DNA of 64,000 nucleotides, taken from Pseudonocardiales bacterium. GTDB taxonomy: Bacteria > Actinomycetota > Actinomycetes > Mycobacteriales > Pseudonocardiaceae. The position numbers and the translations under genes were made by a program. Below are positions 1 through 64,000 of the stretch, piece by piece. How positions within the stretch are numbered: position 1 is the stretch's first letter; each line of letters begins with the position of its first letter. The stretch is from contig JAHEXI010000003.1 of the NCBI GenBank assembly GCA_023252195.1, positions 124,001-188,000 on the forward strand. The letters are read 5' to 3'. A model generated the notes under the pieces. That model made no database searches and was not told the origin of the DNA. It worked only from the letters and a program-made list of their open reading frames with translations.

Positions 1-54
1 CATCGACGTCACGGGCTGTGTATCGTGACTACCGGCCGGTGCACCCGGCCTCCA

Positions 55-137
55 GGCGGGTTGCCCGAGCGGCCAATGGGAGCGGACTGTAAATCCGTCG
101 GCTGATGCCTTCCAAGGTTCGAATCCTTGACCCGCCA
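55..137 (+). tRNA. tRNA-Tyr (anticodon GTA)
   Basis: The sequence folds as a class II tRNA. The acceptor arms at 55-61 and 130-136 pair over 7 bp, the anticodon GTA is at 89-91 between CGGA and TCCG arms, there is a long variable arm, and the T-arm has a TTCGAAT loop with a 5 bp stem. The 3' CCA is not encoded (ACCC follows). GTA reads tyrosine codons. The next sequence downstream is decayed gene debris, so the tRNA 3' end could once have served as an integration site; that is inference only. Confidence 0.95.
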
Positions 138-218
138 CCCAGCAGGACTAGAACCCGACCAGCGCGAACACGGTCGTGGGCCGATCTTCGCTGTGTCCGG
201 CGCTGTCTGCCTGTCGGA

Positions 219-416
219 GAAGTCGCCACCTTGGATGCGAGGGAACGCGATCGGTCCTCGCCAGCCGGCAAGGGCGTCCGGGGCGCCAGGTAGGCCGTAG
301 GCCCCCTGCCGGGTCCACACGTCGGTGTTGCTAAGCGCGGCGGCCGCGACCTGCACCAGCACCTCGCCGAGACCGGGGTGCGATACCGAGTAGATGTCGT
401 TCGGCGGACTACCCAC
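219..416 (-). pseudogene. N-terminal fragment of a medium-chain (Zn/quinone-type) dehydrogenase
   Basis: The reverse-strand reading shows PGLGEVLVQVAAAALSNTDV, then GAYG and a GWRGP..FPRIQGGDF block. This is typical of the GroES-like N-terminus of alcohol dehydrogenase/quinone oxidoreductase proteins, which read FPRIQGADVVG at this point. Similarity ends about 66 codons in, where the frame runs into unrelated sequence beside the tRNA gene. No catalytic-domain remnant is visible. I read it as a truncated, non-functional gene whose remainder was lost, possibly by insertion or deletion at the tRNA. Confidence 0.6.
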
Positions 417-558
417 AGATCACGACCAGATCGCGAGGTGGAGTCAGAGTGCTGCCTTGCAAAGGTCCGGCCTGTAACACCCCGTGCGCTGGGAAGCGTT
501 CTCATGCACGGTCAGTGAGATACTGTCCGCCATCACCCCTGGTTGTCCGTGAGTCCCC

Positions 559-1690
559 GTGCGAACGGGCACGCTAGGGGCACGGACCAAGACCATCGGC
601 TCGCGGGGTTGTGCTCGTTCCGGCCGCGCGCAAGCCGACTCGGCCCTGTTTCAGTCACCGACGCAGTATCCTGGATTTCCCGGTCTGGGTCATGGCGCGG
701 TGGTCAGCGGCGACTTTAACGGTGACGGCTCTCCCGACCTTGCGGTCGCCGATCTTGCGGCGGGCGGTGTGCGGGTACTGCTCAATCGGTGCGATGGCAG
801 CTTCGCGCCCGCTGCGTTCTATCCGACGGGCGCGGGAGCGGCGGCGGTGACGGCGGCCGACTTTACTGGCCACGGCCACATCGACCTGGTCGTGGCCAAC
901 ATGCTGGATTCCACCGTGGTCCTGCTGACCAATCGAGGAGATGGCACCTTCATCCGAGGAGCGACCAATCCCACTAGTCCTCTTCCGGGGCGAATCCTGA
1001 CCGCCGACTTCAACGGCGACGGCCGACGCGACCTCCGCGCCGACGGACAACGTTGTGGTCCTTCTCAACCAGGGAGGCGGCCGATTCGTTCGGTCACAAA
1101 CTCTCACGGTGGGCATCGGCCTCAACCTAATTGGCTTGGTCGCCTCGATGGACACCGCCGACGTGAACGGCGATCATCGACCGGACCTACTGGTCGTTGA
1201 TCAACTTCGAGGGGTCGTCGTGCTCATCGGCCGCGGCAATGGGACCTTCACACGAGGCGCCATCCTGCCGATTCACCTGTTCGAAAGCCCAGCCGTGGGC
1301 GACCTCAACCACGATGGCATCGTCGATGTTGCGATACCGGATACCTTCCGAAACTCGGTCGCAGTCTTCCTGGGACGAGGCGACGGCACCTTCGCCCCGC
1401 CTATCGTCTCCACCGTCAATCTGCGTCCAGGGCTCGCACCGACGCTTACCCCCGAGGCTGCGATCGCTGACTTCAACGGCGACGGAGATCCGGACCTCAT
1501 CGTTAGCGGTGGTACCGACAGAATGGTCCACATCATGCTCGGCGACGGTACGGGACAGTTCACCACCACCGAGAGTTACCCCGCGCAAATCGCCCGTACG
1601 ATCGTGGTTGACGACTTCAACCACGACGGACGACCCGATCTCGCCATCACTCAGGCACTCGGCGGAACGGAAGTTCTGCTGCACAACTGA
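559..1690 (+). pseudogene. FG-GAP/VCBS beta-propeller protein, frameshifted
   Basis: Seven FG-GAP-type calcium-binding repeats can be read: ADFNGDGSPDLAVAD, ADFTGHGHIDLVVAN, ADFNGDGRRDL, ADVNGDHRPDLLVVD, GDLNHDGIVDVAIPD, ADFNGDGDPDLIVSG and DDFNHDGRPDLAITQ. That is enough for one seven-bladed propeller, a fold usually found on secreted or surface proteins. The first two and a half repeats lie in one frame (from 559) and the rest in another (from about 1055), with the shift near 1035-1060. No signal peptide precedes the first repeat, so the 5' end is probably also missing. A sequencing error at the shift is the alternative explanation. Confidence 0.75.
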
Positions 1691-1854
1691 CCACTGCCGG
1701 CCCCGCTCCGAATGCCCGGTCCAGGTAGGCCAGGTGGGACCGGGGAGCATCCGGCGTAGGACGATCCCCGGGGACGTCCGAGGGGACGGACAGATTCCCG
1801 CGAGCACTTCTGTGTGAACGCTGGCGCGTGCTGCGGATCTTCCAAGGGCGGACG

Positions 1855-2049
1855 TCAATCTGCCGGACCTCGTTGTTCGACGATGCAGTCAGGCCCGGGG
1901 TAAACGAGCGACTCGTGTCCGTCCGAGAACCGCACCAGGTACGGCGGCTCCCCTTCCGGACCGCGCACTTCTAGGACTTCGCCCACGTGTTCGTGCATGC
2001 CGACGCTGCGGCTCTTAATGTGGACCTTGTCACCAACGGTGGCGTACAT
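1855..2049 (-). CDS. DUF1918 domain protein
   Basis: This 64-residue protein is almost entirely one DUF1918 domain. It starts MYATVGDKVHIKS, continues with GEVLEVRGPEGEPPYLVRF, and ends in a DGHESLVYPGPDC block. DUF1918 proteins are small actinobacterial proteins with an SH3-like N-terminal fold and no established function. An AAGGAGC ribosome-binding site precedes the ATG. It stands alone between the propeller remnant and a methyltransferase on the same strand. Confidence 0.85.
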   Translation of the reverse strand: MYATVGDKVHIKSRSVGMHEHVGEVLEVRGPEGEPPYLVRFSDGHESLVYPGPDCIVEQRGPAD

Positions 2050-2220
2050 GGCGCTCCTTCGCTCGAGCCAGACTCCGACGGACGCACGCCCTCATCGGTG
2101 AGCGTGCCGGACAAATCCGGGTGACAGCAAGATCCTCGCCGCAACAGCTCACTAATCCTTAGTGGGGCGGGTGGGCAGGCGTCTCCGGTCGGCGTGAATG
2201 GGCTTGGCTGCGGCGCGAGG

Positions 2221-2979
2221 CTAAGCGCGGCGGGCCAACACGACGTAGGTTCCGCCGTGTGCCTCGACGGTGCCGCCGAGTGTTTCGACCGCCGCGTGCA
2301 GGGCTCGCGCAACAGTGCGGAGACGCTCGGGTTCGAGACGTTGGTGATCGCTGAACGTCAACGCCTGTCCCACCCATTCGTCGGCGCTCAGGGTGCGTTC
2401 CCAGCGATAGGTTCTCGTCTCGACCGAGCAGAACGCCTCGTTCTCGCCGAAGGGGTCGATATAGCCGCTGTCGTCGGGTGCGCGACCGTGCGGATGCGCC
2501 TCCGGCGCATGCTCGCGGTAGACGGCCTCGAACATGGCCGCGACGGACTCGTCCAGCACGTGGTAGTTCCAGAACCGGGCGATTGTGCCGCCCGCACGCA
2601 ATACGTGGGCCGCCTTGGCCATGCCCAGCTCGGGATCGATCCAATGCCACGCGGCCCCGCAGGTGATCAAGTCGAACCGCCGTCCAGCGTCGTCCCAGGT
2701 CTCGAAGGCCCCCACCTCCACCGGGATGCCGTGACCGCGGGCCACCTCGGCCATCCGCGGGTCCAGCTCGACACCGAGGACGGACAGGCCACGCCCGGCG
2801 AGGCCCACGGCGACCTTGCCGGTGCCGCAGCCGACGTCGAGCACCCGAGCTGGCCGCAACGTCGCAAGATCGTCGAGTAGAGCGGCGGGGTACGTCGGAC
2901 GGTATCGCTCGTACTGCCGTGCCACCGCGCCGAACGACTCGGCTCGACCACGATCGAGGTGAAGCTCACCCGAGGACAC
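2221..2979 (-). CDS. class I SAM-dependent methyltransferase
   Basis: This 252-residue protein has SAM-binding motif I VLDVGCGTGKVA at about residues 46-57. An acidic motif II (LGVELDPRM) and the FDLITCGAAWHWID segment follow, typical of the Methyltransf_11/UbiE-like group that methylates small molecules. The N-terminal FGAVARQYERYRPTYP is also characteristic of this group. The start is GTG with a weak ribosome-binding site. The substrate cannot be deduced; neighbours do not suggest a pathway. Confidence 0.85.
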   Translation of the reverse strand: MSSGELHLDRGRAESFGAVARQYERYRPTYPAALLDDLATLRPARVLDVGCGTGKVAVGLAGRGLSVLGVELDPRMAEVARGHGIPVEVGAFETWDDAGRRFDLITCGAAWHWIDPELGMAKAAHVLRAGGTIARFWNYHVLDESVAAMFEAVYREHAPEAHPHGRAPDDSGYIDPFGENEAFCSVETRTYRWERTLSADEWVGQALTFSDHQRLEPERLRTVARALHAAVETLGGTVEAHGGTYVVLARRA

Positions 2980-3028
2980 CCGACGATGATACGAAGGCGT
3001 GCCTGTCCCTCTTTTGTCCCTGCTCGCC

Positions 3029-4663
3029 CTACACGTACATCACGTCTCCACGTTGAGCGGTGGGATGAGGCCGGTCAGCGCTCGGCACCGTGGCGCGGAT
3101 CCGAAGCTGGCGCAGCTCGGCGAGGTAGTTGTGCAGTTGGGACAGCCGTGCGTCGGGCTGACCGCCGTTGGGGTTTTCGTGGGCGGCGCGTACCGCGTCT
3201 GCGGCGGTTCGCAGCCGCTGGTCGTTGATCTCGGTGAAATGGTCGCGCAACGCCCGGTGCATAGCCCGAAGTTGCGACCGCAACTCGTCGCTTACCCGGA
3301 AGTTCACGCTGTCCATCAGCTTGGACACCGCCATCTTGGCCTCGGCCTTGCCGCGCTCGTGGCCGTTTTTGCGGTCCTCCCAGAAGGTGAACAGTCCCAA
3401 CAGCACGCCAGCCCCGACAGACCAGGTGCTGATCAGCGCTAAACCCGCGAGGCTGGTCAGCACACCGACCATGAGGACGCCGCCGTAGGACCCGCGCAGG
3501 CTGTTGACCACCCGCGCGAATACGCCGCCGCTGTTGGGTGGTTCCATCGGCTTGACTCGGCGCAACGCCTCGTCGGGCGTGACCACCCGCACTCGGGGCA
3601 GCGTCACGCCGGTATGCGAGCCGTCCGGGTTGCCGGCCAGCCTCGCGGCTACCTGCTCGGCCAGTTGCTGGGCGCGCTGCGCGGCCAGGCCGAAGTTGGC
3701 CAGCACGCTGTCCTCGACCTTGTCGCGCACCGACTTGTCGAACTGCTGCCACTGCCGCATCGGGTTCGTCGTGGTGATGTGCTCCTCGGCGTGTTCCATC
3801 ACCTCGCGGAGCCGGTCGCGCAGGTCGAAATCCACCTGCGCCATCAGCTCGGTCGCGCCGTCGCTGAGCGCGAGCTGCCACTGCGCCGACAGTTGCTGGC
3901 GCCGGTCCAGTTCGGTCACCGCCCGCTGCTGCCGCTGCTGTGCTGAGTCGCCGGCGCCTGGCAGCGCATCCAGCTCACGGTTCCAGATCGTGCCCAGCTG
4001 GTCGGCGACGGCCCGCACCTCGCCGAGCACCCAGTCGCGCAGTGCCGGATCCACCTCGGTCCCGATCCGGTCGCGCAGGAACTCGAGCAGCTGCGGCACC
4101 CCGGAGGCGACCGACAGCGAGTCGTCGCCCCGCTGCCGGCCGCTGTCGCACAGCGCCGAGGACACCGGCACCAGCGGGATGGTCGGCGAGTCCAGGTTGG
4201 CTGCCTGCAGCCGCGACCGGTTAGTCCGCTGGACCTCAGCCCATCGAGGGTAGGCGTCGATCTTGGTGAGCACGCAGGCCAGCGTGGTGCCCTGCGCTCG
4301 GATCCGGGCCAGCGCGTCCAGCTCCGCCGAGCCGTATTCGTGACCCGCGTCGGAGACGAACAACACCACGTCCGCCGACCCCGGTTCCGGCACCACCGGC
4401 CGGTTCGATCCCGCAGGGCTGCCGGCGTCGACGAAGGTCGCCCCCGGCAGCCGATCGGCAGATGCGTGTTCCAGGACTTGGACCAACGAGGTGGCGCCCT
4501 GACCGGGCGCCCCGACCACCACTACACGTATCTGCCGACCGGCTATCCGGGCGTGAGCCCTGGCCAGCCGCTCAACCGGGTCGGGCCGACCGGTCGCACC
4601 GGCCAGCCGTTTGGTCGCGTCGAGCAGGCTGATCAGCTCGGCCGACTGCATCGTCACCGACAC
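3029..4663 (-). CDS. dynamin-like (IniA/IniC-type) membrane GTPase with degenerate P-loop
   Basis: 544 residues, starting at the GTG at 4663, which sits 8 bp after AAGGAGG; a longer reading from 4777 would overlap the upstream gene. The N-terminal third is a G-domain with RVVVVGAPGQGATSLVQ where GxxxxGK[ST] is expected (the Lys is Ala), an acidic VVLFVSD strand and LTKID for the base-contact motif. Helical regions rich in Gln/Glu follow. Near residue 420 there is a hydrophobic segment (LMVGVLTSLAGLALIS and on) and then a basic stretch ending LRDHFTEI, the membrane-contact layout of mycobacterial IniA/IniC. It probably remodels or binds the inner membrane. It lies 34 bp after the Trp/His-rich protein, so the two are probably cotranscribed. 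Confidence 0.75.
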   Translation of the reverse strand: MSVTMQSAELISLLDATKRLAGATGRPDPVERLARAHARIAGRQIRVVVVGAPGQGATSLVQVLEHASADRLPGATFVDAGSPAGSNRPVVPEPGSADVVLFVSDAGHEYGSAELDALARIRAQGTTLACVLTKIDAYPRWAEVQRTNRSRLQAANLDSPTIPLVPVSSALCDSGRQRGDDSLSVASGVPQLLEFLRDRIGTEVDPALRDWVLGEVRAVADQLGTIWNRELDALPGAGDSAQQRQQRAVTELDRRQQLSAQWQLALSDGATELMAQVDFDLRDRLREVMEHAEEHITTTNPMRQWQQFDKSVRDKVEDSVLANFGLAAQRAQQLAEQVAARLAGNPDGSHTGVTLPRVRVVTPDEALRRVKPMEPPNSGGVFARVVNSLRGSYGGVLMVGVLTSLAGLALISTWSVGAGVLLGLFTFWEDRKNGHERGKAEAKMAVSKLMDSVNFRVSDELRSQLRAMHRALRDHFTEINDQRLRTAADAVRAAHENPNGGQPDARLSQLHNYLAELRQLRIRATVPSADRPHPTAQRGDVMYV

Positions 4664-4697
4664 CGCTATGTCCTCCTTGTCCTGCCTGCGCCCCGGA

Positions 4698-6746
4698 TCA
4701 GTGCGGGACTGCGGTGTGGTCCGGGCCGGGGTGTGTGGTGTCGTGCGGCGTCGGACTGGCGGCCGGCCCGCCGTCATGCGTGGTCAGGCCGCTGGACAGA
4801 CCGTGCGACGGGGACGAGCCGACCCCGCTGCTCGGGTCGGACGGCGTGGCCGGCGCCGTGCTGTGCGTGGTCGGCGTGTTGTGCACGCTCGACGCGGAAC
4901 CGCCCGGCGCCGTGTTGTGTGTAGTCGGCGTGCTTTGCGGGGTCGCGGTGGGGTGCACGCTCGGTGCCGGACCGTTCGACGTCGCTGGTGCAGTGGCGTG
5001 CGGGGTCGGCGTCGAGACGTGCGACGGCTGGGACGTGGTGTCGACCGAATGAGGGCTCTGGCCCGAGACGGCGCCGGACGAAGCGGAGGGTCCCAGGTCG
5101 GCCTGAGGCGCGGCCGGGTGGGACGGCTGGCCGGGCGCGCTGCGCCCAGCGTCGGTCTGGGGGCCGGTGTCGGCCTGTGGCGCACCCCCGAAGCTGCCAT
5201 GGCCACCGGTGAAGCCGCCACGCTGGCCACTGTCCAGCCCGCCGCCTTGCTGACCGTTGGTGGTAGCGCCGTGCGTGTTCTGCTGGCCGTCCTGGCCAGC
5301 GCTCCCGCCGCCGACGAACCCGCCGGAGTGGTGGCCCGAGCCCTGGCTGGAGTCCTGGCTCGAACTGCGGCTCGACTCCTCGCCGCGTGGTGAGCTGGAC
5401 CGCGAGTCTCCGTCCGACTGGTGTGCCGCGGTGTTCACCGTGGCTGCCTGCTGGACGCTGTGGCTCAGCGGCTCGGAACTGACATGCGTCGAGGACTTCG
5501 GGTCCAACGGGGTGGCGTTCACCGGCGCCACCGACGCCGCGGCATTGGCGGTCGCTACGGCCGGCGCGCTCACACCGGAAGCCAGGTTCGGGCCAACCGA
5601 GGCGCCATTGGAAAACGACGGGCCATTGGAAAACGACGGGCCGTTGGAAAACGACGGGCCGTTGGAAAACGACGGCGCAGGCGAGGAGAAAGTCGATGCG
5701 ACGGGCGCGACAGGGTTCGCTGGACCGTTCTGCAAGCCGCCGAGGGACTGACCGTGCTGGTAGCCTAGATCGCTGCGCTGTACGCCCTGACCGGTACGGT
5801 CGCTGTCGATCCCGCGCTGCACCTCGTGCTGCGCCTGGCTTCGTGAGTCCTGCCCGGCCTGATGCTGGGTGGTCCTAAGGTCGTGGAAGTCATGACCGCC
5901 CCTGACCTCATGCGGCACAGCCCGATTGTCCTGGCGTAGGCCGCTGTTCTGGTGCTCCAGGTCACGGTCCTCGTGCTGCACGTGGCGGTTGTCCTGCCGC
6001 TGGTCGCGGTTATCGCGGTCGTTATCGTTCCAGCTGCGCTGGTCGCGGTCGTGGTCGCTCTGACCGTGCTGGTCGCGGTTGTCGCCGTCGTGGTCGTTCC
6101 GGCCGTGCTGGTCGCGGTCGTGATCGTGGTCGTTCCACACCCGCTGGTCACGGTCATCGAGGTCGCGAACGTGGTCGTTCCAGCCGTGCCACTGGTTGTG
6201 CTCACCCCAGTGGTAGCTGTTTTCCCAGCCGCGCCAGTCGTGGTCGCTGCTGTAGTGGTTGTTGCACCACTCGCGGTAGTCGTTGTGCTCCCAGTAGCTG
6301 GGCTGGTGCCAGCCGGGGGGTGGTGCCCAGCCGTGCGGAGGTTCCCAGCCCTGCGGTGCCACCCAACCCTCACCGTTGACCCAGACCGGACCGAAATAGT
6401 CCGCACCCGGGACCCAGCCGTGCCAGTTGTCGTGGTTCTGGAAGTGCTCGCAATTTTCCCAGCCGCGCCAGTCGTGGTCGCTGCTGTAGTGGTTGTTGCA
6501 CCACTGACGGTAGTCGTCGTGATCCCAGTAGGCGGGCTGGTCCCAGCCAGGCGGTGGGGCCCAGCCGTGCGGAGGTTCCCAGCCGTGCGGCGCCACCCAA
6601 CCCACACTGTCGACCCAGACTGGACCGAAGTACTCGGCTCCGGGCACCCACAGGTGCGCGTCGTGCAGGACGTCAGCGAGGTCGTGCCGGACGGCGTCGC
6701 GAACATCGGCAGCTAGCCAGAGCTGGCTGATAGAACCTTCAGGCAT
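4698..6746 (-). CDS. Trp/His/Asp-rich two-repeat protein with long low-complexity tail
   Basis: 682 residues, with an AAGGAG ribosome-binding site before the ATG. I do not recognise the family. After a short helical N-terminus (SISQLWLAADVRDAVRHDLA) there are two near-identical modules of about 70 residues containing VPGAEYFGPVWV, WVAPHGWEPPHGWAPPPGW, CNNHYSSDHDWRGWEN. A highly charged Asp/His/Asn/Arg stretch (NDHDHDRDQHGRNDHDGDNR style) follows, and then several hundred residues rich in Ser, Thr, Pro, Gln and Gly, including four PSFSNG repeats. No signal peptide or membrane segment is visible. Upstream coupling to a dynamin-like GTPase resembles the low-complexity IniB / IniA order of mycobacteria, but no IniB domain is present. 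The His/Asp content could bind metal; that is speculative. Confidence 0.7.
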   Translation of the reverse strand: MPEGSISQLWLAADVRDAVRHDLADVLHDAHLWVPGAEYFGPVWVDSVGWVAPHGWEPPHGWAPPPGWDQPAYWDHDDYRQWCNNHYSSDHDWRGWENCEHFQNHDNWHGWVPGADYFGPVWVNGEGWVAPQGWEPPHGWAPPPGWHQPSYWEHNDYREWCNNHYSSDHDWRGWENSYHWGEHNQWHGWNDHVRDLDDRDQRVWNDHDHDRDQHGRNDHDGDNRDQHGQSDHDRDQRSWNDNDRDNRDQRQDNRHVQHEDRDLEHQNSGLRQDNRAVPHEVRGGHDFHDLRTTQHQAGQDSRSQAQHEVQRGIDSDRTGQGVQRSDLGYQHGQSLGGLQNGPANPVAPVASTFSSPAPSFSNGPSFSNGPSFSNGPSFSNGASVGPNLASGVSAPAVATANAAASVAPVNATPLDPKSSTHVSSEPLSHSVQQAATVNTAAHQSDGDSRSSSPRGEESSRSSSQDSSQGSGHHSGGFVGGGSAGQDGQQNTHGATTNGQQGGGLDSGQRGGFTGGHGSFGGAPQADTGPQTDAGRSAPGQPSHPAAPQADLGPSASSGAVSGQSPHSVDTTSQPSHVSTPTPHATAPATSNGPAPSVHPTATPQSTPTTHNTAPGGSASSVHNTPTTHSTAPATPSDPSSGVGSSPSHGLSSGLTTHDGGPAASPTPHDTTHPGPDHTAVPH
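5606..5677. repeat. 4 x 18 bp tandem repeat inside the Trp/His-rich gene
   Basis: Four consecutive copies of an 18 bp unit (CATTGGAAAACGACGGGC with C/T variation at the second position in copies 3-4) occupy 5606-5677. On the coding strand they encode a repeated PSFSNG hexapeptide. The near-identity at DNA level suggests recent slippage or unequal crossover. Confidence 0.9.
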
Positions 6747-6997
6747 TGCATGCTCCTTAAGTCAGGTTGAACTCGCGTTGCCATTTATGCCCCGGTGATG
6801 TGCGAGCAACCTGTACACAACCTCACAGTTAGCTGGGAGTCGGCCACGGACGGTGACGATCTGCGGTGACATTCAGGTCGTCCCCACCGGTTCGGTGGAC
6901 CAAACCAATAGAGACCTACCTGGCCACGGCCTGCCTACCCCCGGTCCGGCCTACCTCGGCAGTGCGTCGACAACCGGAGAGCCCAAGCCGAAGCAGA

Positions 6998-7117
6998 TCA
7001 TCCAAGCCACTCGGTCAGGGTGTCGCGGACTGTCGTGGCCTGGCTCTCGTCGAAGCTGATCACGCAGCAGCCGGCAACATGTGGGTCCAACACGATCTCG
7101 CCGTTGACCTTCGTCAT
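6998..7117 (-). CDS. small conserved-type protein, about 39 residues
   Basis: A short reverse-strand reading starts MTKVNGEIVLDPHVAGCC and ends in DTLTEWLG. The EIxLxPHxxG..VI..DE pattern with a final TEWLG resembles tiny proteins often seen beside DUF397/DUF6879-HTH loci of actinomycetes; this is my recollection of the pattern, not a search. A longer upstream start would overlap the divergent gene at 7332. The ribosome-binding site is weak, so the start is uncertain. Confidence 0.45.
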   Translation of the reverse strand: MTKVNGEIVLDPHVAGCCVISFDESQATTVRDTLTEWLG

Positions 7118-7331
7118 ACGGAGGTTGCAGAACCCTCTGCAGCCGCGATGTGTCTGGCAGGTCGCCGGGACTGTGCGGCCGTTCTTGCCGGTCGGGTGGT
7201 CGTCGGCGGTCACCGAAACGGGATCACGAAGAAGGTTACGGATCCCGCTGTGATCGCAGCGTTCGCCCGCCTCGTCGCCGGCGATGAGCAGCTCGGCTAC
7301 GTGCCGACCGATTTGATCCCGGAGGCATAAC

Positions 7332-7892
7332 ATGATGGACGCCGAGGCACTCGGGTGTTTCATCGACGCGCACTACCACCAGCCGGGCGACCGACTGTTC
7401 CGCTCGGAGGTTCTGCCGGAATACGACGTCGCCTCCGACGATGACGGCTTCCGGCGTTGGCTCGACGGAGCATCCGAGCCCACGTGGTCCCGAAAGCAAC
7501 CATGGCTGGACACATTGCGCGAGGAACGCGAAAACGGACAGGTCTCCAGGCGTGTGCGCCTGCTGTCCGAGCAGCTCACCGACTACGAGCGGTACGCCTG
7601 CGACTTCGGCTACCGCTACAACGGCGAGTACGAAGACATCCGGATCCTGCACCGTAGCGAGCACGAGATTCCGCCCGGACTGATCGAACGCGATTTTTGG
7701 ATCATCGGCGACTCGGTCGTCGTCAGGATGGACTACGGCGATTGTGGCCGTTTCGAAGGTGCAGACGTCGCAGATTCTGCGCAGCTGGCCGATTATCTGC
7801 GTACGCGTGATGTCGCGTGGCCCGCGGCCGAACCCTTCGCTCAGTGGTGGGACCGTCATCCTGAGCTTAACCGGAAGGCGGCGGCCTACTAG
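7332..7892 (+). CDS. DUF6879 family protein
   Basis: This 186-residue protein has the DUF6879 pattern: a TWSRKQPWLDTLREERENG segment, then RVRLLSEQLTDYERY, a central EDIRIL strand, and RDFWIIGDSVVVRMDYGDCG. DUF6879 proteins are encoded next to DUF5753 helix-turn-helix regulators in actinomycetes and are suspected partners of them. The ATG pair at 7332/7335 follows GGAGG by 7 bp. The stop codon abuts the GTG of the regulator (TAGGTG), showing tight coupling. A paralogous pair lies at 9359-10679 in the opposite orientation. Confidence 0.8.
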   Translation: MMDAEALGCFIDAHYHQPGDRLFRSEVLPEYDVASDDDGFRRWLDGASEPTWSRKQPWLDTLREERENGQVSRRVRLLSEQLTDYERYACDFGYRYNGEYEDIRILHRSEHEIPPGLIERDFWIIGDSVVVRMDYGDCGRFEGADVADSAQLADYLRTRDVAWPAAEPFAQWWDRHPELNRKAAAY

Positions 7893-8771
7893 GTGAGCAG
7901 CGCAGCCGACGGTACGGAGCAGGACCCGAGGCGAGGCGCCGGGTTTAGATCCCTGCGCGAATTGCGCAAGGCCGCCGGTCTCAACCAGACCGAGGTCGTT
8001 GAGGGTGTCAAGCGCGCGCTGCCAAACGCTCGGTTCTCGCAGCCCGCGCTGTCGCGAGTCGAGCAGGGTACGGGCAGCCTGACCCCCGACATCGTGCGTG
8101 CACTCTGCCGAATCTACTGCGTCACCGGAGCCGAACGAGCTGCGCTGGTCCAACTGGCCGAGGACGCAGAGGCGGGTTATGTGGATGCCCGGGTTGTGTT
8201 GCAGGCCGGGAACACGATCAACCTGCAACAGCGGTTTGCCCGGCTGGAACGCGACGCAGCTGAGATCCGTTCCTACAACCCGGTAATGGTGATCGGCAGC
8301 CCGCAGACCCCGGCATACGCGGCGACGGTCTTCGGCACCAGTGAAGGCGATCCCATCGTGCGAGACCGGATGGGTCGGCAGGAGAAGATGATCGCAGACT
8401 CGCGGCGGCGATGGTTCTTCGTGCAGACCGAGGGCTCGCTGCGCTGGCAGGCGCGGTCGGCGGCCGTGATGGCAGAGCAGATGGAACACCTCCTCAAGCT
8501 CAGCCACGCTGCGAATGTGGACCTTGGAGTAATCGGATGGCAAACGCCGGTCGAGGTTTTTCAGAACACCGCATTTCACCTTTACGACGACACCGCGGTT
8601 GTTGTCGGTACCCGCGACGGCACTGCGATCATCACCGACCACCTGCGTGTGGCCGACTACCGCAGTGTGTTTGACGAGCTCGCGGCCCTTGCGCCATTCG
8701 GCGATACCAGCCGCGACGTTCTGCGGCGGATCGCGGACGATTACAGGAGTCTTCTGAGTGTCGGTGCTTGA
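7893..8771 (+). CDS. helix-turn-helix regulator with DUF5753 domain
   Basis: 292 residues. An N-terminal XRE-type HTH (LRELRKAAGLNQTEVVEGV and RFSQPALSRVEQGTG) covers about residues 17-70. The DUF5753 effector domain follows, with YNPVMVIGSPQTPAYA, RMGRQEKMIADSRRRWFFV, EQMEHLLKLS and an FHLYDDTAVVVGT strand. Such proteins (WhiJ/Scr1-like) are abundant developmental or toxin-antitoxin-like regulators. The gene starts GTG directly after the DUF6879 stop, so the two are one operon. Confidence 0.85.
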   Translation: MSSAADGTEQDPRRGAGFRSLRELRKAAGLNQTEVVEGVKRALPNARFSQPALSRVEQGTGSLTPDIVRALCRIYCVTGAERAALVQLAEDAEAGYVDARVVLQAGNTINLQQRFARLERDAAEIRSYNPVMVIGSPQTPAYAATVFGTSEGDPIVRDRMGRQEKMIADSRRRWFFVQTEGSLRWQARSAAVMAEQMEHLLKLSHAANVDLGVIGWQTPVEVFQNTAFHLYDDTAVVVGTRDGTAIITDHLRVADYRSVFDELAALAPFGDTSRDVLRRIADDYRSLLSVGA

Positions 8772-8890
8772 CTTGGGAGAGGCGACTCGTTGCGGACCGA
8801 GTGTACGCGAGGGCGCACTCGGTCACTAGCCGGCGGCCTTACGAGGGTGGGTGTCGCCAGCCGAGCCTGGCGATCTGCCCGTGTGGCCGT

Positions 8891-9235
8891 CTAGCTCACG
8901 TTGTGATCTTTCCAACCAGCCATACCCATGGCCATCTTCTTCGCACCTTCAGTGGCTAGCATGAGCGTCCGTATTAGCTCTTCGACTTTCGACGGATCCA
9001 TGATGGCTTCCCAGGTGAATGGTGGCTGAATCGACATCCACACCTGCCCCTGCTTGACTGTAATTACTAACGTCGCCGAAACCCCACCGCTGCCTTTCAC
9101 GGACACCTTGCGATGCACGAGCGACTCGGCGCTGGTATATCTGGCCTGCCCATTGGCGATGTCTCCAGGCTTAGCTTTCGGAACTAAGTCACTCATGGGC
9201 CGCATCGACCATCCCAGAGCACCGTATGCCTCCAC
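8891..9235 (-). CDS. hypothetical protein
   Basis: Up to 114 residues from GTG 9235, or 101 from ATG 9196 (MSDLVPKAKPGDIANGQ). Neither start has a convincing ribosome-binding site. I do not recognise the family. The sequence is well formed, with alternating strand segments (HRKVSVKGSGGVSATLVITV, QVWMSIQPPF), a C-terminal helix (PSKVEELIRTLMLATEGAKK), no membrane segment and no cysteines. It lies between two convergent DUF6879/DUF5753 operons and could be an effector or immunity-like part of that locus. Confidence 0.55.
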   Translation of the reverse strand: MEAYGALGWSMRPMSDLVPKAKPGDIANGQARYTSAESLVHRKVSVKGSGGVSATLVITVKQGQVWMSIQPPFTWEAIMDPSKVEELIRTLMLATEGAKKMAMGMAGWKDHNVS

Positions 9236-9358
9236 CTAACTCCCGTAACTAAGCCGCCCAAGCGGACGTGTATCGGGAGCCTAAGCAGACAGACCCGAGC
9301 TGGCTAGGAGATTGCCGGACATTTCTCGGAACTCTGCAACTAAATCTGTTGGGAGAAA

Positions 9359-10246
9359 TCACCCGACATCATCAGGTACCTCTGGCGCAAGATCGTCCGT
9401 GACCCGCGCGATGATCGCCCGTGCAGACTTGCCATAGCTCGCGACCCCCGCTAGCTGCTCGAATGCGTTGCCGTACAGCTCGATCTCTTGGGGCTGGCGG
9501 AGATCGAGTGCGGCGGACATGGTCTCCACGAGCACTTTCTCGTTGTCATACAACCAGAATCCATGCCAGGGAGCGGTGACGTATTGTGTCTCAAAGCTGA
9601 TAATGCCAAGCCGTACATTGGGCAACTGTGACAAGGACACCAATCGGTCGAGCTGGCCGAGCATTACGTTTGGTGGACATAGACGAAACCGCAAGGCCGC
9701 TTCGGGTAGAACGAATTGGAATCGCTTATCTGAGCGATACAAGATTTCTTGCCTCTGCATGCGTCCTTGTACTGCCTCATTGATGTCGTTCGGCAGTTTA
9801 AGTCTGCGGATGCTTTCGGTGAAGCGCGCCCGCGCGTACTCGGGCGTTTGAAGCAAGCCTGGAACAACTGTTGCCTCGAATACGCGAAATAGTCGTGTCT
9901 TCTGATCTAGTTCAGCTATTTCGCTTTGGCGAGGCCGAAAACCGGTCCGAAAAATGCGTTGCCAATCGGCGTACTGTACCTCAAAAGTGTGCAAGGAAGT
10001 GAGAAGAGCCTCTGCTTGGTTCTCACTGTTTGTGGCACGCGTCCACGCTCGGATTTCGTCGTCGGTTGGTGTTTGGCGACCGTTCTCTAGCTTGGAAACC
10101 TTGGACGGCGGCCATGATAACGACTCCGCAAGCTGCCTGCCGTTGAATCCAGCTTGTTGGCGTAGCTCGCGGAGTCGTTTACCTAGCGCATTGCGTGCTT
10201 CAAGGACGTTCGATACGTCCGAAGCCCTGTTTTGCGGCAAAGTCAC
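9359..10246 (-). CDS. helix-turn-helix regulator with DUF5753 domain (second copy)
   Basis: About 295 residues if started at GTG 10246. The N-terminal XRE HTH reads LGKRLRELRQQAGFNGRQLA and PPSKVSKLENGRQTP. The DUF5753 domain carries VVPGLLQTPEYARA, RMQRQEILYRSDKRFQFVL, LDRLVSLSQLPNVRLGI and HGFWLYDNEKVLVETMS. The last segment, PGLLQTPEYAR, is a hallmark of the family. It overlaps the end of the upstream DUF6879 gene by 47 bp, so the start could lie slightly further downstream. Its GC content is lower than the flanks, suggesting separate acquisition. Confidence 0.82.
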   Translation of the reverse strand: MTLPQNRASDVSNVLEARNALGKRLRELRQQAGFNGRQLAESLSWPPSKVSKLENGRQTPTDDEIRAWTRATNSENQAEALLTSLHTFEVQYADWQRIFRTGFRPRQSEIAELDQKTRLFRVFEATVVPGLLQTPEYARARFTESIRRLKLPNDINEAVQGRMQRQEILYRSDKRFQFVLPEAALRFRLCPPNVMLGQLDRLVSLSQLPNVRLGIISFETQYVTAPWHGFWLYDNEKVLVETMSAALDLRQPQEIELYGNAFEQLAGVASYGKSARAIIARVTDDLAPEVPDDVG

Positions 10247-10679
10247 CCCGTTCAACGGCGTGGTGCCAAGCGGCATCGCGCCAGTAATTATGTTGCACAA
10301 TATCGGCCGAGTCTCCGATGACCTCGCCGCCAAGAAAACGATCGTTCTCGTCAAAATGCACACGCACCAACCTACGCGAGTCGAACAACCAGTAATCGTG
10401 GTTGGGTAGTCCAATTTCCTGCGCTTGATTGCGGATCAGGTAGCGGATGTCCTCACCGGCGGCAACCGTAAATTGCGATGCCCACAAACTAAAGCGGCTA
10501 TAGTCAGTAAAAGGTACACTTACCACTCGCGCCCGTGAGTACGTGCGTCCCTCAGCGCGTGCGAAACGGACCATGCTTAGCCAACTATCGGACCAGGAAA
10601 GATCATCCGGCTCACCAGCGAGAAATTTTCGTACTGACTCATTTTCGTAGGGCGCGTCGTAGCGGTCCCGCACCTCCAA
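10200..10679 (-). CDS. DUF6879 family protein (second copy)
   Basis: 159 residues with the family pattern well preserved: NESVRKFLAGEPDD, RARVVSVPFTDYSRFSLWAS, GEDIRYLIRNQAQEIGLP, HDYWLFDSRRLVRVHFD and VQHNYWRDAAWHHAVERGDF. The only start in frame at the N-terminus is TTG 10679 (LEVRDRYDAPYENES). A strong GGGAGG plus ATG at about 10700 is out of frame with it, so the true start or a small indel is unresolved. It is the first gene of a two-gene operon with the DUF5753 regulator. Confidence 0.75.
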   Translation of the reverse strand: MEVRDRYDAPYENESVRKFLAGEPDDLSWSDSWLSMVRFARAEGRTYSRARVVSVPFTDYSRFSLWASQFTVAAGEDIRYLIRNQAQEIGLPNHDYWLFDSRRLVRVHFDENDRFLGGEVIGDSADIVQHNYWRDAAWHHAVERGDFAAKQGFGRIERP

Positions 10680-11364
10680 CCGAATCGAGCGTGCATCGTA
10701 CCTCCCAGTGCGAAATTTCGTGAAAATTCTACCATGGGATGTACAGCGCTCAAAGGGTCAACAGGAGCAAGATGTAGCCCCCGCGATGACTGTGTGCCCG
10801 GCAGCCGACCTGCCAAGGCACTGGGACGGCGCTATGCGGCGGAAGTTGTTGCCGTATGCCCCGTTCGGGGAGTAGCGGCTAACGCAGCTGTGCTGATCTT
10901 GAACTGTTACGCAAACGGGTGCGCCGGCAGTCGTCCTGGCACGGTAGCGCGAGACCAGGCTGCGCAGGGCTGTCTCGCTTAGCCGATCACTGATCCGCCA
11001 ACCGCATGGAGTCCGCGCGGAACGGACTCCATGCCTCGTTTCTGACTACTGGGCGTTCTTGACTGCAAACGTTCCATGTCTGAAGTGGTCGTATGTGGAC
11101 GGCGCCCTAGGCGCTGGTGATCGCTGCCGCATCGAGCCGGGCAACAGCGCCGCCTACACTCGCGGGGTGACGGAGCGCCCTGGCCGTCTTGTCGGCAAGC
11201 TGTTCAAGCGAACTTCCACGACCGGGCCGCGGTTGCCGAGGTCTATGACCATAGCCGCGTGCACCGGCTGTTGCGGACCTGCCGCGTCGGACGGGATGAT
11301 GGTCGGCCGGAACGTCGCTGATTACAGAAGACCTCGACTGGGCACAAGGCGAAGGAGCCATCCC
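10680..11364. other. 685 bp without a convincing gene
   Basis: The stretch between the DUF6879 start and the small monooxygenase holds the divergent promoters, a 12 bp-stem inverted repeat (listed separately) and no reading frame with recognisable protein features. Readings here are cysteine/arginine-rich and look random. Confidence 0.5.
11004..11034. repeat. inverted repeat, 12 bp arms, 7 nt loop
   Basis: Arms GCATGGAGTCCG (11004-11015) and CGGACTCCATGC (11023-11034) are perfectly complementary, with loop CGCGGAA. It resembles an intrinsic-terminator stem but is followed only by CTCGTTTC, not a clear T-run. It lies where no annotated gene ends. It may terminate an unrecognised short transcript or be a remnant of a lost element. 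Confidence 0.7.
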
Positions 11365-11694
11365 GTGATCTTCATCGTCGTCAAGTTCACCATTCGTCCG
11401 GACAAGGCTGACGAGTGGTTGTCGCTCAACGACGACTTCACCCAGGCCACGCGAGCTGAGGCAGGCAACATCTTCTTCGAGTGGTCCAGGAGCGTCGACG
11501 TGCCTAACCAGTTCGTCCTCGTCGAGGCGTTCGCGGACGGCGCGGGCGAGGCGCACGTGAACTCCGACCATTTCAAGACCGTCATTGCATGGTGGCCAGA
11601 GGTGATCGCGAGAAAGCCGGAGATCATCAACGTTCACGTTCCGCAGGACGGCTGGGGTGAAATGGCGGAAGTGACGCCGGTCAACCCTCAGTAG
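11365..11694 (+). CDS. ABM-domain monooxygenase-like protein
   Basis: 109 residues from GTG 11365, 7 bp after AAGGAG. The whole protein is one ferredoxin-like alpha/beta ABM (antibiotic biosynthesis monooxygenase) domain: FIVVKFTIRPDKADEWLSL, a central GNIFFEWSRSVDVPNQFVLV strand pair and a HVNSDHFKTVIA helix. Members are cofactor-free quinol monooxygenases or heme-degrading enzymes. The conserved FEW..S.d.p..fvl.E.f.d..A...H..s.HF layout fits YgiN-like proteins. It stands alone, and the substrate is unknown. Confidence 0.75.
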   Translation: MIFIVVKFTIRPDKADEWLSLNDDFTQATRAEAGNIFFEWSRSVDVPNQFVLVEAFADGAGEAHVNSDHFKTVIAWWPEVIARKPEIINVHVPQDGWGEMAEVTPVNPQ

Positions 11695-12042
11695 GGTCGA
11701 GAGGCTGCCGCCTCACCGTCTTGCCCGCGTTTTCAAGATCGCCCATAGTAAGCGGTAACCGTGCAGGATCGCGCGGCCATCACTCAGTCGCGGCGATCAT
11801 GGCAGGTCGCTGGGCCGACGGCAGGGCCCACTAGCGAATCCTCCCAGAACACGAGGTCCCACCACTGAGTCCCACGGGCAACCTCACATTGATTAGGCAA
11901 TCGCCTCAGCAGGAACGGGTAGTCTCTGCTACCAACGCTGATCTCCGCCTCGCAGTAGTCGCAATAGTGAGACTGGCACCCGCCCTCCTGAGCTGCCCGG
12001 GAGTAGCGTGAGCGCGCTGGCCGCTGATGGTGGAGGTGCCCG
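11695..12042. other. 348 bp intergenic region, no clear gene
   Basis: No reading frame with a start and ribosome-binding site was accepted. A reverse-strand frame with a CDYC motif near 11950 was considered and rejected for lack of any start codon upstream of the motif outside the next gene. The 3' part carries the promoter and GGAGG site of the gene at 12043. Confidence 0.5.
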
Positions 12043-12285
12043 ATGAGCCAACAGCCGCACGCAGAGACCTTCAACCCCTGGAGCATCGTCAACCTGGTGT
12101 TCCATCACCTCGCTGAGCAGGGTCTGCATCCCGTGCTCGGAGTAACGGGCGACCCCGGTGAGCCGGCGGCACAACTGCTGCGAGCGCTTGGCATCGAGCC
12201 GGCCGCCGAAGGGAACCGGCAGGTATCCCAGGACGTCCGGCAGCACCTGGCCGAGATCCGAGCCGCTGTGCTCGGCGACAGCTGA
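12043..12285 (+). CDS. hypothetical protein, 80 residues
   Basis: ATG follows GGTGGAGG by 8 bp. The protein is soluble and helical, beginning MSQQPHAETFNPWSIVNLVF, with HHLAEQGLHPVLG, an LLRALGIEPAAEGNRQV segment and a C-terminal RQHLAEIRAAVL helix. I do not know a function. Its position, convergent with and immediately against the propane-monooxygenase regulator (stops adjacent at 12285/12286), is the only context. Confidence 0.65.
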   Translation: MSQQPHAETFNPWSIVNLVFHHLAEQGLHPVLGVTGDPGEPAAQLLRALGIEPAAEGNRQVSQDVRQHLAEIRAAVLGDS

Positions 12286-14151
12286 TCAACCGAGCTGGGG
12301 CGCGCGCATCCTCGGCACGTTGATGCCGTAGTACCGAATCTTGCGGTAAATGGTGGCCCGCGACATGCCGAGGTGAAGGGCCGCCTGGGCGCAGTTACCG
12401 CCGGTGTTGATCAGGGTCTCGACGACCGCGTCCCGCTCGATGGACTCCAGCGGGCTGAGCACCCGCCGGGCGGTCGCCATCGCATCGGCTGGCAAGTCCG
12501 CCAGCTTGATCACCCCGGTGCGCCGATGTGTCGCGACCTTGAGCAGCATCCCACGCAGCTGTTCGACGTTGCCCGGCCACTGGTTACGCATGAGCAGCCG
12601 CATCGCTTCCGGCGAGCAGGTCAGTTGGGCGCCCCGGGTCAGCCGAGCAATGAACAGGTGGACGAGCTCGGGGAGGTCTTCGATGTGGTGCCGTAACGGC
12701 GGGACCTGCACGGAGGACGGGAAGCAGCCGATCAGGTCGGCCAAGTCGTCGCTGCTCGGCGCGTCGCTGCTGCGGGTCGCCACGACCCAGCTCTGCGGCT
12801 GGTCGGTACTACGCCGCGTCTGATCGAGCAGCTCGGTCAGCGTGCGGAGAACCTCGGCGGGTAGCCGGTGGACGTGCCGCAGCACGAGCGTGCCCGTCCT
12901 GCGAGCCAGCTCGTCGGCTACCGCGCCGAGCCAACTACTGCGGTCTGCGCAGTCGTCGGCGTCCAGCACCCGCAGGTGCGCGCCCGGAGTGATCGCCAGA
13001 TGCGCGCCCTGCACCACCGTCAGTTTGCCGACCCCGGCCTCACCCTCCAGATCCAGCCAGCCGCCGGACCGCAGGTGTGCCTGAACCTCCTGGCAGCACT
13101 TCACCCACAGCATGCTCGTGCCGACCACACCGGGCATGGACTGAGCGCGGGTGGGCGAACCGCCGTCCGTCGAGCGAGTCGGCGACTCGGTGGCGAGCAA
13201 CTGCACCTGCACGACGCCGCCGATCGTCGCTGACTCGCTCCAGCTCGGCTTGCAGTGCACCCGCGCGAACGCACCGCTGGGCAGCGAGGTGGTGAACACC
13301 CGGATCTTGCCGGCGCCCAGAGCCGCTGTGGACTGCTCCAGCAACGCCACCTGGTCCTGCGGATCGATGAGCGCCCGGGCGCTGTCGTTCATCATCACCA
13401 GGTCGGTGCTGATCGCCAGGATGGAGCCCCGGTTGCGGCGGCAGGCCAGCAGATAGTCGTGCAACAGGGCAAGCTCGCGGCGGCCGACCTGCGCCAGCAG
13501 CGCCTCCTCGATCTGCTCGGCGGTGCTGGCGGCCGCCGCGATCATCGCCGGATTCGCGTCGTGTCGCCAGCAGGTCAGGTCCAGGATGCCCAGCACCTTG
13601 CCGGTGGTTGGGTGGCGGATCGGGGCGCCCGCACAGGCCAAGTCCTCCAGGTGCTCGACGTAGTGCTCGTGCCCGAATACATGCGCGGGTCCACGGCCCT
13701 CCAGCGTGGTGCCGATTCCGTTGGTCCCGGCGAACTGTTCGGCGTAGCTGAACCCCGGCGCCAGCCACACGTCGTCCAGTTTCTGCTGCAACCGCGAGTC
13801 GCCGGTGCGGCGATCCAAGACCACTCCCGCGGCATCGGTCAGGATGATGCTGATCGGTTCGTTGGCGTACTTCACACATGCAGCGCTGATCACCGCGTCC
13901 GCGCTATGGGCGAGCCGCGATTTGCGGTCGAGGTTGGGATCGAAGGGCAGTTCAAGGTTGACGGCGGCCACCTTGCACTCTCGGGATCGCCTCCACGACG
14001 CCAGGATGCTGTCTCTGACCACCCCAGGTCGGACCGCCTCTGAGGTCAGAAACAGCTCACGGGCATGCGCCAGCGTGCCGCCGATCCGCGTGTTCCGGTG
14101 ACTGGCGGCTGCGGCCGGGCCGTCGGCTGGTGGTAGGCGTACGTCGGCCAA
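12286..14151 (-). CDS. MimR/AcoR-like GAF-AAA-Fis transcriptional regulator of propane oxidation
   Basis: 621 residues, TTG start at 14151 preceded by AAGGAGG at 9 bp. Residues ~90-220 form an AcoR-type GAF sensor (AGTNGIGTTLEGRGPAHVFG and GKVLGILDLTC). Residues ~345-560 are a reduced AAA+ domain: GEAGVGKLT at 370-378 approximates Walker A, and NQWPGNVEQLRG at 523-534 is the conserved C-terminal motif. The ELFGxxxGAFTGA sigma-54 contact loop is absent. Residues ~575-610 form a Fis-type HTH (CAQAALHLGMSRATIYRKIR). This matches MimR-type activators of mycobacterial propane/phenol monooxygenases, which work without sigma-54. It is divergent from prmA across 314 bp, so it most likely activates that operon in response to alkane or alcohol. 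Confidence 0.85.
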   Translation of the reverse strand: MADVRLPPADGPAAAASHRNTRIGGTLAHARELFLTSEAVRPGVVRDSILASWRRSRECKVAAVNLELPFDPNLDRKSRLAHSADAVISAACVKYANEPISIILTDAAGVVLDRRTGDSRLQQKLDDVWLAPGFSYAEQFAGTNGIGTTLEGRGPAHVFGHEHYVEHLEDLACAGAPIRHPTTGKVLGILDLTCWRHDANPAMIAAAASTAEQIEEALLAQVGRRELALLHDYLLACRRNRGSILAISTDLVMMNDSARALIDPQDQVALLEQSTAALGAGKIRVFTTSLPSGAFARVHCKPSWSESATIGGVVQVQLLATESPTRSTDGGSPTRAQSMPGVVGTSMLWVKCCQEVQAHLRSGGWLDLEGEAGVGKLTVVQGAHLAITPGAHLRVLDADDCADRSSWLGAVADELARRTGTLVLRHVHRLPAEVLRTLTELLDQTRRSTDQPQSWVVATRSSDAPSSDDLADLIGCFPSSVQVPPLRHHIEDLPELVHLFIARLTRGAQLTCSPEAMRLLMRNQWPGNVEQLRGMLLKVATHRRTGVIKLADLPADAMATARRVLSPLESIERDAVVETLINTGGNCAQAALHLGMSRATIYRKIRYYGINVPRMRAPQLG

Positions 14152-14275
14152 GGGGCGTTGCCTCCTTGGAGCTCCCTCTCGGTTTGTCCGCCGAGCGACA
14201 TCGCGGTGGTGGCGACTAACCCGACGCTAGTCCTGCAGTCCAACTGAACGGTAGCCAGCCAGCCAGGTTCGCACT

Positions 14276-14290
14276 GTCTCAAGTTGAGAC
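14276..14290. promoter_or_regulatory. 15 bp palindrome, possible operator between regulator and prmA
   Basis: GTCTCAA-G-TTGAGAC is a perfect 7 bp dyad with one central base, 176 bp upstream of the prmA start and 125 bp upstream of the divergent regulator start. Fis-type HTH dimers bind dyads of about this size and act from upstream sites. Assigning it to the MimR-like regulator is inference from position. Confidence 0.55.
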
Positions 14291-14389
14291 CGCCATATAG
14301 CTCTACACCCGGTGTGATCCGTACCACGGAGGTTTGGCGTCGCGCGAATGTCCTGCGGTCGCAGCGGCATCAAGTGCAGGTGCCCCGAA

Positions 14390-14399
14390 CTTGATCAAG
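14390..14399. promoter_or_regulatory. CTTGATCAAG palindrome upstream of prmA
   Basis: A perfect 10 bp palindrome lies 67 bp upstream of the prmA ATG, in the expected promoter zone. TTGATC could itself serve as a -35-like hexamer. Short palindromes occur by chance, so support is limited. Confidence 0.3.
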
Positions 14400-14465
14400 A
14401 AATGAAGGTCCACGACTGAAGGCAGCGTGTCTTAGCCGACCTAAGAGCCCCGGTAAGGAGTGACA

Positions 14466-16118
14466 ATGAGTCGCCAGAGTGTGGCAAAGGCTCACCAGAA
14501 AATCCAGGAGCTTGCCTGGGAGCCGTTGTACCACGAGCCGGTGAAGCACTACGGCACCGACTACACCTTCAGCAAGGCGCAAAAGAAGGACCCGCTCAAG
14601 CAGGTCCTGAGATCTTATTTCCCCATGCAGGAGGAAAAAGATCACCGAGTTTACGGAGCCTCCGACGGCGCCATTCGCGGTAACATGTTCCGCCAGGTTC
14701 AGGAACGCTGGATGGAGTGGCAGAAACTCTTCCTGAGCATCATCCCGTTGCCGGAGATCTCGGCAGCCAGGGCGATGCCGCTGCTGTTCCGGACGGTGCC
14801 CAATCCGGAGTTGCACAACGGTCAAGCCATCCAGATGATCGACGAGGTCAGGCACTCCACGATCCAGCAGAACCTCAAGCGCCTGTACATGAACAACTAT
14901 ATCGACCCGGCCGGGTTCAACTCGAGCCTGCGGAACTTCCAGAACGACTACTGCGGCACGATCGGGCGGCAGTTCGCCGAGGGATTCATCACCGGCGACG
15001 CCATCACCGCGGCGAGTATCTATCTGACGATCGTGGCCGAGACCGCGTTCACCAACACACTGTTCGTGGCCATGCCCGCCGAGGCCGCCGCGAATGGTGA
15101 CTACCTGCTGCCGACGGTGTTCCACTCGGTGCAGTCCGACGAGTCCCGGCACATCAGCAACGGCTACGCCACGCTGCTGATGGCGCTGGCCGACGAGGGT
15201 AACCACCAGCTACTCGAACGCGACCTGCGGTACGCCTGGTGGAACAACCATCGGGTGGTGGACGCGGCTATCGGCACGTTCATCGAGTACGGTACCAAGG
15301 ATCGGCGCAAGGATCGGGAGAGCTACGCCGAGATGTGGCGGCGGTGGATCTACGACGACTACTACCGCAGTTACCTCGTCCCGCTGGAGAAGTACGGCCT
15401 GGTGATCCCGCATGACCTCATCGAGGAGGCGTGGAACCAGATTTGGAACAAGGGTTACGTCCACGAGGTGGCCCAGTTCTTCGCCACCGGCTGGTTGGCG
15501 AACTACTGGCGGATCGACCCGATGACCGACAAGGACTTCGAGTGGTTCGAGTACAAGTACCCGGGCTGGTACGACAGATACGGCAAGTGGTGGGAGAACT
15601 ACAACCGACTGTCAATGCCGAACGGGCACCACCCGATCGTGCTTGAAGATGTCGACTACGTATACCCGCACCGCTGCTGGACCTGCATGGTCCCTTGTCT
15701 GGTACGCGAGGACATGGTCATGGCCGAGGTCAACGGGCAGTGGCGCACCTACTGCCACGAGGAATGCCGCTGGACCGACACGACGGCCTTCCGGCCGACC
15801 TACCAAGGCCGGGAAACCCCGAACATGGGTCAGCTGATCGGCAAGCGCGAGTGGGAGACGCTCTACCACGGCTGGAACTGGGCCGACGTGGTCTCCGACA
15901 TGGGTTATGTGCGTGACGACGGCAAGACTTTGGTCGCACAACCGCATCTGAACCTGGATCCCAAGAAGATGTGGACCCTGGACCATTTGCGGCGCTGCCC
16001 GCCGCTGCAGAGCCCGAACGTGCTGCTCAATAAGATGACGCCGCAGGAGCGGGACGCATTCCACGCGAACTACATCCGCGGTGGCCCCGCTGGACGGTCC
16101 GCGCCTGCCGATGCCTGA
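14466..16118 (+). CDS. prmA: propane monooxygenase hydroxylase large (alpha) subunit
   Basis: 550 residues from ATG 14466, 5 bp after AAGGAG. It is the diiron oxygenase subunit of a group 5 soluble monooxygenase that inserts oxygen into propane (in this family often also other short alkanes, phenol or acetone). The carboxylate-bridged diiron ligands are visible: E97, E127 and H130 (DEVRH), E192 (AETAF), E226 and H229 (SDESRH). The sequence is close to PrmA/MimA over its whole length, including [15 protein letters not shown] and a C-terminal cysteine cluster ([11 protein letters not shown], then C at a YCHEEC block). First gene of the operon; its stop lies in the loop of a strong hairpin. Confidence 0.96.
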
Positions 16119-16181
16119 GCTGTATTTGGGCATCGGCAGGGGGGAGGAGAGCCTGAGCTCCGACATCGGGCACTCCTCCCC
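16104..16181 (+). promoter_or_regulatory. tandem hairpins in the prmA-prmB junction
   Basis: Two stem-loops follow each other. The first has 12 bp arms CCTGCCGATGCC (16104-16115) and GGCATCGGCAGG (16129-16140), enclosing the prmA stop codon. The second has 9 bp arms GGGGAGGAG (16141-16149) and CTCCTCCCC (16173-16181). No T-run follows, and the operon continues 55 bp later. They probably stabilise the prmA mRNA end or partly attenuate transcription, giving more hydroxylase than reductase. This role is inferred. Confidence 0.7.
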
Positions 16182-16235
16182 AGCCGGGGTGGCCATATTC
16201 CATCCCTGAATGTACCGCACAGGTGTGAGGGAGTC

Positions 16236-17285
16236 ATGGCTGACAAGCATGTCGTCCGCTTCGAGCCGGTCGGTATCGAAATTGAAGTGGGCGAAGACGA
16301 GACGATCCTGCATGCCGCATTTCAGCAGGGGATCATGCTGATGCATGGCTGCAAAGAGGGTCAGTGCTCCTCATGCAAGTCATTCATCCTCGATGGCGAC
16401 GACATCGAGCTCGATCGGTACTCGACGTTCGCGCTGCCCGACTACGAAAAGGAGGAAGGCTTCACGCTGCTGTGCCGGGCGCACCCGTACGAGGACCTCA
16501 CCATCGAGCTTTTGAACTTCGACGAGGACATGATCCGCTCGGGGCTGCCGATTCAGCAGGCGGTGGCCGAGGTTGTTTCCAACGAGCCGGTCACCCACGA
16601 CATGCGCCACCTCGTAATCCGGTTGGTGGAGCCCCGGGAAATCAAATTCTTCCCGGGGCAGTATGTCGACATCGCCGTGCCTGGCACCGACGCAACCCGG
16701 TCGTTCTCGATGGCCAACACCTCCTGCCGGGACAGCGGCCAGCTCGAGTTCGTCATCAAGATCTATCCCGACGGGCTGTTCTCACATTTCCTCGATACCC
16801 GGCTGGCCGTGGGCGACACGCTGAACCTCACGGGTCCCTACGGAGTGTTCACCCTGCGGGAGGGCCACGACGCCGATCTGATCTTCGTCGGTGGTGGAGC
16901 CGGGATGGCGCCGATCCTGTCGCTGCTGCGCTCGATGTCCGAACGTGGTATCCAGCGCAAGGCCACGTACTACTACGGCGCCCGGCGCCGCCGTGACCTC
17001 TGTTTCGAAAAGGAGCTGCGCGCGCTCGAGGAGTCGGTGCCCGGCTTCCGGTTCGTGCCGGCGCTGTCCGAGCCGACCCCGGACGACGCCTGGAACGGCG
17101 AGGCCGGCCTGATCACCGACGTGGTGCAGCGGTTCGAGAGTGACCTCAAGGGCGCGCACGCCTACGTGTGCGGCCCGCCACCGATGGTGGAGGCGGCGAT
17201 GCCGCTGCTCACCGTTCTCGGGGTGGCCGAGAAACGCATCTACTACGACAAGTTCACCACGACCGGTGACGCCGCCGAGAAGTGA
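16236..17285 (+). CDS. prmB: propane monooxygenase reductase
   Basis: 349 residues, ATG preceded by GGGAG. It passes electrons from NAD(P)H through FAD and a 2Fe-2S centre to the diiron hydroxylase. A plant-type ferredoxin domain occupies residues 1-95 with ligands C39, C44, C47 and C80 (HGCKEGQCSSC and LLCRAHP). The FAD domain has the RSFS motif at 155-158 and the NAD domain has VGGGAGMAPILS at about 218-229 and VCGPPPMVEAA near the end. Domain order and length are those of PrmB/MimB/MmoC-type reductases. It lies 117 bp after prmA, with two hairpins between. Confidence 0.95.
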   Translation: MADKHVVRFEPVGIEIEVGEDETILHAAFQQGIMLMHGCKEGQCSSCKSFILDGDDIELDRYSTFALPDYEKEEGFTLLCRAHPYEDLTIELLNFDEDMIRSGLPIQQAVAEVVSNEPVTHDMRHLVIRLVEPREIKFFPGQYVDIAVPGTDATRSFSMANTSCRDSGQLEFVIKIYPDGLFSHFLDTRLAVGDTLNLTGPYGVFTLREGHDADLIFVGGGAGMAPILSLLRSMSERGIQRKATYYYGARRRRDLCFEKELRALEESVPGFRFVPALSEPTPDDAWNGEAGLITDVVQRFESDLKGAHAYVCGPPPMVEAAMPLLTVLGVAEKRIYYDKFTTTGDAAEK

Positions 17286-17301
17286 GGAGGAGGAAAGACT
17301 G

Positions 17302-18471
17302 ATGACAACCGCGCAAGAACGCAGCGTACCGAAGCCCGTCTTTACTGACGCTGAAGCCGGAGCCAAAGAATTCCCGGACTCGACCGTGCGCCGGTACAAC
17401 TACTACATCCCGCAGAAGCGCAAGCAGACGCACTATGAAGACGTCACCGTCGAGGTCCAGCCAGACCCGCGACATTATCTCAGCCAGGGCTGGCTCTACG
17501 GATTCTCCGACGGCCGTGGCGGCTACCCGCTGGATTGGACGGCTCTGAAGGCGTGGGGCTCGGACCGGCCGGAACCGGAGCGGTTCCCCGGATCCGGGGG
17601 CAAGGGCTACGACTGGCCGGCACACGGTTGGCATGAGTTCCGCGACCCTAACGAGGAGTGGGAGCTCACTCTCTACCGGTACAACTCCAATGTCGTCCGG
17701 CAGCTCAACCAGAACATCGCGGCAGCCCGCCAGGCGAAGGCGTTCGAGCAGTGGAACCCGAACTGGGTGCGCTTCGTGGAAAGCCACGTCGGGGCCTGGA
17801 TGCACGTCGATCACGGCCTTGGGTTGTACCTGTTCGCCAATGCGAACCGCAGGGCGCCGACGAACATGCACAACAACGCGATCTCGGTGAACAGCATGCA
17901 CCGGATCAGGGCCGCTCAGGATCTGGCGCTGTACAACCTGACGCTGAGCGAGGAAATAGCCGGCTTTGATGGCGCGGTACACGTTGAGACCTGGAACGGC
18001 GACCCGGCGTGGCAGGGCGTCCGCAAGACCGCCGAAGCGCTCACCGCCATTGACGACTGGTGTGAGGCGATCTTCGCGGCGAACGTCGTCTTCGAGCCAC
18101 TGGTCGGTGAGCTGTTCCGGAGCAACCTGGTGCAGCAGGCCTCGCCGGGCAACGGTGACTGGGTCACCCCCACGATCATCGGCGCGGAGGAATACGACTA
18201 TGCCGAACGCGATCTGCGATACACGAAGGCCATGTTCGACCTGCTGACCAACGATCGCGAGTTCGCGGACCACAATAAGGCGATCATGCAGCAGTGGCTC
18301 TCGACATGGGTGCCGCGCTGTATCGCGGCGGCCCGGACACTACAACCGCTCTGGTCGCAGCCCGACTCGAAGCCGCCCCGTTTCGAGGATGGCCTGGACC
18401 GGGCGAAGAGCCGTTTCAGTGGCATCCTTTCCGAGCTGGGTCTGCAAACACCGAAGGAGTTGGCGCAGTGA
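17302..18471 (+). CDS. prmC: propane monooxygenase hydroxylase small (beta) subunit
   Basis: 389 residues from ATG 17302, with GGAGGAGG just upstream. It is a ferritin-like beta subunit that supports the alpha subunit and lacks the diiron ligands. Recognisable blocks are [56 protein letters not shown] and [13 protein letters not shown]-like [16 protein letters not shown]. It is separated from prmB by 16 bp, and its last codons overlap prmD (GTGA). Confidence 0.95.
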
Positions 18472-18842
18472 CCAGGTTCAAAACGGCGGAGAGCCCGTAT
18501 AAGTCCGACAACACGGCGTCCAACATGTGTGGTTTCACCCTGATGAACAACCAGGTCGGCGAGGTGGTGGCCGCGGTCATGAGCACCAAGCCCGGTGTGC
18601 GCGTGACCCCGCTGCCGTCGATGATCCGAGTCGACGCGCTCAACCGGATGGAGGTCGTCTACGACGAGATCTCCGAAGCGCTCGGCGAGGAAGCCGGCTA
18701 TTTCGACGCCGCGGAGTTCGAGGAGAACATGTCCACCCACTACGGGCGCATGGTTCATGAGGACGACCGGACAATCATGTTCGCGAATCCCGAGGATGCG
18801 GCGGAGTACCTCGGCTTCGACCTGATAGCCAGCGCGAAGTAA
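18468..18842 (+). CDS. prmD: propane monooxygenase coupling (effector) protein
   Basis: 124 residues from GTG 18468, overlapping the prmC stop as GTGA. It is the MmoB/DmpM-like cofactor-free regulatory protein that docks on the hydroxylase and couples NADH use to oxidation. Typical elements are [35 protein letters not shown] and AEYLGFDL. Size and position at the end of the ABCD set fit. Expression is expected to be translationally coupled to prmC. Confidence 0.93.
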
Positions 18843-18855
18843 CCGGGAGGCGCAC

Positions 18856-19905
18856 ATGTATGAGAAGGATGGCGAGAAATACTTCGTGGTCGATGGCCAC
18901 ACCCACTTCTGGGACGCCAGCCCGGAGAACTGGGTTCCCGGTCAGGAACAGTACGCCAAGGGCTGGATCGAGTGCTTCCACGCCTACCAATCGCTCGGGC
19001 CGCCGGAGACGCATTGGTCGATAGAGCAGTTTCAGAAGTATCCCGAAGACATGATGATGCGGCACCTCTTCGAGGAGGGTCACGTCGATGTAGCGATCTT
19101 CCAGCCGACCTATCTGAAACAGTGGTACCGCAACGGCTTCAACACCACCGAAGTCAACGCCGCCCTGGCCGAAAGACACCCGGGCAAGTTCGTCGTCAAC
19201 ACCAGATGGGACCCCCGGGCCGGCGACGAGGGCCTCAAGGAGTTGGCGGACAACGTCGCGCGTTGGGGCTGCAAAGGTGTGAAGCTCTACACCGCCGAAT
19301 GGCGTGGGGACTCCCGGGGCTGGAGCCTGAAGAGCCCCGAGGCGGCTCGCTACCTGGAGAAATGCCAGGAGCTGGGGGTCAAGAACATCCACGTGCACAA
19401 GGGCCCGACGATCTGGCCGTTGGACAAGGACGCCTTCGACGTGGCGGACGTCGACTTCGCGGCGACGAACTTCCCCGAGCTGAACTTCATCGTCGAGCAC
19501 GTCGGGCTGCCGCGGATCGAGGACTTCTGCTTCATGGCGACCCAGGAACCCAACGTGTACGCGGGCCTGGCGGTGGTCGTCGGTGGGCTGATGCACTCCC
19601 GCCCGCGGTTCTTCGCCAAGGTCATGGGCGAGCTGATGTTCTGGCTCGGCGAGGACAAGCTGCTTTTCGGCGCCGACTATGCGATCTGGGAGCCGCGCTG
19701 GCAGGTCGAGGGCTTCGTCGACTGGAACATGCCGACCGACGCCGAGTTCGCAGACTACGGGCAGCTGAGTACCCAGGCCAAGAAGAAGATCCTCGGCCTC
19801 AACGCGGCCCGGCTCTACGACATCAAGGTGCCGGCCGAGCTGGACCTGCCCGTGCCGGCCGGGCCAGAAGGAGCAGAACCGCTGGCCGCGCCGGCCTCGA
19901 TATGA
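18856..19905 (+). CDS. amidohydrolase-2 family metal-dependent hydrolase of the prm operon
   Basis: 349 residues, ATG after GGGAGG. A TIM-barrel amidohydrolase with the N-terminal metal motif DGHTHFWD (H15, H17), a HVHKGP strand, FIVEHVGLPR and a C-terminal LLFGADYAIWEPRW with the expected aspartate. Related genes are regularly found directly after prmABCD/mimABCD. Their substrate is not established; hydrolysis or decarboxylation of an intermediate of propanol/acetone metabolism is possible but unproven. It lies 13 bp after prmD and ends in an ATGA overlap with the DUF59 gene. Confidence 0.85.
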   Translation: MYEKDGEKYFVVDGHTHFWDASPENWVPGQEQYAKGWIECFHAYQSLGPPETHWSIEQFQKYPEDMMMRHLFEEGHVDVAIFQPTYLKQWYRNGFNTTEVNAALAERHPGKFVVNTRWDPRAGDEGLKELADNVARWGCKGVKLYTAEWRGDSRGWSLKSPEAARYLEKCQELGVKNIHVHKGPTIWPLDKDAFDVADVDFAATNFPELNFIVEHVGLPRIEDFCFMATQEPNVYAGLAVVVGGLMHSRPRFFAKVMGELMFWLGEDKLLFGADYAIWEPRWQVEGFVDWNMPTDAEFADYGQLSTQAKKKILGLNAARLYDIKVPAELDLPVPAGPEGAEPLAAPASI

Positions 19906-20621
19906 CCGGCGTCGCGACCGACCAGGCCGCGGCCCTCACCGCCGCGGTCTGGTCGGCCCTGCACCAAGTGCGCGACCCGGAGCTGGACGAGGCCGTGACC
20001 GATCTCGGGTTCGTCGCCGGTTGCCAGGTATCGGATTCCGGCAAGGCCGTCGTGCGGCTGCGGCTGCCGACGTACTTCTGCGCGCCCAACTTCGCCTTCC
20101 TCATGGTGGCCGACGCCTTTGATGCAGTCGCCGCGGTGCCTGGCGTTCGCCGGGCAGAAGTGGTGCTAGAGGATCACTTCGCGTCGAACGAGATCAACGG
20201 CGGGATCGCCGCCCGGGCTGGGTTCGTCCAGTCCTTCGACGGGCAGGCCGTTGCCGAGTTGCACGAGCTGCGGGCCGACTTCCTGCGCAAGGCGGTCATG
20301 GCCGGCACCGACCGGGTGTGCCGCCCGCTGCTGTCCGCCGGCGCCACGGTCGAGGAGTTGGCCGGGCTCACCCTTGGCGAGGTTCCGCCGTCAGCCGATC
20401 GCGAACGGCTGAGATCCCGCCGCGCCGAGCTCGGCCTGCCTGCCAGCGACGACGATCCGTTGCTGGTCGACGCGGCGACCGGCGCGGCGATCGGAGCCCA
20501 CGCGCTGCCGCTGCACCTGCGTCGGGCTCAGACCACCAGGGTCAGCGTGGACGCCAACGCCGGCGTGTGCCGGGGACTGCTGCAGGAGCGGTATCGCACT
20601 ACAGAGGAGAAGGGTCAATGA
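19902..20621 (+). CDS. DUF59/MIP18-like iron-sulfur assembly protein
   Basis: 239 residues from ATG 19902 (ATGA overlap). The N-terminal ~100 residues are a DUF59 domain: HQVRDPELDEAVTDLGFVAG, a VVRLRLPTYFCAPNFA segment with the conserved cysteine, and DAVAAVPGVRRAEVVL. The C-terminal part is helical and specific to alkane-monooxygenase operons. DUF59 proteins help load Fe or Fe-S centres. Here the likely client is PrmB (2Fe-2S) or the diiron hydroxylase. Its stop overlaps the dehydrogenase start (ATGA), so synthesis is coupled. Confidence 0.8.
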   Translation: MTGVATDQAAALTAAVWSALHQVRDPELDEAVTDLGFVAGCQVSDSGKAVVRLRLPTYFCAPNFAFLMVADAFDAVAAVPGVRRAEVVLEDHFASNEINGGIAARAGFVQSFDGQAVAELHELRADFLRKAVMAGTDRVCRPLLSAGATVEELAGLTLGEVPPSADRERLRSRRAELGLPASDDDPLLVDAATGAAIGAHALPLHLRRAQTTRVSVDANAGVCRGLLQERYRTTEEKGQ

Positions 20622-21643
20622 GAGCCGTCCGGCTGCGCGAGTACCACCACCAACCGGTCGTCGAGCAAGCGCCGGAGCCTACTCTCTCCGGACCGCTCGA
20701 TGTCATCGTCAAGATCGGCGGCGCGGGCGTGTGCCGGACCGATCTGCACATCATCGAGGGCCAATGGGCGCAGGCGATGGCTCCCGCGCTGCCTTACACG
20801 ATCGGCCACGAGAACGCCGGCTGGGTCCACGAGGTCGGCGCGGCGGTCACCAACATCGAAGTCGGCGACACGGTGATCCTGCACCCCACGCCCACCTGCG
20901 GGCTGTGCCGAGCCTGCCGTGCCGGCGACGACATGCACTGCAGCGACAGCAGCTTTCCCGGCCTGAGCCATGACGGCGGCATGGCCGAGTACCTGCTCAC
21001 CTCGGCGCGGGCCTGCGTCAAGCTCGAGCCGCAGACCAGACCGGAGGACGTCGCGGCACTGGCCGACGCCGGGATCACCGCCTATCACGCCGTGCGCAAG
21101 GCCATCCCGTTGCTCTACCCGGGAACCACCGCAGTGCTCATCGGCGCGGGTGGGCTGGGCCATATCGGCATCCAGTGCCTTGCCGCGCTGACCGCCGCCA
21201 AGATCATCGTGGTGGACCGCAATCCTGATGCGCTCAAGCTCGCCGAGCAGCTCGGCGCGCACCATACCGTCGTCGCCGACGGCGGTCAGATCGACACGGT
21301 CAAGGACCTCACCGGCGGGCATGGCGCCGAGGTGGTGCTCGACTTCGTCGCCGAGCAGGGCGCCGAGCACGATGGGTTCCAGATGACGGGCCGGGCCGGT
21401 TCGTACTTCGTCATCGGCTACGGCGGCACGGTGACCATCCCGACGCTCGACATCATCTCCACCGAGCGCAACATCGTCGGCAACATCGTCGGCACCTACA
21501 ACGACCTTGCCGAGCTCATGGTGCTCGCCCAGGCCGGCAAGGTCACCCTGCACACCAGGACCTACCCCCTGGACGACGCCCTCGAGGCGATCGCCGATCT
21601 CGACGCTGGTCGCGTTCGCGGCCGGGCAATTCTCGTCCCCTGA
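20618..21643 (+). CDS. NAD-dependent zinc alcohol dehydrogenase
   Basis: 341 residues. A medium-chain dehydrogenase that most likely oxidises the propanol produced by the monooxygenase. The catalytic zinc ligands fit C39 (GVCRTDLH) and H64-E65 (GHENAG). The structural zinc lobe has C94, C97, C100 and C108 (CGLCRACRAGDDMHC). The Rossmann motif is LIGAGGLGHIGIQ. It overlaps the DUF59 gene by 4 bp and lies 29 bp before groEL. Whether the product of propane attack is 1- or 2-propanol cannot be decided from sequence. Confidence 0.92.
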   Translation: MRAVRLREYHHQPVVEQAPEPTLSGPLDVIVKIGGAGVCRTDLHIIEGQWAQAMAPALPYTIGHENAGWVHEVGAAVTNIEVGDTVILHPTPTCGLCRACRAGDDMHCSDSSFPGLSHDGGMAEYLLTSARACVKLEPQTRPEDVAALADAGITAYHAVRKAIPLLYPGTTAVLIGAGGLGHIGIQCLAALTAAKIIVVDRNPDALKLAEQLGAHHTVVADGGQIDTVKDLTGGHGAEVVLDFVAEQGAEHDGFQMTGRAGSYFVIGYGGTVTIPTLDIISTERNIVGNIVGTYNDLAELMVLAQAGKVTLHTRTYPLDDALEAIADLDAGRVRGRAILVP

Positions 21644-21651
21644 CCGAGTAG

Positions 21652-24737
<3,086 letters not shown>

Positions 24738-25404
24738 GAGGTCTCTATTAATGGCCTCGCTGGCACACGCTTTGGGCGCGGGGTGACGAATCGATGAGTG
24801 TTAATCGAGAATGTGTTCGCAGTGCTAGATCTACTGGAATCCACTGCTTACCGAAGTGGCACGGTCGACTACTGAGAGTCTGCACCCAGGATACCCTTGC
24901 AATCGCTGCGTCACCGGATAGAGTACGACCTTGAAAGAAGGGCTATAGGGATAAGGATCTACAACGACCGCAGCGTTCTTTAGAAACGATTTCAGGAGTA
25001 GCGGTGCGAGTTGATGAGTGCGACTGCTCTTGATCTACAACGCGGGTCGCGGGGATCGCCGGACGCATCGGAGATCATTTCCGGTGGGGACGCGAAACGG
25101 CGAAGTTCGACCGTGCCGCCAGGAGTGACCGTCCGTATGCTGACCGTACTTTCGATGTTGGTCATCGGTCGCTGGGCCGGAGCCGTTCGTGAGCCAAATG
25201 GTGGAGTAATGCTGTGTTCGGCCAACCACTTAACGTCAACTAGTTATTCACTCTTGAGACGGTGTATCAGAGAGCCGGGGGACCACCTCTGTTGTAGTGC
25301 ACTGACCTGAGTCGAACTCGGATGGCGACAATATGATGGGTTCCGCGATCAATACCTCGCTCCGGGGCGGTATCAGACGATGCCCTAGCGATGCGACCGG
25401 CTCC
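24738..25404. other. 667 bp without a convincing gene, lower GC
   Basis: Between the Nramp stop and the LAL regulator there is an AT-richer stretch (for example ATTAATGG, TTAATCGAG, CAACTAGTTATTC). A forward reading of about 99 codons from 25011 has an AGGAG 15 bp upstream, but its composition (Ser/Arg/Gly/Cys) and lack of any motif make a gene unlikely. Promoters for the regulator must lie here. I see no terminator with a clear T-run. Confidence 0.45.
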
Positions 25405-25443
25405 ATGCACCGCGCCGTTGCGCAGCTGGGAGCGGCTTCGTGA
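25405..25443 (+). CDS. possible 12-codon leader ORF overlapping the LAL regulator start
   Basis: ATG 25405 opens a reading of 12 codons (MHRAVAQLGAAS) whose TGA at 25441-25443 overlaps the GTG of the regulator at 25440 (GTGA). A TAGCGA hexamer lies 14 bp upstream of the ATG. The arrangement resembles the leader ORF in front of the multicopper oxidase gene. It is too short to support by itself. Confidence 0.3.
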   Translation: MHRAVAQLGAAS

Positions 25444-28121
25444 GAGGTTGCGTACAGGAGGGGCAGACGCAAGGGTCGGACTGGCCGCTGATCGGGCGCC
25501 GGGAAGAGTTGTCGATCATCGATCGTACCCTTGGCGGTGGTCGGCATCGCGGGTTGTTGTTGGCTGGGACACCGGGGGTAGGCAAGACCCGGCTAGCCAG
25601 GGAGGCGCTCGCGGCCGCAGAGGCTAAGGGGTGTTCGACAGGTTGGGCGGCGGCCTCGCGGGCCGTGGCCGCTATCCCGTTCGGTGCGATTGTCCATCTG
25701 CTTCCGGCAGAAAGCGACAATTCAACCCATCTGCAGGTGCTGCAGCGGACCGGGGAGTGGTTGACCTCCCAGGCCAGGGGGCGGCGGGTGGTGCTGGGTG
25801 TCGATGACGCGCACCTGCTGGACGACGCCTCGGCGGCGCTCGTGCATCACCTAGCGGTCACCGGCGTGGCTTTCGTCGTTGCCACCCTACGCACCGGTGA
25901 GCCTTGCCCTGAGCCAGTGACGGCGCTGTGGAAGGACGGCGCGGCCGAGCGGTTGGAGGTCCAGGGGCTGGCCCGCACCGAGGTCGCTGAGTTGATCGAA
26001 GCCGCGCTGGGCGCTCCGGTGGATGGGCTGACCGGGGAGCGGCTGTGGCAGCTCAGCCGCGGCAATATTCTCTATCTCCGCGAGCTGGTCCGGGGTGGTC
26101 GCCAGACGGGCGCCTTGGCCTACGCCGAGGGCATCTGGCAGTGGGCCGGACGGGTCAGCGCGCCCCCGCAGTTGGTCGAGCTGATCCAGGCCCGGATCGG
26201 GGGTCTGCCGGCGGCGGCGCGGGTTGTCGGGGAGATGGTGGCCTTCGGTGAACCGCTGGAGGTCGGTGTGCTTGCCCGGGCCGGGGTATCCGCGGCGGAT
26301 GTGGAGGCCGCCGAGCGGGCTGGCTTGGTGGTCACCGAACCGGCCGGTCTTGACATCCGAGTGCGGCTGGGGCATCCACTGTTCGGCGAGGTCATTCGGG
26401 CCCAGACACCGCCGCTGCGCAGCCGCACGGTGCACTCGATGCTGGCCGAGGCGGTCGGCTCGTCCGACGGGCCTCGTTCCGAGGACGTACTGCGGATCGC
26501 TGTCTGGCACCTGGAGGCCGGCACGCTGCCGGAGCCGGGCCTGTTGGTGGCCGCGGCTGGTCGTGCACTCAGCGCGCTGGACTACCGGCTGGCCGAACGG
26601 TTGTGCCGGGTTGCTGGAGAAGCTGGTGCCGGCTGGTCGGCCGAACGGTTGCTGGCGCAGGCTCTGGTTGGACAGGGTCAAGCCGGGCCAGCCGAGGAGT
26701 TGCTGGCGGGTCAGCTGACGCAGGCGCGCACCGACGCCGATCGGGCCGAGGTGGCCGGCATCCGGGCGTTGAACCTGTACTGGGGCCTGGACCGGCCGGC
26801 GGCGGCTGAAGCGGTGCTCGACCATGCCTCGGCCCTGATCGAAGAGCCGGCCCACCGCGCCAGTCTGACTGTCGTTCGAGCCAGGTTCCTGTTGCACGCG
26901 GGCCACTGCCCGCAGGCGCTGGCCTTTGTCGACGCAGTGCGCAACGACCCGCATGCACCGAAGCCGGCAGTGCTGGAGGCGGTGGTGACGGCCACCATGG
27001 CCCTGGTGGCCGCTGGTCGCTACCACGAAGCCATCGCTACCGCGGCACGGGGACTGCAGCTAGGGCAACAGCTGATTGCCGGTGGTTGGCTGGTGAGGCT
27101 GGACGAGTTGGCTGCTACCCAAGCCAGTGCCCACGTGTGGAGTGGCCAGCTCGCCACGGCGAGTGTGCTGGCCGAAGCCGGCTATCAGCGGGCTCTGGAT
27201 GCGCAGTCGCCACTGAGCGTCGCGGTATGGGCACTCGTGCGCGGCAGGGTCGCTGAGACCCGGGGTGCGATGGTCACTGCGTCGGGCTGGATGCGGGAGG
27301 CGGTGGGGGTTGTCGGTGGCCGGGCTCGGCTGCACCCCTACCAGGGTTACACCGCCAAAGTGGGCTTTTGCGCGCTGGCTCGGGTGGCGGCCCTGGCCGG
27401 GGATTTGAGCTCCGCTGAGGCTGCGCTGGCCCAGGCGGATGCGCTCGCCGGTCCGGCGATGCGTTTATTCGATACCTGGTCGGGGCCGGTCCATGCCTGG
27501 GTGGCCGCTGCTCGCGGCGAGGTCCGGGCCGCGATCGAGCTAGCGCTGGACAGGGCCGCGGAGGCCGGACGCTACGAGCAGGCGGGGTTCGAGCTGATCG
27601 CGCTACATGATGTGGCCCGGCTCGGCGCGCCGGCCCGAGTGGCGGCGCGGGTGGTCGAGCTCGCCGGTACCGTTCAGGGCGACCTGGCGCCGCTGTTCGG
27701 TGCTCATGTAGAGGCGCTGCTGGCATCTCACGGTACGGCCCTGGATGAGGTCGCCGCATCCTTCGCGGACCTGGGGGTCAACTTGCTCGCCGCGGAGGCG
27801 GCTGCGGCGGCTGCCACCGCGCACCGCTACGCCGGTCGTACCGGCAGCGCCGCAGCCTCCGCGGTTCGCGCTACCGCGCTGGTGGCAAGCTGCGAGGGCG
27901 CCCGCACTCCAGCCCTGGCTCGTCTCGACGAGCCTGTCGGCCTGACCCCACGCGAACTGGAGATCGCCCGGATGGCCGCAGGAGGACTTTCCAGCCGGGA
28001 GATCGCCGCCCGGCTCGTGGTGGCGATACGTACGGTCGACAATTCGCTGGGGCACGTGTACGCGAAGCTGGGCATCGGCGGGCGGGACGAGCTGGCGCCC
28101 ATTTTCCAGTGTCACGGATGA
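25440..28121 (+). CDS. LAL-type (large ATP-binding LuxR) transcriptional regulator
   Basis: 893 residues from GTG 25440, 7 bp after GGGAG. The N-terminal STAND-type ATPase has Walker A LLLAGTPGVGKTRLARE (about 40-56) and a Walker B-like VVLGVDDAHLLDD (about 119). A long helical TPR-like middle follows (repeated AERLLAQALVGQGQAGPAEEL style). The C-terminal LuxR/NarL HTH (LTPRELEIARMAAGGLSSRE, then IAARLVVAIRTVDNSLGHVY) is at about 835-890. MalT-like regulators of this class bind directly repeated boxes cooperatively when activated by ligand and ATP. The nearest such array starts 75 bp after its stop and recurs twice further on, so it is the best candidate regulator of that regulon. Confidence 0.9.
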   Translation: MRGCVQEGQTQGSDWPLIGRREELSIIDRTLGGGRHRGLLLAGTPGVGKTRLAREALAAAEAKGCSTGWAAASRAVAAIPFGAIVHLLPAESDNSTHLQVLQRTGEWLTSQARGRRVVLGVDDAHLLDDASAALVHHLAVTGVAFVVATLRTGEPCPEPVTALWKDGAAERLEVQGLARTEVAELIEAALGAPVDGLTGERLWQLSRGNILYLRELVRGGRQTGALAYAEGIWQWAGRVSAPPQLVELIQARIGGLPAAARVVGEMVAFGEPLEVGVLARAGVSAADVEAAERAGLVVTEPAGLDIRVRLGHPLFGEVIRAQTPPLRSRTVHSMLAEAVGSSDGPRSEDVLRIAVWHLEAGTLPEPGLLVAAAGRALSALDYRLAERLCRVAGEAGAGWSAERLLAQALVGQGQAGPAEELLAGQLTQARTDADRAEVAGIRALNLYWGLDRPAAAEAVLDHASALIEEPAHRASLTVVRARFLLHAGHCPQALAFVDAVRNDPHAPKPAVLEAVVTATMALVAAGRYHEAIATAARGLQLGQQLIAGGWLVRLDELAATQASAHVWSGQLATASVLAEAGYQRALDAQSPLSVAVWALVRGRVAETRGAMVTASGWMREAVGVVGGRARLHPYQGYTAKVGFCALARVAALAGDLSSAEAALAQADALAGPAMRLFDTWSGPVHAWVAAARGEVRAAIELALDRAAEAGRYEQAGFELIALHDVARLGAPARVAARVVELAGTVQGDLAPLFGAHVEALLASHGTALDEVAASFADLGVNLLAAEAAAAAATAHRYAGRTGSAAASAVRATALVASCEGARTPALARLDEPVGLTPRELEIARMAAGGLSSREIAARLVVAIRTVDNSLGHVYAKLGIGGRDELAPIFQCHG

Positions 28122-28196
28122 ATAGCGTGGGCGTTGAGTAGTCCTCGGAGGTCGGCTGAGCATGTTCCCAGCAGTTCGGCTGGCCGGCGCGGCCGG

Positions 28197-28266
28197 GCCG
28201 GGTAGCTGGACAGCCGAAGTCGAGTAGGCCGTTACTCCGGACGCCGCCGCCGGACCGCCCTAGCGT
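28197..28266 (+). promoter_or_regulatory. phased-repeat promoter array, copy 1 (peptidase operon)
   Basis: Direct repeats GCCGGGTA (28197-28204) and GTCGAGTA (28219-28226) are 22 bp apart. A weaker match (TTCGGCTG) sits another 22 bp upstream at 28175. An inverted half-site TACTCCGGA begins at 28233, giving GAGTA-N6-TACTC. A TAGCGT -10-like hexamer occupies 28261-28266, 42 bp from the last repeat and 6 bp before ATG 28273. Spacing predicts a leaderless transcript starting at or next to that ATG. Identical geometry at 34803-34894 and 51313-51404. Confidence 0.85.
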
Positions 28267-28272
28267 CAAAGC

Positions 28273-28497
28273 ATGGACCTCACAGCTGCGATTAAGGAGC
28301 TCCCCGAGGTACATGCTGTGGCCCTGCGCCTGCACCGGGCCGGTACTGCGAATGCCGAGATCGCCGCCGAGCTGGGCATCGAGGTCGCAGCAGTGCCTCC
28401 ACTTCTGCGACTGGCCAAGGCCAAGCTCGCCCGGTTGCTGGCGGCACCCGAACCCTGCGAGAAGGGCGCGACGCGGCACACCGACCACAGTTCATAA
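28273..28497 (+). CDS. small sigma-70 region 4-like HTH protein
   Basis: 74 residues, ATGGAC start 6 bp after a TAGCGT -10 hexamer, so probably leaderless. The core LPEVHAVALRLHRAGTANAE and IAAELGIEVAAVPPLLRLAK, ending in AKLARLLA, has the shape of the sigma-factor region 4 helix-turn-helix. Regions 2 and 3 are absent, and it cannot be a complete sigma factor. It could be an accessory regulator of the operon, or a leader protein. First gene after promoter array copy 1. Confidence 0.7.
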   Translation: MDLTAAIKELPEVHAVALRLHRAGTANAEIAAELGIEVAAVPPLLRLAKAKLARLLAAPEPCEKGATRHTDHSS

Positions 28498-28544
28498 GAA
28501 GCGTCCGATTCGTTCACCCCGCTCACGATCATTGGAGCCCGCGC

Positions 28545-29582
28545 ATGTCCACCTTTCAAGGCCACGTCTGCTTCTACGTCCCGCCGCACATCAATGATCA
28601 CATCGCTCGGGTCGCTGACAAGGCGGCCGGTCGGAGCAGCGCCGCGCAACGCAGTGCATTGGCTTCACGCGTCCTGCGCGAACGGCGGCGCGAGACCCAC
28701 CACGCCGCGCTTGCGACACTCACCCCTCCGGCACCCGGTAAGGCCGACCGTCAAATCTACGACGATCTGCACCAATGGAATGTCAACGTTGACCTCATCC
28801 GCGGCGAGGGCGACTCGCCCGTCGCAGGCCAAAACGCCAACCTCGCCTATGACTATCTCGGAGCTACCCGTGAGTTCTACAAGGAAGTACTGGGGCGAAA
28901 TTCTCTCGACAACGCGGGACTGACCATCGTTGGAAATGTCAACTTCGGAGTCGATTACAACAACGCCTTTTTTGACGGCGCCGAGATGGTGTTCGGAAAC
29001 GGAGACAACGTCATCTTCAAGGACTTCACCAACGACGTCGACGTGACCGGCCACGAGCTGACGCACGGTGTCACGCAATACACCGCCGGCTTGGAATACC
29101 ATGACCAACCTGGTGCGCTGAACGAGGCGACGTCCGACATCATGGGCGTGTGTGTTGAACAGTACGCCGGAGGGCTTGACGCGGGCACGTTCAACTGGCT
29201 CATCGGTGAAGACGTGATGGCTGACGACCTCTTTGGTGAGGCGATCCGGTCGATGGCTCATCCGGGTACTGCCTACGATAATCCCCAGATGGGTAAGGAC
29301 CCGCAGGCGGACAGCATGGCCGGATACGTGGACGGCGGTGACCCGCACGTCAATAGCGGCATCATCAACCGCGTGTTCTATCTCATCGCCACCGATCTCG
29401 GGAGCATGCCCGCCGCTAAACTGTGGTACGCAACCCTGCAAAACCTGTGGCCTGCCGCCCAATTCAGCGACGCCGCTTTGGTCTGCGGGCAGATGGCACG
29501 CATCCTGGCGCGGGACAAGACGATCGCTCGGCAGGGTCCGCAGACGGTGCGGGCCGCCTTCCGCGAGGTCGGCATCGTCTGA
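28545..29582 (+). CDS. protealysin-like M4 metallopeptidase
   Basis: 345 residues. Zinc peptidase of the thermolysin family: HELTH at 170-174, third ligand E194 (GALNEATSD), and the catalytic histidine in DPHVNSGIINR (H268). The N-terminal CFYVPPHINDHIARVA is the short propeptide motif of the protealysin group. There is no signal peptide and no long FTP propeptide, so it is a compact cytoplasmic-type precursor expected to self-process near residue 60-70. It is second in the operon driven by promoter array copy 1. A probable emfourin inhibitor gene lies 400 bp downstream. Confidence 0.93.
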   Translation: MSTFQGHVCFYVPPHINDHIARVADKAAGRSSAAQRSALASRVLRERRRETHHAALATLTPPAPGKADRQIYDDLHQWNVNVDLIRGEGDSPVAGQNANLAYDYLGATREFYKEVLGRNSLDNAGLTIVGNVNFGVDYNNAFFDGAEMVFGNGDNVIFKDFTNDVDVTGHELTHGVTQYTAGLEYHDQPGALNEATSDIMGVCVEQYAGGLDAGTFNWLIGEDVMADDLFGEAIRSMAHPGTAYDNPQMGKDPQADSMAGYVDGGDPHVNSGIINRVFYLIATDLGSMPAAKLWYATLQNLWPAAQFSDAALVCGQMARILARDKTIARQGPQTVRAAFREVGIV

Positions 29583-29630
29583 GCCGACCCGGGTGCCGGG
29601 CTGACTCTTCCAGCGTGGTTAGTCGCCGGC

Positions 29631-29867
29631 CTAGTGATCGTCAGTGACGGTCGCTAGACCGGCGACAACGCCGGGCCCGGACCAACTGACCTCGCATCGC
29701 GTGCACAACCACTGGAAGTGCCGGTGCAGTCGATTAGCCCAGGTGACGAGCTTGTGACAGGAGTCGTCGCAGCTCCAGCAGGCGGCCTCGAGAAGAACCT
29801 CGGTCTGACGAGCGGCGGCCGGGACGCTCGTGGAACGAGCGCCCTCGACATTCAGGATCTGGCTCAC
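29631..29867 (-). CDS. small zinc-ribbon-like protein
   Basis: 78 residues on the strand opposite its neighbours. The GTG at 29867 is 7 bp after GGAGG, which decides the start. Two cysteine pairs (ACWSCDDSCHKL and WLCTRCEVSW) with histidines between them (NRLHRHFQW) suggest a zinc ribbon. I do not recognise the family. It sits between the metallopeptidase and its likely inhibitor, breaking what is normally an adjacent pair. Confidence 0.6.
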   Translation of the reverse strand: MSQILNVEGARSTSVPAAARQTEVLLEAACWSCDDSCHKLVTWANRLHRHFQWLCTRCEVSWSGPGVVAGLATVTDDH

Positions 29868-29980
29868 AGCTTGTCCTCCGGTGTGCGCCGAACTTGACGC
29901 GTGGCACCCTAACGGGTACCCACCCGGGGCCGGCTGCAATCCCTCTCGTAAACCTGGTGGCTCTCGTGGACGATCAGCAC

Positions 29981-30283
29981 ATGAAGGTCCAGCTCCATAG
30001 AACCGGCGGCTTCGCCGGGTTGGCCGGCGCGGCGTCGCTCGACAGCCGGGACCTCGACGAGGCCGCTGCCGCTGAGTTTCGCCAGCTGGTGACGAAACTG
30101 GACCTCACCGCGCTACCGACCCATGCCGACGCGGCGGTTGTCCCGGACGCCTTCACCTACGAAATCGACATCATTGTGGGGAAGGATCACCACCGCCTCG
30201 CTCTCACCGACCCCGACGTTCCTCCCGAGTGGCGGTCACTCCTGACGCACGTATGGAGCCACGGCCGGCATCCGCGCCGTTGA
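29981..30283 (+). CDS. emfourin-like inhibitor of M4 peptidase
   Basis: 100 residues from ATG 29981; in-frame GTG codons slightly upstream are alternatives. The sequence MKVQLHRTGGFAGLAG, then EFRQLVTKLDLTALP, FTYEIDIIVG and HRLALTDPDVPPEWRSLLTH has the layout of emfourin. Emfourin is the small protein that binds and inhibits protealysin and is usually encoded next to it. Protection of the cell from the signal-less metallopeptidase is the expected role. The match is from memory of the family pattern and needs a profile search. Confidence 0.75.
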   Translation: MKVQLHRTGGFAGLAGAASLDSRDLDEAAAAEFRQLVTKLDLTALPTHADAAVVPDAFTYEIDIIVGKDHHRLALTDPDVPPEWRSLLTHVWSHGRHPRR

Positions 30284-30342
30284 TCCCGTATTCCCTGGGT
30301 TCAGTATTCCGGGCGGCACCTCGCATTGGAGGACGAGTAGCC

Positions 30343-30714
30343 ATGACAATCGACGAAAAATCGTATGGGTTCTGGATCGTAATCGGCGGGCTCGTCGTGC
30401 TGCTGAGCATTTCTCTGGCGGCGGTGTTCCGTTACGGAGCGGTCGCGGATGCATCAGGCCCCATCACGGCCGCCGGCACGGTGATCGGAACGGTGGTCGG
30501 CACCTTCTTCGGCGTGCATGTCGGCGCTGCCGGGGCCGCCGCAGGTGCCCGACAGTCCGAGGCGGCGCGCCAACAGTCGGAGTCGGCGCGTCAGCAGGCC
30601 GAAGGTGTCAAGGACACCGTCGTCGGCGGGCTGTCGACGATTGCGGCGGCTGCCGAGCCAGGAAGCGCGCCTGCGAAGGCTGTCCAAGAGCTGATCGACT
30701 CGATCAAGCCGTGA
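30343..30714 (+). CDS. small two-helix membrane protein
   Basis: 123 residues from ATG 30343, preceded by GGAGG. Residues ~8-32 (FWIVIGGLVVLLSISLAAVF) and ~45-68 (ITAAGTVIGTVVGTFFGVHV) are membrane segments. A Gln/Ala/Ser-rich helix (ARQSEAARQQSESARQQ) capable of coiled coil follows. No family recognised. It ends the forward gene set, with an opposing operon ending 27 bp later. Confidence 0.65.
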   Translation: MTIDEKSYGFWIVIGGLVVLLSISLAAVFRYGAVADASGPITAAGTVIGTVVGTFFGVHVGAAGAAAGARQSEAARQQSESARQQAEGVKDTVVGGLSTIAAAAEPGSAPAKAVQELIDSIKP

Positions 30715-30741
30715 ACTGCCGAATCTCCCGGTGCGCAGCGA

Positions 30742-32001
30742 TCACGCGAGTGCGGCGGCGAGGACGGCCCAGAGGATCTCAGGGTGCCGGATATCGCTGT
30801 GCGCACCGGAGAACGCGGACTGGTTCGCGGCGATGACGGCGTCACTTTTCAGCCGGTAGAAGCGGCCCTTGTCGAAGGTGTACGGCTTACCGGCCGGTTG
30901 CAGGACGATTTCCGTGGCGTCTTGCTCCTGGTAGCCGTCATGGCCCATCCCGCCCCATCGGTAGGTGAGGTCTTGGGCGCTCTCACTGTCGCTGTGGCTC
31001 AGCAGTGATGCTGCCGGATACCACCAGCCAACCGCCCGGTCCGCTGCCGAGAAGGTAGCCAGTAGCGGGCCATCGACGCCGTTTCGGTCCCCGGCGAGGG
31101 CGCCGTTGCGGGCGGCGTCGATCGGCATCGGCTGGGCGAAGCTGAAATGGGAGAAGGCACCCTGGATGAGAGTCAGCGACTTCACCGGGCTGTCCGGGCC
31201 CCGGCGGTCGCCTGGTAGGCCGGACAGCGCGAATGCGACCAGCCGGGCGCCGAAGCTGTGCCCGAGCAGGTGAATGCGCGGCTGCCCTCCGGCCGGGACG
31301 AGCTGGCTGACCAGCGGCCCGAGACCGGACCGGCCGATCACACCCGCACGGTTCTTCATCTCGTAGTAGCTGGCGGTCCGCAGCACCTCCCGGGCACCAC
31401 CCCAGAGGCTGTTGAAGAAATCACCCACATCCTGGGCGTCGCCTTGGGTCTTGGACATGCCGGCGAAGTGACCGAAGACCGCCGCGGTCGGCTGGGTCAG
31501 CACCGCTTGCTCCCCGGCGTCCTCGGCCGCGCCGAGGTCTGGTGAAGTCACCAGGCTACGGATGAGGCTGTGGGCCTCCCGCAGTTTCCCGGAGTTCGCC
31601 GGCTTGGTATCCAGCAGCTCACCGATCTGAGCTAGCGCTTGTTGCTGTGGCGGTTGGAAGACCGGCGTTAGCGCGGCTGCGAGTTGCTGGCCGCTGCGCG
31701 CGGCGGCGGGCGGCGCGGTGGGGTCGTCTTCGGGGAAGACCAGGGCGGGCCAGAAGACGCCGACCGCGCCAGCCTGGCGACTGCCCGGCGCCGCGCCGAT
31801 CTGTTCCGACAGCAAGGTGAACATCGCTTGGTAGAGGTCGCGGGCGCTGGCCACCGAATTGTTCCAACCGTGGCAGAAGATGAACAAGTCGGACAGCTGG
31901 TGGCCCGGAAGTTCGGCCGGCAGCTGACCGTCGTCGACCAGCGTGCCTTTCTCGTCGAAGTGGATTTCCCAGTAGGGCAGTCCACCGATCTGCATGGCCA
32001 T
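30742..32001 (-). CDS. alpha/beta hydrolase-like protein
   Basis: 419 residues from ATG 32001. The nucleophile elbow LLGHSFGARLVAF (Ser249) and an oxyanion-type FIFCHGWNNSV at about 40-49 mark an alpha/beta hydrolase (lipase/esterase-like). A long helical insertion lies between them, and the C-terminal part includes a YRWGGMGHDGYQ block that may carry the histidine. There is no signal peptide. It is the last gene of a three-gene operon (C1 peptidase, S8 peptidase, hydrolase) with 25-27 bp spacers. Substrate unknown. Confidence 0.75.
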   Translation of the reverse strand: MAMQIGGLPYWEIHFDEKGTLVDDGQLPAELPGHQLSDLFIFCHGWNNSVASARDLYQAMFTLLSEQIGAAPGSRQAGAVGVFWPALVFPEDDPTAPPAAARSGQQLAAALTPVFQPPQQQALAQIGELLDTKPANSGKLREAHSLIRSLVTSPDLGAAEDAGEQAVLTQPTAAVFGHFAGMSKTQGDAQDVGDFFNSLWGGAREVLRTASYYEMKNRAGVIGRSGLGPLVSQLVPAGGQPRIHLLGHSFGARLVAFALSGLPGDRRGPDSPVKSLTLIQGAFSHFSFAQPMPIDAARNGALAGDRNGVDGPLLATFSAADRAVGWWYPAASLLSHSDSESAQDLTYRWGGMGHDGYQEQDATEIVLQPAGKPYTFDKGRFYRLKSDAVIAANQSAFSGAHSDIRHPEILWAVLAAALA

Positions 32002-32028
32002 TGCTACCACTGCCTTCCCGCATTGGAC

Positions 32029-33564
32029 TTAGACATTCGATAAGACCCGCATCAAGTCGATGAGGCCGTGTCCTTCCAGGAAACGATCACGGCCCAGCGA
32101 GGTCGCGTTCGTGGTGAAGAGTTCCTTCACCTCGCGAGGCCGGCCCACGAACTCCTGCTGTACGGACAGAAAGGCCGCGATGGCGCCGGAGGCGTGCGCC
32201 GCGGCCATCGAGGTACCGCTGTCCTCGATGTAGGTGGCCGCGATGGCGTCGGCCTCGTCGACGAGGTCGGCCATCCTCTGCCGCAGGTGCCCGGTCGCGC
32301 AGGACGTGATGCGTTCCCCGGGCGCCAACAGGTCGGGCTTGAGCCGGCCGTCCAGGGTGGGGCCCTTGGAGGAGGTATAGGTGACTCCGTACCGGTGCGG
32401 GCTGTCCCGGTGGGTGGACCCGACCGTGATCGCCTCCTGCGCGTTGCCCGGATCGGTGATGCTCGAAAGCACCCCACGGGAGTCGGAGCTTTGGCTGACC
32501 GCGCCGGCGTAGCCGCTGTTACCAGCGCTGACGACCACCACTACGCCCGTTCCGACCAGCAGATCGATCTCCCGGCACAGCGGGCTCTGGCCGGCGGCGT
32601 AGTCGCTCGGGTCCCACCGACAGCCCAAGCTCAGATTCGCGCCGTGGATGATCAGTGCTCGACCGCCCGAGTTCACCGTTTCACGGATGTGATACAGCGC
32701 TGCGATCACCGCGCTCGACGAGGTCACCAGCCCGTCTTGACCGTCGGGCGTGAGGACCTTCAGGCTGACCAGCTTTGCCTGGGAGGCGATCCCGGTCAGC
32801 GACCGGCCGGGGTCGATCTGCCGGGCCACCCAGTCTCCGGGCAGACCGTCCTGCGAGGGCTGCTGGCTGGCGATGACCGGTGTCACCGTGGCGGGGACCG
32901 CGCCTGCGATGATGCCGGCTACGTGTGTGCCGTGCCCTTCGGGATCCAGCAGTGCTGCGTCCGGGTCCTTGGGCGGTTGCGCGTCGGGGGTCAGCAGATA
33001 GGTGAAATCGTGGTGCAGTTTGGCCACCGCGCCGGTGAGGGTGCCGTCGGCGAAATGAGGGTGATGTTGATCTATCCCACTGTCCAGGACAGCCCAGGTC
33101 ACTCCCTCGCCGGTCGCAGCGTAGGAACGAACGGCGGCGTCGGATTTGATCGTGGACACCGACCGGTCCAGGTGCGGGTGCAGGGTGTAATCCGGCCAGA
33201 CCCGAAACACGGTCCGGGCCGCGCCGGCCGCCCGATCGGCCGCCACCAGATCCTGGATCTCCTGGGGGCGCAGCATGCAGGAGACGTAGCAGTCCGCGAC
33301 CGGGCGCGGATTCGGGGCGCCGGCGCGCCCCACCGAATGGTCATACAGTTCGAGGAACCGCTGCCGAGTGTCCTCGGTGTCCACATCGATGGTGAGATCC
33401 AACTCGACCAGCGCCGGGCTGCGCTGGTCCTGTCCCACCCGTACCACTCGTCGGCGTGCCTCCTCCGGGACGTCAGGCTGCAGCGCCGGACTGACCACGC
33501 TTCGGTGCAGCACCCGATGCGGCCTTGGTCGGCTCGATGCGGTATCGCCAGAGCTGGGGCCCAT
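32029..33564 (-). CDS. S8 (subtilisin) family serine peptidase
   Basis: 511 residues, ATG after GAGGAAG. The catalytic triad is complete: D161 (AVLDSGIDQHHP), H211 (GHGTHVAGI) and S452 (SGTSMAAAHASG), with the oxyanion N349 (VSAGNSG). About 150 N-terminal residues form a pro-like domain. The start region is Arg/Ser/Pro-rich, with no hydrophobic signal. A GxNLSLG strand and the LKPDLLAPG segment are typical. Middle gene of the operon running towards the emfourin region. Confidence 0.93.
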   Translation of the reverse strand: MGPSSGDTASSRPRPHRVLHRSVVSPALQPDVPEEARRRVVRVGQDQRSPALVELDLTIDVDTEDTRQRFLELYDHSVGRAGAPNPRPVADCYVSCMLRPQEIQDLVAADRAAGAARTVFRVWPDYTLHPHLDRSVSTIKSDAAVRSYAATGEGVTWAVLDSGIDQHHPHFADGTLTGAVAKLHHDFTYLLTPDAQPPKDPDAALLDPEGHGTHVAGIIAGAVPATVTPVIASQQPSQDGLPGDWVARQIDPGRSLTGIASQAKLVSLKVLTPDGQDGLVTSSSAVIAALYHIRETVNSGGRALIIHGANLSLGCRWDPSDYAAGQSPLCREIDLLVGTGVVVVVSAGNSGYAGAVSQSSDSRGVLSSITDPGNAQEAITVGSTHRDSPHRYGVTYTSSKGPTLDGRLKPDLLAPGERITSCATGHLRQRMADLVDEADAIAATYIEDSGTSMAAAHASGAIAAFLSVQQEFVGRPREVKELFTTNATSLGRDRFLEGHGLIDLMRVLSNV

Positions 33565-33589
33565 TGCGCTCTTCCTCGGTCGGCGGTAG

Positions 33590-34282
33590 TTACTTCACCG
33601 GGACGGTGACGTCGCCTTGTTCTTGCAGTAGCCGATCCCAGGTGTCAAAGGTCATGCAGAAGCGGCCACCGACGCCGAATTGGGTGCCCCAGCTGTTCCA
33701 GAACCAGACGAGTTGATTGTCGGCGTCGATGCCGTCGGCGACGATCTCGTGCCCACCGCGGACCGTGGCGGCTGCGGTGATCTCGACGAGCCCGGTCTGC
33801 GGATCGGGCCTGTCGAAACTGCTGTACCAGTTGATGCCGGTGATGACCGGGCGCTCCACGAGCGCTTCGAGGGCCTGCTGGATGCCGAAGGCGTGTTGGT
33901 ATGAGGTGATCATTCCCAGCTGGACGGCTGCCTTGCAGACCATCAGACCGCTGCCGCCGGGATCATTGGGCGGGTAGGGCTTGCCCTCCAGCTTGGTCTC
34001 CAGCTCGTAGAGGGTGATGGCATCGGTTTCGGTGAGCGCCGCACCGCCGTTGGAATTCGGGACGGAATCCAACGCGCCACACAGCGCGTTGGCGGTGCAG
34101 GACCCGATGTGGCCTTGATCTAATGGCAATCCGGTCGCTTGATGGGTCACACTCACGATCTGTGGGGCCCGGGCGGCCTGGAATTGCCGGGAGCGCGGGT
34201 CGTGCTTGACGTGACGCCCCAGACGCTTGCCCGCAATGGGGTCTTCCGGCAGGTGGGCTGTGATGATGTCTGATCCTGGCAT
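33590..34282 (-). CDS. C1 (papain-like) cysteine peptidase
   Basis: 230 residues from ATG 34282, with GGGAG upstream. The catalytic cysteine is in DQGHIGSCTANA (C62), with the preceding Gln as oxyanion residue. The histidine is in RGGHEIVADGID (H178) and the asparagine in WFWNSWGTQFGVGGRF (N196). All are in papain order. It is short, with only ~50 residues before the active site and no signal peptide, so it may be made nearly mature. It leads the operon. The two genes downstream encode an S8 peptidase and a hydrolase. Confidence 0.9.
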   Translation of the reverse strand: MPGSDIITAHLPEDPIAGKRLGRHVKHDPRSRQFQAARAPQIVSVTHQATGLPLDQGHIGSCTANALCGALDSVPNSNGGAALTETDAITLYELETKLEGKPYPPNDPGGSGLMVCKAAVQLGMITSYQHAFGIQQALEALVERPVITGINWYSSFDRPDPQTGLVEITAAATVRGGHEIVADGIDADNQLVWFWNSWGTQFGVGGRFCMTFDTWDRLLQEQGDVTVPVK

Positions 34283-34465
34283 GGCCGTTCTCCCTTGGTG
34301 TGGCCGTTGTGCAGGTGGAGAGCACGCCGGACCAGCTCCTGATACCGCCTGTGTCAACAACGGCCCGAAATTGGGCCATTCGGCCCGACCAGCGCCGCAT
34401 CGAGGCGACACGGCCGGATGGGAGTAGCGGGAGCGCAGGCTCGACGCCGAGCGCGCGGAGCGGCT

Positions 34466-34766
34466 GTGATCTATCTGGACTCCTCAGCGCGTCGAAGTGA
34501 TCAGGGCGGCTCGTCGGGTCGGCGGTCCTGCCGTACTGGAAGCGCGGGCGGTGGTGAACGACATCGATCTGATCGTCCTAGACCGTGCGGTCCAGGATCT
34601 CGCCTCCGACATCGGTGACCCGTTGTTGCGTACCGTTGACGCGCTGCACCTAGCTTCCGCCGTACTGCTCGGCGACGACCTGGCGGTCTTCGTCGCCTAC
34701 GACCACCGGCTCACCGACGCTGCCCAAACCGCCGGACTAGCCGTCGCCACACCCGGTCGGGCGTAG
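34466..34766 (+). pseudogene. vapBC-type remnant: PIN-domain toxin with internal deletion
   Basis: GTG 34466 opens VIYLDSSA, the start of a PIN (VapC) ribonuclease with its first acidic residue. The frame then jumps directly into VIRAARRV and continues as VLDRAVQDLASDIGDPLLRT, LDALHLA-like VDALHLASAVLLG and VAYDHRLTDAAQTAGL, the C-terminal half of VapC. About 35-40 codons are missing and the junction is out of frame. Upstream, an antitoxin tail (RRLDAERAERL) ends in a TGA overlapping the GTG, the usual VapBC arrangement, but only about 12 codons of it remain. Confidence 0.75.
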
Positions 34767-34802
34767 TGCTGGGTAGGACGTCGGCCACGACGCGGCGGTC
34801 AG

Positions 34803-34894
34803 ATCGGGTAGCCGGCGCAGTCCAGTCGGGTAGCCGGCTCAGTGAAGTCGAGTAGGCCGTTACTCCCGACACCGCCACGGGGGCGACCTAATGT
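34803..34894 (+). promoter_or_regulatory. phased-repeat promoter array, copy 2 (DUF1036-like operon)
   Basis: Three direct repeats sit exactly 22 bp apart: ATCGGGTA (34803-34810), GTCGGGTA (34825-34832) and GTCGAGTA (34847-34854). An inverted half-site TACTCCCGAC follows at 34861-34870. The -10 hexamer TAATGT is at 34889-34894, 6 bp before ATG 34901. Repeat-to--10 (42 bp) and -10-to-ATG (6 bp) distances equal those of the other two copies. Confidence 0.88.
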
Positions 34895-34900
34895 TGAGAC

Positions 34901-34981
34901 ATGGACCTGTGCCTCGCCGTCGTCAGCCATCATGTGCTCGGGGTCGGTGTAGAGGCCGACCAGTGCCACTTGTATTTATGA
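34901..34981 (+). CDS. leaderless short ORF after promoter array copy 2
   Basis: 26 codons starting ATGGACCTG 6 bp after a TAATGT -10 element, reading MDLCLAVVSHHVLGVGVEAD and ending at TGA 34979. Its first three codons (MDL) match those of the gene after copy 1. It may be a decayed version of that small HTH gene or a genuine leader peptide. The next gene begins 94 bp later. Confidence 0.45.
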   Translation: MDLCLAVVSHHVLGVGVEADQCHLYL

Positions 34982-35074
34982 ATTCTGGACCGGTCCCGGA
35001 CCTTCATGGGCGCCGCTGTACCTCGGACGGCTCGGGCAACTATTCGGTCTTTACCCTCGACGGGAGAGGTGGAC

Positions 35075-35290
35075 ATGACTGATCCGCAAGCCAATATTGA
35101 CGAGAGGGTTGCCTTCGGGGCGATGGACGCAGCCGCTGATCGGTACACCGCGGAAGCGCCATCCGACAGCTCGCAGCATGAGTGGCCGAGCAGGCTGTCG
35201 AGCAGCGGCACGTCTCATGAGCCGGCGCACTTGGACCGTCCGGCCCCGAGTAACGAACCGCTCAGGGTTCGTTTCGAGAAGGCGGAGTAG
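35075..35290 (+). CDS. hypothetical hydrophilic protein, 71 residues
   Basis: ATG 35075 follows GGGAGAGG. The sequence MTDPQANIDERVAFGAMDAA, with later SSQHEWPSRLSSSGTSHEP and a charged end RVRFEKAE, is polar and probably disordered. No family recognised. It lies 5 bp before the DUF1036-like gene and downstream of promoter array copy 2, so it belongs to that operon. Confidence 0.6.
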   Translation: MTDPQANIDERVAFGAMDAAADRYTAEAPSDSSQHEWPSRLSSSGTSHEPAHLDRPAPSNEPLRVRFEKAE

Positions 35291-35295
35291 GGCTC

Positions 35296-35658
35296 ATGTG
35301 GGTTGCCTTCCAGAACAATCACAACCAACAGGCCTGGGTTGCCATCATGCAACACGACACTGGCTCCTGCGGCGGAGAGGGTGGCGATTGGGCCACCGCC
35401 GGTTGGTGGACGCTGAATCCAGGTGAGTCGAAGACTGTGTTCTGGACCACCAACCAGTACTCTTTTTTCTACGCCGAGGCGGCGGATGGCGTGTATTGGG
35501 GTGATTCCAACGGTCCGGGCGTGTACGTCACAAACGACCGCTTCAATTCTTGTTACAATATCGGCACCTCTACGTGGCGCATCGTAAATATGAGTCGGAT
35601 TGACGTCGGCTGGCCACCGGCACGACCCTTCACCCATACCGTTAACCTCAACGGTTAG
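35296..35658 (+). CDS. DUF1036-like beta-sandwich protein
   Basis: 120 residues, ATG after GGAG. The pattern WVAFQNNHNQQAWVAIMQHD, then GWWTLNPGESKTVFW and YSFFYAEAADGVYWGDS resembles DUF1036, in which a GWW.l.PGec..v..g.....yyyYAe core is conserved. DUF1036 proteins are small and often surface-associated, of unknown function. There is no signal peptide in this start. Two cysteines (CGGEGG and SCYNIG) could pair if exported. It is the last gene in the array copy 2 operon. Confidence 0.65.
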   Translation: MWVAFQNNHNQQAWVAIMQHDTGSCGGEGGDWATAGWWTLNPGESKTVFWTTNQYSFFYAEAADGVYWGDSNGPGVYVTNDRFNSCYNIGTSTWRIVNMSRIDVGWPPARPFTHTVNLNG

Positions 35659-35845
35659 GGCGTTGGATTGGCTGGCGAGAGCGTCCGCACTGTTTTGGTT
35701 CGCCGGAGTTCTTCCTCCGCGGCTATCGGTAGTTGAGCGGGTGGCCACCGACGCTGGCCTGGCCACGTGAGTAGGAGCTTCGGCGAAACGAGGCAGCCTG
35801 ACGAGTGAGAAGGGAGAGTCGCCAATTGACCAGGCAGCCGAGCGT

Positions 35846-37246
35846 ATGACCCTTGTCGCCGGTGTCGACTCCTCGACGCAGTCGTGCAAGGTGGTGATCC
35901 GGGACGCGGAGACCGGCGAGTTGGTCCGGCACGGACGCGGCACGCATCCGGAGGGCACCGAGGTACACCCCGACGCGTGGTGGGCGGCGCTGCAGACGGC
36001 GCTCAACGAGGCCGGTGGGCTGGACGACGTCGCCGCAGTGGCCGTGGGTGCACAGCAGCACGGGATGGTGTGCCTCGATGAGACCGGCCGGGTGGTGCGG
36101 CCGGCTTTGCTGTGGAACGACACCCGGTCCGCTGACGCTGCCCTCGACCTGATCGCTGAGCTGGGCGGCGGCGCGGCGTGGGCGCAGGCGGTGGGCGTCG
36201 TTCCGGTCGCCTCTTTCACCGTGACCAAGCTGCGCTGGCTCGCCCAGCACGAACCTGACGCGGCGGCCCAGACGGCGGCGGTCTGCCTGCCGCACGACTG
36301 GCTGACCTGGCGCCTCGGCGCCGATCCGGCTCTGGAGGCATTGCGGACCGACCGCGGGGACGCCAGCGGAACCGGCTACTGGTCCGCCGCGAGCGGCGCC
36401 TACCGCAGCGACCTGCTCATCCGCGCGCTCGGCCACGACGTCGCCGTCCCGCGGGTGCTCGGGCCGTCCGAGCCGGCTGGCACCATTCCCAAAGGTTCCC
36501 TGCTAGGCCCGGGCACCGGCGACAACGCCGCAGCGGCCCTCGGACTCGACACCCGCCCCGGCGACGTAATCGTCTCGATCGGCACCTCCGGCGTGGCCTG
36601 CTCGGTGAGCGACGCCCCCGCTGCCGACCCGTCGGGCACGATAGCCGGATTCGCCGATGCCACCGGCCGGTTCCTCCCGCTGGTGGCCACGCTCAACGCG
36701 GCCCGAGTCCTCGACGCCGTCGCCACAATGCTCCGCGTCGACCACGAGGAGCTGTCCCGGCTCGCGCTCTCGGCGCCGCCCGGTGCCGGCGGTGTCGTGG
36801 TCGTGCCGTATCTGGAAGGTGAGCGGACCCCGGACCGACCGGACGCCACCGGCGCCGTCCACGGGCTGCGCCTGTCGACGGCGACCGCGGCGCACCTGGC
36901 CCGCGCCGCGGTCGAGGGATTGCTCTGCGGCCTGGCGGACGGCATCGACGCCCTGGTCGCGACCGGCGACCGGGTCGAGCGGGTGTTCCTGATCGGTGGC
37001 GGCGCGCGGTCCGGCGCGGTCCGGCGAATCGCGCCCACCGTGCTGGGCCGTCCCGTGCTGGTGCCGCCGCCGGGGGAGTACGTCGCAGACGGGGCCGCGC
37101 GGCAGGCCGCGTGGGCTTTCAGTGGAAACACCGAGCCGCCGCGCTGGCCGCGGGCGGGGGTCGAGACCTACGACAGTGACGTCGTCGAGTCCATTCGGGC
37201 CCGGTACGCGCAGGCGCGTGAGCTCACCGTCACGAGGCAGCAGTAG
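35846..37246 (+). CDS. xylB: xylulokinase-like FGGY kinase
   Basis: 466 residues. An FGGY carbohydrate kinase with N-terminal phosphate loop [16 protein letters not shown], the substrate segment [16 protein letters not shown] and LLWNDTRS, the ATP-binding [13 protein letters not shown] and a C-terminal [16 protein letters not shown]. The QQHGMV and WNDTRS motifs favour xylulokinase over glycerol or gluconate kinase. It phosphorylates a pentulose to feed the pentose phosphate pathway. No isomerase is adjacent on this strand; one is 5 kb away in the opposing sugar operon. Confidence 0.88.
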
Positions 37247-37274
37247 CGCAGCGTCCGGGCAACCCTTCCCACCG

Positions 37275-37730
37275 GTTAACCACGGCACCGAGCTCGCCCA
37301 GGTCGGCGCCGGCGACACCGTGGCGGTGTTCGGCGTGGGCTCGGTCGGGCTGATGGCCGCGCACAGCACGGTGCCGCGCAGCGCCTCGCAGATTTCGTGG
37401 TCGACAAGGAGCCCTACCGGCTGGCGCTTGCCGAACGGTTCGGTGCAGCCGCGGTGAACGGGAGGCCGTCGGTTACCAGGCCCACGACCCGACCGGGCAG
37501 GAACATCCGGAGATGGTGCTCGACAAGCTCGTGGAAGTGGTCCGGGCCACCGGGCGCCTCGCGGTGGTCGGCGTGTACAACCCCTAGGATCCGGGCGCGT
37601 CGAACGAGAACGCGAAAGAAGGCCGCTACGCATTCCAGTACGGGCAGGTATTCGACAAGGGCATCAGCATGGGGCAGGTCCAGTGCCTGGTGAAGCGCTA
37701 CAACCCCAGGCCCGGCTGCCTGAGAAGTCT
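37275..37730 (+). pseudogene. decayed formaldehyde dehydrogenase-like zinc dehydrogenase
   Basis: Pieces of one medium-chain dehydrogenase are readable in changing frames: VGAGDTVAVFGVGSVGLMAA (the NAD-binding loop), DKEPYRLALAERFGAAAVN, a PEMVLDKLVEVVRATGRLAV segment, VGVYNP followed by a TAG, then AKEGRYAFQYGQVFDKGI and QVQCLVKRYN. The last pieces match the C-terminal end of glutathione-independent formaldehyde dehydrogenases. At least two frameshifts and one in-frame stop are present. The N-terminal catalytic domain is gone. Confidence 0.8.
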
Positions 37731-37774
37731 GCCTGCCGGCGGACCTCGCCGCTCCCGTACTCCGCGCCAGAGCC

Positions 37775-37830
37775 ATTCGGAGCCGAATCGCGACTCCCGC
37801 GAACCGGCTGACCGCTATTCGGTTCCGAAT
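37775..37830. promoter_or_regulatory. two ATTCGG-NN-CCGAAT palindromes 42 bp apart
   Basis: ATTCGGAGCCGAAT (37775-37788) and ATTCGGTTCCGAAT (37817-37830) are each perfect 6+6 dyads with two central bases. Together with their flanks they also form a larger inverted repeat (GAGCCATTCGG and CCGAATGGCGCTC). The 42 bp centre spacing is four helical turns, as expected for two dimers binding one DNA face or looping. Nearest genes are the DinB gene (stop side) and the pseudogene. No regulator for it is obvious nearby. Confidence 0.7.
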
Positions 37831-37908
37831 GGCGCTCGCTGTCCGAGCCGCGACTGCCGCAGGCAGAAGTCGGTGCCGGCGACCTTCGATTTCGGGAGCT
37901 GGGTGCCG

Positions 37909-38409
37909 TCAACCTCTATTGTGGTCGCCGGTGGCCCCGTCGATGAGCTCGCGCAGGATGTCCATGTGGCCGGCGTGGCGGGCGGTCTCTTCGATCATGT
38001 GAAGCAGCACCCATCGCATTGACACGGTGTCTCCGAACCAGGCGGTGCCTACATCGTCGAGATTGAGTTCGTGAATCACCTCGTCGGCTGCGGCTCGGGC
38101 CCTGCCGTAAAACGCCACGATGTCGGCGGTGGTCTCCTCCGGGATCACACGTAGGTCAGCGTTCTCGTCGTTCTCGTCGAACGGCAGCGGCTCTATCTTG
38201 CGGCCGAACGTTTGGCAGAACCATGCGTACTCGACAGCTGCCAGGTGTTTCGTGAGGCCCAATAGGTTGGTGCCTGACGGGGTCATCGGGCGTCGTAGCT
38301 GCTCGTCATTGAGATCGTCGAGCTTCCACAGCACCACGTCGCGGTGCCGATCGAGGCTGGCCTGCAGGCTCTCCTTCTCGCCACCCGTGAGCGGCACTCG
38401 TTGGCTCAT
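37909..38409 (-). CDS. DinB/DUF664 family protein
   Basis: 166 residues. A four-helix DinB-fold protein with the metal histidines H55 (LTKHLAAVEYAW) and H145/H148 (EETARHAGHMDIL). The C-terminal RHAGHMDILRELIDG is characteristic of the DUF664 group. Bacillithiol/mycothiol-dependent transferases belong to this superfamily, so a mycothiol S-transferase role is possible in an actinobacterium. It is monocistronic by appearance, 76 bp beyond the end of the glycosidase operon. Confidence 0.82.
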   Translation of the reverse strand: MSQRVPLTGGEKESLQASLDRHRDVVLWKLDDLNDEQLRRPMTPSGTNLLGLTKHLAAVEYAWFCQTFGRKIEPLPFDENDENADLRVIPEETTADIVAFYGRARAAADEVIHELNLDDVGTAWFGDTVSMRWVLLHMIEETARHAGHMDILRELIDGATGDHNRG

Positions 38410-38485
38410 GTCCGGAACATAACAGCCACCTCCGGCACCGCTGGGGCCTGATCAAGCCCTTCAGGTTGCGCTGGCGGCGTGGCAC

Positions 38486-39571
38486 TCATCGTGCTCGTGG
38501 AAGGCGGCCTTCGACCGGGTCGAGGGTGAAGGGGTGGTGGGGCTCGGCTTGGTACCAGTAGGCCACTGAGGAGTAGTCGTCGCTGCGTTTGTTCGCGTGG
38601 CCGTGTTCGATGCTGACCCGGATGGACCGTTCGAACGGCACGGGATCTTCGATGTGGAAGCGGTACATGCTGACCTGCCCACTCCAGTTGTCCCCGCCGG
38701 GCAGGGTGATGCCGTGATAGGGCGCGTGGTAGCTCTGGGTCGGGCACCACGCGGTGTTGAAATAGTCTTCCGTGCCGGTGCCATGCAGGGTGGGTGGCCA
38801 CACCTCGCCGTCGATGAAGATCATGTCGTCGCCCTCGCCGTACCAGTTCCACTCGGTGGTGTCGCGAAGGTTGTGGATGTTGAGCACGCACCCGACGTAG
38901 TGACCGTGCCCGGTCGCGTCCAGAATCGTGTAGTTACCCGTCCCGTCGAGATTTGTGCCGGTGAGCAAGAACTCGGCGTTGCTCTGCGACGAACGCTCGG
39001 ACCCCGGACAGGGATTGCTGCGCCGCCACTGCGCGTGGAAGCGACCGATGCCGTCTTCGAGCTCGTCGAGCTCTTCGTAGTCGATGTAGTAGTAGAAGAA
39101 GATTTTCTCGTCGGTCAGTTCGCTGGTGACTTCCAGGCGAGCACCCGCGGCGAACGGCATGTGAAAAAAGCAGTTGAATCCCTTGCCGTCCTCGGGACTC
39201 ATCTGCAGCGGGGCGGAGACGAAATTCGTGGTACGACCGTGCCCCGCCCCGAAGAAATCACCCAGCGGGACGGCTATGCTCGGATCCGCTTCGCCGTCCC
39301 AGTAGGCGCGGAGTACGAGCCGGCGCAGGTAGTCGGGCTCACGCATCCATGGGTCACGAAGCATCCGTTCGTTGGCGACGGTTACCCAGATGTGGTTGAT
39401 GCTGCCGGCTCCCTCGATGTCCGCGAGGGTGGCGGTCTGCCCAGGTTCGAGGGTGAGGCGGTCGTCGTTACCACCGGTGCGGTCCCAGCTCGACGCCCGG
39501 CGCCGCCGGGTGCGGCGCAGCCGCGGCAGGTCTCGCAGGCTCGAACCGTACGGACCGTAGTTGACGGTCAT
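38486..39571 (-). CDS. GH172 (DUF2961) family glycosidase
   Basis: 361 residues from ATG 39571, overlapping the sugar porter stop (ATGA). DUF2961 proteins are now glycoside hydrolase family 172, acting on alpha-D-fructofuranosides or D-arabinofuranosides. Family blocks seen: GGNDDRLTLEPGQTATLADI, GAGSINHIWVTV, VPLGDFFGAGHG, FNCFFHMPF, FYYYIDYEEL, DDMIFIDGE and a HGTGTEDYFN motif. No signal peptide, so it acts on sugars already imported. It is last in an operon with an isomerase, FGGY kinase and porter, consistent with stepwise breakdown of a D-arabinose- or fructose-containing oligosaccharide. Confidence 0.85.
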   Translation of the reverse strand: MTVNYGPYGSSLRDLPRLRRTRRRRASSWDRTGGNDDRLTLEPGQTATLADIEGAGSINHIWVTVANERMLRDPWMREPDYLRRLVLRAYWDGEADPSIAVPLGDFFGAGHGRTTNFVSAPLQMSPEDGKGFNCFFHMPFAAGARLEVTSELTDEKIFFYYYIDYEELDELEDGIGRFHAQWRRSNPCPGSERSSQSNAEFLLTGTNLDGTGNYTILDATGHGHYVGCVLNIHNLRDTTEWNWYGEGDDMIFIDGEVWPPTLHGTGTEDYFNTAWCPTQSYHAPYHGITLPGGDNWSGQVSMYRFHIEDPVPFERSIRVSIEHGHANKRSDDYSSVAYWYQAEPHHPFTLDPVEGRLPRAR

Positions 39572-40941
39572 GACCGGGTGCCTGTGCGAAACGCTTCTTC
39601 CAGCGACTCCAGGCTGCGTTCCTTCGTCTCCGGGACCATCCACCACACGACCGGGAAGAGCACGACACCGATCACGGCAAAGACGATAAATGCGGACCCT
39701 ATGCCCGCGAATGCGACGAAGCTCGGAAACGTCAGTGAGATGACGAAGGCGGCCAGCCAGTTGAACAAGGTGGCGATGGCCATGGCCGCGCCCCGGACGG
39801 CGAGTGGGAAGATCTCGGCCAGCATCACCCACAACACCGGGCCCCAGGTCGCCGAGAACGTGTTGGTGAACACCACGAACGCTGCTGCCGCGATGGCGAA
39901 CAGCGCGGTCGAGTTGGCCGGGAGGATCAGCACTGCCGCACCGACGGCGAACAAGCTGGCCGACATACCCACCAGACCGGCCAGCAGGACCGGTTTGCGG
40001 CCTCGCCGGTCGACCACTTTGGATCGGACGACCAACGCGATGGTCCCGATGTTCACCAGCCCGTTGAGGAAACCGAACAGCAACGCGGTGGTGTCGGACA
40101 CCCCGAAGCCGGTGAGGATGGTCGGTGCGTAGTAGACGATCGCGTTGATCCCGGTGATCTGTTGGAAGATGGCAAGTAGCGCGCCCAGCAGTAGCAGCCG
40201 GCGCACCCAGGGAGCGGACAGCAGGGCCAGGGAGCGCGAGTCGTGTTGCTGGTGTTCCAGCGAGGTGATCTCGGCGAACTCTCGCTCGGTCTCTGCGGTG
40301 TCGCCCCGCAGGCCGACCAGGACCGCGCGTGCTTGGTCAGGCTGTCCACGCCGGATCAGTGATCGTGGGGTGTCGGGCATGGCGAGCATCCCGACCATCA
40401 GCACGAGTGCGGGGAACACGCCGATGAGGAACATCCACCGCCACGAGCCGGCGAAGGCAAGTGCATAGCCAAGAGCCGCCGCCAGCGCCGTTCCCACGAT
40501 GATCATGTATTGGTTCAGCGAAGTGATCACACCGCGCTCCCGCGCGGGGGCCATCTCAGCCAGGTACAGCGGCACGATCACCGACGCGATACCGATGCCC
40601 AATCCCAGGATGAAGCGGAAGGCCACCAGCATGTTGACCGTCGCGGCGGCGCCGGCACCCAGGGCTCCGACGGTGAACACCACCCCGGCAGCCAGCAGGA
40701 TCCGCTGCCGGCCCTGCCGATCGGCCGCCGGACCGCTGCCCAGCGCACCCAGCATCGCCCCGAATACCGTGGCGCTGACCACCGCACCTTTCTGCCAGGG
40801 GGTCAGCGGCAAGTCGCGCGGGATGAACAGCAGCGCCGCACCGATGATGCCGTTGTCGTAGCCGAACAGCACCGCAGCCAACGCACCCAGGGCATACACC
40901 TGCCGGGTGGTCACCCGGGTCCGGAACATGGACGCGACCAT
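39568..40941 (-). CDS. MFS sugar porter
   Basis: 457 residues, ATG after GGAGG. Twelve membrane segments. Sugar porter signatures: LFGYDNGIIGAALLFI in helix 1, GPAADRQGRQRILL in loop 2-3, LGIGIASVIVPLYLAEMAPA in helices 4-5, QITGINAIVYYAPTI in helix 7 and VVDRRGRKPVLL between 8 and 9. It ends with PETKERSLESLEE-type VPETKERSLESLEE. Proton-coupled uptake of a pentose, hexose or short oligosaccharide is expected. Third gene of the operon. Confidence 0.92.
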   Translation of the reverse strand: MVASMFRTRVTTRQVYALGALAAVLFGYDNGIIGAALLFIPRDLPLTPWQKGAVVSATVFGAMLGALGSGPAADRQGRQRILLAAGVVFTVGALGAGAAATVNMLVAFRFILGLGIGIASVIVPLYLAEMAPARERGVITSLNQYMIIVGTALAAALGYALAFAGSWRWMFLIGVFPALVLMVGMLAMPDTPRSLIRRGQPDQARAVLVGLRGDTAETEREFAEITSLEHQQHDSRSLALLSAPWVRRLLLLGALLAIFQQITGINAIVYYAPTILTGFGVSDTTALLFGFLNGLVNIGTIALVVRSKVVDRRGRKPVLLAGLVGMSASLFAVGAAVLILPANSTALFAIAAAAFVVFTNTFSATWGPVLWVMLAEIFPLAVRGAAMAIATLFNWLAAFVISLTFPSFVAFAGIGSAFIVFAVIGVVLFPVVWWMVPETKERSLESLEEAFRTGTRS

Positions 40942-42434
40942 CAGCTACCTCCGATGCGTTGTTCTCGGGCTAGCGCGTGAGCGATCTTTCTGGTGTCCGG
41001 GTAGAGCTCCCGGTAAAGCGGGTAGAAGCGTTCGTAGGCTGCGGCGGGCCCCGGCTGCGGCTCGATCGTGGTGGAGATGGGGTTCCACTCCGGTGACTGC
41101 TCGATTTTGACGGCGCCGATTCCGATGGCGGCTAGCAGCGCGTCACCCAGGCAGGCGCCGATCGTCTGGCGCGGCAGCTGCTGCGGGGCGCCCAGGACGT
41201 CGGAGACGATCTGGGTCCACAGGCCGCCTTTGGTCCCGCCGCCCACCGCGACCAGGCGGCGAGCCTGCCCGCCGGCCTCGCGCATCGCTTCCAGGTTGTG
41301 CCGCACTCCGTAGGCGGTGGCCTCCAAGGCCGCCCGGTAGATGTCGCCCCTGGTGTGCCGCAGCGTCAGCCCGGCCAGCACGCCGCGAGCGTCCGGGTCG
41401 AACAGCGGCGTCCGCTCGCCGGCGAAGTAGGGCAACATCAGCAAGCCGTGGGATCCCGGCGGCGACTGCTGGGCTTCCGAGACGAGCGGCTCGAACGATG
41501 ATGCCCCGGTCAACTTGCGGATCCATTCGGTGACCGCGCCCGAGGTCGCCATCCCGGCCGCGAAGTTGTGGGTGCCGGGAAACGTGCCTACGGTGCCCCA
41601 CAGATCCGGGCTGCGGCGCGCACGGTCGAGCACCTCGACGAGGAACATGGTCGTCCCGTACATCAACATGACGTCGCCGGGCGCCGTGACGCCGACGCTG
41701 GTCGCCTCCGCCCAGGCATCGATCGTGCCCGCCACCATCGGCGTACCCGCCGGGATGCCGATCTGCTCAGCGACGCCTGGTTGTACCTCGCCGACCACAT
41801 CGCTTGGCCAGCACAGCTGCGGCAGCTCAAGTCCGGGGGCGATGAGCTCGGTCCAGTCGCGGATCCAGCGGTGTTCGACCGGGTCGTACATCGGAGTGCA
41901 CTGGCTGGCCGAGTGATGGTCGAGGATGTAGCTGCCGGTCAGCCGCCGCACGACGAAGCTGTGCGCCATCAGGAAACGGCGAGTCGCTGCCCAGGTCTGC
42001 GGTTCGTGAGCGCGCAACCACGCCAGCTTGGGCCCGACCGCTTGCGAGGTGAGCACCGAGCCGCAGCGGTCCAGGATGGTCTGCTTGCCCAGCGCCTGAG
42101 TCAGCTCATCGATCTCGACGGTGGCTCGGGTATCCACGCCGTAGAGGATCGCCGGTCGAAGGGGCCGGTCATCGATGTCCACCGGGAGCAGGCACGGACC
42201 GATGCCACTGACGCCGACCGCGGCGACCGGCTCAGGCGCTCGCGCTGTCAACTCCTGGCTGATCGCCGTGAAATCCGCCCACCACACCGTCTGCGCGTCA
42301 TGCTCCACCCAGCCCGGGCGGGGCATGGACACCTCGTGAGCCCGGGTCGCGGTCGCGACGACGGTGCCGTCTGTGCGCACCAGCACGCCCTTGGAGCTGG
42401 CGGTGCCGATGTCGACACCGAGCAGCAAGCCCAC
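40941..42434 (-). CDS. FGGY family sugar kinase
   Basis: 497 residues from GTG 42434, sharing one base with the upstream TAG. FGGY kinase with LLLGVDIGTASSKGVLV, VGVSGIGPCLLPVD, ILYGVDTRA, a TAPGDVMLMYGTTMF ATP segment and LVAVGGGTKGGLWTQIVSDV. The YGVDTRA block and the GGGTKG motif resemble ribulo-/xylulo-/gluconokinases of degradative operons. It is adjacent to a fucose/arabinose-isomerase-like enzyme. Phosphorylation of the ketose made by that enzyme is the likely step. Confidence 0.85.
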   Translation of the reverse strand: MGLLLGVDIGTASSKGVLVRTDGTVVATATRAHEVSMPRPGWVEHDAQTVWWADFTAISQELTARAPEPVAAVGVSGIGPCLLPVDIDDRPLRPAILYGVDTRATVEIDELTQALGKQTILDRCGSVLTSQAVGPKLAWLRAHEPQTWAATRRFLMAHSFVVRRLTGSYILDHHSASQCTPMYDPVEHRWIRDWTELIAPGLELPQLCWPSDVVGEVQPGVAEQIGIPAGTPMVAGTIDAWAEATSVGVTAPGDVMLMYGTTMFLVEVLDRARRSPDLWGTVGTFPGTHNFAAGMATSGAVTEWIRKLTGASSFEPLVSEAQQSPPGSHGLLMLPYFAGERTPLFDPDARGVLAGLTLRHTRGDIYRAALEATAYGVRHNLEAMREAGGQARRLVAVGGGTKGGLWTQIVSDVLGAPQQLPRQTIGACLGDALLAAIGIGAVKIEQSPEWNPISTTIEPQPGPAAAYERFYPLYRELYPDTRKIAHALAREQRIGGS

Positions 42435-43849
42435 TAGGCCCCACCTAGCCCAGCCCACTCGATGTCGAGCATCCGGCACACTGCGCGCAGCTCGGCGACG
42501 TGCTCACCGGGCACCGCATGGATGTGGTTGGCGCCGAAGCTGGACAAGAACTCGCCGGCCTCGACCTCCAGCCGGGTGAACGCGTGCGGCCACTCGAACG
42601 TTGACTGCCGGGCCAGCGCCTTGTTGGTCGCGTCGTCGTAGGACTCGAACGCGCCGCGGGCCACGTGCATCCGGTAGCGGCCTCCGCTCCGGGTCAACCG
42701 GGCGAACGTGGCGGCGCCGGGTGCGGCGAAGAACGACACCGAGGCGCCGCCGGCCGGGAAGTAGAAGATCTCCGGGTAGAAGTGCACCGAGCGCAGGTTT
42801 TCCGCCGGGTCGTCACTGCGTGCTGCGAACCAGGTGGCGTGCTGCCCGGAGTTGCACAGGTCCCAGATGTCGCGGTCGGCGTGGTAGTGCCGCACGTCGG
42901 CGAACAGCACCGGCGTGCCGGTGAGGCCCTTGAGCAGCTGCATCGTCAACGCACCGTCCATGTCGGACTCGGTGGCGCACACGTGGGTCTGCTTCGGTCC
43001 CTCCCAGTCATACGGGTCGTTGAGGAACGCCTCGGTGACGTCCATCGTGGTGAAATGCGTGGTCAGCTCGGGCTGACCCTTGATCCCGGAGAAGTCGAGG
43101 TTCCACTCGTCGATCAGCTCCCGGACGGCGTGATAGGAGCGGATCTGCCGTTCGAGCAGCTCCGGTGTCAGTTGCTTGCCGTCGTAATGGATCTTCGCTA
43201 CGTGACGCTCCAGCCATTCCCGACCCGTGGTCACCCGCGACTGCTCGACGGCCGCCGAGCGGCGCACGATCTCCCACTGATCGATCTCCTCGACGTCTAC
43301 CCCGAACGTGCTCATCCATTGATCGGTATCGGCCACCGCGGTGTACATCCCCATCGGACGGCCGCCGAAGCGGCCGAAGGTGCTGCCCGACAGCTTGGAC
43401 ACTGCCGCCGCGGCACGAACGGTCTCCAGGACGCGGTCTCGCACCTCCGAGTCAGCCACGTCTCCCCACACCCGGGTGTGTTGCCGACCGACCTGATCCA
43501 ACCCACCACCCGCGGCCAGCATGCCGACCATTCCGGGGAACTGCGGGTCGATGTTGGAAAACAGCAGTAGCGGACCGGAGGTTGCCGCGGCGGCCAGCAT
43601 CGAGAAGTGCGGGAATGCCCACACCGCGTAGTTGAAGATGGTGAGGTCTGGCCGCGCGTCAGCAACCCGGCGCGCCTCGGTGCTGGCCATCGTGTTGGTC
43701 CAGATCGGCTCCGCGGCGCGGATCACCTCGTGCCCGGCCGCTTCGAGCGCCTGCGCGATGCGACTCTCGACGTCCAGCGAGAACGTCTTGATGTCGGCGT
43801 GAACGAAGTCGCGTCCGTCGGAGAACGACAACAGTCCGACGCGTGCCAT
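42434..43849 (-). CDS. L-fucose/L-arabinose isomerase-like enzyme
   Basis: 471 residues, ATG after AGGAG. It has the FucI/AraA superfamily layout: VGLLSFSDGRDFVHADI at the N-terminus, a conserved FNYAVWAFPHFSMLAA, GGRPMGMYTAVAD, an EWNLDFSGIKGQPELT region, then VCATESDMDGALTMQLLKG and DVRHYHADRDIWDLCNSGQH, with acidic and histidine metal candidates. Aldose-ketose isomerisation using Mn2+ is the family role. D-arabinose to D-ribulose or L-fucose to L-fuculose are both possible. First gene of the four-gene sugar operon. Confidence 0.8.
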   Translation of the reverse strand: MARVGLLSFSDGRDFVHADIKTFSLDVESRIAQALEAAGHEVIRAAEPIWTNTMASTEARRVADARPDLTIFNYAVWAFPHFSMLAAAATSGPLLLFSNIDPQFPGMVGMLAAGGGLDQVGRQHTRVWGDVADSEVRDRVLETVRAAAAVSKLSGSTFGRFGGRPMGMYTAVADTDQWMSTFGVDVEEIDQWEIVRRSAAVEQSRVTTGREWLERHVAKIHYDGKQLTPELLERQIRSYHAVRELIDEWNLDFSGIKGQPELTTHFTTMDVTEAFLNDPYDWEGPKQTHVCATESDMDGALTMQLLKGLTGTPVLFADVRHYHADRDIWDLCNSGQHATWFAARSDDPAENLRSVHFYPEIFYFPAGGASVSFFAAPGAATFARLTRSGGRYRMHVARGAFESYDDATNKALARQSTFEWPHAFTRLEVEAGEFLSSFGANHIHAVPGEHVAELRAVCRMLDIEWAGLGGA

Positions 43850-44285
43850 ATCTGCTCCTGCCTGCGAGGACGATCAGTGTCATCGACACCCGCGACGATC
43901 ACACCCCGATCGTGGTGGCTCACGCGGGCGGGCTTTCGTAGCTTGGCTGGAACCCTGTGTGACAAACCCTGTGTGACGAAGGTATCACCCAGCGGAAGCC
44001 TTACCAGGCCATCGGAGCCCTCAAGGCCTCGATTCACCGTGTCGACGGGCGCACGTTGCCCGCTTTAGCGGCATCACGATCACGGTGGACCAATTCCGAA
44101 GCCAACAAGCATATCTCCGTCCGCGCTCGTCGGGCTGGAGCGACACGCAGGTGGCAACCGGCGGTTCGTCGGGAAATGTGTGGAGGGGGATGGCGCCGAG
44201 GTGCTCACACTCACATCAAAAACAGGCACATCACCCGACCTGTTGGGTCGTTGCTCAGTCGGGACGACACGGCGGGAGTGTGAGT
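43850..44285. other. 436 bp divergent promoter region
   Basis: The region separates the sugar operon (leftward) from the L,D-transpeptidase (rightward). It contains a perfect-but-one 14 bp direct repeat, ACCCTGTGTGACAA (43952-43965) and ACCCTGTGTGACGA (43966-43979), head to tail, which could be an operator. No convincing gene is present. Confidence 0.55.
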
Positions 44286-45518
44286 GTGGCAGGGGTAGGC
44301 GGGTCGAATGACCGGCGGCAAGGTCCGCCAAAGCGATTGGTGCGATGGGCGTTGGCAGTGGTCGTGGTGCTCGCTCCGTGCATCACGGTTTTATTCACCC
44401 CGGCAGCGCACGGCCAAGTGCCGATGCGGTCAGTGCAATCGGGACCACCGGTCTTGCCTGTCGTGTCGGCCCAAATCGTTACCGCACCGAGCGACGAGGC
44501 CACCGGGATCAACCCGACCGCGCCGGTGCGAGTTTCGGTCAGTCACGGCGTGCTAAACGCGGTGTCGCTGACCAATCCCGAAGGTAAGGCGGTAGTCGGT
44601 CACTTCTCCTCGGACAAGCTGAGTTGGACGACCACTGAGCCGCTGGGCTACGCCAAGACTTACACCTGGTCGGGCACTGCAACGGGAATCGACCACCTCC
44701 GGCGCGCGATCACCGGCTCGTTTCAGACGGTCATTCCCGAGCGTCTGGTCAGCGGGCGGTTCAACGTCGCCGACAACGCTACCTACGGCGTCGCCATGCC
44801 GATAGCACTGACCTTCAGCTCCAGGGTCATCGACAAGGCTGCCGTGCAAAAGGCCCTGTCGGTGCACCTCTCGGTGCCCACCGAAGGGTCCTGGGCATGG
44901 CTGGATGACACCACGGTGCACTGGCGGCCGAGGACCTACTTCGCCCCGGATACTCGGGTCAGCGTGACCGCGAAGCTCTACGGGATAGCCATGGGCAACG
45001 GGTCCTTCGGTCGCGAGGACATCACCTCCAGCTTCACCATCGGCCGGTCGTACGTGCTGCGAGGCGACACTCGCTCCCATCGGTTGGCCGTCTATGTCAA
45101 CGGGATCCAAGTCGCCGACTATCCGGCCAGTTACGGGTTGGACTCCGACCCCGGCCGGGCGACCCACAGTGGCACCCACGTGGTGATGAGTAAGTTTCCG
45201 GTGTACTATATGAGTAACCCAAAGTATCATTACAAGAATGTCGAAGCGCGGTGGGCGGTGCGGATGTCCGACAATGGCGAGTTCATCCACGCGGCGCCGT
45301 GGTCGGTGGTTCAGCAGGGCAGGACCAACGTCTCTCATGGTTGCATCAACCTGTCCTCGGCTAATGCGCACGCAGTATTCGACGCGGTCTTGACTGGAGA
45401 CCCTGTCGAAATCACCGGTTCGTCCCGGCCATTAGGGTCCAACGACGGCGACTATTACGACTGGACCATTCCCTGGGAGTCTTGGGCAGCTATGTCCGCT
45501 GTCCGGAACCAGAATTGA
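44286..45518 (+). CDS. L,D-transpeptidase with Ig-like domains
   Basis: 410 residues from GTG 44286, 7 bp after GGGAG. Residues ~18-40 (LVRWALAVVVVLAPCITVLF) form a signal-anchor, placing the enzyme outside the membrane. Two Ig-like (Big_10) segments follow. The YkuD catalytic domain carries FIHAAPWS and NVSHGCINLS, the HxxxxxxSHGCxN active site with Cys353. It makes 3-3 peptidoglycan cross-links, as in mycobacterial LdtMt2. A Trp-rich C-terminal tail (DWTIPWESWAA) is also shared with that group. Not obviously in an operon. Confidence 0.93.
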   Translation: MAGVGGSNDRRQGPPKRLVRWALAVVVVLAPCITVLFTPAAHGQVPMRSVQSGPPVLPVVSAQIVTAPSDEATGINPTAPVRVSVSHGVLNAVSLTNPEGKAVVGHFSSDKLSWTTTEPLGYAKTYTWSGTATGIDHLRRAITGSFQTVIPERLVSGRFNVADNATYGVAMPIALTFSSRVIDKAAVQKALSVHLSVPTEGSWAWLDDTTVHWRPRTYFAPDTRVSVTAKLYGIAMGNGSFGREDITSSFTIGRSYVLRGDTRSHRLAVYVNGIQVADYPASYGLDSDPGRATHSGTHVVMSKFPVYYMSNPKYHYKNVEARWAVRMSDNGEFIHAAPWSVVQQGRTNVSHGCINLSSANAHAVFDAVLTGDPVEITGSSRPLGSNDGDYYDWTIPWESWAAMSAVRNQN

Positions 45519-45699
45519 GAAGCGCGTAGCCGAACTCGCCTGCGAGGTGGCGGGCTGGCGTGCTTCCCGCGCAGCGCCACCTACCGATCGGGTGGTCCAG
45601 CGTCACGGGCGGATACTCGGGGGCTGTTAGGGGAATCCTGTGTGATCGATCAACACGGGCCCCGACGCACAGCCGGGCCTTGGGCTTAGGAGGATTCGC

Positions 45700-45993
45700 A
45701 TGAGCAGCACGCCTGAGCGGGCCGAGCACTCCATCGATAAGTTGGACGAGGCGATCGGTCCCGACGTCGAGATCCCGGGGGTTTACCCCACCGGGAGCGC
45801 CCCGGACAGCACGGAAGCTGCTGAGGCTGATTCGCATCCGTCGGAGCCGACCACTACCCCGCGCGAGGGTGCGTCACTGGGTGATCTGACCAAAGACGTC
45901 AGTACGTCTGGGGTGCCGCAGGAGAGCGGTGGCATGGGCATCCCTCAATACGACGACGAGGAGCGCAAGGCGAGTAACCCGCCAAAGCCCTGA
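45700..45993 (+). CDS. hypothetical acidic, disordered protein
   Basis: 97 residues, ATG preceded by TTAGGAGG. Rich in Ser, Pro, Glu, Asp and Thr (SSTPERAEHSIDKLDEAIGP and TTTPREGASLGDLTKDVS) with a GGMGIPQYDDEERKASNPP end. No fold, signal or membrane segment is apparent and no family is recognised. It stands alone between the L,D-transpeptidase and the conservon. Confidence 0.65.
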   Translation: MSSTPERAEHSIDKLDEAIGPDVEIPGVYPTGSAPDSTEAAEADSHPSEPTTTPREGASLGDLTKDVSTSGVPQESGGMGIPQYDDEERKASNPPKP

Positions 45994-46325
45994 TCAGAGC
46001 TGCAGTCGTGCTGGCGTGGACGTCGGGTCGTCGACGAAGGACACGTCGCCGTCGCCGACGTCGGCGTGGCTGGGGATGATGCGGCCGCGCAAGACCCGTT
46101 GGGCTGACGCCTGTTCGTGAACTTCACGCCGATGGGTAATTTTTCCTTTCAACGTTGGAAGGTGTACTTGTACTGATCTCGATCTAGCTTCGGCGGCCCG
46201 CCGCACCAGTCGGTACTCCTGCTGACTGACCCATCCTCACCTGCGGAGTAACGGAGAAATCTGCGGTCTTAGTAGATCCGAACGAGCCATCTCAGGGCGG
46301 TCGGCGAACAGCTCGGTGTACGCCG
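45994..46325. other. 332 bp intergenic region with an 18 bp near-palindrome
   Basis: CCTTTCAACGTTGGAAGG at 46145-46162 is an inverted repeat with one mismatched pair, flanked by AT-rich TTTTT and GTACTTGTAC. It lies about 165 bp before the conservon and is a plausible operator or promoter element. A reverse-strand reading of about 50-70 codons across 45994-46206 has no ribosome-binding site and was not called. Confidence 0.5.
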
Positions 46326-47654
46326 GTGGTTGCAGCGATGATCACGGATAGCAATCGCCAAACACTTGTGTGTCGCACGATCGAGCGAGTACCGTGCGTT
46401 GCCGTGGGGACGGTCAATGATCATCTGCGAGTCCGTTTTGAGCGCGGTGTCCAGTGGCTCCAGGAGCAGTACCGCAGCGACAGCACCCGGACGCTGGTGA
46501 ACAAGGCGCGATTGGCGGCCGCGCAGTTGTTGGCGCCGCCGGACGCCGCGCCAGGATCGGTGCCCCCGCGAGAGTCCGGTACACCGGTCAACCGGCAAGA
46601 AGGAACGCACGATGTGCTGGCCGGGTTGTGTGGCGGCGTGGCGTTGCGCGATCTCAATCTGGTGGACTCCCTGCTTGCTCAGCTGGAGGCCATGGAGGCG
46701 AACGAGGGCGATCCGGACGCGTTGGCGCGGCTGTACCAGCTCGACCACGTCGCCGTCCGGCTGCGTCGCAACGCCGAGAATCTGCGGGTTCTCGCCGGGC
46801 ATGACGCCGGTACTGCGGCCGATGCGGCCTCGCCTCTGGTCGACGTGATCCGGGCGGCGATGTCGTCCATCGAGCAGTATCCCCGGATCGAGATCGGGAG
46901 CGTGGTGCCACAGGCTGTGGTCGACTTCGTTGTCGATGACCTCAGCCGGCTGCTCGCGGAGCTGCTGGACAACGCCACCTCGCACTCGCCACCGATGTCG
47001 AACGTAGCGGTGAACGCGCACCTCACCGAGCAGGGCGGCGTGCTGCTGCACATCGAAGACGCTGGAATCGGCCTTCCGGCAGCCCGGCTGGAGGCGCTCA
47101 ACGCCCGGCTTTCCGCGACACCGACGCTGGACAGCGGGTCGATCGAGCACATGGGCCTTGCCGTCGTTCGCCGGTTGGCCGGCAAGCACAATATCCGGGT
47201 CAGGTTGGAGAAGCGGGCCGTTCACGGCACCACGGCCGCGGTGACGTTGCCCGCGAATCTGGTGTGCAAAGCGCCAGCCACACCCTGGTTCGCCGGTGCG
47301 CCGACGCCGGCGACGAATATTCCCCGACCCCGATCGGCGCCGGCCCCGGTCCGCGACGAGGTGAGCCCGCCGACCTCACCTCGGTACTCCCCGTGGATGG
47401 AGCAGGGCAAGACGCCGGCCCCTGGAACGACACGCAACGGATTGCCCCGGCGCGTACCGCAGAGCATGCGGGAATTCGCTGGCTTTGCCTCGACCGGACC
47501 CCGCAGCCCGGAGCATCCCGACTCCGACCCTAGTGAAGGACGTGAGCAGTTGATGACTGATCTCGGCGACTTCTCCGAGGGTGAGCGAGCTGCCCGCAGA
47601 AGTGCGCGGCGCCGAACCGCGGATGGAGGCGGGGCGAAAGGATCGGGCGAATGA
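46326..47654 (+). CDS. cvnA: CvnA-type histidine-kinase-like ATPase
   Basis: 442 residues at most; GTG 46326, ATG 46338 or later starts are all possible, and no good ribosome-binding site is seen. The middle shows the conservon kinase pattern LDHVAVRLRRNAENLRVLAG (H-box-like), then an HATPase_c domain with LLDNATSHSPPMSNV, EDAGIGLP and MGLAVVRRLAGKH. The usual N-terminal periplasmic nitrate-sensor part and membrane segments of CvnA are missing, so it is a soluble short form. The C-terminal 120 residues are Pro/Ser/Arg-rich. It overlaps cvnB (ATGA). Confidence 0.82.
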   Translation: MVAAMITDSNRQTLVCRTIERVPCVAVGTVNDHLRVRFERGVQWLQEQYRSDSTRTLVNKARLAAAQLLAPPDAAPGSVPPRESGTPVNRQEGTHDVLAGLCGGVALRDLNLVDSLLAQLEAMEANEGDPDALARLYQLDHVAVRLRRNAENLRVLAGHDAGTAADAASPLVDVIRAAMSSIEQYPRIEIGSVVPQAVVDFVVDDLSRLLAELLDNATSHSPPMSNVAVNAHLTEQGGVLLHIEDAGIGLPAARLEALNARLSATPTLDSGSIEHMGLAVVRRLAGKHNIRVRLEKRAVHGTTAAVTLPANLVCKAPATPWFAGAPTPATNIPRPRSAPAPVRDEVSPPTSPRYSPWMEQGKTPAPGTTRNGLPRRVPQSMREFAGFASTGPRSPEHPDSDPSEGREQLMTDLGDFSEGERAARRSARRRTADGGGAKGSGE

Positions 47655-48091
47655 CCGCCGACAACACTATCGACAACCCGGTGGGGTTCGGCTGGTTGAT
47701 TAACGGTTTCGTCGAGCGTGTGCACGGGGTAACGCATGCCCTCGTGCTGTCCTCCGACGGATTGCCTTTGACCTCCTCCGAATCGGTGAGCAGCGACGAT
47801 GCCGAACAACTCGCAGCGATCGCCAGCGGTCTGCTGGGTCTGGCTCGCAGCAGCGCGGCACTGTTCGGTAAGGGCAGCTGCGAGCTGATCATGATTCGGC
47901 TTTCCCGCGGATACTTCTTTTTCATGGGTATCGGTGACCATGCTGGGCTGGCTGTGCTGACTGCTCCAGGCTGCGACATGAAGGTTGTTGCGTACGAGAT
48001 GACCCAGTTCGTGGACCGCGCTGGGCATGCATTGACACCGAAGGTCCGAGCCGATCTGCGGCGCGTTATCACCGCGCGACGAGCCGACTGA
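47651..48091 (+). CDS. cvnB: CvnB roadblock/LC7 protein
   Basis: 146 residues from ATG 47651, 4 bp overlap with cvnA. Roadblock/LC7 fold with FGWLINGFVERVHGVTHALV, LSSDGLPLTSSE, DDAEQLAAIASGLLGLARSS and a YFFFMGIGDHAGLAVLTAP strand pair. In conservons CvnB is a GTPase-associated scaffold, possibly regulating CvnD. Gene order A-B-C-D is standard. Confidence 0.93.
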   Translation: MTADNTIDNPVGFGWLINGFVERVHGVTHALVLSSDGLPLTSSESVSSDDAEQLAAIASGLLGLARSSAALFGKGSCELIMIRLSRGYFFFMGIGDHAGLAVLTAPGCDMKVVAYEMTQFVDRAGHALTPKVRADLRRVITARRAD

Positions 48092-48110
48092 CCCACCGAG
48101 GAGGGGAACG

Positions 48111-48467
48111 GTGGACACTATTTCGATGCGCAGCAACAGGATTCGACTTTATGCGCTCACCGGGGGACGTACAAGACCGCGCCACCACCTCCTGGTGGAG
48201 ACCCTGATCTCGGTTCCGCATTACGATCCGCAATTTAGCGCAGGGCTGCTGCCGGAATCGCGGGCGCTCTACGAGCTTGCCCGCAAGACGATCTCCATGG
48301 CGGAGCTGTCCGCCCATCTGACCATCCCGCTGGCAGTGGTCCGCGTGCTGATCAGTGACTTGGCCGCGCAGGACATGGTGTTCATCCACCCCACCGGCTT
48401 CGTATATCAGTACGACCAGATCATCCTGGAGAGGATCCTCGATGGACTCAAGAAACTACCCGTTTGA
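48111..48467 (+). CDS. cvnC: CvnC (DUF742) protein
   Basis: 118 residues from GTG 48111, after GAGGAGGGG. DUF742 winged-helix-like protein: IRLYALTGGRTRPRHHLLVE, ALYELARKTISMAELSAHL and VVRVLISDLAAQDMVFIH. The TGGRTRP motif near the N-terminus is diagnostic. Third member of the conservon; its end overlaps cvnD by 26 bp. Confidence 0.93.
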   Translation: MDTISMRSNRIRLYALTGGRTRPRHHLLVETLISVPHYDPQFSAGLLPESRALYELARKTISMAELSAHLTIPLAVVRVLISDLAAQDMVFIHPTGFVYQYDQIILERILDGLKKLPV

Positions 48468-49044
48468 CGCCTCTTCGTTGACCATCTCAGCGAAGATCGT
48501 TGTCGCCGGTGGTTTCGGAGTGGGGAAGACCACTTTCGTGGGTTCGGTGTCCGAGGTGGAACCGATCAACACCGACGCGTGGATGACGGTGGCCGGCGAG
48601 AGTGTCGATGCGCACCCCGACAGCGCAAAGACCACCACCACGGTGGCCATGGACTTCGGACGTATCACACTGCATCCGGATCTCGTGTTGTACCTGTTCG
48701 GCACACCGGGCCAGCCCCGATTCTGGTTTCTCTGGGACGACCTGTGCCGGGGAGCGCTCGGTGCTGTCGTCCTGGTGGACACCAGGCGGATCCAGGAATC
48801 GTTCGCGGCCATCAACTACTTCGAAAACGACTCTGATATCCCGTTCGTCGTGGCCGTCAACATGTTCGACGGCGAGCTCGGCTACGAACTCGACGAGGTG
48901 CGCGAAGCACTTGCGCTCTCTCCGGAAGTGCTGCTGACCACCTGTGATGCCCGGGACCCGGGGTCGACCTCGAAGGCACTGCAGGATCTGGTGTCTTACA
49001 CCATGAAGCACCTCACCGTCTCCTACGGCCCGGTTCCCCCGTGA
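48442..49044 (+). CDS. cvnD: CvnD small GTPase
   Basis: 200 residues from ATG 48442. A complete MglA/CvnD-type G-domain: P-loop VVAGGFGVGKTTFVGSVSE (about 21-39), switch I TTTTVAMDFGRI (64-75), switch II region LFGTPGQPRFWFLWDDL (85-101), and VAVNMFDGE for the base motif. It is the output switch of the conservon signalling complex. Compare the second, reduced GTPase at 50420. Confidence 0.93.
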   Translation: MDSRNYPFDASSLTISAKIVVAGGFGVGKTTFVGSVSEVEPINTDAWMTVAGESVDAHPDSAKTTTTVAMDFGRITLHPDLVLYLFGTPGQPRFWFLWDDLCRGALGAVVLVDTRRIQESFAAINYFENDSDIPFVVAVNMFDGELGYELDEVREALALSPEVLLTTCDARDPGSTSKALQDLVSYTMKHLTVSYGPVPP

Positions 49045-49098
49045 CCTGATAGGCCGAAGGCGAACCACTGCGAGGCAGCAGGGAGGAAGGTCTACAGA

Positions 49099-50346
49099 AT
49101 GTGGAAAGTGTTGATTGTCGGTGCCGGCCAGGCTGGCTTGCAGCTTGGGCTGAGCCTGCATCGTCACGAATACGATGTCACCATTATGTCAGCCCGTACT
49201 CCTGATGAGATTCGCAGTGGGCGGGTCATGTCCACCCAATGCATGTTCGGTCCAGCCTTGCAGCACGAACGTGACTATGGCCTCAACCTGTGGGAGCGGC
49301 AAACACCGAAGATCGAAGGGTTGGGCCTGTCCATCGCCGATCCTGATCACGGACGTGCGCTGGACTGGGTCGGCAGGCTCGACGACTACGCACAGTCGGT
49401 GGACCAGCGGGTGAAGATGGCCGGCTGGCTGGAACTGTTCGAGGATCGGGGCGGCAAGGTCGTCTACCATGGCGTCACGACCTCCGATGTCGATTCGTTG
49501 ACCTCCTTCTACGACCTGGTCATCATCGCCGCAGGTAAGGGCGAACTCGTTGAGCTGTTCGACCGGGACCTGAGCCGTTCGCCCTACACCAGCACACAAC
49601 GCATACTGTCAGTGGTGTATGTGCACGGTATGACGCCGCGACCGGAGCACCCCACCATGCACGCGGTGCGCTTCAATGTCATTCCCGGAGTGGGTGAACT
49701 TTTCATCATGCCGTGCTTCACCCTCAGCGGGCCGTGCGACATCCTGTTCTTCGAAGGAATCCCCGGTGGCCCGTTGGACTGCTGGGACGATCGTCCAGGT
49801 CCGGCCGAGCACCTCAGACGCACGCTCGGGCTCATGCGCGAGTACGTGCCGTGGGAGTACGAGAGGTGCGCCAGCGTCGAGCTGACCGACGGCAGGGCCA
49901 CGCTGACTGGTGGTTACCCCCCCGTGGTACGGCAACCGGTAGGTGAGCTGCCGTCGGGCGGACAGGTATTGGGTATGGCCGACGTCGTGGTCGCCAACGA
50001 TCCGATCACCGGGCAGGGCTCGAACAGCGCGAGCAAGTGCGCCGCCTCGTACCTGGCGAGCATCCTGGAGCGCGGCAACGAGCCGTTCGACGGGGGATGG
50101 ATGCAGCGAGCCTTCGACCGGTACTGGTCCGACGCCCAGCACACGACCATGTGGACGAACGCTCTGCTGGGTCCGCCTCCCGAGCACGTGATGAAGATTC
50201 TCGGGGCCGCAGGTGCCTACCCGGAAATCGCCCGTCGGTTCGTCAACGGGTTCGCCGATCCGGCCGATTACCAGCATTGGTTCATGGACCCGGATAAGGC
50301 GGAGATGTACCTCGCTACGGTCGCCTCCCGCCAGGACGGGGAGTGA
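49099..50346 (+). CDS. StyA-like FAD-dependent monooxygenase
   Basis: 415 residues, ATG after GGAGGAAGG. N-terminal FAD Rossmann motif VLIVGAGQAGLQLGLSL, the RVMSTQCMFGPALQHER segment, DLVIIAAGKGELVELF and a C-terminal flavin block ADVVVANDPITGQGSNSAS match styrene/indole monooxygenase oxygenase subunits. These take reduced FAD from a separate reductase; no StyB-like reductase is encoded here. In other conservons the fifth gene is a cytochrome P450, so this flavoenzyme takes its place. It is probably cotranscribed with cvnABCD (54 bp gap). Confidence 0.85.
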   Translation: MWKVLIVGAGQAGLQLGLSLHRHEYDVTIMSARTPDEIRSGRVMSTQCMFGPALQHERDYGLNLWERQTPKIEGLGLSIADPDHGRALDWVGRLDDYAQSVDQRVKMAGWLELFEDRGGKVVYHGVTTSDVDSLTSFYDLVIIAAGKGELVELFDRDLSRSPYTSTQRILSVVYVHGMTPRPEHPTMHAVRFNVIPGVGELFIMPCFTLSGPCDILFFEGIPGGPLDCWDDRPGPAEHLRRTLGLMREYVPWEYERCASVELTDGRATLTGGYPPVVRQPVGELPSGGQVLGMADVVVANDPITGQGSNSASKCAASYLASILERGNEPFDGGWMQRAFDRYWSDAQHTTMWTNALLGPPPEHVMKILGAAGAYPEIARRFVNGFADPADYQHWFMDPDKAEMYLATVASRQDGE

Positions 50347-50419
50347 GCCGACACCCCGGCCAGCGGGTGAGCGCGGAGGCCAGCCTCAGCGAGCGGGCCG
50401 ATCAAGATAGTCGGGGGTG

Positions 50420-51037
50420 ATGGGGGGTCGCGGTGTGGACGGTACGCCTATCTTCGACGAGCTTCGAGGCCTTTTCGACGAGTCACACGGCCGCGTCGAC
50501 GCCCCTTCGAGATCCGGTTCCGGGCCGAGAACCGAGGCCGAGAATGCTGACCGGCCACCCGCGAAGATCGTCGTCACGGGTGGCCGCGGGGTAGGCAAGA
50601 CCACCTTTGTAACCTCGGTCTCGGACACCGATCCGGTGACCGTCAAGGCGGCCACGGATGTCGGTCGGGTCACCCTTCACCGGGATCTCCTGCTGTACCT
50701 GTTGGGCACGGCGGAGCCGTCGCAGGCGGCGTTCGCCGGGGCGCTCGGTGCCGTGGTGCTGGTGGACCCTCGGCGCGTCGAGGACGCCTTCGCGATGATC
50801 ACCTACTTCGAGCGCTCTGACGTCCCGTTCATCGTGGCCGTCAACATGTTCGATGGTGAGCTCCGCCACGAACTCGACGAGTATCGCGAAGCGCTCGCGC
50901 TGCACCCTGATGTGCCGCTGACGACCTGTGATGCCCGCAATCCGGAGTCCGCCGCGCGGACGCTGCAGGAATTGGTGTCGTACACCATGAACATCGGCGG
51001 TTCGGATCACAGCCCCCCGCCCGAGGTCCCTGTCTGA
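50420..51037 (+). CDS. second CvnD-like GTPase lacking switch regions
   Basis: 205 residues from ATG 50420 (GTG 50417 also possible). A disordered N-terminus of ~50 residues precedes a P-loop KIVVTGGRGVGKTTFVTSVS. Where CvnD has TTTTVAMDFG there is only VKAATDVGRVTLH, and the GTPGQPRFWFLWDDL segment is shortened to GTAEPSQAAFAGA. The rest (AVVLVDPRRVEDAFAMITYF, VAVNMFDGELRHELDEYREA, TTCDARNPESAA) is very close to cvnD. Nucleotide binding may remain, but switching seems lost. It arose by duplication within the locus and may act as a decoy or fixed-state partner. Confidence 0.82.
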   Translation: MGGRGVDGTPIFDELRGLFDESHGRVDAPSRSGSGPRTEAENADRPPAKIVVTGGRGVGKTTFVTSVSDTDPVTVKAATDVGRVTLHRDLLLYLLGTAEPSQAAFAGALGAVVLVDPRRVEDAFAMITYFERSDVPFIVAVNMFDGELRHELDEYREALALHPDVPLTTCDARNPESAARTLQELVSYTMNIGGSDHSPPPEVPV

Positions 51038-51232
51038 CTACGTCTCCCAGGTCAGGTCGAACCCCGACAAGGCCCGGTACCGTTCGAGGAGCTCCTCGTC
51101 GGTCAGCTCCGAATGAGGGGTACGAAGTCCTTTGGGCTCGGGACCATAGACCTCTGCCGCCACCTCCATCTCCTGCTCGAGAGCCCAGCCCGTAGGCGTT
51201 TGCCGCATCTCATCGAGGGACTCGTCGTCCAT
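51038..51232 (-). CDS. small acidic hypothetical protein
   Basis: 64 residues, ATG preceded by AGGAGG. Sequence MDDESLDEMRQTPTGWALEQ, then EMEVAAEVYGPEPKGLRT and ELTDEELLERYRALSGFDL. Acidic and helical, no family recognised. It abuts the GTPase end to end (stops at 51037/51038), leaving no room for a terminator. Confidence 0.65.
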   Translation of the reverse strand: MDDESLDEMRQTPTGWALEQEMEVAAEVYGPEPKGLRTPHSELTDEELLERYRALSGFDLTWET

Positions 51233-51312
51233 GACACCTCCTGGCGAAGCTACCTATGGTTTCACGCTCAGGCTGGTGGCGCTGCCCGCCGAACGCAGGG
51301 CCGCGACGACGG

Positions 51313-51404
51313 GTCGGGTACTCGGCGCGGCACGGTCGGGTAGCTGGCTCAGAGAAGTCGAGTAGGCCGTTACTCCCGACATCGTCGCCAGCCTGACCTA
51401 GCTT
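51313..51404 (+). promoter_or_regulatory. phased-repeat promoter array, copy 3 (copper oxidase operon)
   Basis: Direct repeats GTCGGGTA (51313-51320), GTCGGGTA (51335-51342) and GTCGAGTA (51357-51364) are exactly 22 bp apart. The inverted half-site TACTCCCGAC occupies 51371-51380. The -10 hexamer TAGCTT is at 51399-51404, 42 bp from the last repeat and 6 bp before ATG 51411. About 60 bp around the inverted site are nearly identical to copy 2. Confidence 0.88.
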
Positions 51405-51410
51405 CGAGAT

Positions 51411-51434
51411 ATGGACGAGTGGGCGCCGAAATGA
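51411..51434 (+). CDS. leaderless 7-codon ORF coupled to the multicopper oxidase
   Basis: ATGGACGAGTGGGCGCCGAA and a TGA encode MDEWAPK. The ATG is 6 bp from the -10 element, so ribosomes should load directly on the 5' end. The stop overlaps the oxidase ATG (ATGA at 51431-51434), and the oxidase itself has no ribosome-binding site. Termination-reinitiation is the simplest model for its translation. Confidence 0.55.
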   Translation: MDEWAPK

Positions 51435-53440
51435 CAGGCCCCCTGGGGCTGGGCGGTCCGGCTGATCCCAGCCGCCCGGGTCGGATCATCGAACCGTTTC
51501 GCGCGGTACTGCAACCACCCGCTGCGATTACGCTGCCTGCCAACGAGGTAGTCGAGCTCGACCTCGCCGAGACGCAGTGGCGTATGCACCCCGATCTGCC
51601 GGCGGTGCCTGTCTGGGGCTTCGGTGCAGGAGGGGAGATCACCTTGCCCGGACCGCTGCTCGAGGTCACAGCGGGCCGGCAAGCGATCATCCGCTGGCGC
51701 AACAGGCTGCCAGGATCGGTCTACCCGAATGACCCAGGGCGGCCGGTGCCGCGGCTTTCGTTCGCGACATCCGTCGTGGCCGATCCGGAAGGTGACAAGG
51801 ACTCCGTCCAAAATTGGCTTGGCGCCCAGGGCGGCACACCCGAGGACACCGCGGGCGCGCCGATCGGCTGGACGTCGGTGCATCTGCACGGCGGGCACTC
51901 GCGCGGGGACTCCGACGGCTGGCCGGACAATATGGCCCCGGCTGGCGGGGAGCAGCTCGACGCCTTCGACAACACCTACGACAACACCGACATCGGGCTG
52001 GGCAAAGTCGGAGCGCACCTCTGGTATCACGACCACGCGATGAACGGAACGCGCTACCACGTCTTCGCCGGTCTGGCCGGTGGCTACCTACTCCGCGACC
52101 CCCGTGAGGCCGACCTGGGCCTGCCGATCTGCGTCGAGGACGGCGAGATCCATCTGCTGCTGCAGGACCGCAACCTTGACGCCACCGATGGCACACTTCG
52201 ACTGCTGCACAAGACGACGCCCGACACCGCGGAGTTCTTCGGCCCGCTCACCCTCGTAAATGGCCTGATCTGGCCCCGGCTGCGGCTGCGGCCGGACGTC
52301 TTCCGGCTGCGGCTGCTCAACGGCTCCAACGCGAGGGCCTACCGGCTCCACCTGGTGAGCGTGGTAGACGAAGGAAACGGGACGGGCAGCGTCACTCCGC
52401 ATCACGACCGGCTGCTGGTGATCGGAGCCGACGGCGGGTTGCTCTGGCGCGCCTGGCAGCCCGGCGCGGACGACGCCCTCACCTTGGCCCCGGCTGAGCG
52501 CCTTGACGTGCTGCTGGACCTCACCGAGCTACCCGAGGGCAGCACGCTCTACCTGATCAACTCCGCGCAGGCGCCGTTCGGCGGGGACTCCCCGCCGCTG
52601 CTGGAGTCACTGCTGACCGACGGCGATCGGCCCGGGCGCAACCCTTACCCGTGGGTCGCTCGGATCGACGTCGAGGTGCACGCGCACTGCTCAGGTCAGC
52701 AGCGGTCGTTGCGTGACAAGATCGCCGCAGCCGAGCTGAACCCCGCGTTCCGCAGGCTCGTGCACGACGTGGTTGAGCCGCCGCCGGCCGGCGAGCCGCG
52801 TCAGCTCTCCATCGAGGGCCACGAGCACCGAATCATCCTGCTCGCCGAGACCGACCCGCCCGGGCATCTCTACCTGCAGGAGATCGTCGAGGACGAGGCC
52901 GGCAAGATCGCCCTGCAGTTGCCTGGAGATGGCGCCCCGATGACCTACCGCGTCGAAGGCTGGATGGCCGACGACCGGGCGCATTCGGACACCCGGGTGT
53001 CGTTCTATGACCGGATCGCGCTGCGTCCGCAGCTCGGACAGTGGCAGCTCTGGCGGTTTATCAACACCACTGGCGACACCCACCCGATCCACATCCACCA
53101 GTCGCAGTTCCAGCCGGTCGACGCGGCCGGCGTCCGGCTCGCTGTGGCCGACGGCTCGGGCACGAACCTCTACAACCCGACGTGCCGGACGACGTCGGCT
53201 CCGATCGTGCCGGACCCGACGACCCCGGCCCGCGCGTTCGAGCCGTTCGAGACGCGTGGTTGGAAGGACGTAATCCGGGTGGACCCGGGCAACGCGGTCA
53301 AGCTAGCCGTGCGGTTCGACGTGCCCGGCCGCTACGTCTACCACTGCCATGTTCTCGAACACGAGGACACCGAGATGATGCGCCCCTTCATCGTCACCGT
53401 GATGGACATGGACGACGGCGGTGGGATGGGTCACATGTAG
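51431..53440 (+). CDS. multicopper oxidase
   Basis: 669 residues from ATG 51431. All four copper-binding regions are present: HLHGGHS (from 151), YHDH (200-202), HPIHIHQ (551-556) and YHCHVLEHEDTEM (H638, C639, H640, H644, M649). This predicts type 1 and trinuclear copper centres. It is large, with an extra N-terminal region (residues 1-60) and a long linker, resembling the spore-coat CotA/bilirubin-oxidase-like or phenoxazinone-synthase-like groups. No Sec or Tat signal precedes the domain, unusual for a copper oxidase. It is expressed from promoter array copy 3, followed by a putative peptidase and a kelch protein. Confidence 0.9.
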   Translation: MTGPLGLGGPADPSRPGRIIEPFRAVLQPPAAITLPANEVVELDLAETQWRMHPDLPAVPVWGFGAGGEITLPGPLLEVTAGRQAIIRWRNRLPGSVYPNDPGRPVPRLSFATSVVADPEGDKDSVQNWLGAQGGTPEDTAGAPIGWTSVHLHGGHSRGDSDGWPDNMAPAGGEQLDAFDNTYDNTDIGLGKVGAHLWYHDHAMNGTRYHVFAGLAGGYLLRDPREADLGLPICVEDGEIHLLLQDRNLDATDGTLRLLHKTTPDTAEFFGPLTLVNGLIWPRLRLRPDVFRLRLLNGSNARAYRLHLVSVVDEGNGTGSVTPHHDRLLVIGADGGLLWRAWQPGADDALTLAPAERLDVLLDLTELPEGSTLYLINSAQAPFGGDSPPLLESLLTDGDRPGRNPYPWVARIDVEVHAHCSGQQRSLRDKIAAAELNPAFRRLVHDVVEPPPAGEPRQLSIEGHEHRIILLAETDPPGHLYLQEIVEDEAGKIALQLPGDGAPMTYRVEGWMADDRAHSDTRVSFYDRIALRPQLGQWQLWRFINTTGDTHPIHIHQSQFQPVDAAGVRLAVADGSGTNLYNPTCRTTSAPIVPDPTTPARAFEPFETRGWKDVIRVDPGNAVKLAVRFDVPGRYVYHCHVLEHEDTEMMRPFIVTVMDMDDGGGMGHM

Positions 53441-53478
53441 CTGAGCAGCACTTCTTGCCTACGGAAGGAACCCTTGAC

Positions 53479-54273
53479 ATGACAGCCATTCCCGACACGT
53501 CCACGATCGTCTCATCCGTCCGAGACCCTGTCCGGATCGTCCCCTTACACGTACCGGACGACCTGGTGAAGCCGCTGGATGGCGCCGCGGCCAGCGCGCC
53601 GAAGCTCACCTACCGAGGTGGCCCGCTGCTGACCTCGGTGAAGGTGTTCACCGTCTACTGGGGTGACGCGTGGAGCACACCCCCGCTCTCGGACCTGGCC
53701 AGCAAGCTCGACAAGTTCTTCGACTTCGTGCTGACCAGCGAGCTGATGGACCAGATGGCGGAGTACAGCGTGGCCGGGAAGAAGATCGGCCACGGCAGCC
53801 ACATCGGACGGGTCGTCGTCAGCGACCCGGCGCCCAAACAGGTCGTGAGCGATGCGACGATCCAGCACCTGCTGGAGCGCAAGCTCGGCGACACGAAGGC
53901 CGGCTTCCCGGCGGCCGACGGCAACACGTTGTACTTCATCTACCTGCCCCCCGGTAGCGTCGTCGTGCAGGGCGGATCGCGGTCCTGCCAAGCATTCTGC
54001 GGCTACCACAGCGACATCGACGGCAAGATCTTCTACGCCGCGATGCCCTACCCCGGCTGCCGCGGGTGCACCGGCGACCTCGCGCTCTTCGACGCCCTGA
54101 CCTCCACCAGCTCCCACGAGCTGTGTGAGGCGATCACCGACCCGGTACCGGGTGGCGGCTGGTACGACGACGCCCATGGCGAGATCGGCGACATCTGTGC
54201 CTGGAAGACCCGCCAGCTGGGTGGCTACACCGTGCAGCTCGAGTGGTCCAACAACAAGAACAGCTGCGGCTGA
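53479..54273 (+). CDS. putative zinc peptidase-like protein with SHExxE and TDP motif
   Basis: 264 residues from ATG 53479 after GGAAGG. I recognise a pattern, not a named enzyme: a TYRGGPLLTSVKVFTVYWGD strand, GNTLYFIYLPPGSVV, and a TSSHELCEAITDP segment (H213, E214, E217, D221). This is followed by GEIGDICAWKT and VQLEWSNNKNSC. The HExxE arrangement with a downstream aspartate resembles gluzincin/aspzincin-like sites and is shared by many secreted bacterial and fungal proteins often called hypothetical. Five or more cysteines suggest an extracytoplasmic form, yet no signal peptide is present. Confidence 0.6.
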   Translation: MTAIPDTSTIVSSVRDPVRIVPLHVPDDLVKPLDGAAASAPKLTYRGGPLLTSVKVFTVYWGDAWSTPPLSDLASKLDKFFDFVLTSELMDQMAEYSVAGKKIGHGSHIGRVVVSDPAPKQVVSDATIQHLLERKLGDTKAGFPAADGNTLYFIYLPPGSVVVQGGSRSCQAFCGYHSDIDGKIFYAAMPYPGCRGCTGDLALFDALTSTSSHELCEAITDPVPGGGWYDDAHGEIGDICAWKTRQLGGYTVQLEWSNNKNSCG

Positions 54274-54294
54274 ACCAACGGGAGATGGTGCGTC

Positions 54295-55884
54295 ATGGGA
54301 ACCTGGACGGCTCTGACCAACCAGCCCACTTTCAACGCGAGCACCATGCTGCTGCTGACCGACGGCACGGTGATGTGCCAGGCCAAGGGCGCTGTCAGCT
54401 GGTGGCGCATGACACCGGACAGCACCGGCAGCTACGTGCGCGGCACGTGGTCAGCGCTCGCCGACATGCACAACTCGCGGCAGTACTTCGCCTCGGCGGT
54501 GCTGCGCGACGGCCGGGTAGTGGTGGCCGGCGGCGAGTACAGCGACGCGGGCAGTGATACGGACAAGGCTGAGATCTATGACCCGGTTGCGAACACCTGG
54601 ACGAGTATCGGCAACCCCGGCTGGGGCCAACTCGGCGATGCGGCGGCCTGCCTACTCGCCGACGGCCGGCTGCTGGTGGGCAACCTGAGTGACGGTAAGA
54701 CCGCGACCTACGACCCAGTGGCGAACACCTGGACTGCCACCGGCGATATGGCGGCGCGCTCCAACGAGGAGACCTGGACACTGCTTCCCGACGGTTCGGT
54801 CGTCACCGTCAGTTGCGCGAACCATCCTCACGCCGAGCGCTACATTCCCTCGACCGGTACCTGGATCAGCGCCGGGTCCACCCCGGTGGAGTTGGTCCAG
54901 GCGTCGTCCATCGAGATCGGCCCGGCGGTGTTGCTGCCCGATGGCCGGGTGTTCACCGTCGGCGCCACCGGTCGCACCGCGCTCTACACCCCACCGGGCA
55001 ACAACACCGGCACGGGCACGTGGGTGGCTGGCCCGAGCTTTCCCGCCGACTCCTCCGGTCGGCTGCTGAAGGCCAAGGATGCACCTGGTTGCCTGCTACC
55101 CAACGGGCGGGTGCTGTGTGTCGCGGGGCCTGCAGGCGATGCAGCGGGCGACTGGCCCACACCGACGATGTTCTTCGAGTTCGACGGAACGAACCTCAAT
55201 CGGGTGGCCGACCCACCGAATTCCAACACGGTCATCTATGACGGTCGGATGCTGCTGCTGCCGACCGGCGAGGTGCTCTACGACGCCGGCACGTCGGCGA
55301 TGCACGCCTACCAGCCGGATCCCGGTGGCCTCCCGTCCTGGAAGCCGACCGTGACGGCATGCCCCACTGACCTGCACCCTGGCGTCAGCTACCTGCTGTC
55401 GGGGCGCCAGCTCAACGGTCTGTCTCAAGCGGTCAGCTACGGCGACGACGCGCAGATGGCCACCAACTACCCGCTGGTGCGGCTGCGCAACCCCTCGACC
55501 GGGTCGGTCTTCTACTGCCGCACCTCCGGCCACTCGACCATGGGCGTCGCCACCGGATCCGCGACGGTCAGCACCACGTTCACCGTTCCGGCCTCGGTGC
55601 CGCTGGCACGCTACCAACTCTCGGTCATCGCGAACGGCATCGCCTCGGACGAACTCACGGTCACGGTCGACCGTGGCAGCGGCAGAGCGCAATACCTGTT
55701 GGTCGACCGATACACCAGCGGGGATGCCACGCTGTGGGCCTACGTCGACGGAGAGTGGCTGGCTCGCTCGATCAGCCAGGGGGAGCTTGCCGGGATCGCG
55801 CAGGACGTCTTCGTCGCAAACCCCGTCGATGTCTCGTGGGACAACTTCGAGCTCAACATCGCCAGAGGGTGGAAATCCTACTGA
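54295..55884 (+). CDS. kelch/galactose-oxidase-like protein with C-terminal repeat domain
   Basis: 529 residues, ATG 54295 after GGGAG. Kelch-type blades are repeated (DGRVVVAGGEYSD, AEIYDPVANTWTSIG, DGRLLVGNLSDG, ATYDPVANTWTATGDM, GRVFTVGATG). A galactose-oxidase C-terminal (DUF1929) domain with GRQLNGLSQAVSYGDDAQMA, NYPLVRLRN and HSTMGVATGS follows. The last ~68 residues (YLLVDRYTSGDATLWAYVDG to GWKSY) form a separate domain also found in the next gene. Copper-radical oxidase activity is possible, but I cannot place the Cys-Tyr cofactor with certainty. No signal peptide. Confidence 0.8.
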   Translation: MGTWTALTNQPTFNASTMLLLTDGTVMCQAKGAVSWWRMTPDSTGSYVRGTWSALADMHNSRQYFASAVLRDGRVVVAGGEYSDAGSDTDKAEIYDPVANTWTSIGNPGWGQLGDAAACLLADGRLLVGNLSDGKTATYDPVANTWTATGDMAARSNEETWTLLPDGSVVTVSCANHPHAERYIPSTGTWISAGSTPVELVQASSIEIGPAVLLPDGRVFTVGATGRTALYTPPGNNTGTGTWVAGPSFPADSSGRLLKAKDAPGCLLPNGRVLCVAGPAGDAAGDWPTPTMFFEFDGTNLNRVADPPNSNTVIYDGRMLLLPTGEVLYDAGTSAMHAYQPDPGGLPSWKPTVTACPTDLHPGVSYLLSGRQLNGLSQAVSYGDDAQMATNYPLVRLRNPSTGSVFYCRTSGHSTMGVATGSATVSTTFTVPASVPLARYQLSVIANGIASDELTVTVDRGSGRAQYLLVDRYTSGDATLWAYVDGEWLARSISQGELAGIAQDVFVANPVDVSWDNFELNIARGWKSY

Positions 55885-55898
55885 TAAGGAGCAATGTC

Positions 55899-56297
55899 AT
55901 GACCGAGCCCAGCGCCACCGTCAAGGAGAAGCTTGCCCGTGCCACAGCTCGCCGCGCCGCCGAGATGGGCGTCCCCGGCGGCGCCATGCCCGAGCCGCCT
56001 GCTCCCCAGCAGCAAACGCTCAAGCAGCCGACCCTTCCTGACACCGAGAGCGCGAGCCCGAACGGTTCTCCGGCCGCGGGCAGCGGGACTGCAAAGTATC
56101 TCCTGGTGGACCACTACTTCGGTGGGTCCAACGGAACGTTCTGGACCTACGACGGCACAACCTGGCGGGGTGCTGGCACCGCCGAGCCGACCGATGAACA
56201 GGGCATCGCGCAAGTCGCCTTCGCCGCCAACAAGGTAGACATGTCGTGGGACGCGAATGACAGGCTGACACTCGTCCGCTGCTGGAAGTACCTGTAG
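55899..56297 (+). CDS. small protein with the YLLVD..GWK domain
   Basis: 132 residues from ATG 55899, AAGGA 9 bp upstream. A basic N-terminal helix (TVKEKLARATARRAAEMG) and a Pro/Gln/Ser linker lead to a ~66-residue domain (KYLLVDHYFGGSNGTFWTYD to RCWKYL). That domain aligns with the C-terminus of the kelch protein: YLLVD-Y, W-Y-dG-W, IAQ-vF-AN-VD-SWD, and a final Arg-x-WK-Y. The conserved aromatics suggest a ligand- or cell-surface-binding beta domain; this is inference. Last gene of the copper oxidase operon, ended by a terminator. Confidence 0.7.
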   Translation: MTEPSATVKEKLARATARRAAEMGVPGGAMPEPPAPQQQTLKQPTLPDTESASPNGSPAAGSGTAKYLLVDHYFGGSNGTFWTYDGTTWRGAGTAEPTDEQGIAQVAFAANKVDMSWDANDRLTLVRCWKYL

Positions 56298-56316
56298 CCG
56301 CTTGGTGACCGATCCG

Positions 56317-56350
56317 CACCGGGCCGGTCGGTTTGACGACCGACCCGGTG
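56317..56350. terminator. bidirectional terminator-like hairpin
   Basis: CACCGGGCCGGTCG (56317-56330) pairs with CGACCGACCCGGTG (56337-56350), a 14 bp stem with one mismatch and a 6 nt loop. It lies between two convergent genes (ends 56297 and 56383). T-runs are weak, as usual for actinobacterial terminators. Confidence 0.75.
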
Positions 56351-56382
56351 TATCCGCCAGCGTTGACGGCATGGACCGCTGT

Positions 56383-58341
56383 CTACGGTTGTCCGCTCCA
56401 GCCGGTAGCGCTGCCCGCCGAACGCAGGCCCGCGACCACCCGATTGACCCGCGGATCATGTTGCAGCTGCTCCAGGGTCACCGGCAGTGGCAGCCGCCAG
56501 TTGGGGTACTCATCGACCGTGCCCGGCAGGTTGGGTTGGCGTGTCTCGCCCACCACGTCGTAGGGCGAGACCAGCAGCAGATGGCAGGGCGTGCGGCCGA
56601 GCAACGCGTGCATCGCCACCACGATCTCATCCTCATCATCTGAGTGCAGCAGGCCCTCGGAACGCAACAGACCGACGAGTTCCGCGCGGTCGGTCCGTGC
56701 TTGAGCCCATTCGGCGACCTCGTCCTTGAGTAGCCCCAGTGCCGCGCGGGCCCGCACGTGCTCTCCGCGCAGGAAGCCGACCGCCGTGGGGAGGTCGTGG
56801 GTGGAGATGCTGGCCGCTGCGCACTGCGGCCAGCGCTTCGGGGCCAACAGCGGCGTTCCGGGAGCCTGCTCATCGCGGGCGAACCACAGCACCGCGCAGC
56901 CCAGCATCCGCTGGTCGGCCAGCGTCTCGGTGACCTCCGGCTCCACCGTTCCCAAGTCCTCGCCGATCACCACCGCACCGGCCCGGTGCGCTTCCAACGC
57001 CAGCGCCGCGAGCATCGCCTCAGCGTTGTAGTTCACATAGGTGCCTTGGTCCGGGGAGGCCCCCGGCGGCACCCACCACAGCCGCCACAGGCCGGCGACG
57101 TGGTCGATGCGCAGCCCATCAGCGTGCGCGAGGACTGCCCGCAACATGTCCCGGTACGCGGCGTACCCGGTGGCAGCGAGCCGGTCCGGGCGCCATGGCG
57201 GCAAACCCCAGTCCTGGCCCTGTTGGTTGAACGTATCCGGTGGGGCGCCGACTGTCGTCCCGATGGCGAGCAGGTCCTGCAGCGCCCACGCGTCGGCGCC
57301 CTCGGGGTCCACGCCGACGGCAAGGTCGTGCACCACCCCGATCGCCATCCCACTGGCGGCTTTCTTGGCTGCAACCAACTGCTCGTCGCACTGCTGCTGC
57401 ATCCAGGCGTGAAAGGCCACCCGCTGCGGGTCCGCGCTCGCCGTCGCCGGGTGCTGCAGCTCGCGGGGCCAGCGTGACCACCGCGGGCCGTGGCGCTCCG
57501 CGAGCGCACAGAACGTCGCGAAGTCCCGCAACCCGTCCGGCAGCACCAGACGCGGGGCGCCCTCGGCCTGCCAGAGCAGCTCCAACGCGGCGCCCTTGGC
57601 CCGCCAGACGGTGTCGCGGTCGATCCGTTCGTCCCCCGAATCGACACCCCTCGACTCGATCCACAAGGCGTCGACCTCGGCCCGTAACGCCGGATCCCCG
57701 CGGCGGTAACCGCCGATGTCCGCGATCCGCAGGTACAGCGGGTTGACGAAGCGGCGACTCGACGGGCTGTACGGCGAGGGCTGCACAGGAACGGACGGGG
57801 TCACCGCGTGCAGCGGGTTAACCAGTACGACACCGCTGCCGTGCACAGCGGCCGTCCAGGCGATGAACTCGCGCAGGTCGGCGAGGTCCCCGATGCCCCA
57901 CGACTGGGCCGAGCGCAGCGCATAGAGCTGCAGCATCCAGCCCCAGGTGTGCGGCGGCTCGGGCATCGTCGGCGGCGCCACCAGCACGGTGGTGGACCGC
58001 TCGCCGCCGGTCAGCGAGTACCAGCCAGGCGCAAGATCACCCGGCAGTGCGCCCCGGACCGGCATCTCCGCGCCATCCTCATCGGTGAGTACGCCGGAAG
58101 CACGGATATCCCGGCTCTGTCCCTGGCGCAGCACCATGGTGCCCGGCAGGCCAGGTTCTCGAGCCGCTCCCAGTGCATCCTGGACCTGCGCCGGGGTGTC
58201 TGCGCCGACGCCGAGCAACCCGAGCACCCGACGCACCACGTCAGGCTCGACGTCGACCCGCCGCCGCCGCGCATCCCGGTACCACGTCGCGACGCCGTGG
58301 GCCTCGGCGAGCTTCTCCAGCGCGGTGTCCATGCACGCCAT
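56383..58341 (-). CDS. malQ: 4-alpha-glucanotransferase (amylomaltase)
   Basis: 652 residues from ATG 58341 (or ATG 58332, MDTALEKLAEAHG). GH77 enzyme that transfers maltodextrin units. The barrel is recognisable: VLVNPLHAVTPSVPVQPSPY, GVDPEGADAWALQDL, GAPPDTFNQQGQDWGLPPW, HADGLRIDHVAGLWRLWWVP with the nucleophile Asp, VVIGEDLGTVEPEV with the acid Glu, and ISTHDLPTAVGF. Length and N-terminal helical domain fit actinobacterial MalQ. Housekeeping glycogen/maltose metabolism; no neighbour relation. Confidence 0.93.
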   Translation of the reverse strand: MACMDTALEKLAEAHGVATWYRDARRRRVDVEPDVVRRVLGLLGVGADTPAQVQDALGAAREPGLPGTMVLRQGQSRDIRASGVLTDEDGAEMPVRGALPGDLAPGWYSLTGGERSTTVLVAPPTMPEPPHTWGWMLQLYALRSAQSWGIGDLADLREFIAWTAAVHGSGVVLVNPLHAVTPSVPVQPSPYSPSSRRFVNPLYLRIADIGGYRRGDPALRAEVDALWIESRGVDSGDERIDRDTVWRAKGAALELLWQAEGAPRLVLPDGLRDFATFCALAERHGPRWSRWPRELQHPATASADPQRVAFHAWMQQQCDEQLVAAKKAASGMAIGVVHDLAVGVDPEGADAWALQDLLAIGTTVGAPPDTFNQQGQDWGLPPWRPDRLAATGYAAYRDMLRAVLAHADGLRIDHVAGLWRLWWVPPGASPDQGTYVNYNAEAMLAALALEAHRAGAVVIGEDLGTVEPEVTETLADQRMLGCAVLWFARDEQAPGTPLLAPKRWPQCAAASISTHDLPTAVGFLRGEHVRARAALGLLKDEVAEWAQARTDRAELVGLLRSEGLLHSDDEDEIVVAMHALLGRTPCHLLLVSPYDVVGETRQPNLPGTVDEYPNWRLPLPVTLEQLQHDPRVNRVVAGLRSAGSATGWSGQP

Positions 58342-58573
58342 GCTGCCAGTCCGCCGTGGAAACAGACGCCACGACCGAGCGACGTCAATATGACGCCTCG
58401 GCGTTGCGCCCAACGATCTGCCATGATCGCCGAAAGTGTGCGATGGCGGTGCGATCCTGCACGGTTACTACTCACTTTTGGCGATCTTGAGGACGCGGGC
58501 AATGCGATGAGGCGACGCGCCTCCCTGACCACTATCTGGTCCCTGCACTCCGGGGTCGCTTCCGGTACCGGGG

Positions 58574-60187
58574 TCACCGCGTCGGTTCGACGGCGACCAG
58601 GTGCTCGGGGACCTCGGCGGCTGCCGCGGCGTGCTCGTCGGGCATCTGCGCGGGTGCGGGCGTGCTGTTGAAGGAGAACGCCAGGCAGACGACCGCCGCG
58701 AAGAGGTAGCCGAGCGCGATGCCAGGACTGGCCGCCCAGCCGACCTGTTCGCCGTGGATCAGTCCGATGAACGACAGCACCGCTCCCGCTGCGCAGTACC
58801 CAGCCGCCCAGTAGTAGCGCTTGTCGATCATGAATGCCACGATCGCGCCGAGCACCATGCCGGCCAGAATCGCCCCACCGCCGAGGCTTTTCAGGCCGTC
58901 GTAGACGACCCCAGCCTTGGCCAGCGCGTCATTACCGACCTTCGTAGCGCTGGTGCCGGCGGCGCTCAAGACGTCGTCGATCTGACCAGTAGCCCACGAT
59001 GCGACGTTCGGGATTATCGCCACGACGACGGCCACTGCATGCGCCTTGGGTACCGAGGCGAATGCCTGCGCGCCGATCAGTAGCCCGATGTAGAGCAGGA
59101 TCGGGACGATCGCCGGCAGCGGGATCAGTGCGCTGAGCAAACCGAACAGCCCCAGAAAGCACATCAGCGCGATCACCACGCCGGACGCCAGCGAGTACGT
59201 GGTGCGCCCACCGGCCTCCTTCCAACCTGGGTGCCCGATGTAGACCGCGGGTGGGAACGGGCTGCCCAGCGCGGCGCCGACTACAGCGCCGGTGCCGTCG
59301 GCGAGCAGCACGCTGCGCAGGTTGTAGCTGTCCCCGGCGACCGCCGCGCTCTCGACGTTGGTCATGCCCTCGCAGAAGTTGTAGATGCCCAGCGGGATCG
59401 CGGTGGCCAGCAGCGGAGCCACCGCCGAGAGGCCCTTGCGCAGCAGCGAGATGTTGAAGGTCGGCAGGCCGATGGCGACGTCCTTGACTGCGGTGACCAC
59501 GTCTGGTGCGGACATGTAGCCGCCGATCCAGCCGATCGCGGTGCCGACCAGGAGCGCGGCCAGCCCGATCGGGATGTTGCCGGGCAGCTTGCGGCCGGTG
59601 AAGAAGCCGATCACGATGATCGCGAACACCGGCAGGGCAATCCATAGGGCTTGCCACATCTGCGCGGCCGGGCGCATCGAGATGAACGCGATCGAAATAC
59701 CGGCCAGCGTGCCCAGCAGCGCTGCCCGCGGGGTGAACCGGCGGATGTAAGGACCCACGAACGCACCGGCCAAAACGATCAGCCCGATGATGAACGACCA
59801 CGCCAGCCCGGCCTCCCAGGCCCGGATCGGATCCTTCGTGGCCAGGTAGGTCGGCAGCATGATCACGAAGGTGACGATGAACATGTGCGGCACGCTCGGG
59901 CCGTAGGGCATCGCGCATACGTCGGTGCGGTTCTCCCGGCGAGCCAGCCGGCGCGCCAGGAAGGCGTAGTACCCGTTGCCGATCAGCAGCTGGATCGCCA
60001 GTGCAGGCAGGATGATCCCGAACACGTCGCCCTTCGGGATCTGCACGACGCCCACGCACAGCGAGGCCAGCACCAGCACGTTGACCAGCACGTTGAACCC
60101 GAGGCCGAATGCCGCGTTGAGGTCACCGCTGACCCACCAGGGCAGTCGCGCAGTGGTCGCCCCGTTGTCCTTGACCCGGGTACTCAT
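58574..60187 (-). CDS. NCS2-like (xanthine/uracil/ureide) permease
   Basis: 537 residues from ATG 60187. About 13 membrane segments with an NCS2-type organisation: LPWWVSGDLNAAFGLGFNVL near the start, MPYGPSVPHMFIVTFVIMLP, GLAWSFIIGLIVLAGAFVG and GIYNFCEGMTNVESAAVAGD in the transport core. A further LASGVVIALMCFLGLFGLLS segment follows. The NCS2 family imports purines, pyrimidines and related cyclic ureides. It lies 5 bp after two biuret-hydrolase-like amidase genes, so its substrate is probably a nitrogen-rich ureide or ring amide broken down by them. Confidence 0.8.
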   Translation of the reverse strand: MSTRVKDNGATTARLPWWVSGDLNAAFGLGFNVLVNVLVLASLCVGVVQIPKGDVFGIILPALAIQLLIGNGYYAFLARRLARRENRTDVCAMPYGPSVPHMFIVTFVIMLPTYLATKDPIRAWEAGLAWSFIIGLIVLAGAFVGPYIRRFTPRAALLGTLAGISIAFISMRPAAQMWQALWIALPVFAIIVIGFFTGRKLPGNIPIGLAALLVGTAIGWIGGYMSAPDVVTAVKDVAIGLPTFNISLLRKGLSAVAPLLATAIPLGIYNFCEGMTNVESAAVAGDSYNLRSVLLADGTGAVVGAALGSPFPPAVYIGHPGWKEAGGRTTYSLASGVVIALMCFLGLFGLLSALIPLPAIVPILLYIGLLIGAQAFASVPKAHAVAVVVAIIPNVASWATGQIDDVLSAAGTSATKVGNDALAKAGVVYDGLKSLGGGAILAGMVLGAIVAFMIDKRYYWAAGYCAAGAVLSFIGLIHGEQVGWAASPGIALGYLFAAVVCLAFSFNSTPAPAQMPDEHAAAAAEVPEHLVAVEPTR

Positions 60188-60192
60188 GTCGA

Positions 60193-60930
60193 TCAACTCC
60201 GTTCTGGGCCGGTGGCCGCACCGACCGCGGCCGGACTCACCGCACTCAGCGCATCGAGGTAGGCCACCGACGGCGCGACCCAACCGAAAATGCCGCCCTG
60301 GGCGGCGATCATCGCCAGCCCGGCCTGCTGGAATTCGGGAAAGTAGGAGCCGACGCAGTCGGCGAGCACGAGGCACTCGTAGCCCCGGTCATTGGCCTCC
60401 CGGACCGTGGTGTGCACGCACACTTCGGTGGTGACGCCGGTGACGATCAGGCTGGTGATGCCGACGATCTCCAACAGTTCCTGCAGGTCGGTGGCGTAGA
60501 AAGCTCCCTTGCCCGGCTTGTCGATCACGACCTCCCCGGGCAGTGGTGCGAGCTCGTCGACGATGTCGTGGCCGTACTCGCCGCGGATCAGGATCCGGCC
60601 CTTCGGCCCGAGGTCGCCGATCCGCATCGTCGGAGTGCCGCGGTTGAGCTTGGCCGGTGGGCAGTCACTGAGGTCGCCGCGGTGACCCTCGCGGGTGTGC
60701 AGGACGGTCATTCCGGCCGCCCGGGTGGCGGCCAGCACCTTGCGCAGCGGCGGGATCACCGCCGCAAGCAGGCTGACGTCGTTTCCCAACGATTCCCCGA
60801 AACCGCCTGGCTCCACGAAATCCCGCTGCATATCGATCAGCAGTAATGCGGTGCGGGAAGGTACGAAGCCGAACGGGCCGGGATCGGCGGGTACCGTGAC
60901 TTGGTCAGCGGGAAGCGGCTCAGCCGGCAT
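60193..60930 (-). CDS. isochorismatase-fold cysteine amidohydrolase
   Basis: 245 residues from ATG 60930 after AGGAG. Cysteine hydrolase fold with the triad D33 (LLIDMQRDF), K138 ([11 protein letters not shown]) and C171 ([20 protein letters not shown]). It aligns with the neighbouring biuret-type enzyme over its length, so the pair arose by duplication. It hydrolyses a C-N amide bond of a small ureide. It overlaps the upstream gene by 11 bp and precedes the permease by 5 bp. Confidence 0.88.
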
Positions 60931-61663
60931 GATGATCTCCTGTGGTGGTGGCGGCCAGCACCGCGTCGGATGTCGCGACACAACCGAAGACCCCGCCCTG
61001 CATGGTCACCATTCGCAGTGCCGCGACGTGATTGCCCAGCTCAGTAGCGCCGGTGCAGTCGGACAGGACCAGGCACTCGTAGCCCCGGTCGTTGGCCTCA
61101 CGCATGGTGGTGTGCACGCAGACATCGGTGGTGATCCCGGTCAGCACCAGGTGGGTGATGCCCTTGGTGCGCAGCACCAGGTCCAGCTGGGTCGCGTAGA
61201 ACGCGCCCTTCCCGGGCTTGTCGATCAGAACTTCTCCCGGCTGCGGCGCCACTTCTGGGAGGATCTCCCAGCCCGGCTCGCCGCGGACCAGGATCCGGCC
61301 CTGCGGCCCAGGGCCGCCGATCTCCGCACCGATCTGCGCCGAGCGCCACCGCTTGTTGGCCGGCAGGTCGGACAGATCAGCGCAGTGGCCCTCCCTGGTG
61401 TGGATCACCAGCATGCCGATGGCCCGGGCGTGGGCCAACATCCGCGCCGCTGCGGGCAGCCCAGCGCGGGTCAGACCGATGTCGTAACCCATCCGGTCGA
61501 CGTAGCCGCCGGGACCGCAGAAGTCGACCTGCCAGTCGATGCACATCAGGGCGGCTTGGTCGGCTGCGACGGTGCCGTCGTAGGGCCACGGATAGGGGTC
61601 AGCGGCGACCGGCCCCAATCTAGGGTGGCGCAGTGGGTCGAGGCGGTTGACGGTGCAGGTCAT
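60920..61663 (-). CDS. biuret amidohydrolase-like cysteine hydrolase
   Basis: 247 residues from ATG 61663 (a GTG/ATG further up is possible). Family blocks of BiuH are strongly kept: [73 protein letters not shown] and [20 protein letters not shown]. The catalytic set is D43, K149 and C182. Biuret hydrolase converts biuret to allophanate in s-triazine and urea-derivative catabolism. No allophanate hydrolase or cyanuric acid hydrolase is in the window. First gene of the three-gene amidase-permease operon. Confidence 0.85.
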
Positions 61664-61952
61664 GCCGTACTCCGACAGGTCGTCCACCGGGTTCCGTTGG
61701 ACAGCAGCAGAGGCTCAGACGGTCCGAGGTAGAGCAACTCACCCGCTGTCTGCTTCATTGCGTAACCGAACTGTAGCCAGCGGTTCTCGATAGAGTGATC
61801 CGACGCGGCGATGACGGGTGAATTGACGCCCATTTTATCGATTGTCGGCCGAATGATGTCACCCGATCGTCGGGTTTGTTACGTCCGTGTTACGAGCCCA
61901 AAGGTCGATCAGCGCGCCCGACAGCCCAAGTGACTCCCCCGACGCATGAACG

Positions 61953-61972
61953 TGTACACAACAGGCTAACCT
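61953..61972 (+). promoter_or_regulatory. TGTACA operator and -10 of the antitoxin-fic operon
   Basis: GTGTACAC (61952-61959) contains the TGTACA core that YefM/Phd-family antitoxins recognise. TAACCT at 61967-61972 is a TANNNT -10 hexamer 7 bp before the GTG at 61980, so the operator would sit between -35 and -10 and allow autorepression. The transcript may be leaderless. Confidence 0.65.
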
Positions 61973-61979
61973 GGAGAGT

Positions 61980-62303
61980 GTGGTTGCACCTGAGATCTTG
62001 AGTGTCCGGGAGTTTCGGGCTGGGCTGGCCGGGGTCTTGAAGCAGGTCAATGAGCCGGGTGGTGGCCCGGTGTTGGTCGGGCCTCATCGGAAGCCGGAGG
62101 CCGTGGTCATGTCCGTGTCGCAGTACGAGGCGTTGCGGGAGGCCGCCGAACGTCGGCGCGCCGTCGAGTCCGCGCTGGGATCGCTGCGGGCCGAGGGGCT
62201 GGAGCCGACTCTGGAGGGCCAGGAGTTGCTTGAGGGCATCGTCGAGGGGCGGCTGACGACGGCCGAGGCTCGGAAGCGAATTTTGGCGCGCTACGGTACG
62301 TGA
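61980..62303 (+). CDS. Phd/YefM-type antitoxin fused to a VbhA-like Fic-inhibiting helix
   Basis: 107 residues from GTG 61980. The N-terminal ~55 residues are Phd/YefM (ILSVREFRAGLAGVLKQV, GPHRKPEAVVMSVSQYEALR), the DNA-binding and dimerising part. The C-terminus is different from Phd: SLRAEGLEPTLEGQELLEGI and EGRLTTAEARKRILARYG. It matches the VbhA antitoxin shape with the Fic inhibition motif (S/T)xxxE(G/N) at S68-E72-G73. E72 would reach into the Fic active site and block ATP gamma-phosphate positioning. It overlaps the toxin by 4 bp (GTGA). Confidence 0.82.
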   Translation: MVAPEILSVREFRAGLAGVLKQVNEPGGGPVLVGPHRKPEAVVMSVSQYEALREAAERRRAVESALGSLRAEGLEPTLEGQELLEGIVEGRLTTAEARKRILARYGT

Positions 62304-62881
62304 CCGGCGATCCGTACGTCGATCCGCAGACGGGTGTCCTGCGCAACCGGCTCGGTGTCACCGACGCCGACGAGCTCACCCGTGTCGAGTCCGACCTCAC
62401 TGTCGTGCAGCTGGTGGACCTGGAGCGACGACACCTGCCCGGCGGATACGACCTACCCCACCTGCAGGAGTTCCACCGGTTCCTGTTCGGTGATGTCTAT
62501 GACTGGGCTGGCGAGCTGCGCACCGTGACTATCGCCAAAGGGGACCTGTTCTGCCTGCCGGAGAACATCGCCTCGTTTTCGCAGGATGTCTTTCGAGCGC
62601 TGGACCGCGAGGACTTCCTCCGGGGCCGCGAGCGCGCCGAGTTCGTCGTGGGGCTGGCCGAGCATCTAGCCAACGTCAACGCGGTCCATCCCTTTCGCGA
62701 TGGCAACGGTCGAACCCAACGGGCGTTCTTCGGTCAGCTGGCCCGCGATGCCGGGTACCGGATCGACTGGTCAACGATGGACCGGGAGACCAACCTCGCA
62801 GCCTCAAGGGCATCAATTCGAGGAAACGAAGCCCAACTGCGCGCGATGCTGGACCAGCTCGTAGATCAGCCTGGTGAGTAG
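62300..62881 (+). CDS. Fic family AMPylating toxin
   Basis: 193 residues from GTG 62300. The complete Fic active site HPFRDGNGRTQR is at 130-141 with catalytic H130. The flap region is LRTVTIAKGDLFCLP at about 73-87. An N-terminal YDLPHLQEFHRFLFGDVYDW segment is typical of VbhT/class I Fic proteins whose inhibitory helix is supplied in trans. It transfers AMP to a target (DNA gyrase/topo IV for VbhT). The antitoxin is the gene before it. Confidence 0.92.
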   Translation: MTGDPYVDPQTGVLRNRLGVTDADELTRVESDLTVVQLVDLERRHLPGGYDLPHLQEFHRFLFGDVYDWAGELRTVTIAKGDLFCLPENIASFSQDVFRALDREDFLRGRERAEFVVGLAEHLANVNAVHPFRDGNGRTQRAFFGQLARDAGYRIDWSTMDRETNLAASRASIRGNEAQLRAMLDQLVDQPGE

Positions 62882-62965
62882 AGGAATCGCAGCCAGGCGG
62901 ACAGCATCCGGCCCAGCGCTGTGCCGTCGGTCGTGGATGCTGTGCTGCGGTTTCCCATCGTTGGC

Positions 62966-63929
62966 TCAGCAGCGTAGTGGGTTGTGTAGTGGGGTGCGGG
63001 TGGGGTCGATGATTGCGGGTGGGATGAATTCGACGTGGCCGTGGTCGATGAGGATGTCCCAGCCGGTGTGGTGCACGTGCCGGTGATGCGTTTCACAGAG
63101 CAGAACGCAATTTTCGACGCTGGTTTCACCATTGTCGATCCAGTGTCGACAGTGATGCGCCTGACATCTTCCCGGGGGTTGATCGCAGCCGGGGAAAGCG
63201 CATCCGCGGTCTCGGGCGACGAGCGCGCGGCGGATGGCTAGCGGGACGGTCCGCATAGCGCGACCGACGTCGAGTGGCTCGGATTTCCCACCCAGGACGA
63301 CCGGGATGATTTTCGCGTCACACGCCCACCGCCGGGCCTCCGCGGCGCTGAGCAGCGGGGGCGGGTTGTGGCTGGTCGCGGGGTTCGGGGCCGTCGGGGT
63401 CGAGGTGCGCGAGGATGTGTTGGCCGATCCGGTGCAGTGACGTGGAGTTAAACGACCGGGCATGGCGAGCGAGCTCAGTCTCGGCGGCGTCGCGGTCGGT
63501 GGCGCTGACGTCGGTGGGGATCGCGCCCATCGTCTCGGTGATCACCCGTACTTGCGCCGGACCGATTTCCCCAGCGGCCAGCGCCGCAGCGGTGTTTGGC
63601 AGCAACGGGGCGAGGACCTCACCGATCAACGCACGGCGCGGAGCGAGCTGGGTGGCGTGGGTGACTCGGGTGCCGGCCTCGGTCGGTGACAGGTTCAACA
63701 TCCCGGCGAGGAGTTGTTTGGTGTTGCGGAACCCGGTGGTGACCGCAATGTTGCGGCATTCTAGTTCCGCGACGGTATCCAGCATCACCGAATACACCAT
63801 CCGTGACACCGATTCAATATCTCGAACGTGCGCCGGCAACCCCGCGTCGTCGCAGTCGACGATGACGCGACGCCACTGGTCGAGGCAAGCGGCGATTGCC
63901 TGCTTCGTATCCAGTCGGGTCACTATCAC
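62966..63929 (-). pseudogene. DUF222/13E12-repeat HNH endonuclease, frameshifted and internally deleted
   Basis: The first part (to about 63330) shows the DUF222 N-terminus: ELECRNIAVTTGFRNTKQLL, LSPTEAGTRVTHA, TAAALAAGEIGPAQVRVI and HARSFNSTSLHRIGQHILAH. The second part, in another frame, starts at LLSAAEARRWACDAKIIPVV. It ends with the HNH nuclease: RDRGCAFPGCDQPPGRCQAH, CVLLCETHHRHVHHTGWDI. The ~100-120 residues normally between them, including the D.RT..QRRADAL block, are missing and the frames do not join. Such mobile HNH genes are multi-copy in actinobacteria, and this copy is dead. Confidence 0.82.
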
Positions 63930-64000
63930 GGAACCATTGTCGCACCCACCCCTGACAATCTTGCGGCTCAACCACGGCCGCCTGCATGAGGATTCCGGTC

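Follow-up and report, generated by a model that had tools for sequence, protein, structure and literature searches.

The question raised by the window analysed here (the whole stretch of 64,000 nucleotides) is whether three repeat arrays that precede unrelated genes are promoters served by one activator and, if so, whether that activator is the LAL regulator encoded next to the first of them. LAL regulators are common in actinobacteria, and in the accessible portion of one report on S. coelicolor 14 of 23 LuxR-family ORFs are given as putative LALs (PMC3282765). The DNA targets of these regulators have rarely been defined, and an operator with a fixed promoter geometry would make the regulons of a LAL subfamily predictable from sequence. 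We consider it quite likely that the three arrays are promoters that depend on an activator and form a small regulon under the MalT-type STAND/LAL protein encoded at 25440-28121, a reading that rests on sequence comparisons.

All three arrays reported in the first-pass annotation were located in the sequence at the positions claimed. Their core palindromes lie at 28222, 34850, and 51360, and they share one layout, in which half-sites 44 and 22 bp upstream are followed by GAGTA-N6-TACTC, exactly 23 bp, a -10-like TANNNT hexamer, 6 bp, and an ATG, with spacings equal to the base across all three. Array 1 (28175..28278, + strand) comprises a degenerate box at 28175, boxes at 28197 and 28219, the palindrome at 28222-28237, TAGCGT at 28261-28266, and the ATG at 28273; array 2 (34803..34906, + strand) has boxes at 34803, 34825, and 34847, the palindrome at 34850-34865, TAATGT at 34889-34894, and the ATG at 34901; and array 3 (51313..51416, + strand) has boxes at 51313, 51335, and 51357, the palindrome at 51360-51375, TAGCTT at 51399-51404, and the ATG at 51411. 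The last box, starting at 28219, 34847, and 51357, reads GTCGAGTA in each array; in array 1, the box at 28197 reads GCCGGGTA, the inverted half-site reads TACTCCGGA, and the outer (third) box at 28175 is degenerate yet in register (ttcggctg). The 22-bp direct repeats described earlier were recovered (28197/28219, 34803/34825/34847, and 51313/51335/51357), as was the placement of TANNNT (28261, 34889, 51399) 42 bp from the start of the last box and of the ATG 6 bp further on, the distance from TACTC to ATG being 35 bases. GRGTA-N17-GAGTA-N6-TACTC has three matches in the window, compared with a mean of 0.00 in 100 dinucleotide shuffles. Besides the degenerate third box and the inverted half-site of array 1 given above, two details needed correction: the arrays had been called identical but are only 72, 72, and 77% alike in pairwise comparison over -50..+51, and ATGGAC, taken for a fixed element, is read in only four of nine arrays from three genomes, the other five carrying ATAGAC, GTGGAC, ATTGGC, GGGGCC, and ATGAAG at this position. 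A scan for consensus promoters and terminators, which covered 34700-35000 only, gave no match.

No further copies of the arrays were found in the genome. With up to three mismatches allowed, GTCGAGTAGGCCGTTACTCCNGA has three matches in the whole genome (4.74 Mb, 48 contigs) and its reversed control has none; a sequence-only model built from these three arrays and six from relatives scored arrays 1, 2, and 3 at 97.8, 98.6, and 100.9 bits, respectively, and the next-best match in the genome at 18.4 bits. Each of the three copies lies directly upstream of an ORF on the same strand, and all three share one strand in the window; copies scattered over non-promoter positions, which the first-pass annotation had named as the mark of a mobile repeat, were not found in the genome scan. 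Weak model matches of 18-26 bits also occur in other genera and are taken as mostly chance; one match of 26.5 bits (L049) sits between divergent promoters, at a different LAL gene.

Behind the arrays lie mutually unrelated enzyme genes. The ATG of array 1 opens a 74-aa ORF (28273..28497, + strand) resembling sigma-70 region 4 (Sigma70_r4_2, 2e-5, 24.6 bits, slightly below the Pfam cut-off of 25.7), for which we propose a leaderless start; homologs begin at the equivalent point behind arrays in genomes G005 and G008, so that such an ORF stands behind one array in each of the three array-bearing genomes, and a further homolog lies behind a LAL-linked palindrome in L133. It is followed by genes for an M4 (thermolysin-type) peptidase (28545..29582, + strand; Peptidase_M4_C, 5.1e-37) and an Emfourin-like protein (PF20242; 29957..30283, + strand; Emfourin, 3.4e-20). 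The ATG of array 2 opens a putative 26-codon ORF (34901..34981, + strand), and about 400 bp behind the array lies a DUF1036-like gene (35296..35658, + strand; DUF1036, 1.3e-4, a score equal to the Pfam cut-off), with a possible small ORF at 35074-35290 in between. The ATG of array 3 opens a seven-codon ORF, MDEWAPK (51411..51434, + strand), whose stop overlaps, as ATGA, the start of a multicopper oxidase gene (51431..53440, + strand; Cu-oxidase_2, 4e-22; alternative start at the in-frame GTG 51419) with a PhsA-like match below the NCBIfam cut-off. Cargo differs between genomes, and for one array (G8a) no target is evident, since an ORF on the other strand separates it from the next same-strand gene; genes outside the window were called by a home-made codon-score script. 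The enzymes that the arrays may have captured (proteases, peroxidases, multicopper/galactose oxidases, phospholipase) resemble cytoplasmic versions of enzymes that are usually exported. A defence system was considered and rejected, as comparison of nine proteins with PADLOC-DB matched only a subtilase/IetS, a phospholipase effector, and an HTH stretch.

The candidate activator gene (25440..28121, + strand) directly precedes array 1. Its product, 893 aa if the first GTG is the start, which is uncertain, has the build of a LAL, i.e., about 900 aa with an N-terminal ATPase (AAA_16, 6.9e-10, 40.1 bits against a Pfam cut-off of 32.6) and a C-terminal LuxR/GerE HTH (GerE, 2.3e-11, residues 835-886). 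In Pfam only AAA and GerE families were found in it and no SARP domain, and its score against the NCBIfam MalT equivalog is 18 bits against a cut-off of 537. Within the genus, two of the ten other genomes searched carry three arrays each, and orthologs of this LAL (77-78%) occur in those two only; arrays and LAL ortholog are hence found in exactly the same three of 11 genomes, a co-occurrence that may reflect a single inherited locus. Each of the three genomes has one palindrome 38-100 bp past the LAL stop codon, six of the nine arrays not being directly behind a LAL gene. Half-sites are present at -22 in all nine of these arrays and at -44 in seven. Among LAL paralogs, the simple palindrome occurs at four of 13 loci, and no repeats like the arrays (three copies at 20-24 bp) were found near them.

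The same palindrome is also found near LAL genes of other actinobacteria. A search of 34 LAL loci that was blind to the motif returned GAGTA-N6-TACTC as the commonest flanking 5-mer palindrome with gaps of 0-12; it was exact at 13 loci and matched at 9/10 or better at 16, compared with 0 of 102 control chunks, which were drawn from coding rather than intergenic DNA. The remaining 18 loci lack it at 9/10. The genus contributed 13 of its 20 loci to this set, with orthologs L019-L021, L023 (a near copy of L022), L028 and L029 (both partial), and L030 (no C-terminal match) excluded. Outside the genus there were 29 palindrome matches and eight control matches; 27 of the 29 were fetched (two had no locus), of which 19 lie just behind the 3' end of a LAL gene, three just ahead of a LAL start, and five elsewhere. 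At class level, 13 non-own matches compare with five for the control, and two of the 13 adjoin a LAL. On a LAL tree that omits L023, L133, and L137, presence of the palindrome requires five changes vs. 13.2-13.3 in shuffles, none of 500 being as low. Among the 37 sites read, which comprise the arrays and the palindromes that follow LAL genes, 34 have a NANNNT hexamer at 23 bp on the downstream side; palindromes that precede LAL genes stood outside that count, and L102-L104 have no NANNNT at this distance. In the g15 group, upstream half-sites occur at -32 and -55 in all 13 sites, which are near-orthologous and count as few independent events; in the arrays (-22 and -44) and in these sites alike, the half-sites keep the helical phase.

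The genus co-occurrence, the palindrome in LAL flanks, and the fixed hexamer distance together support the suggestion in the first-pass annotation of a common activator, specifically a LAL, and the window LAL probably switches on the three arrays. It is improbable, though of the alternatives this fares best, that the arrays are real promoters served by another protein, e.g., an unlinked regulator or the sigma-4-like protein of array 1, whose recurrence behind one array per genome, behind the LAL-linked palindrome of L133, and close to another in L038 speaks for such a role. Against it, the palindrome adjoins many LAL genes whose neighbours differ (iniBAC-like, cupin-like, ECF sigma, and SRPBCC-like genes), and the half-sites repeat as expected of sites for a LuxR-type HTH.

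If the LAL is the activator, it would oligomerise on its signal and then bind GAGTA-N6-TACTC, which would be centred near -43.5 and abut the -35 region should transcription start at the ATG. Bound LAL would recruit RNA polymerase to NANNNT, whose distance of 23 bp from the palindrome is fixed, and the two further half-sites, at about -71 and -93 on the same face of the DNA, could allow cooperative binding. The sigma-4-like gene behind array 1 would be translated from a leaderless mRNA. A promoter of about 120 bp that includes the first codons of this gene would then have been duplicated ahead of other genes, which would explain why regulon cargo differs between species; both the direction and the mechanism of copying are what we infer from the repeated units, which are alike between arrays over about 120 bp and have different flanks. 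The nine arrays look like a readable record of regulon growth by promoter duplication, remnants of ancestral first codons remaining ahead of unrelated genes in several copies. A broader reading, possible but not one to which we would give the better chance, is that the array acts as a promoter cassette of the copy-and-paste kind, duplicated within the island and capturing changing enzymes, and that GAGTA-N6-TACTC-N23-NANNNT is a general operator code of a LAL subfamily. If so, the lineage would keep one sensor and one promoter and swap the tools behind them, and the code would apply to a large subfamily of LALs found in Pseudonocardiaceae and in certain other actinobacteria.

Like units in unlike flanks, with cargo that varies by genome, would also be expected if the arrays were a repeat that moves or recombines, or sites at which cargo is exchanged by recombination, with a secondary promoter role. 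This is very unlikely given that there are only three copies per genome, in the window all on one strand and in promoter position, that unrelated LAL loci which lack the remainder of the unit still conserve the palindrome with its 23-bp spacing, and that the core is carried by 0 viral contigs. A phage or plasmid origin was likewise rejected, on the viral result and on a single plasmid record that matched a LAL under the strict limit applied (39% identity across 55% of the protein length).

We give hardly any credence to the palindrome serving LAL genes as a downstream RNA hairpin or terminator of transcription: its frequent position just past a LAL stop codon would fit, but the stem is 5 bp and lacks a run of T, no terminator was predicted in the stretch scanned (34700-35000), most arrays do not immediately follow a LAL gene and some sites precede one, and the fixed distance to NANNNT would have no explanation. 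Equally slight is the chance that a SARP-type activator uses the direct repeats, an arrangement that the first-pass annotation had entertained. In this genome (L030) a presumed SARP-like gene lies behind a diverged array-like stretch, which counts for a SARP. The 22-bp spacing is itself that of SARP-type direct repeats, but 34 bp separate the end of the last direct box from the -10 hexamer (TANNNT), compared with a rule of 8 bp in the part of the published account available (PMC10936776), the linked regulator has no SARP domain, and conservation is strongest in a core that is an inverted repeat, so that a SARP promoter was rejected on distance and regulator domain alike.

Control of the arrays by the LAL can be set against regulators described previously. 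No operator of this sequence was announced among the published titles listed, a weak basis for inferring absence, with subscription papers mostly outside their scope. IniR, like the activator proposed here, belongs to the STAND class and is encoded close to the promoter it serves, that of mycobacterial iniBAC, and in the accessible text is reported to control iniBAC only (PMC5760070). Identity with IniR was suspected because the palindrome-bearing LAL of L112 (g15) is followed by an iniBAC-like operon, which encodes a repeat protein and two proteins with dynamin domains. In the 12 mycobacterial iniBAC-like loci fetched out of 23 IniA-like loci, where IniR was taken as the 800-846-aa ATPase-like gene by place rather than by domain search, neither a tblastn match to two LALs (E 1e-5) nor G[AG]GTA-N6-TAC[TC]C was found; in the eight IniA-like loci read in the genus of this genome, no LAL gene was called and no such palindrome occurs in flanks of up to about 1.5 kb. 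Identity with IniR was rejected on the missing tblastn match and on the array targets, which are genes other than iniBAC.

The Streptomyces LALs SCO6993 (PMC9628970), SCO0877/SCO7173 (PMC3282765), and MilR (PMC5015266) have the same protein architecture, and the available portions of these three papers describe no operator with this sequence. SCO6993 shares palindromic footprints but is presented there as a repressor for which the authors were unable to predict a consensus (PMC9628970). E. coli MalT, as far as the accessible sources describe it, is also a STAND ATPase with a LuxR-type HTH and uses multiple half-sites, one set at -35, but its box, GGA[TG]GA, is unlike GRGTA/TACYC (PMC9628970, PMC7567727). 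The closest parallel in the available text of PMC7567727 is MalT of Actinoplanes sp. SE50/110 (ACSP50_3915), a LuxR-family MalT-like activator inside the large, maltose-regulated genomic region that it controls, with several promoters in one region and a species-variable gene content. Its palindrome overlaps -35 and ends 34.4 +/- 1.0 bases from mapped starts, compared with 35 here if the ATG is the start (PMC7567727); the present palindrome likewise overlaps or abuts -35 at a fixed distance from -10, the starts being predicted. Differences are that Actinoplanes MalT has 17 starts, compared with three arrays here, and that phased upstream half-sites and duplication of a promoter unit are not described in that portion of the source (PMC7567727). 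Neither its operator TCATCC-N5-GGATGA (PMC7567727) nor GGA[TG]GA is seen here, the consensus being GAGTA-N6-TACTC. By analogy, the best explanation is that regulation at this locus would work like that of the Actinoplanes MalT regulon, through a different operator.

The three promoter arrays of the window, which the first-pass annotation had described as agreeing in spacing to the base, are present and in register; the further claim that they are identical does not hold, as their pairwise likeness is 72-77%. Each contains a core palindrome, GAGTA-N6-TACTC (first G at 28222, 34850, and 51360 in arrays 1, 2, and 3, respectively), with a GGGTA half-site beginning at -22 and a TANNNT hexamer and the ATG beginning at +39 and +51, respectively, from the first base of GAGTA; a second GGGTA half-site begins at -44 in arrays 2 and 3, and the outer box of array 1 (position 28175) is degenerate. 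The full pattern matched three times in the window, versus 0.00 times on average over 100 shuffles. As to whether the arrays represent a scattered repeat, a genome-wide scan for the non-promoter copies that the annotation had named as evidence against a common regulon found no further copy with up to three mismatches in the own genome, and this reading is unlikely. A sequence-only model, trained on nine arrays (three each in this genome and in the same-genus relatives G008 and G005), scored these at 97.8-112.4 bits; the next match reached 21.3 bits across the 11 genus genomes searched (150 top candidates scored in each) and 26.5 bits across 297 family genomes (12 top candidates in each).

The array carriers are exactly the three of 11 genus genomes that encode an ortholog (77-78% identity) of the proposed activator, the large ATP-binding LuxR-family regulator (LAL) at 25440-28121 (+); LAL matches in the other eight show 37-46% identity, and G010 has one partial match (53% over 228 residues). 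In each array genome, one palindrome begins 38-100 bp past the LAL stop codon. This co-occurrence may reflect one inherited locus. Within the own genome, the nearest LAL paralog (L030, G000:C5:102762-107714; 49%) matches in two frames and looks broken; behind it come a diverged array-like stretch (18.4 bits) and then a putatively SARP-like gene.

Across family genomes, the CGAGTAGNNCGNTACTC core had 37 matches in 32 of 390 genomes (reversed pattern, 8 matches). Among 29 extra-genus matches, 27 were fetched; 19 of these lie directly behind a LAL 3' end, three directly before a LAL start, and five elsewhere. In the converse test, which started from LAL proteins (34 loci, i.e., 21 new family loci and 13 genus paralogs) and counted all 5-mer palindromes with gaps of 0-12 in LAL flanks, GAGTA-N6-TACTC ranked first (13/34 loci); ranks two and three were shifted readings of it, and the next independent palindrome occurred at six. 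At 9 or more of 10 positions, the palindrome was found at 16 of the 34 loci (family 12/21, genus 4/13) and was missing from 18; none of 102 control segments of LAL-coding DNA contained it. Mapped onto a 39-row LAL tree, the palindrome label required 5 changes, versus 13.2-13.3 in shuffles, and the window LAL grouped with its two orthologs and with L175 in a supported clade that was entirely palindrome-positive. At class level (394 genomes), 13 non-own matches were found versus 5 control matches, and two of the 13 adjoin a LAL gene.

In genomes of two families, small sigma-70 region-4-like proteins (60-100 aa) lie behind palindrome-bearing LAL genes, namely in L133 (G421), L038 (G002:C100), and the window (28273-28497), and the ORF behind the LAL-linked palindrome of L024 (G007:C150, 4164-4861) presumably resembles an ECF sigma factor. 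In L108/L189 (G066) and L137 (G849), from different families, the palindrome sits at the end of the LAL gene, and the genes that come next are similar to each other and, we take it, cupin-like; this represents a second conserved LAL-target pair, with the target putative. In L112 (G210:C1:7838000-7857000), the palindrome lies behind a LAL gene that is followed by genes for an Asn/Gly-rich repeat protein and for two Dynamin_N proteins. These form an iniBAC-like operon, and its regulator, another LAL, shows no kinship with the mycobacterial regulator. Kinship with IniR/iniBAC was rejected, as the mycobacterial iniBAC loci examined showed neither a relation to these LALs nor the palindrome.

Array 1 is followed by a 74-aa sigma-70 region-4-like small ORF (28273-28497) and then an M4 peptidase gene, array 2 by a DUF1036-like gene 400 bp away, and array 3 by a multicopper oxidase gene. 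In G008, one array precedes the small ORF and then a patatin-like gene, another a DyP peroxidase gene, and G8a a pro-kumamolisin-type peptidase gene about 650 bp on (the next same-strand gene, and a doubtful target given the opposite-strand ORF called between); in G005, the small ORF, an animal-type haem peroxidase gene, and a galactose-oxidase-like gene follow one array each. Among target types, only the small ORF is shared by the array genomes. A crude hydrophobicity check, with protein starts uncertain, found a strongly hydrophobic N-terminal stretch in none of 14 cargo or neighboring proteins (top 12-residue mean 1.81, versus 2.74 and 3.33 in controls). An emfourin-family gene lies beside the M4 peptidase gene (28545-30283), with an evident signal peptide in neither. 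Elsewhere in the window, consecutive HATPase, Roadblock, DUF742, and small GTPase genes, followed by one for a styrene-monooxygenase-A-like protein, form a conservon-like set (46404-50346), and ORFs at 14481-23364 resemble, by eye, a putative operon for a soluble diiron monooxygenase that includes a GroEL-like gene.

The start of the small ORF falls on the same array base as the starts of the G005 (ATG) and G008 (GTG) homologs, and a homolog behind the LAL-linked palindrome of L133 (in an f8 genome) starts 51 bp from GAGTA; this shared base and distance support a putatively leaderless start. In array 3, the ATG begins an ORF of 7 codons, and the stop codon of this ORF shares the bases ATGA with the start of the oxidase gene. 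On the upstream side, beyond about -55, most array pairs show little likeness (18-40%); the exceptions are G8a/G5a (78%), G5a/G5b (55%), and G8a/G5b (45%). Downstream, likeness to the small ORF's opening codons remains where the next gene is unrelated; in a test that is partly circular because its reference string was drawn from the G008 and G005 copies, G8a matched at 18 of 18 bases, G5c at 12, and G8c and array 2 at 11 each (uncorrected p 0.0001-0.0053), with no such likeness in array 3 (6 bases) or G5b (7). We read this pattern as one promoter that would have been duplicated, still carrying relic codons of the gene it first preceded. The island containing the arrays and LAL is rearranged between genomes; their neighbors in G008 and G005 are presumably PIN-like, DoxX-like, second-LAL, and xylulokinase-like genes, and array 2 presumably lies between PIN-like and xylulokinase-like ORFs.

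The SARP-type arrangement mentioned by the first-pass annotation did not hold, and a SARP promoter was rejected, as the arrays fail SARP geometry. It is also unlikely that the palindrome is a terminator. NANNNT begins exactly 23 bp past TACTC at 34 of 37 sites (nine arrays plus 28 palindromes that follow LAL genes). Script counts gave 30/31 (own arrays 9/9; g15, a group whose sites are near-orthologous to one another, 13/13; group g58 plus L101 4/5; genus paralogs 4/4), and counts by eye from printed sequence 4/6; L083, L181, and L191 lack the hexamer at this distance, as do three sites before LAL genes (L102-L104). Assuming a 17-bp spacer, a -35 hexamer would abut the palindrome, with CCGACA or CCGACG-like sequences as putative -35 in most own arrays and ATGAC- in g15 (by eye). 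Own arrays have upstream half-sites at -22 (9/9) and -44 (7/9), and g15 sites have them at -32 and -55 (13/13); these distances are unequal, yet all near whole helical turns. We take the array half-site to resemble the NarL heptamer TACYYMT. No title among the literature matches listed points to a published operator of this sequence. If transcription starts at the ATG, the palindrome center would lie at -43.5. With the same assumed start, TACTC and ATG are 35 bases apart, compared with the 34.4 +/- 1.0 bases that the Actinoplanes study gives between the end of the MalT motif and mapped starts (PMC7567727).
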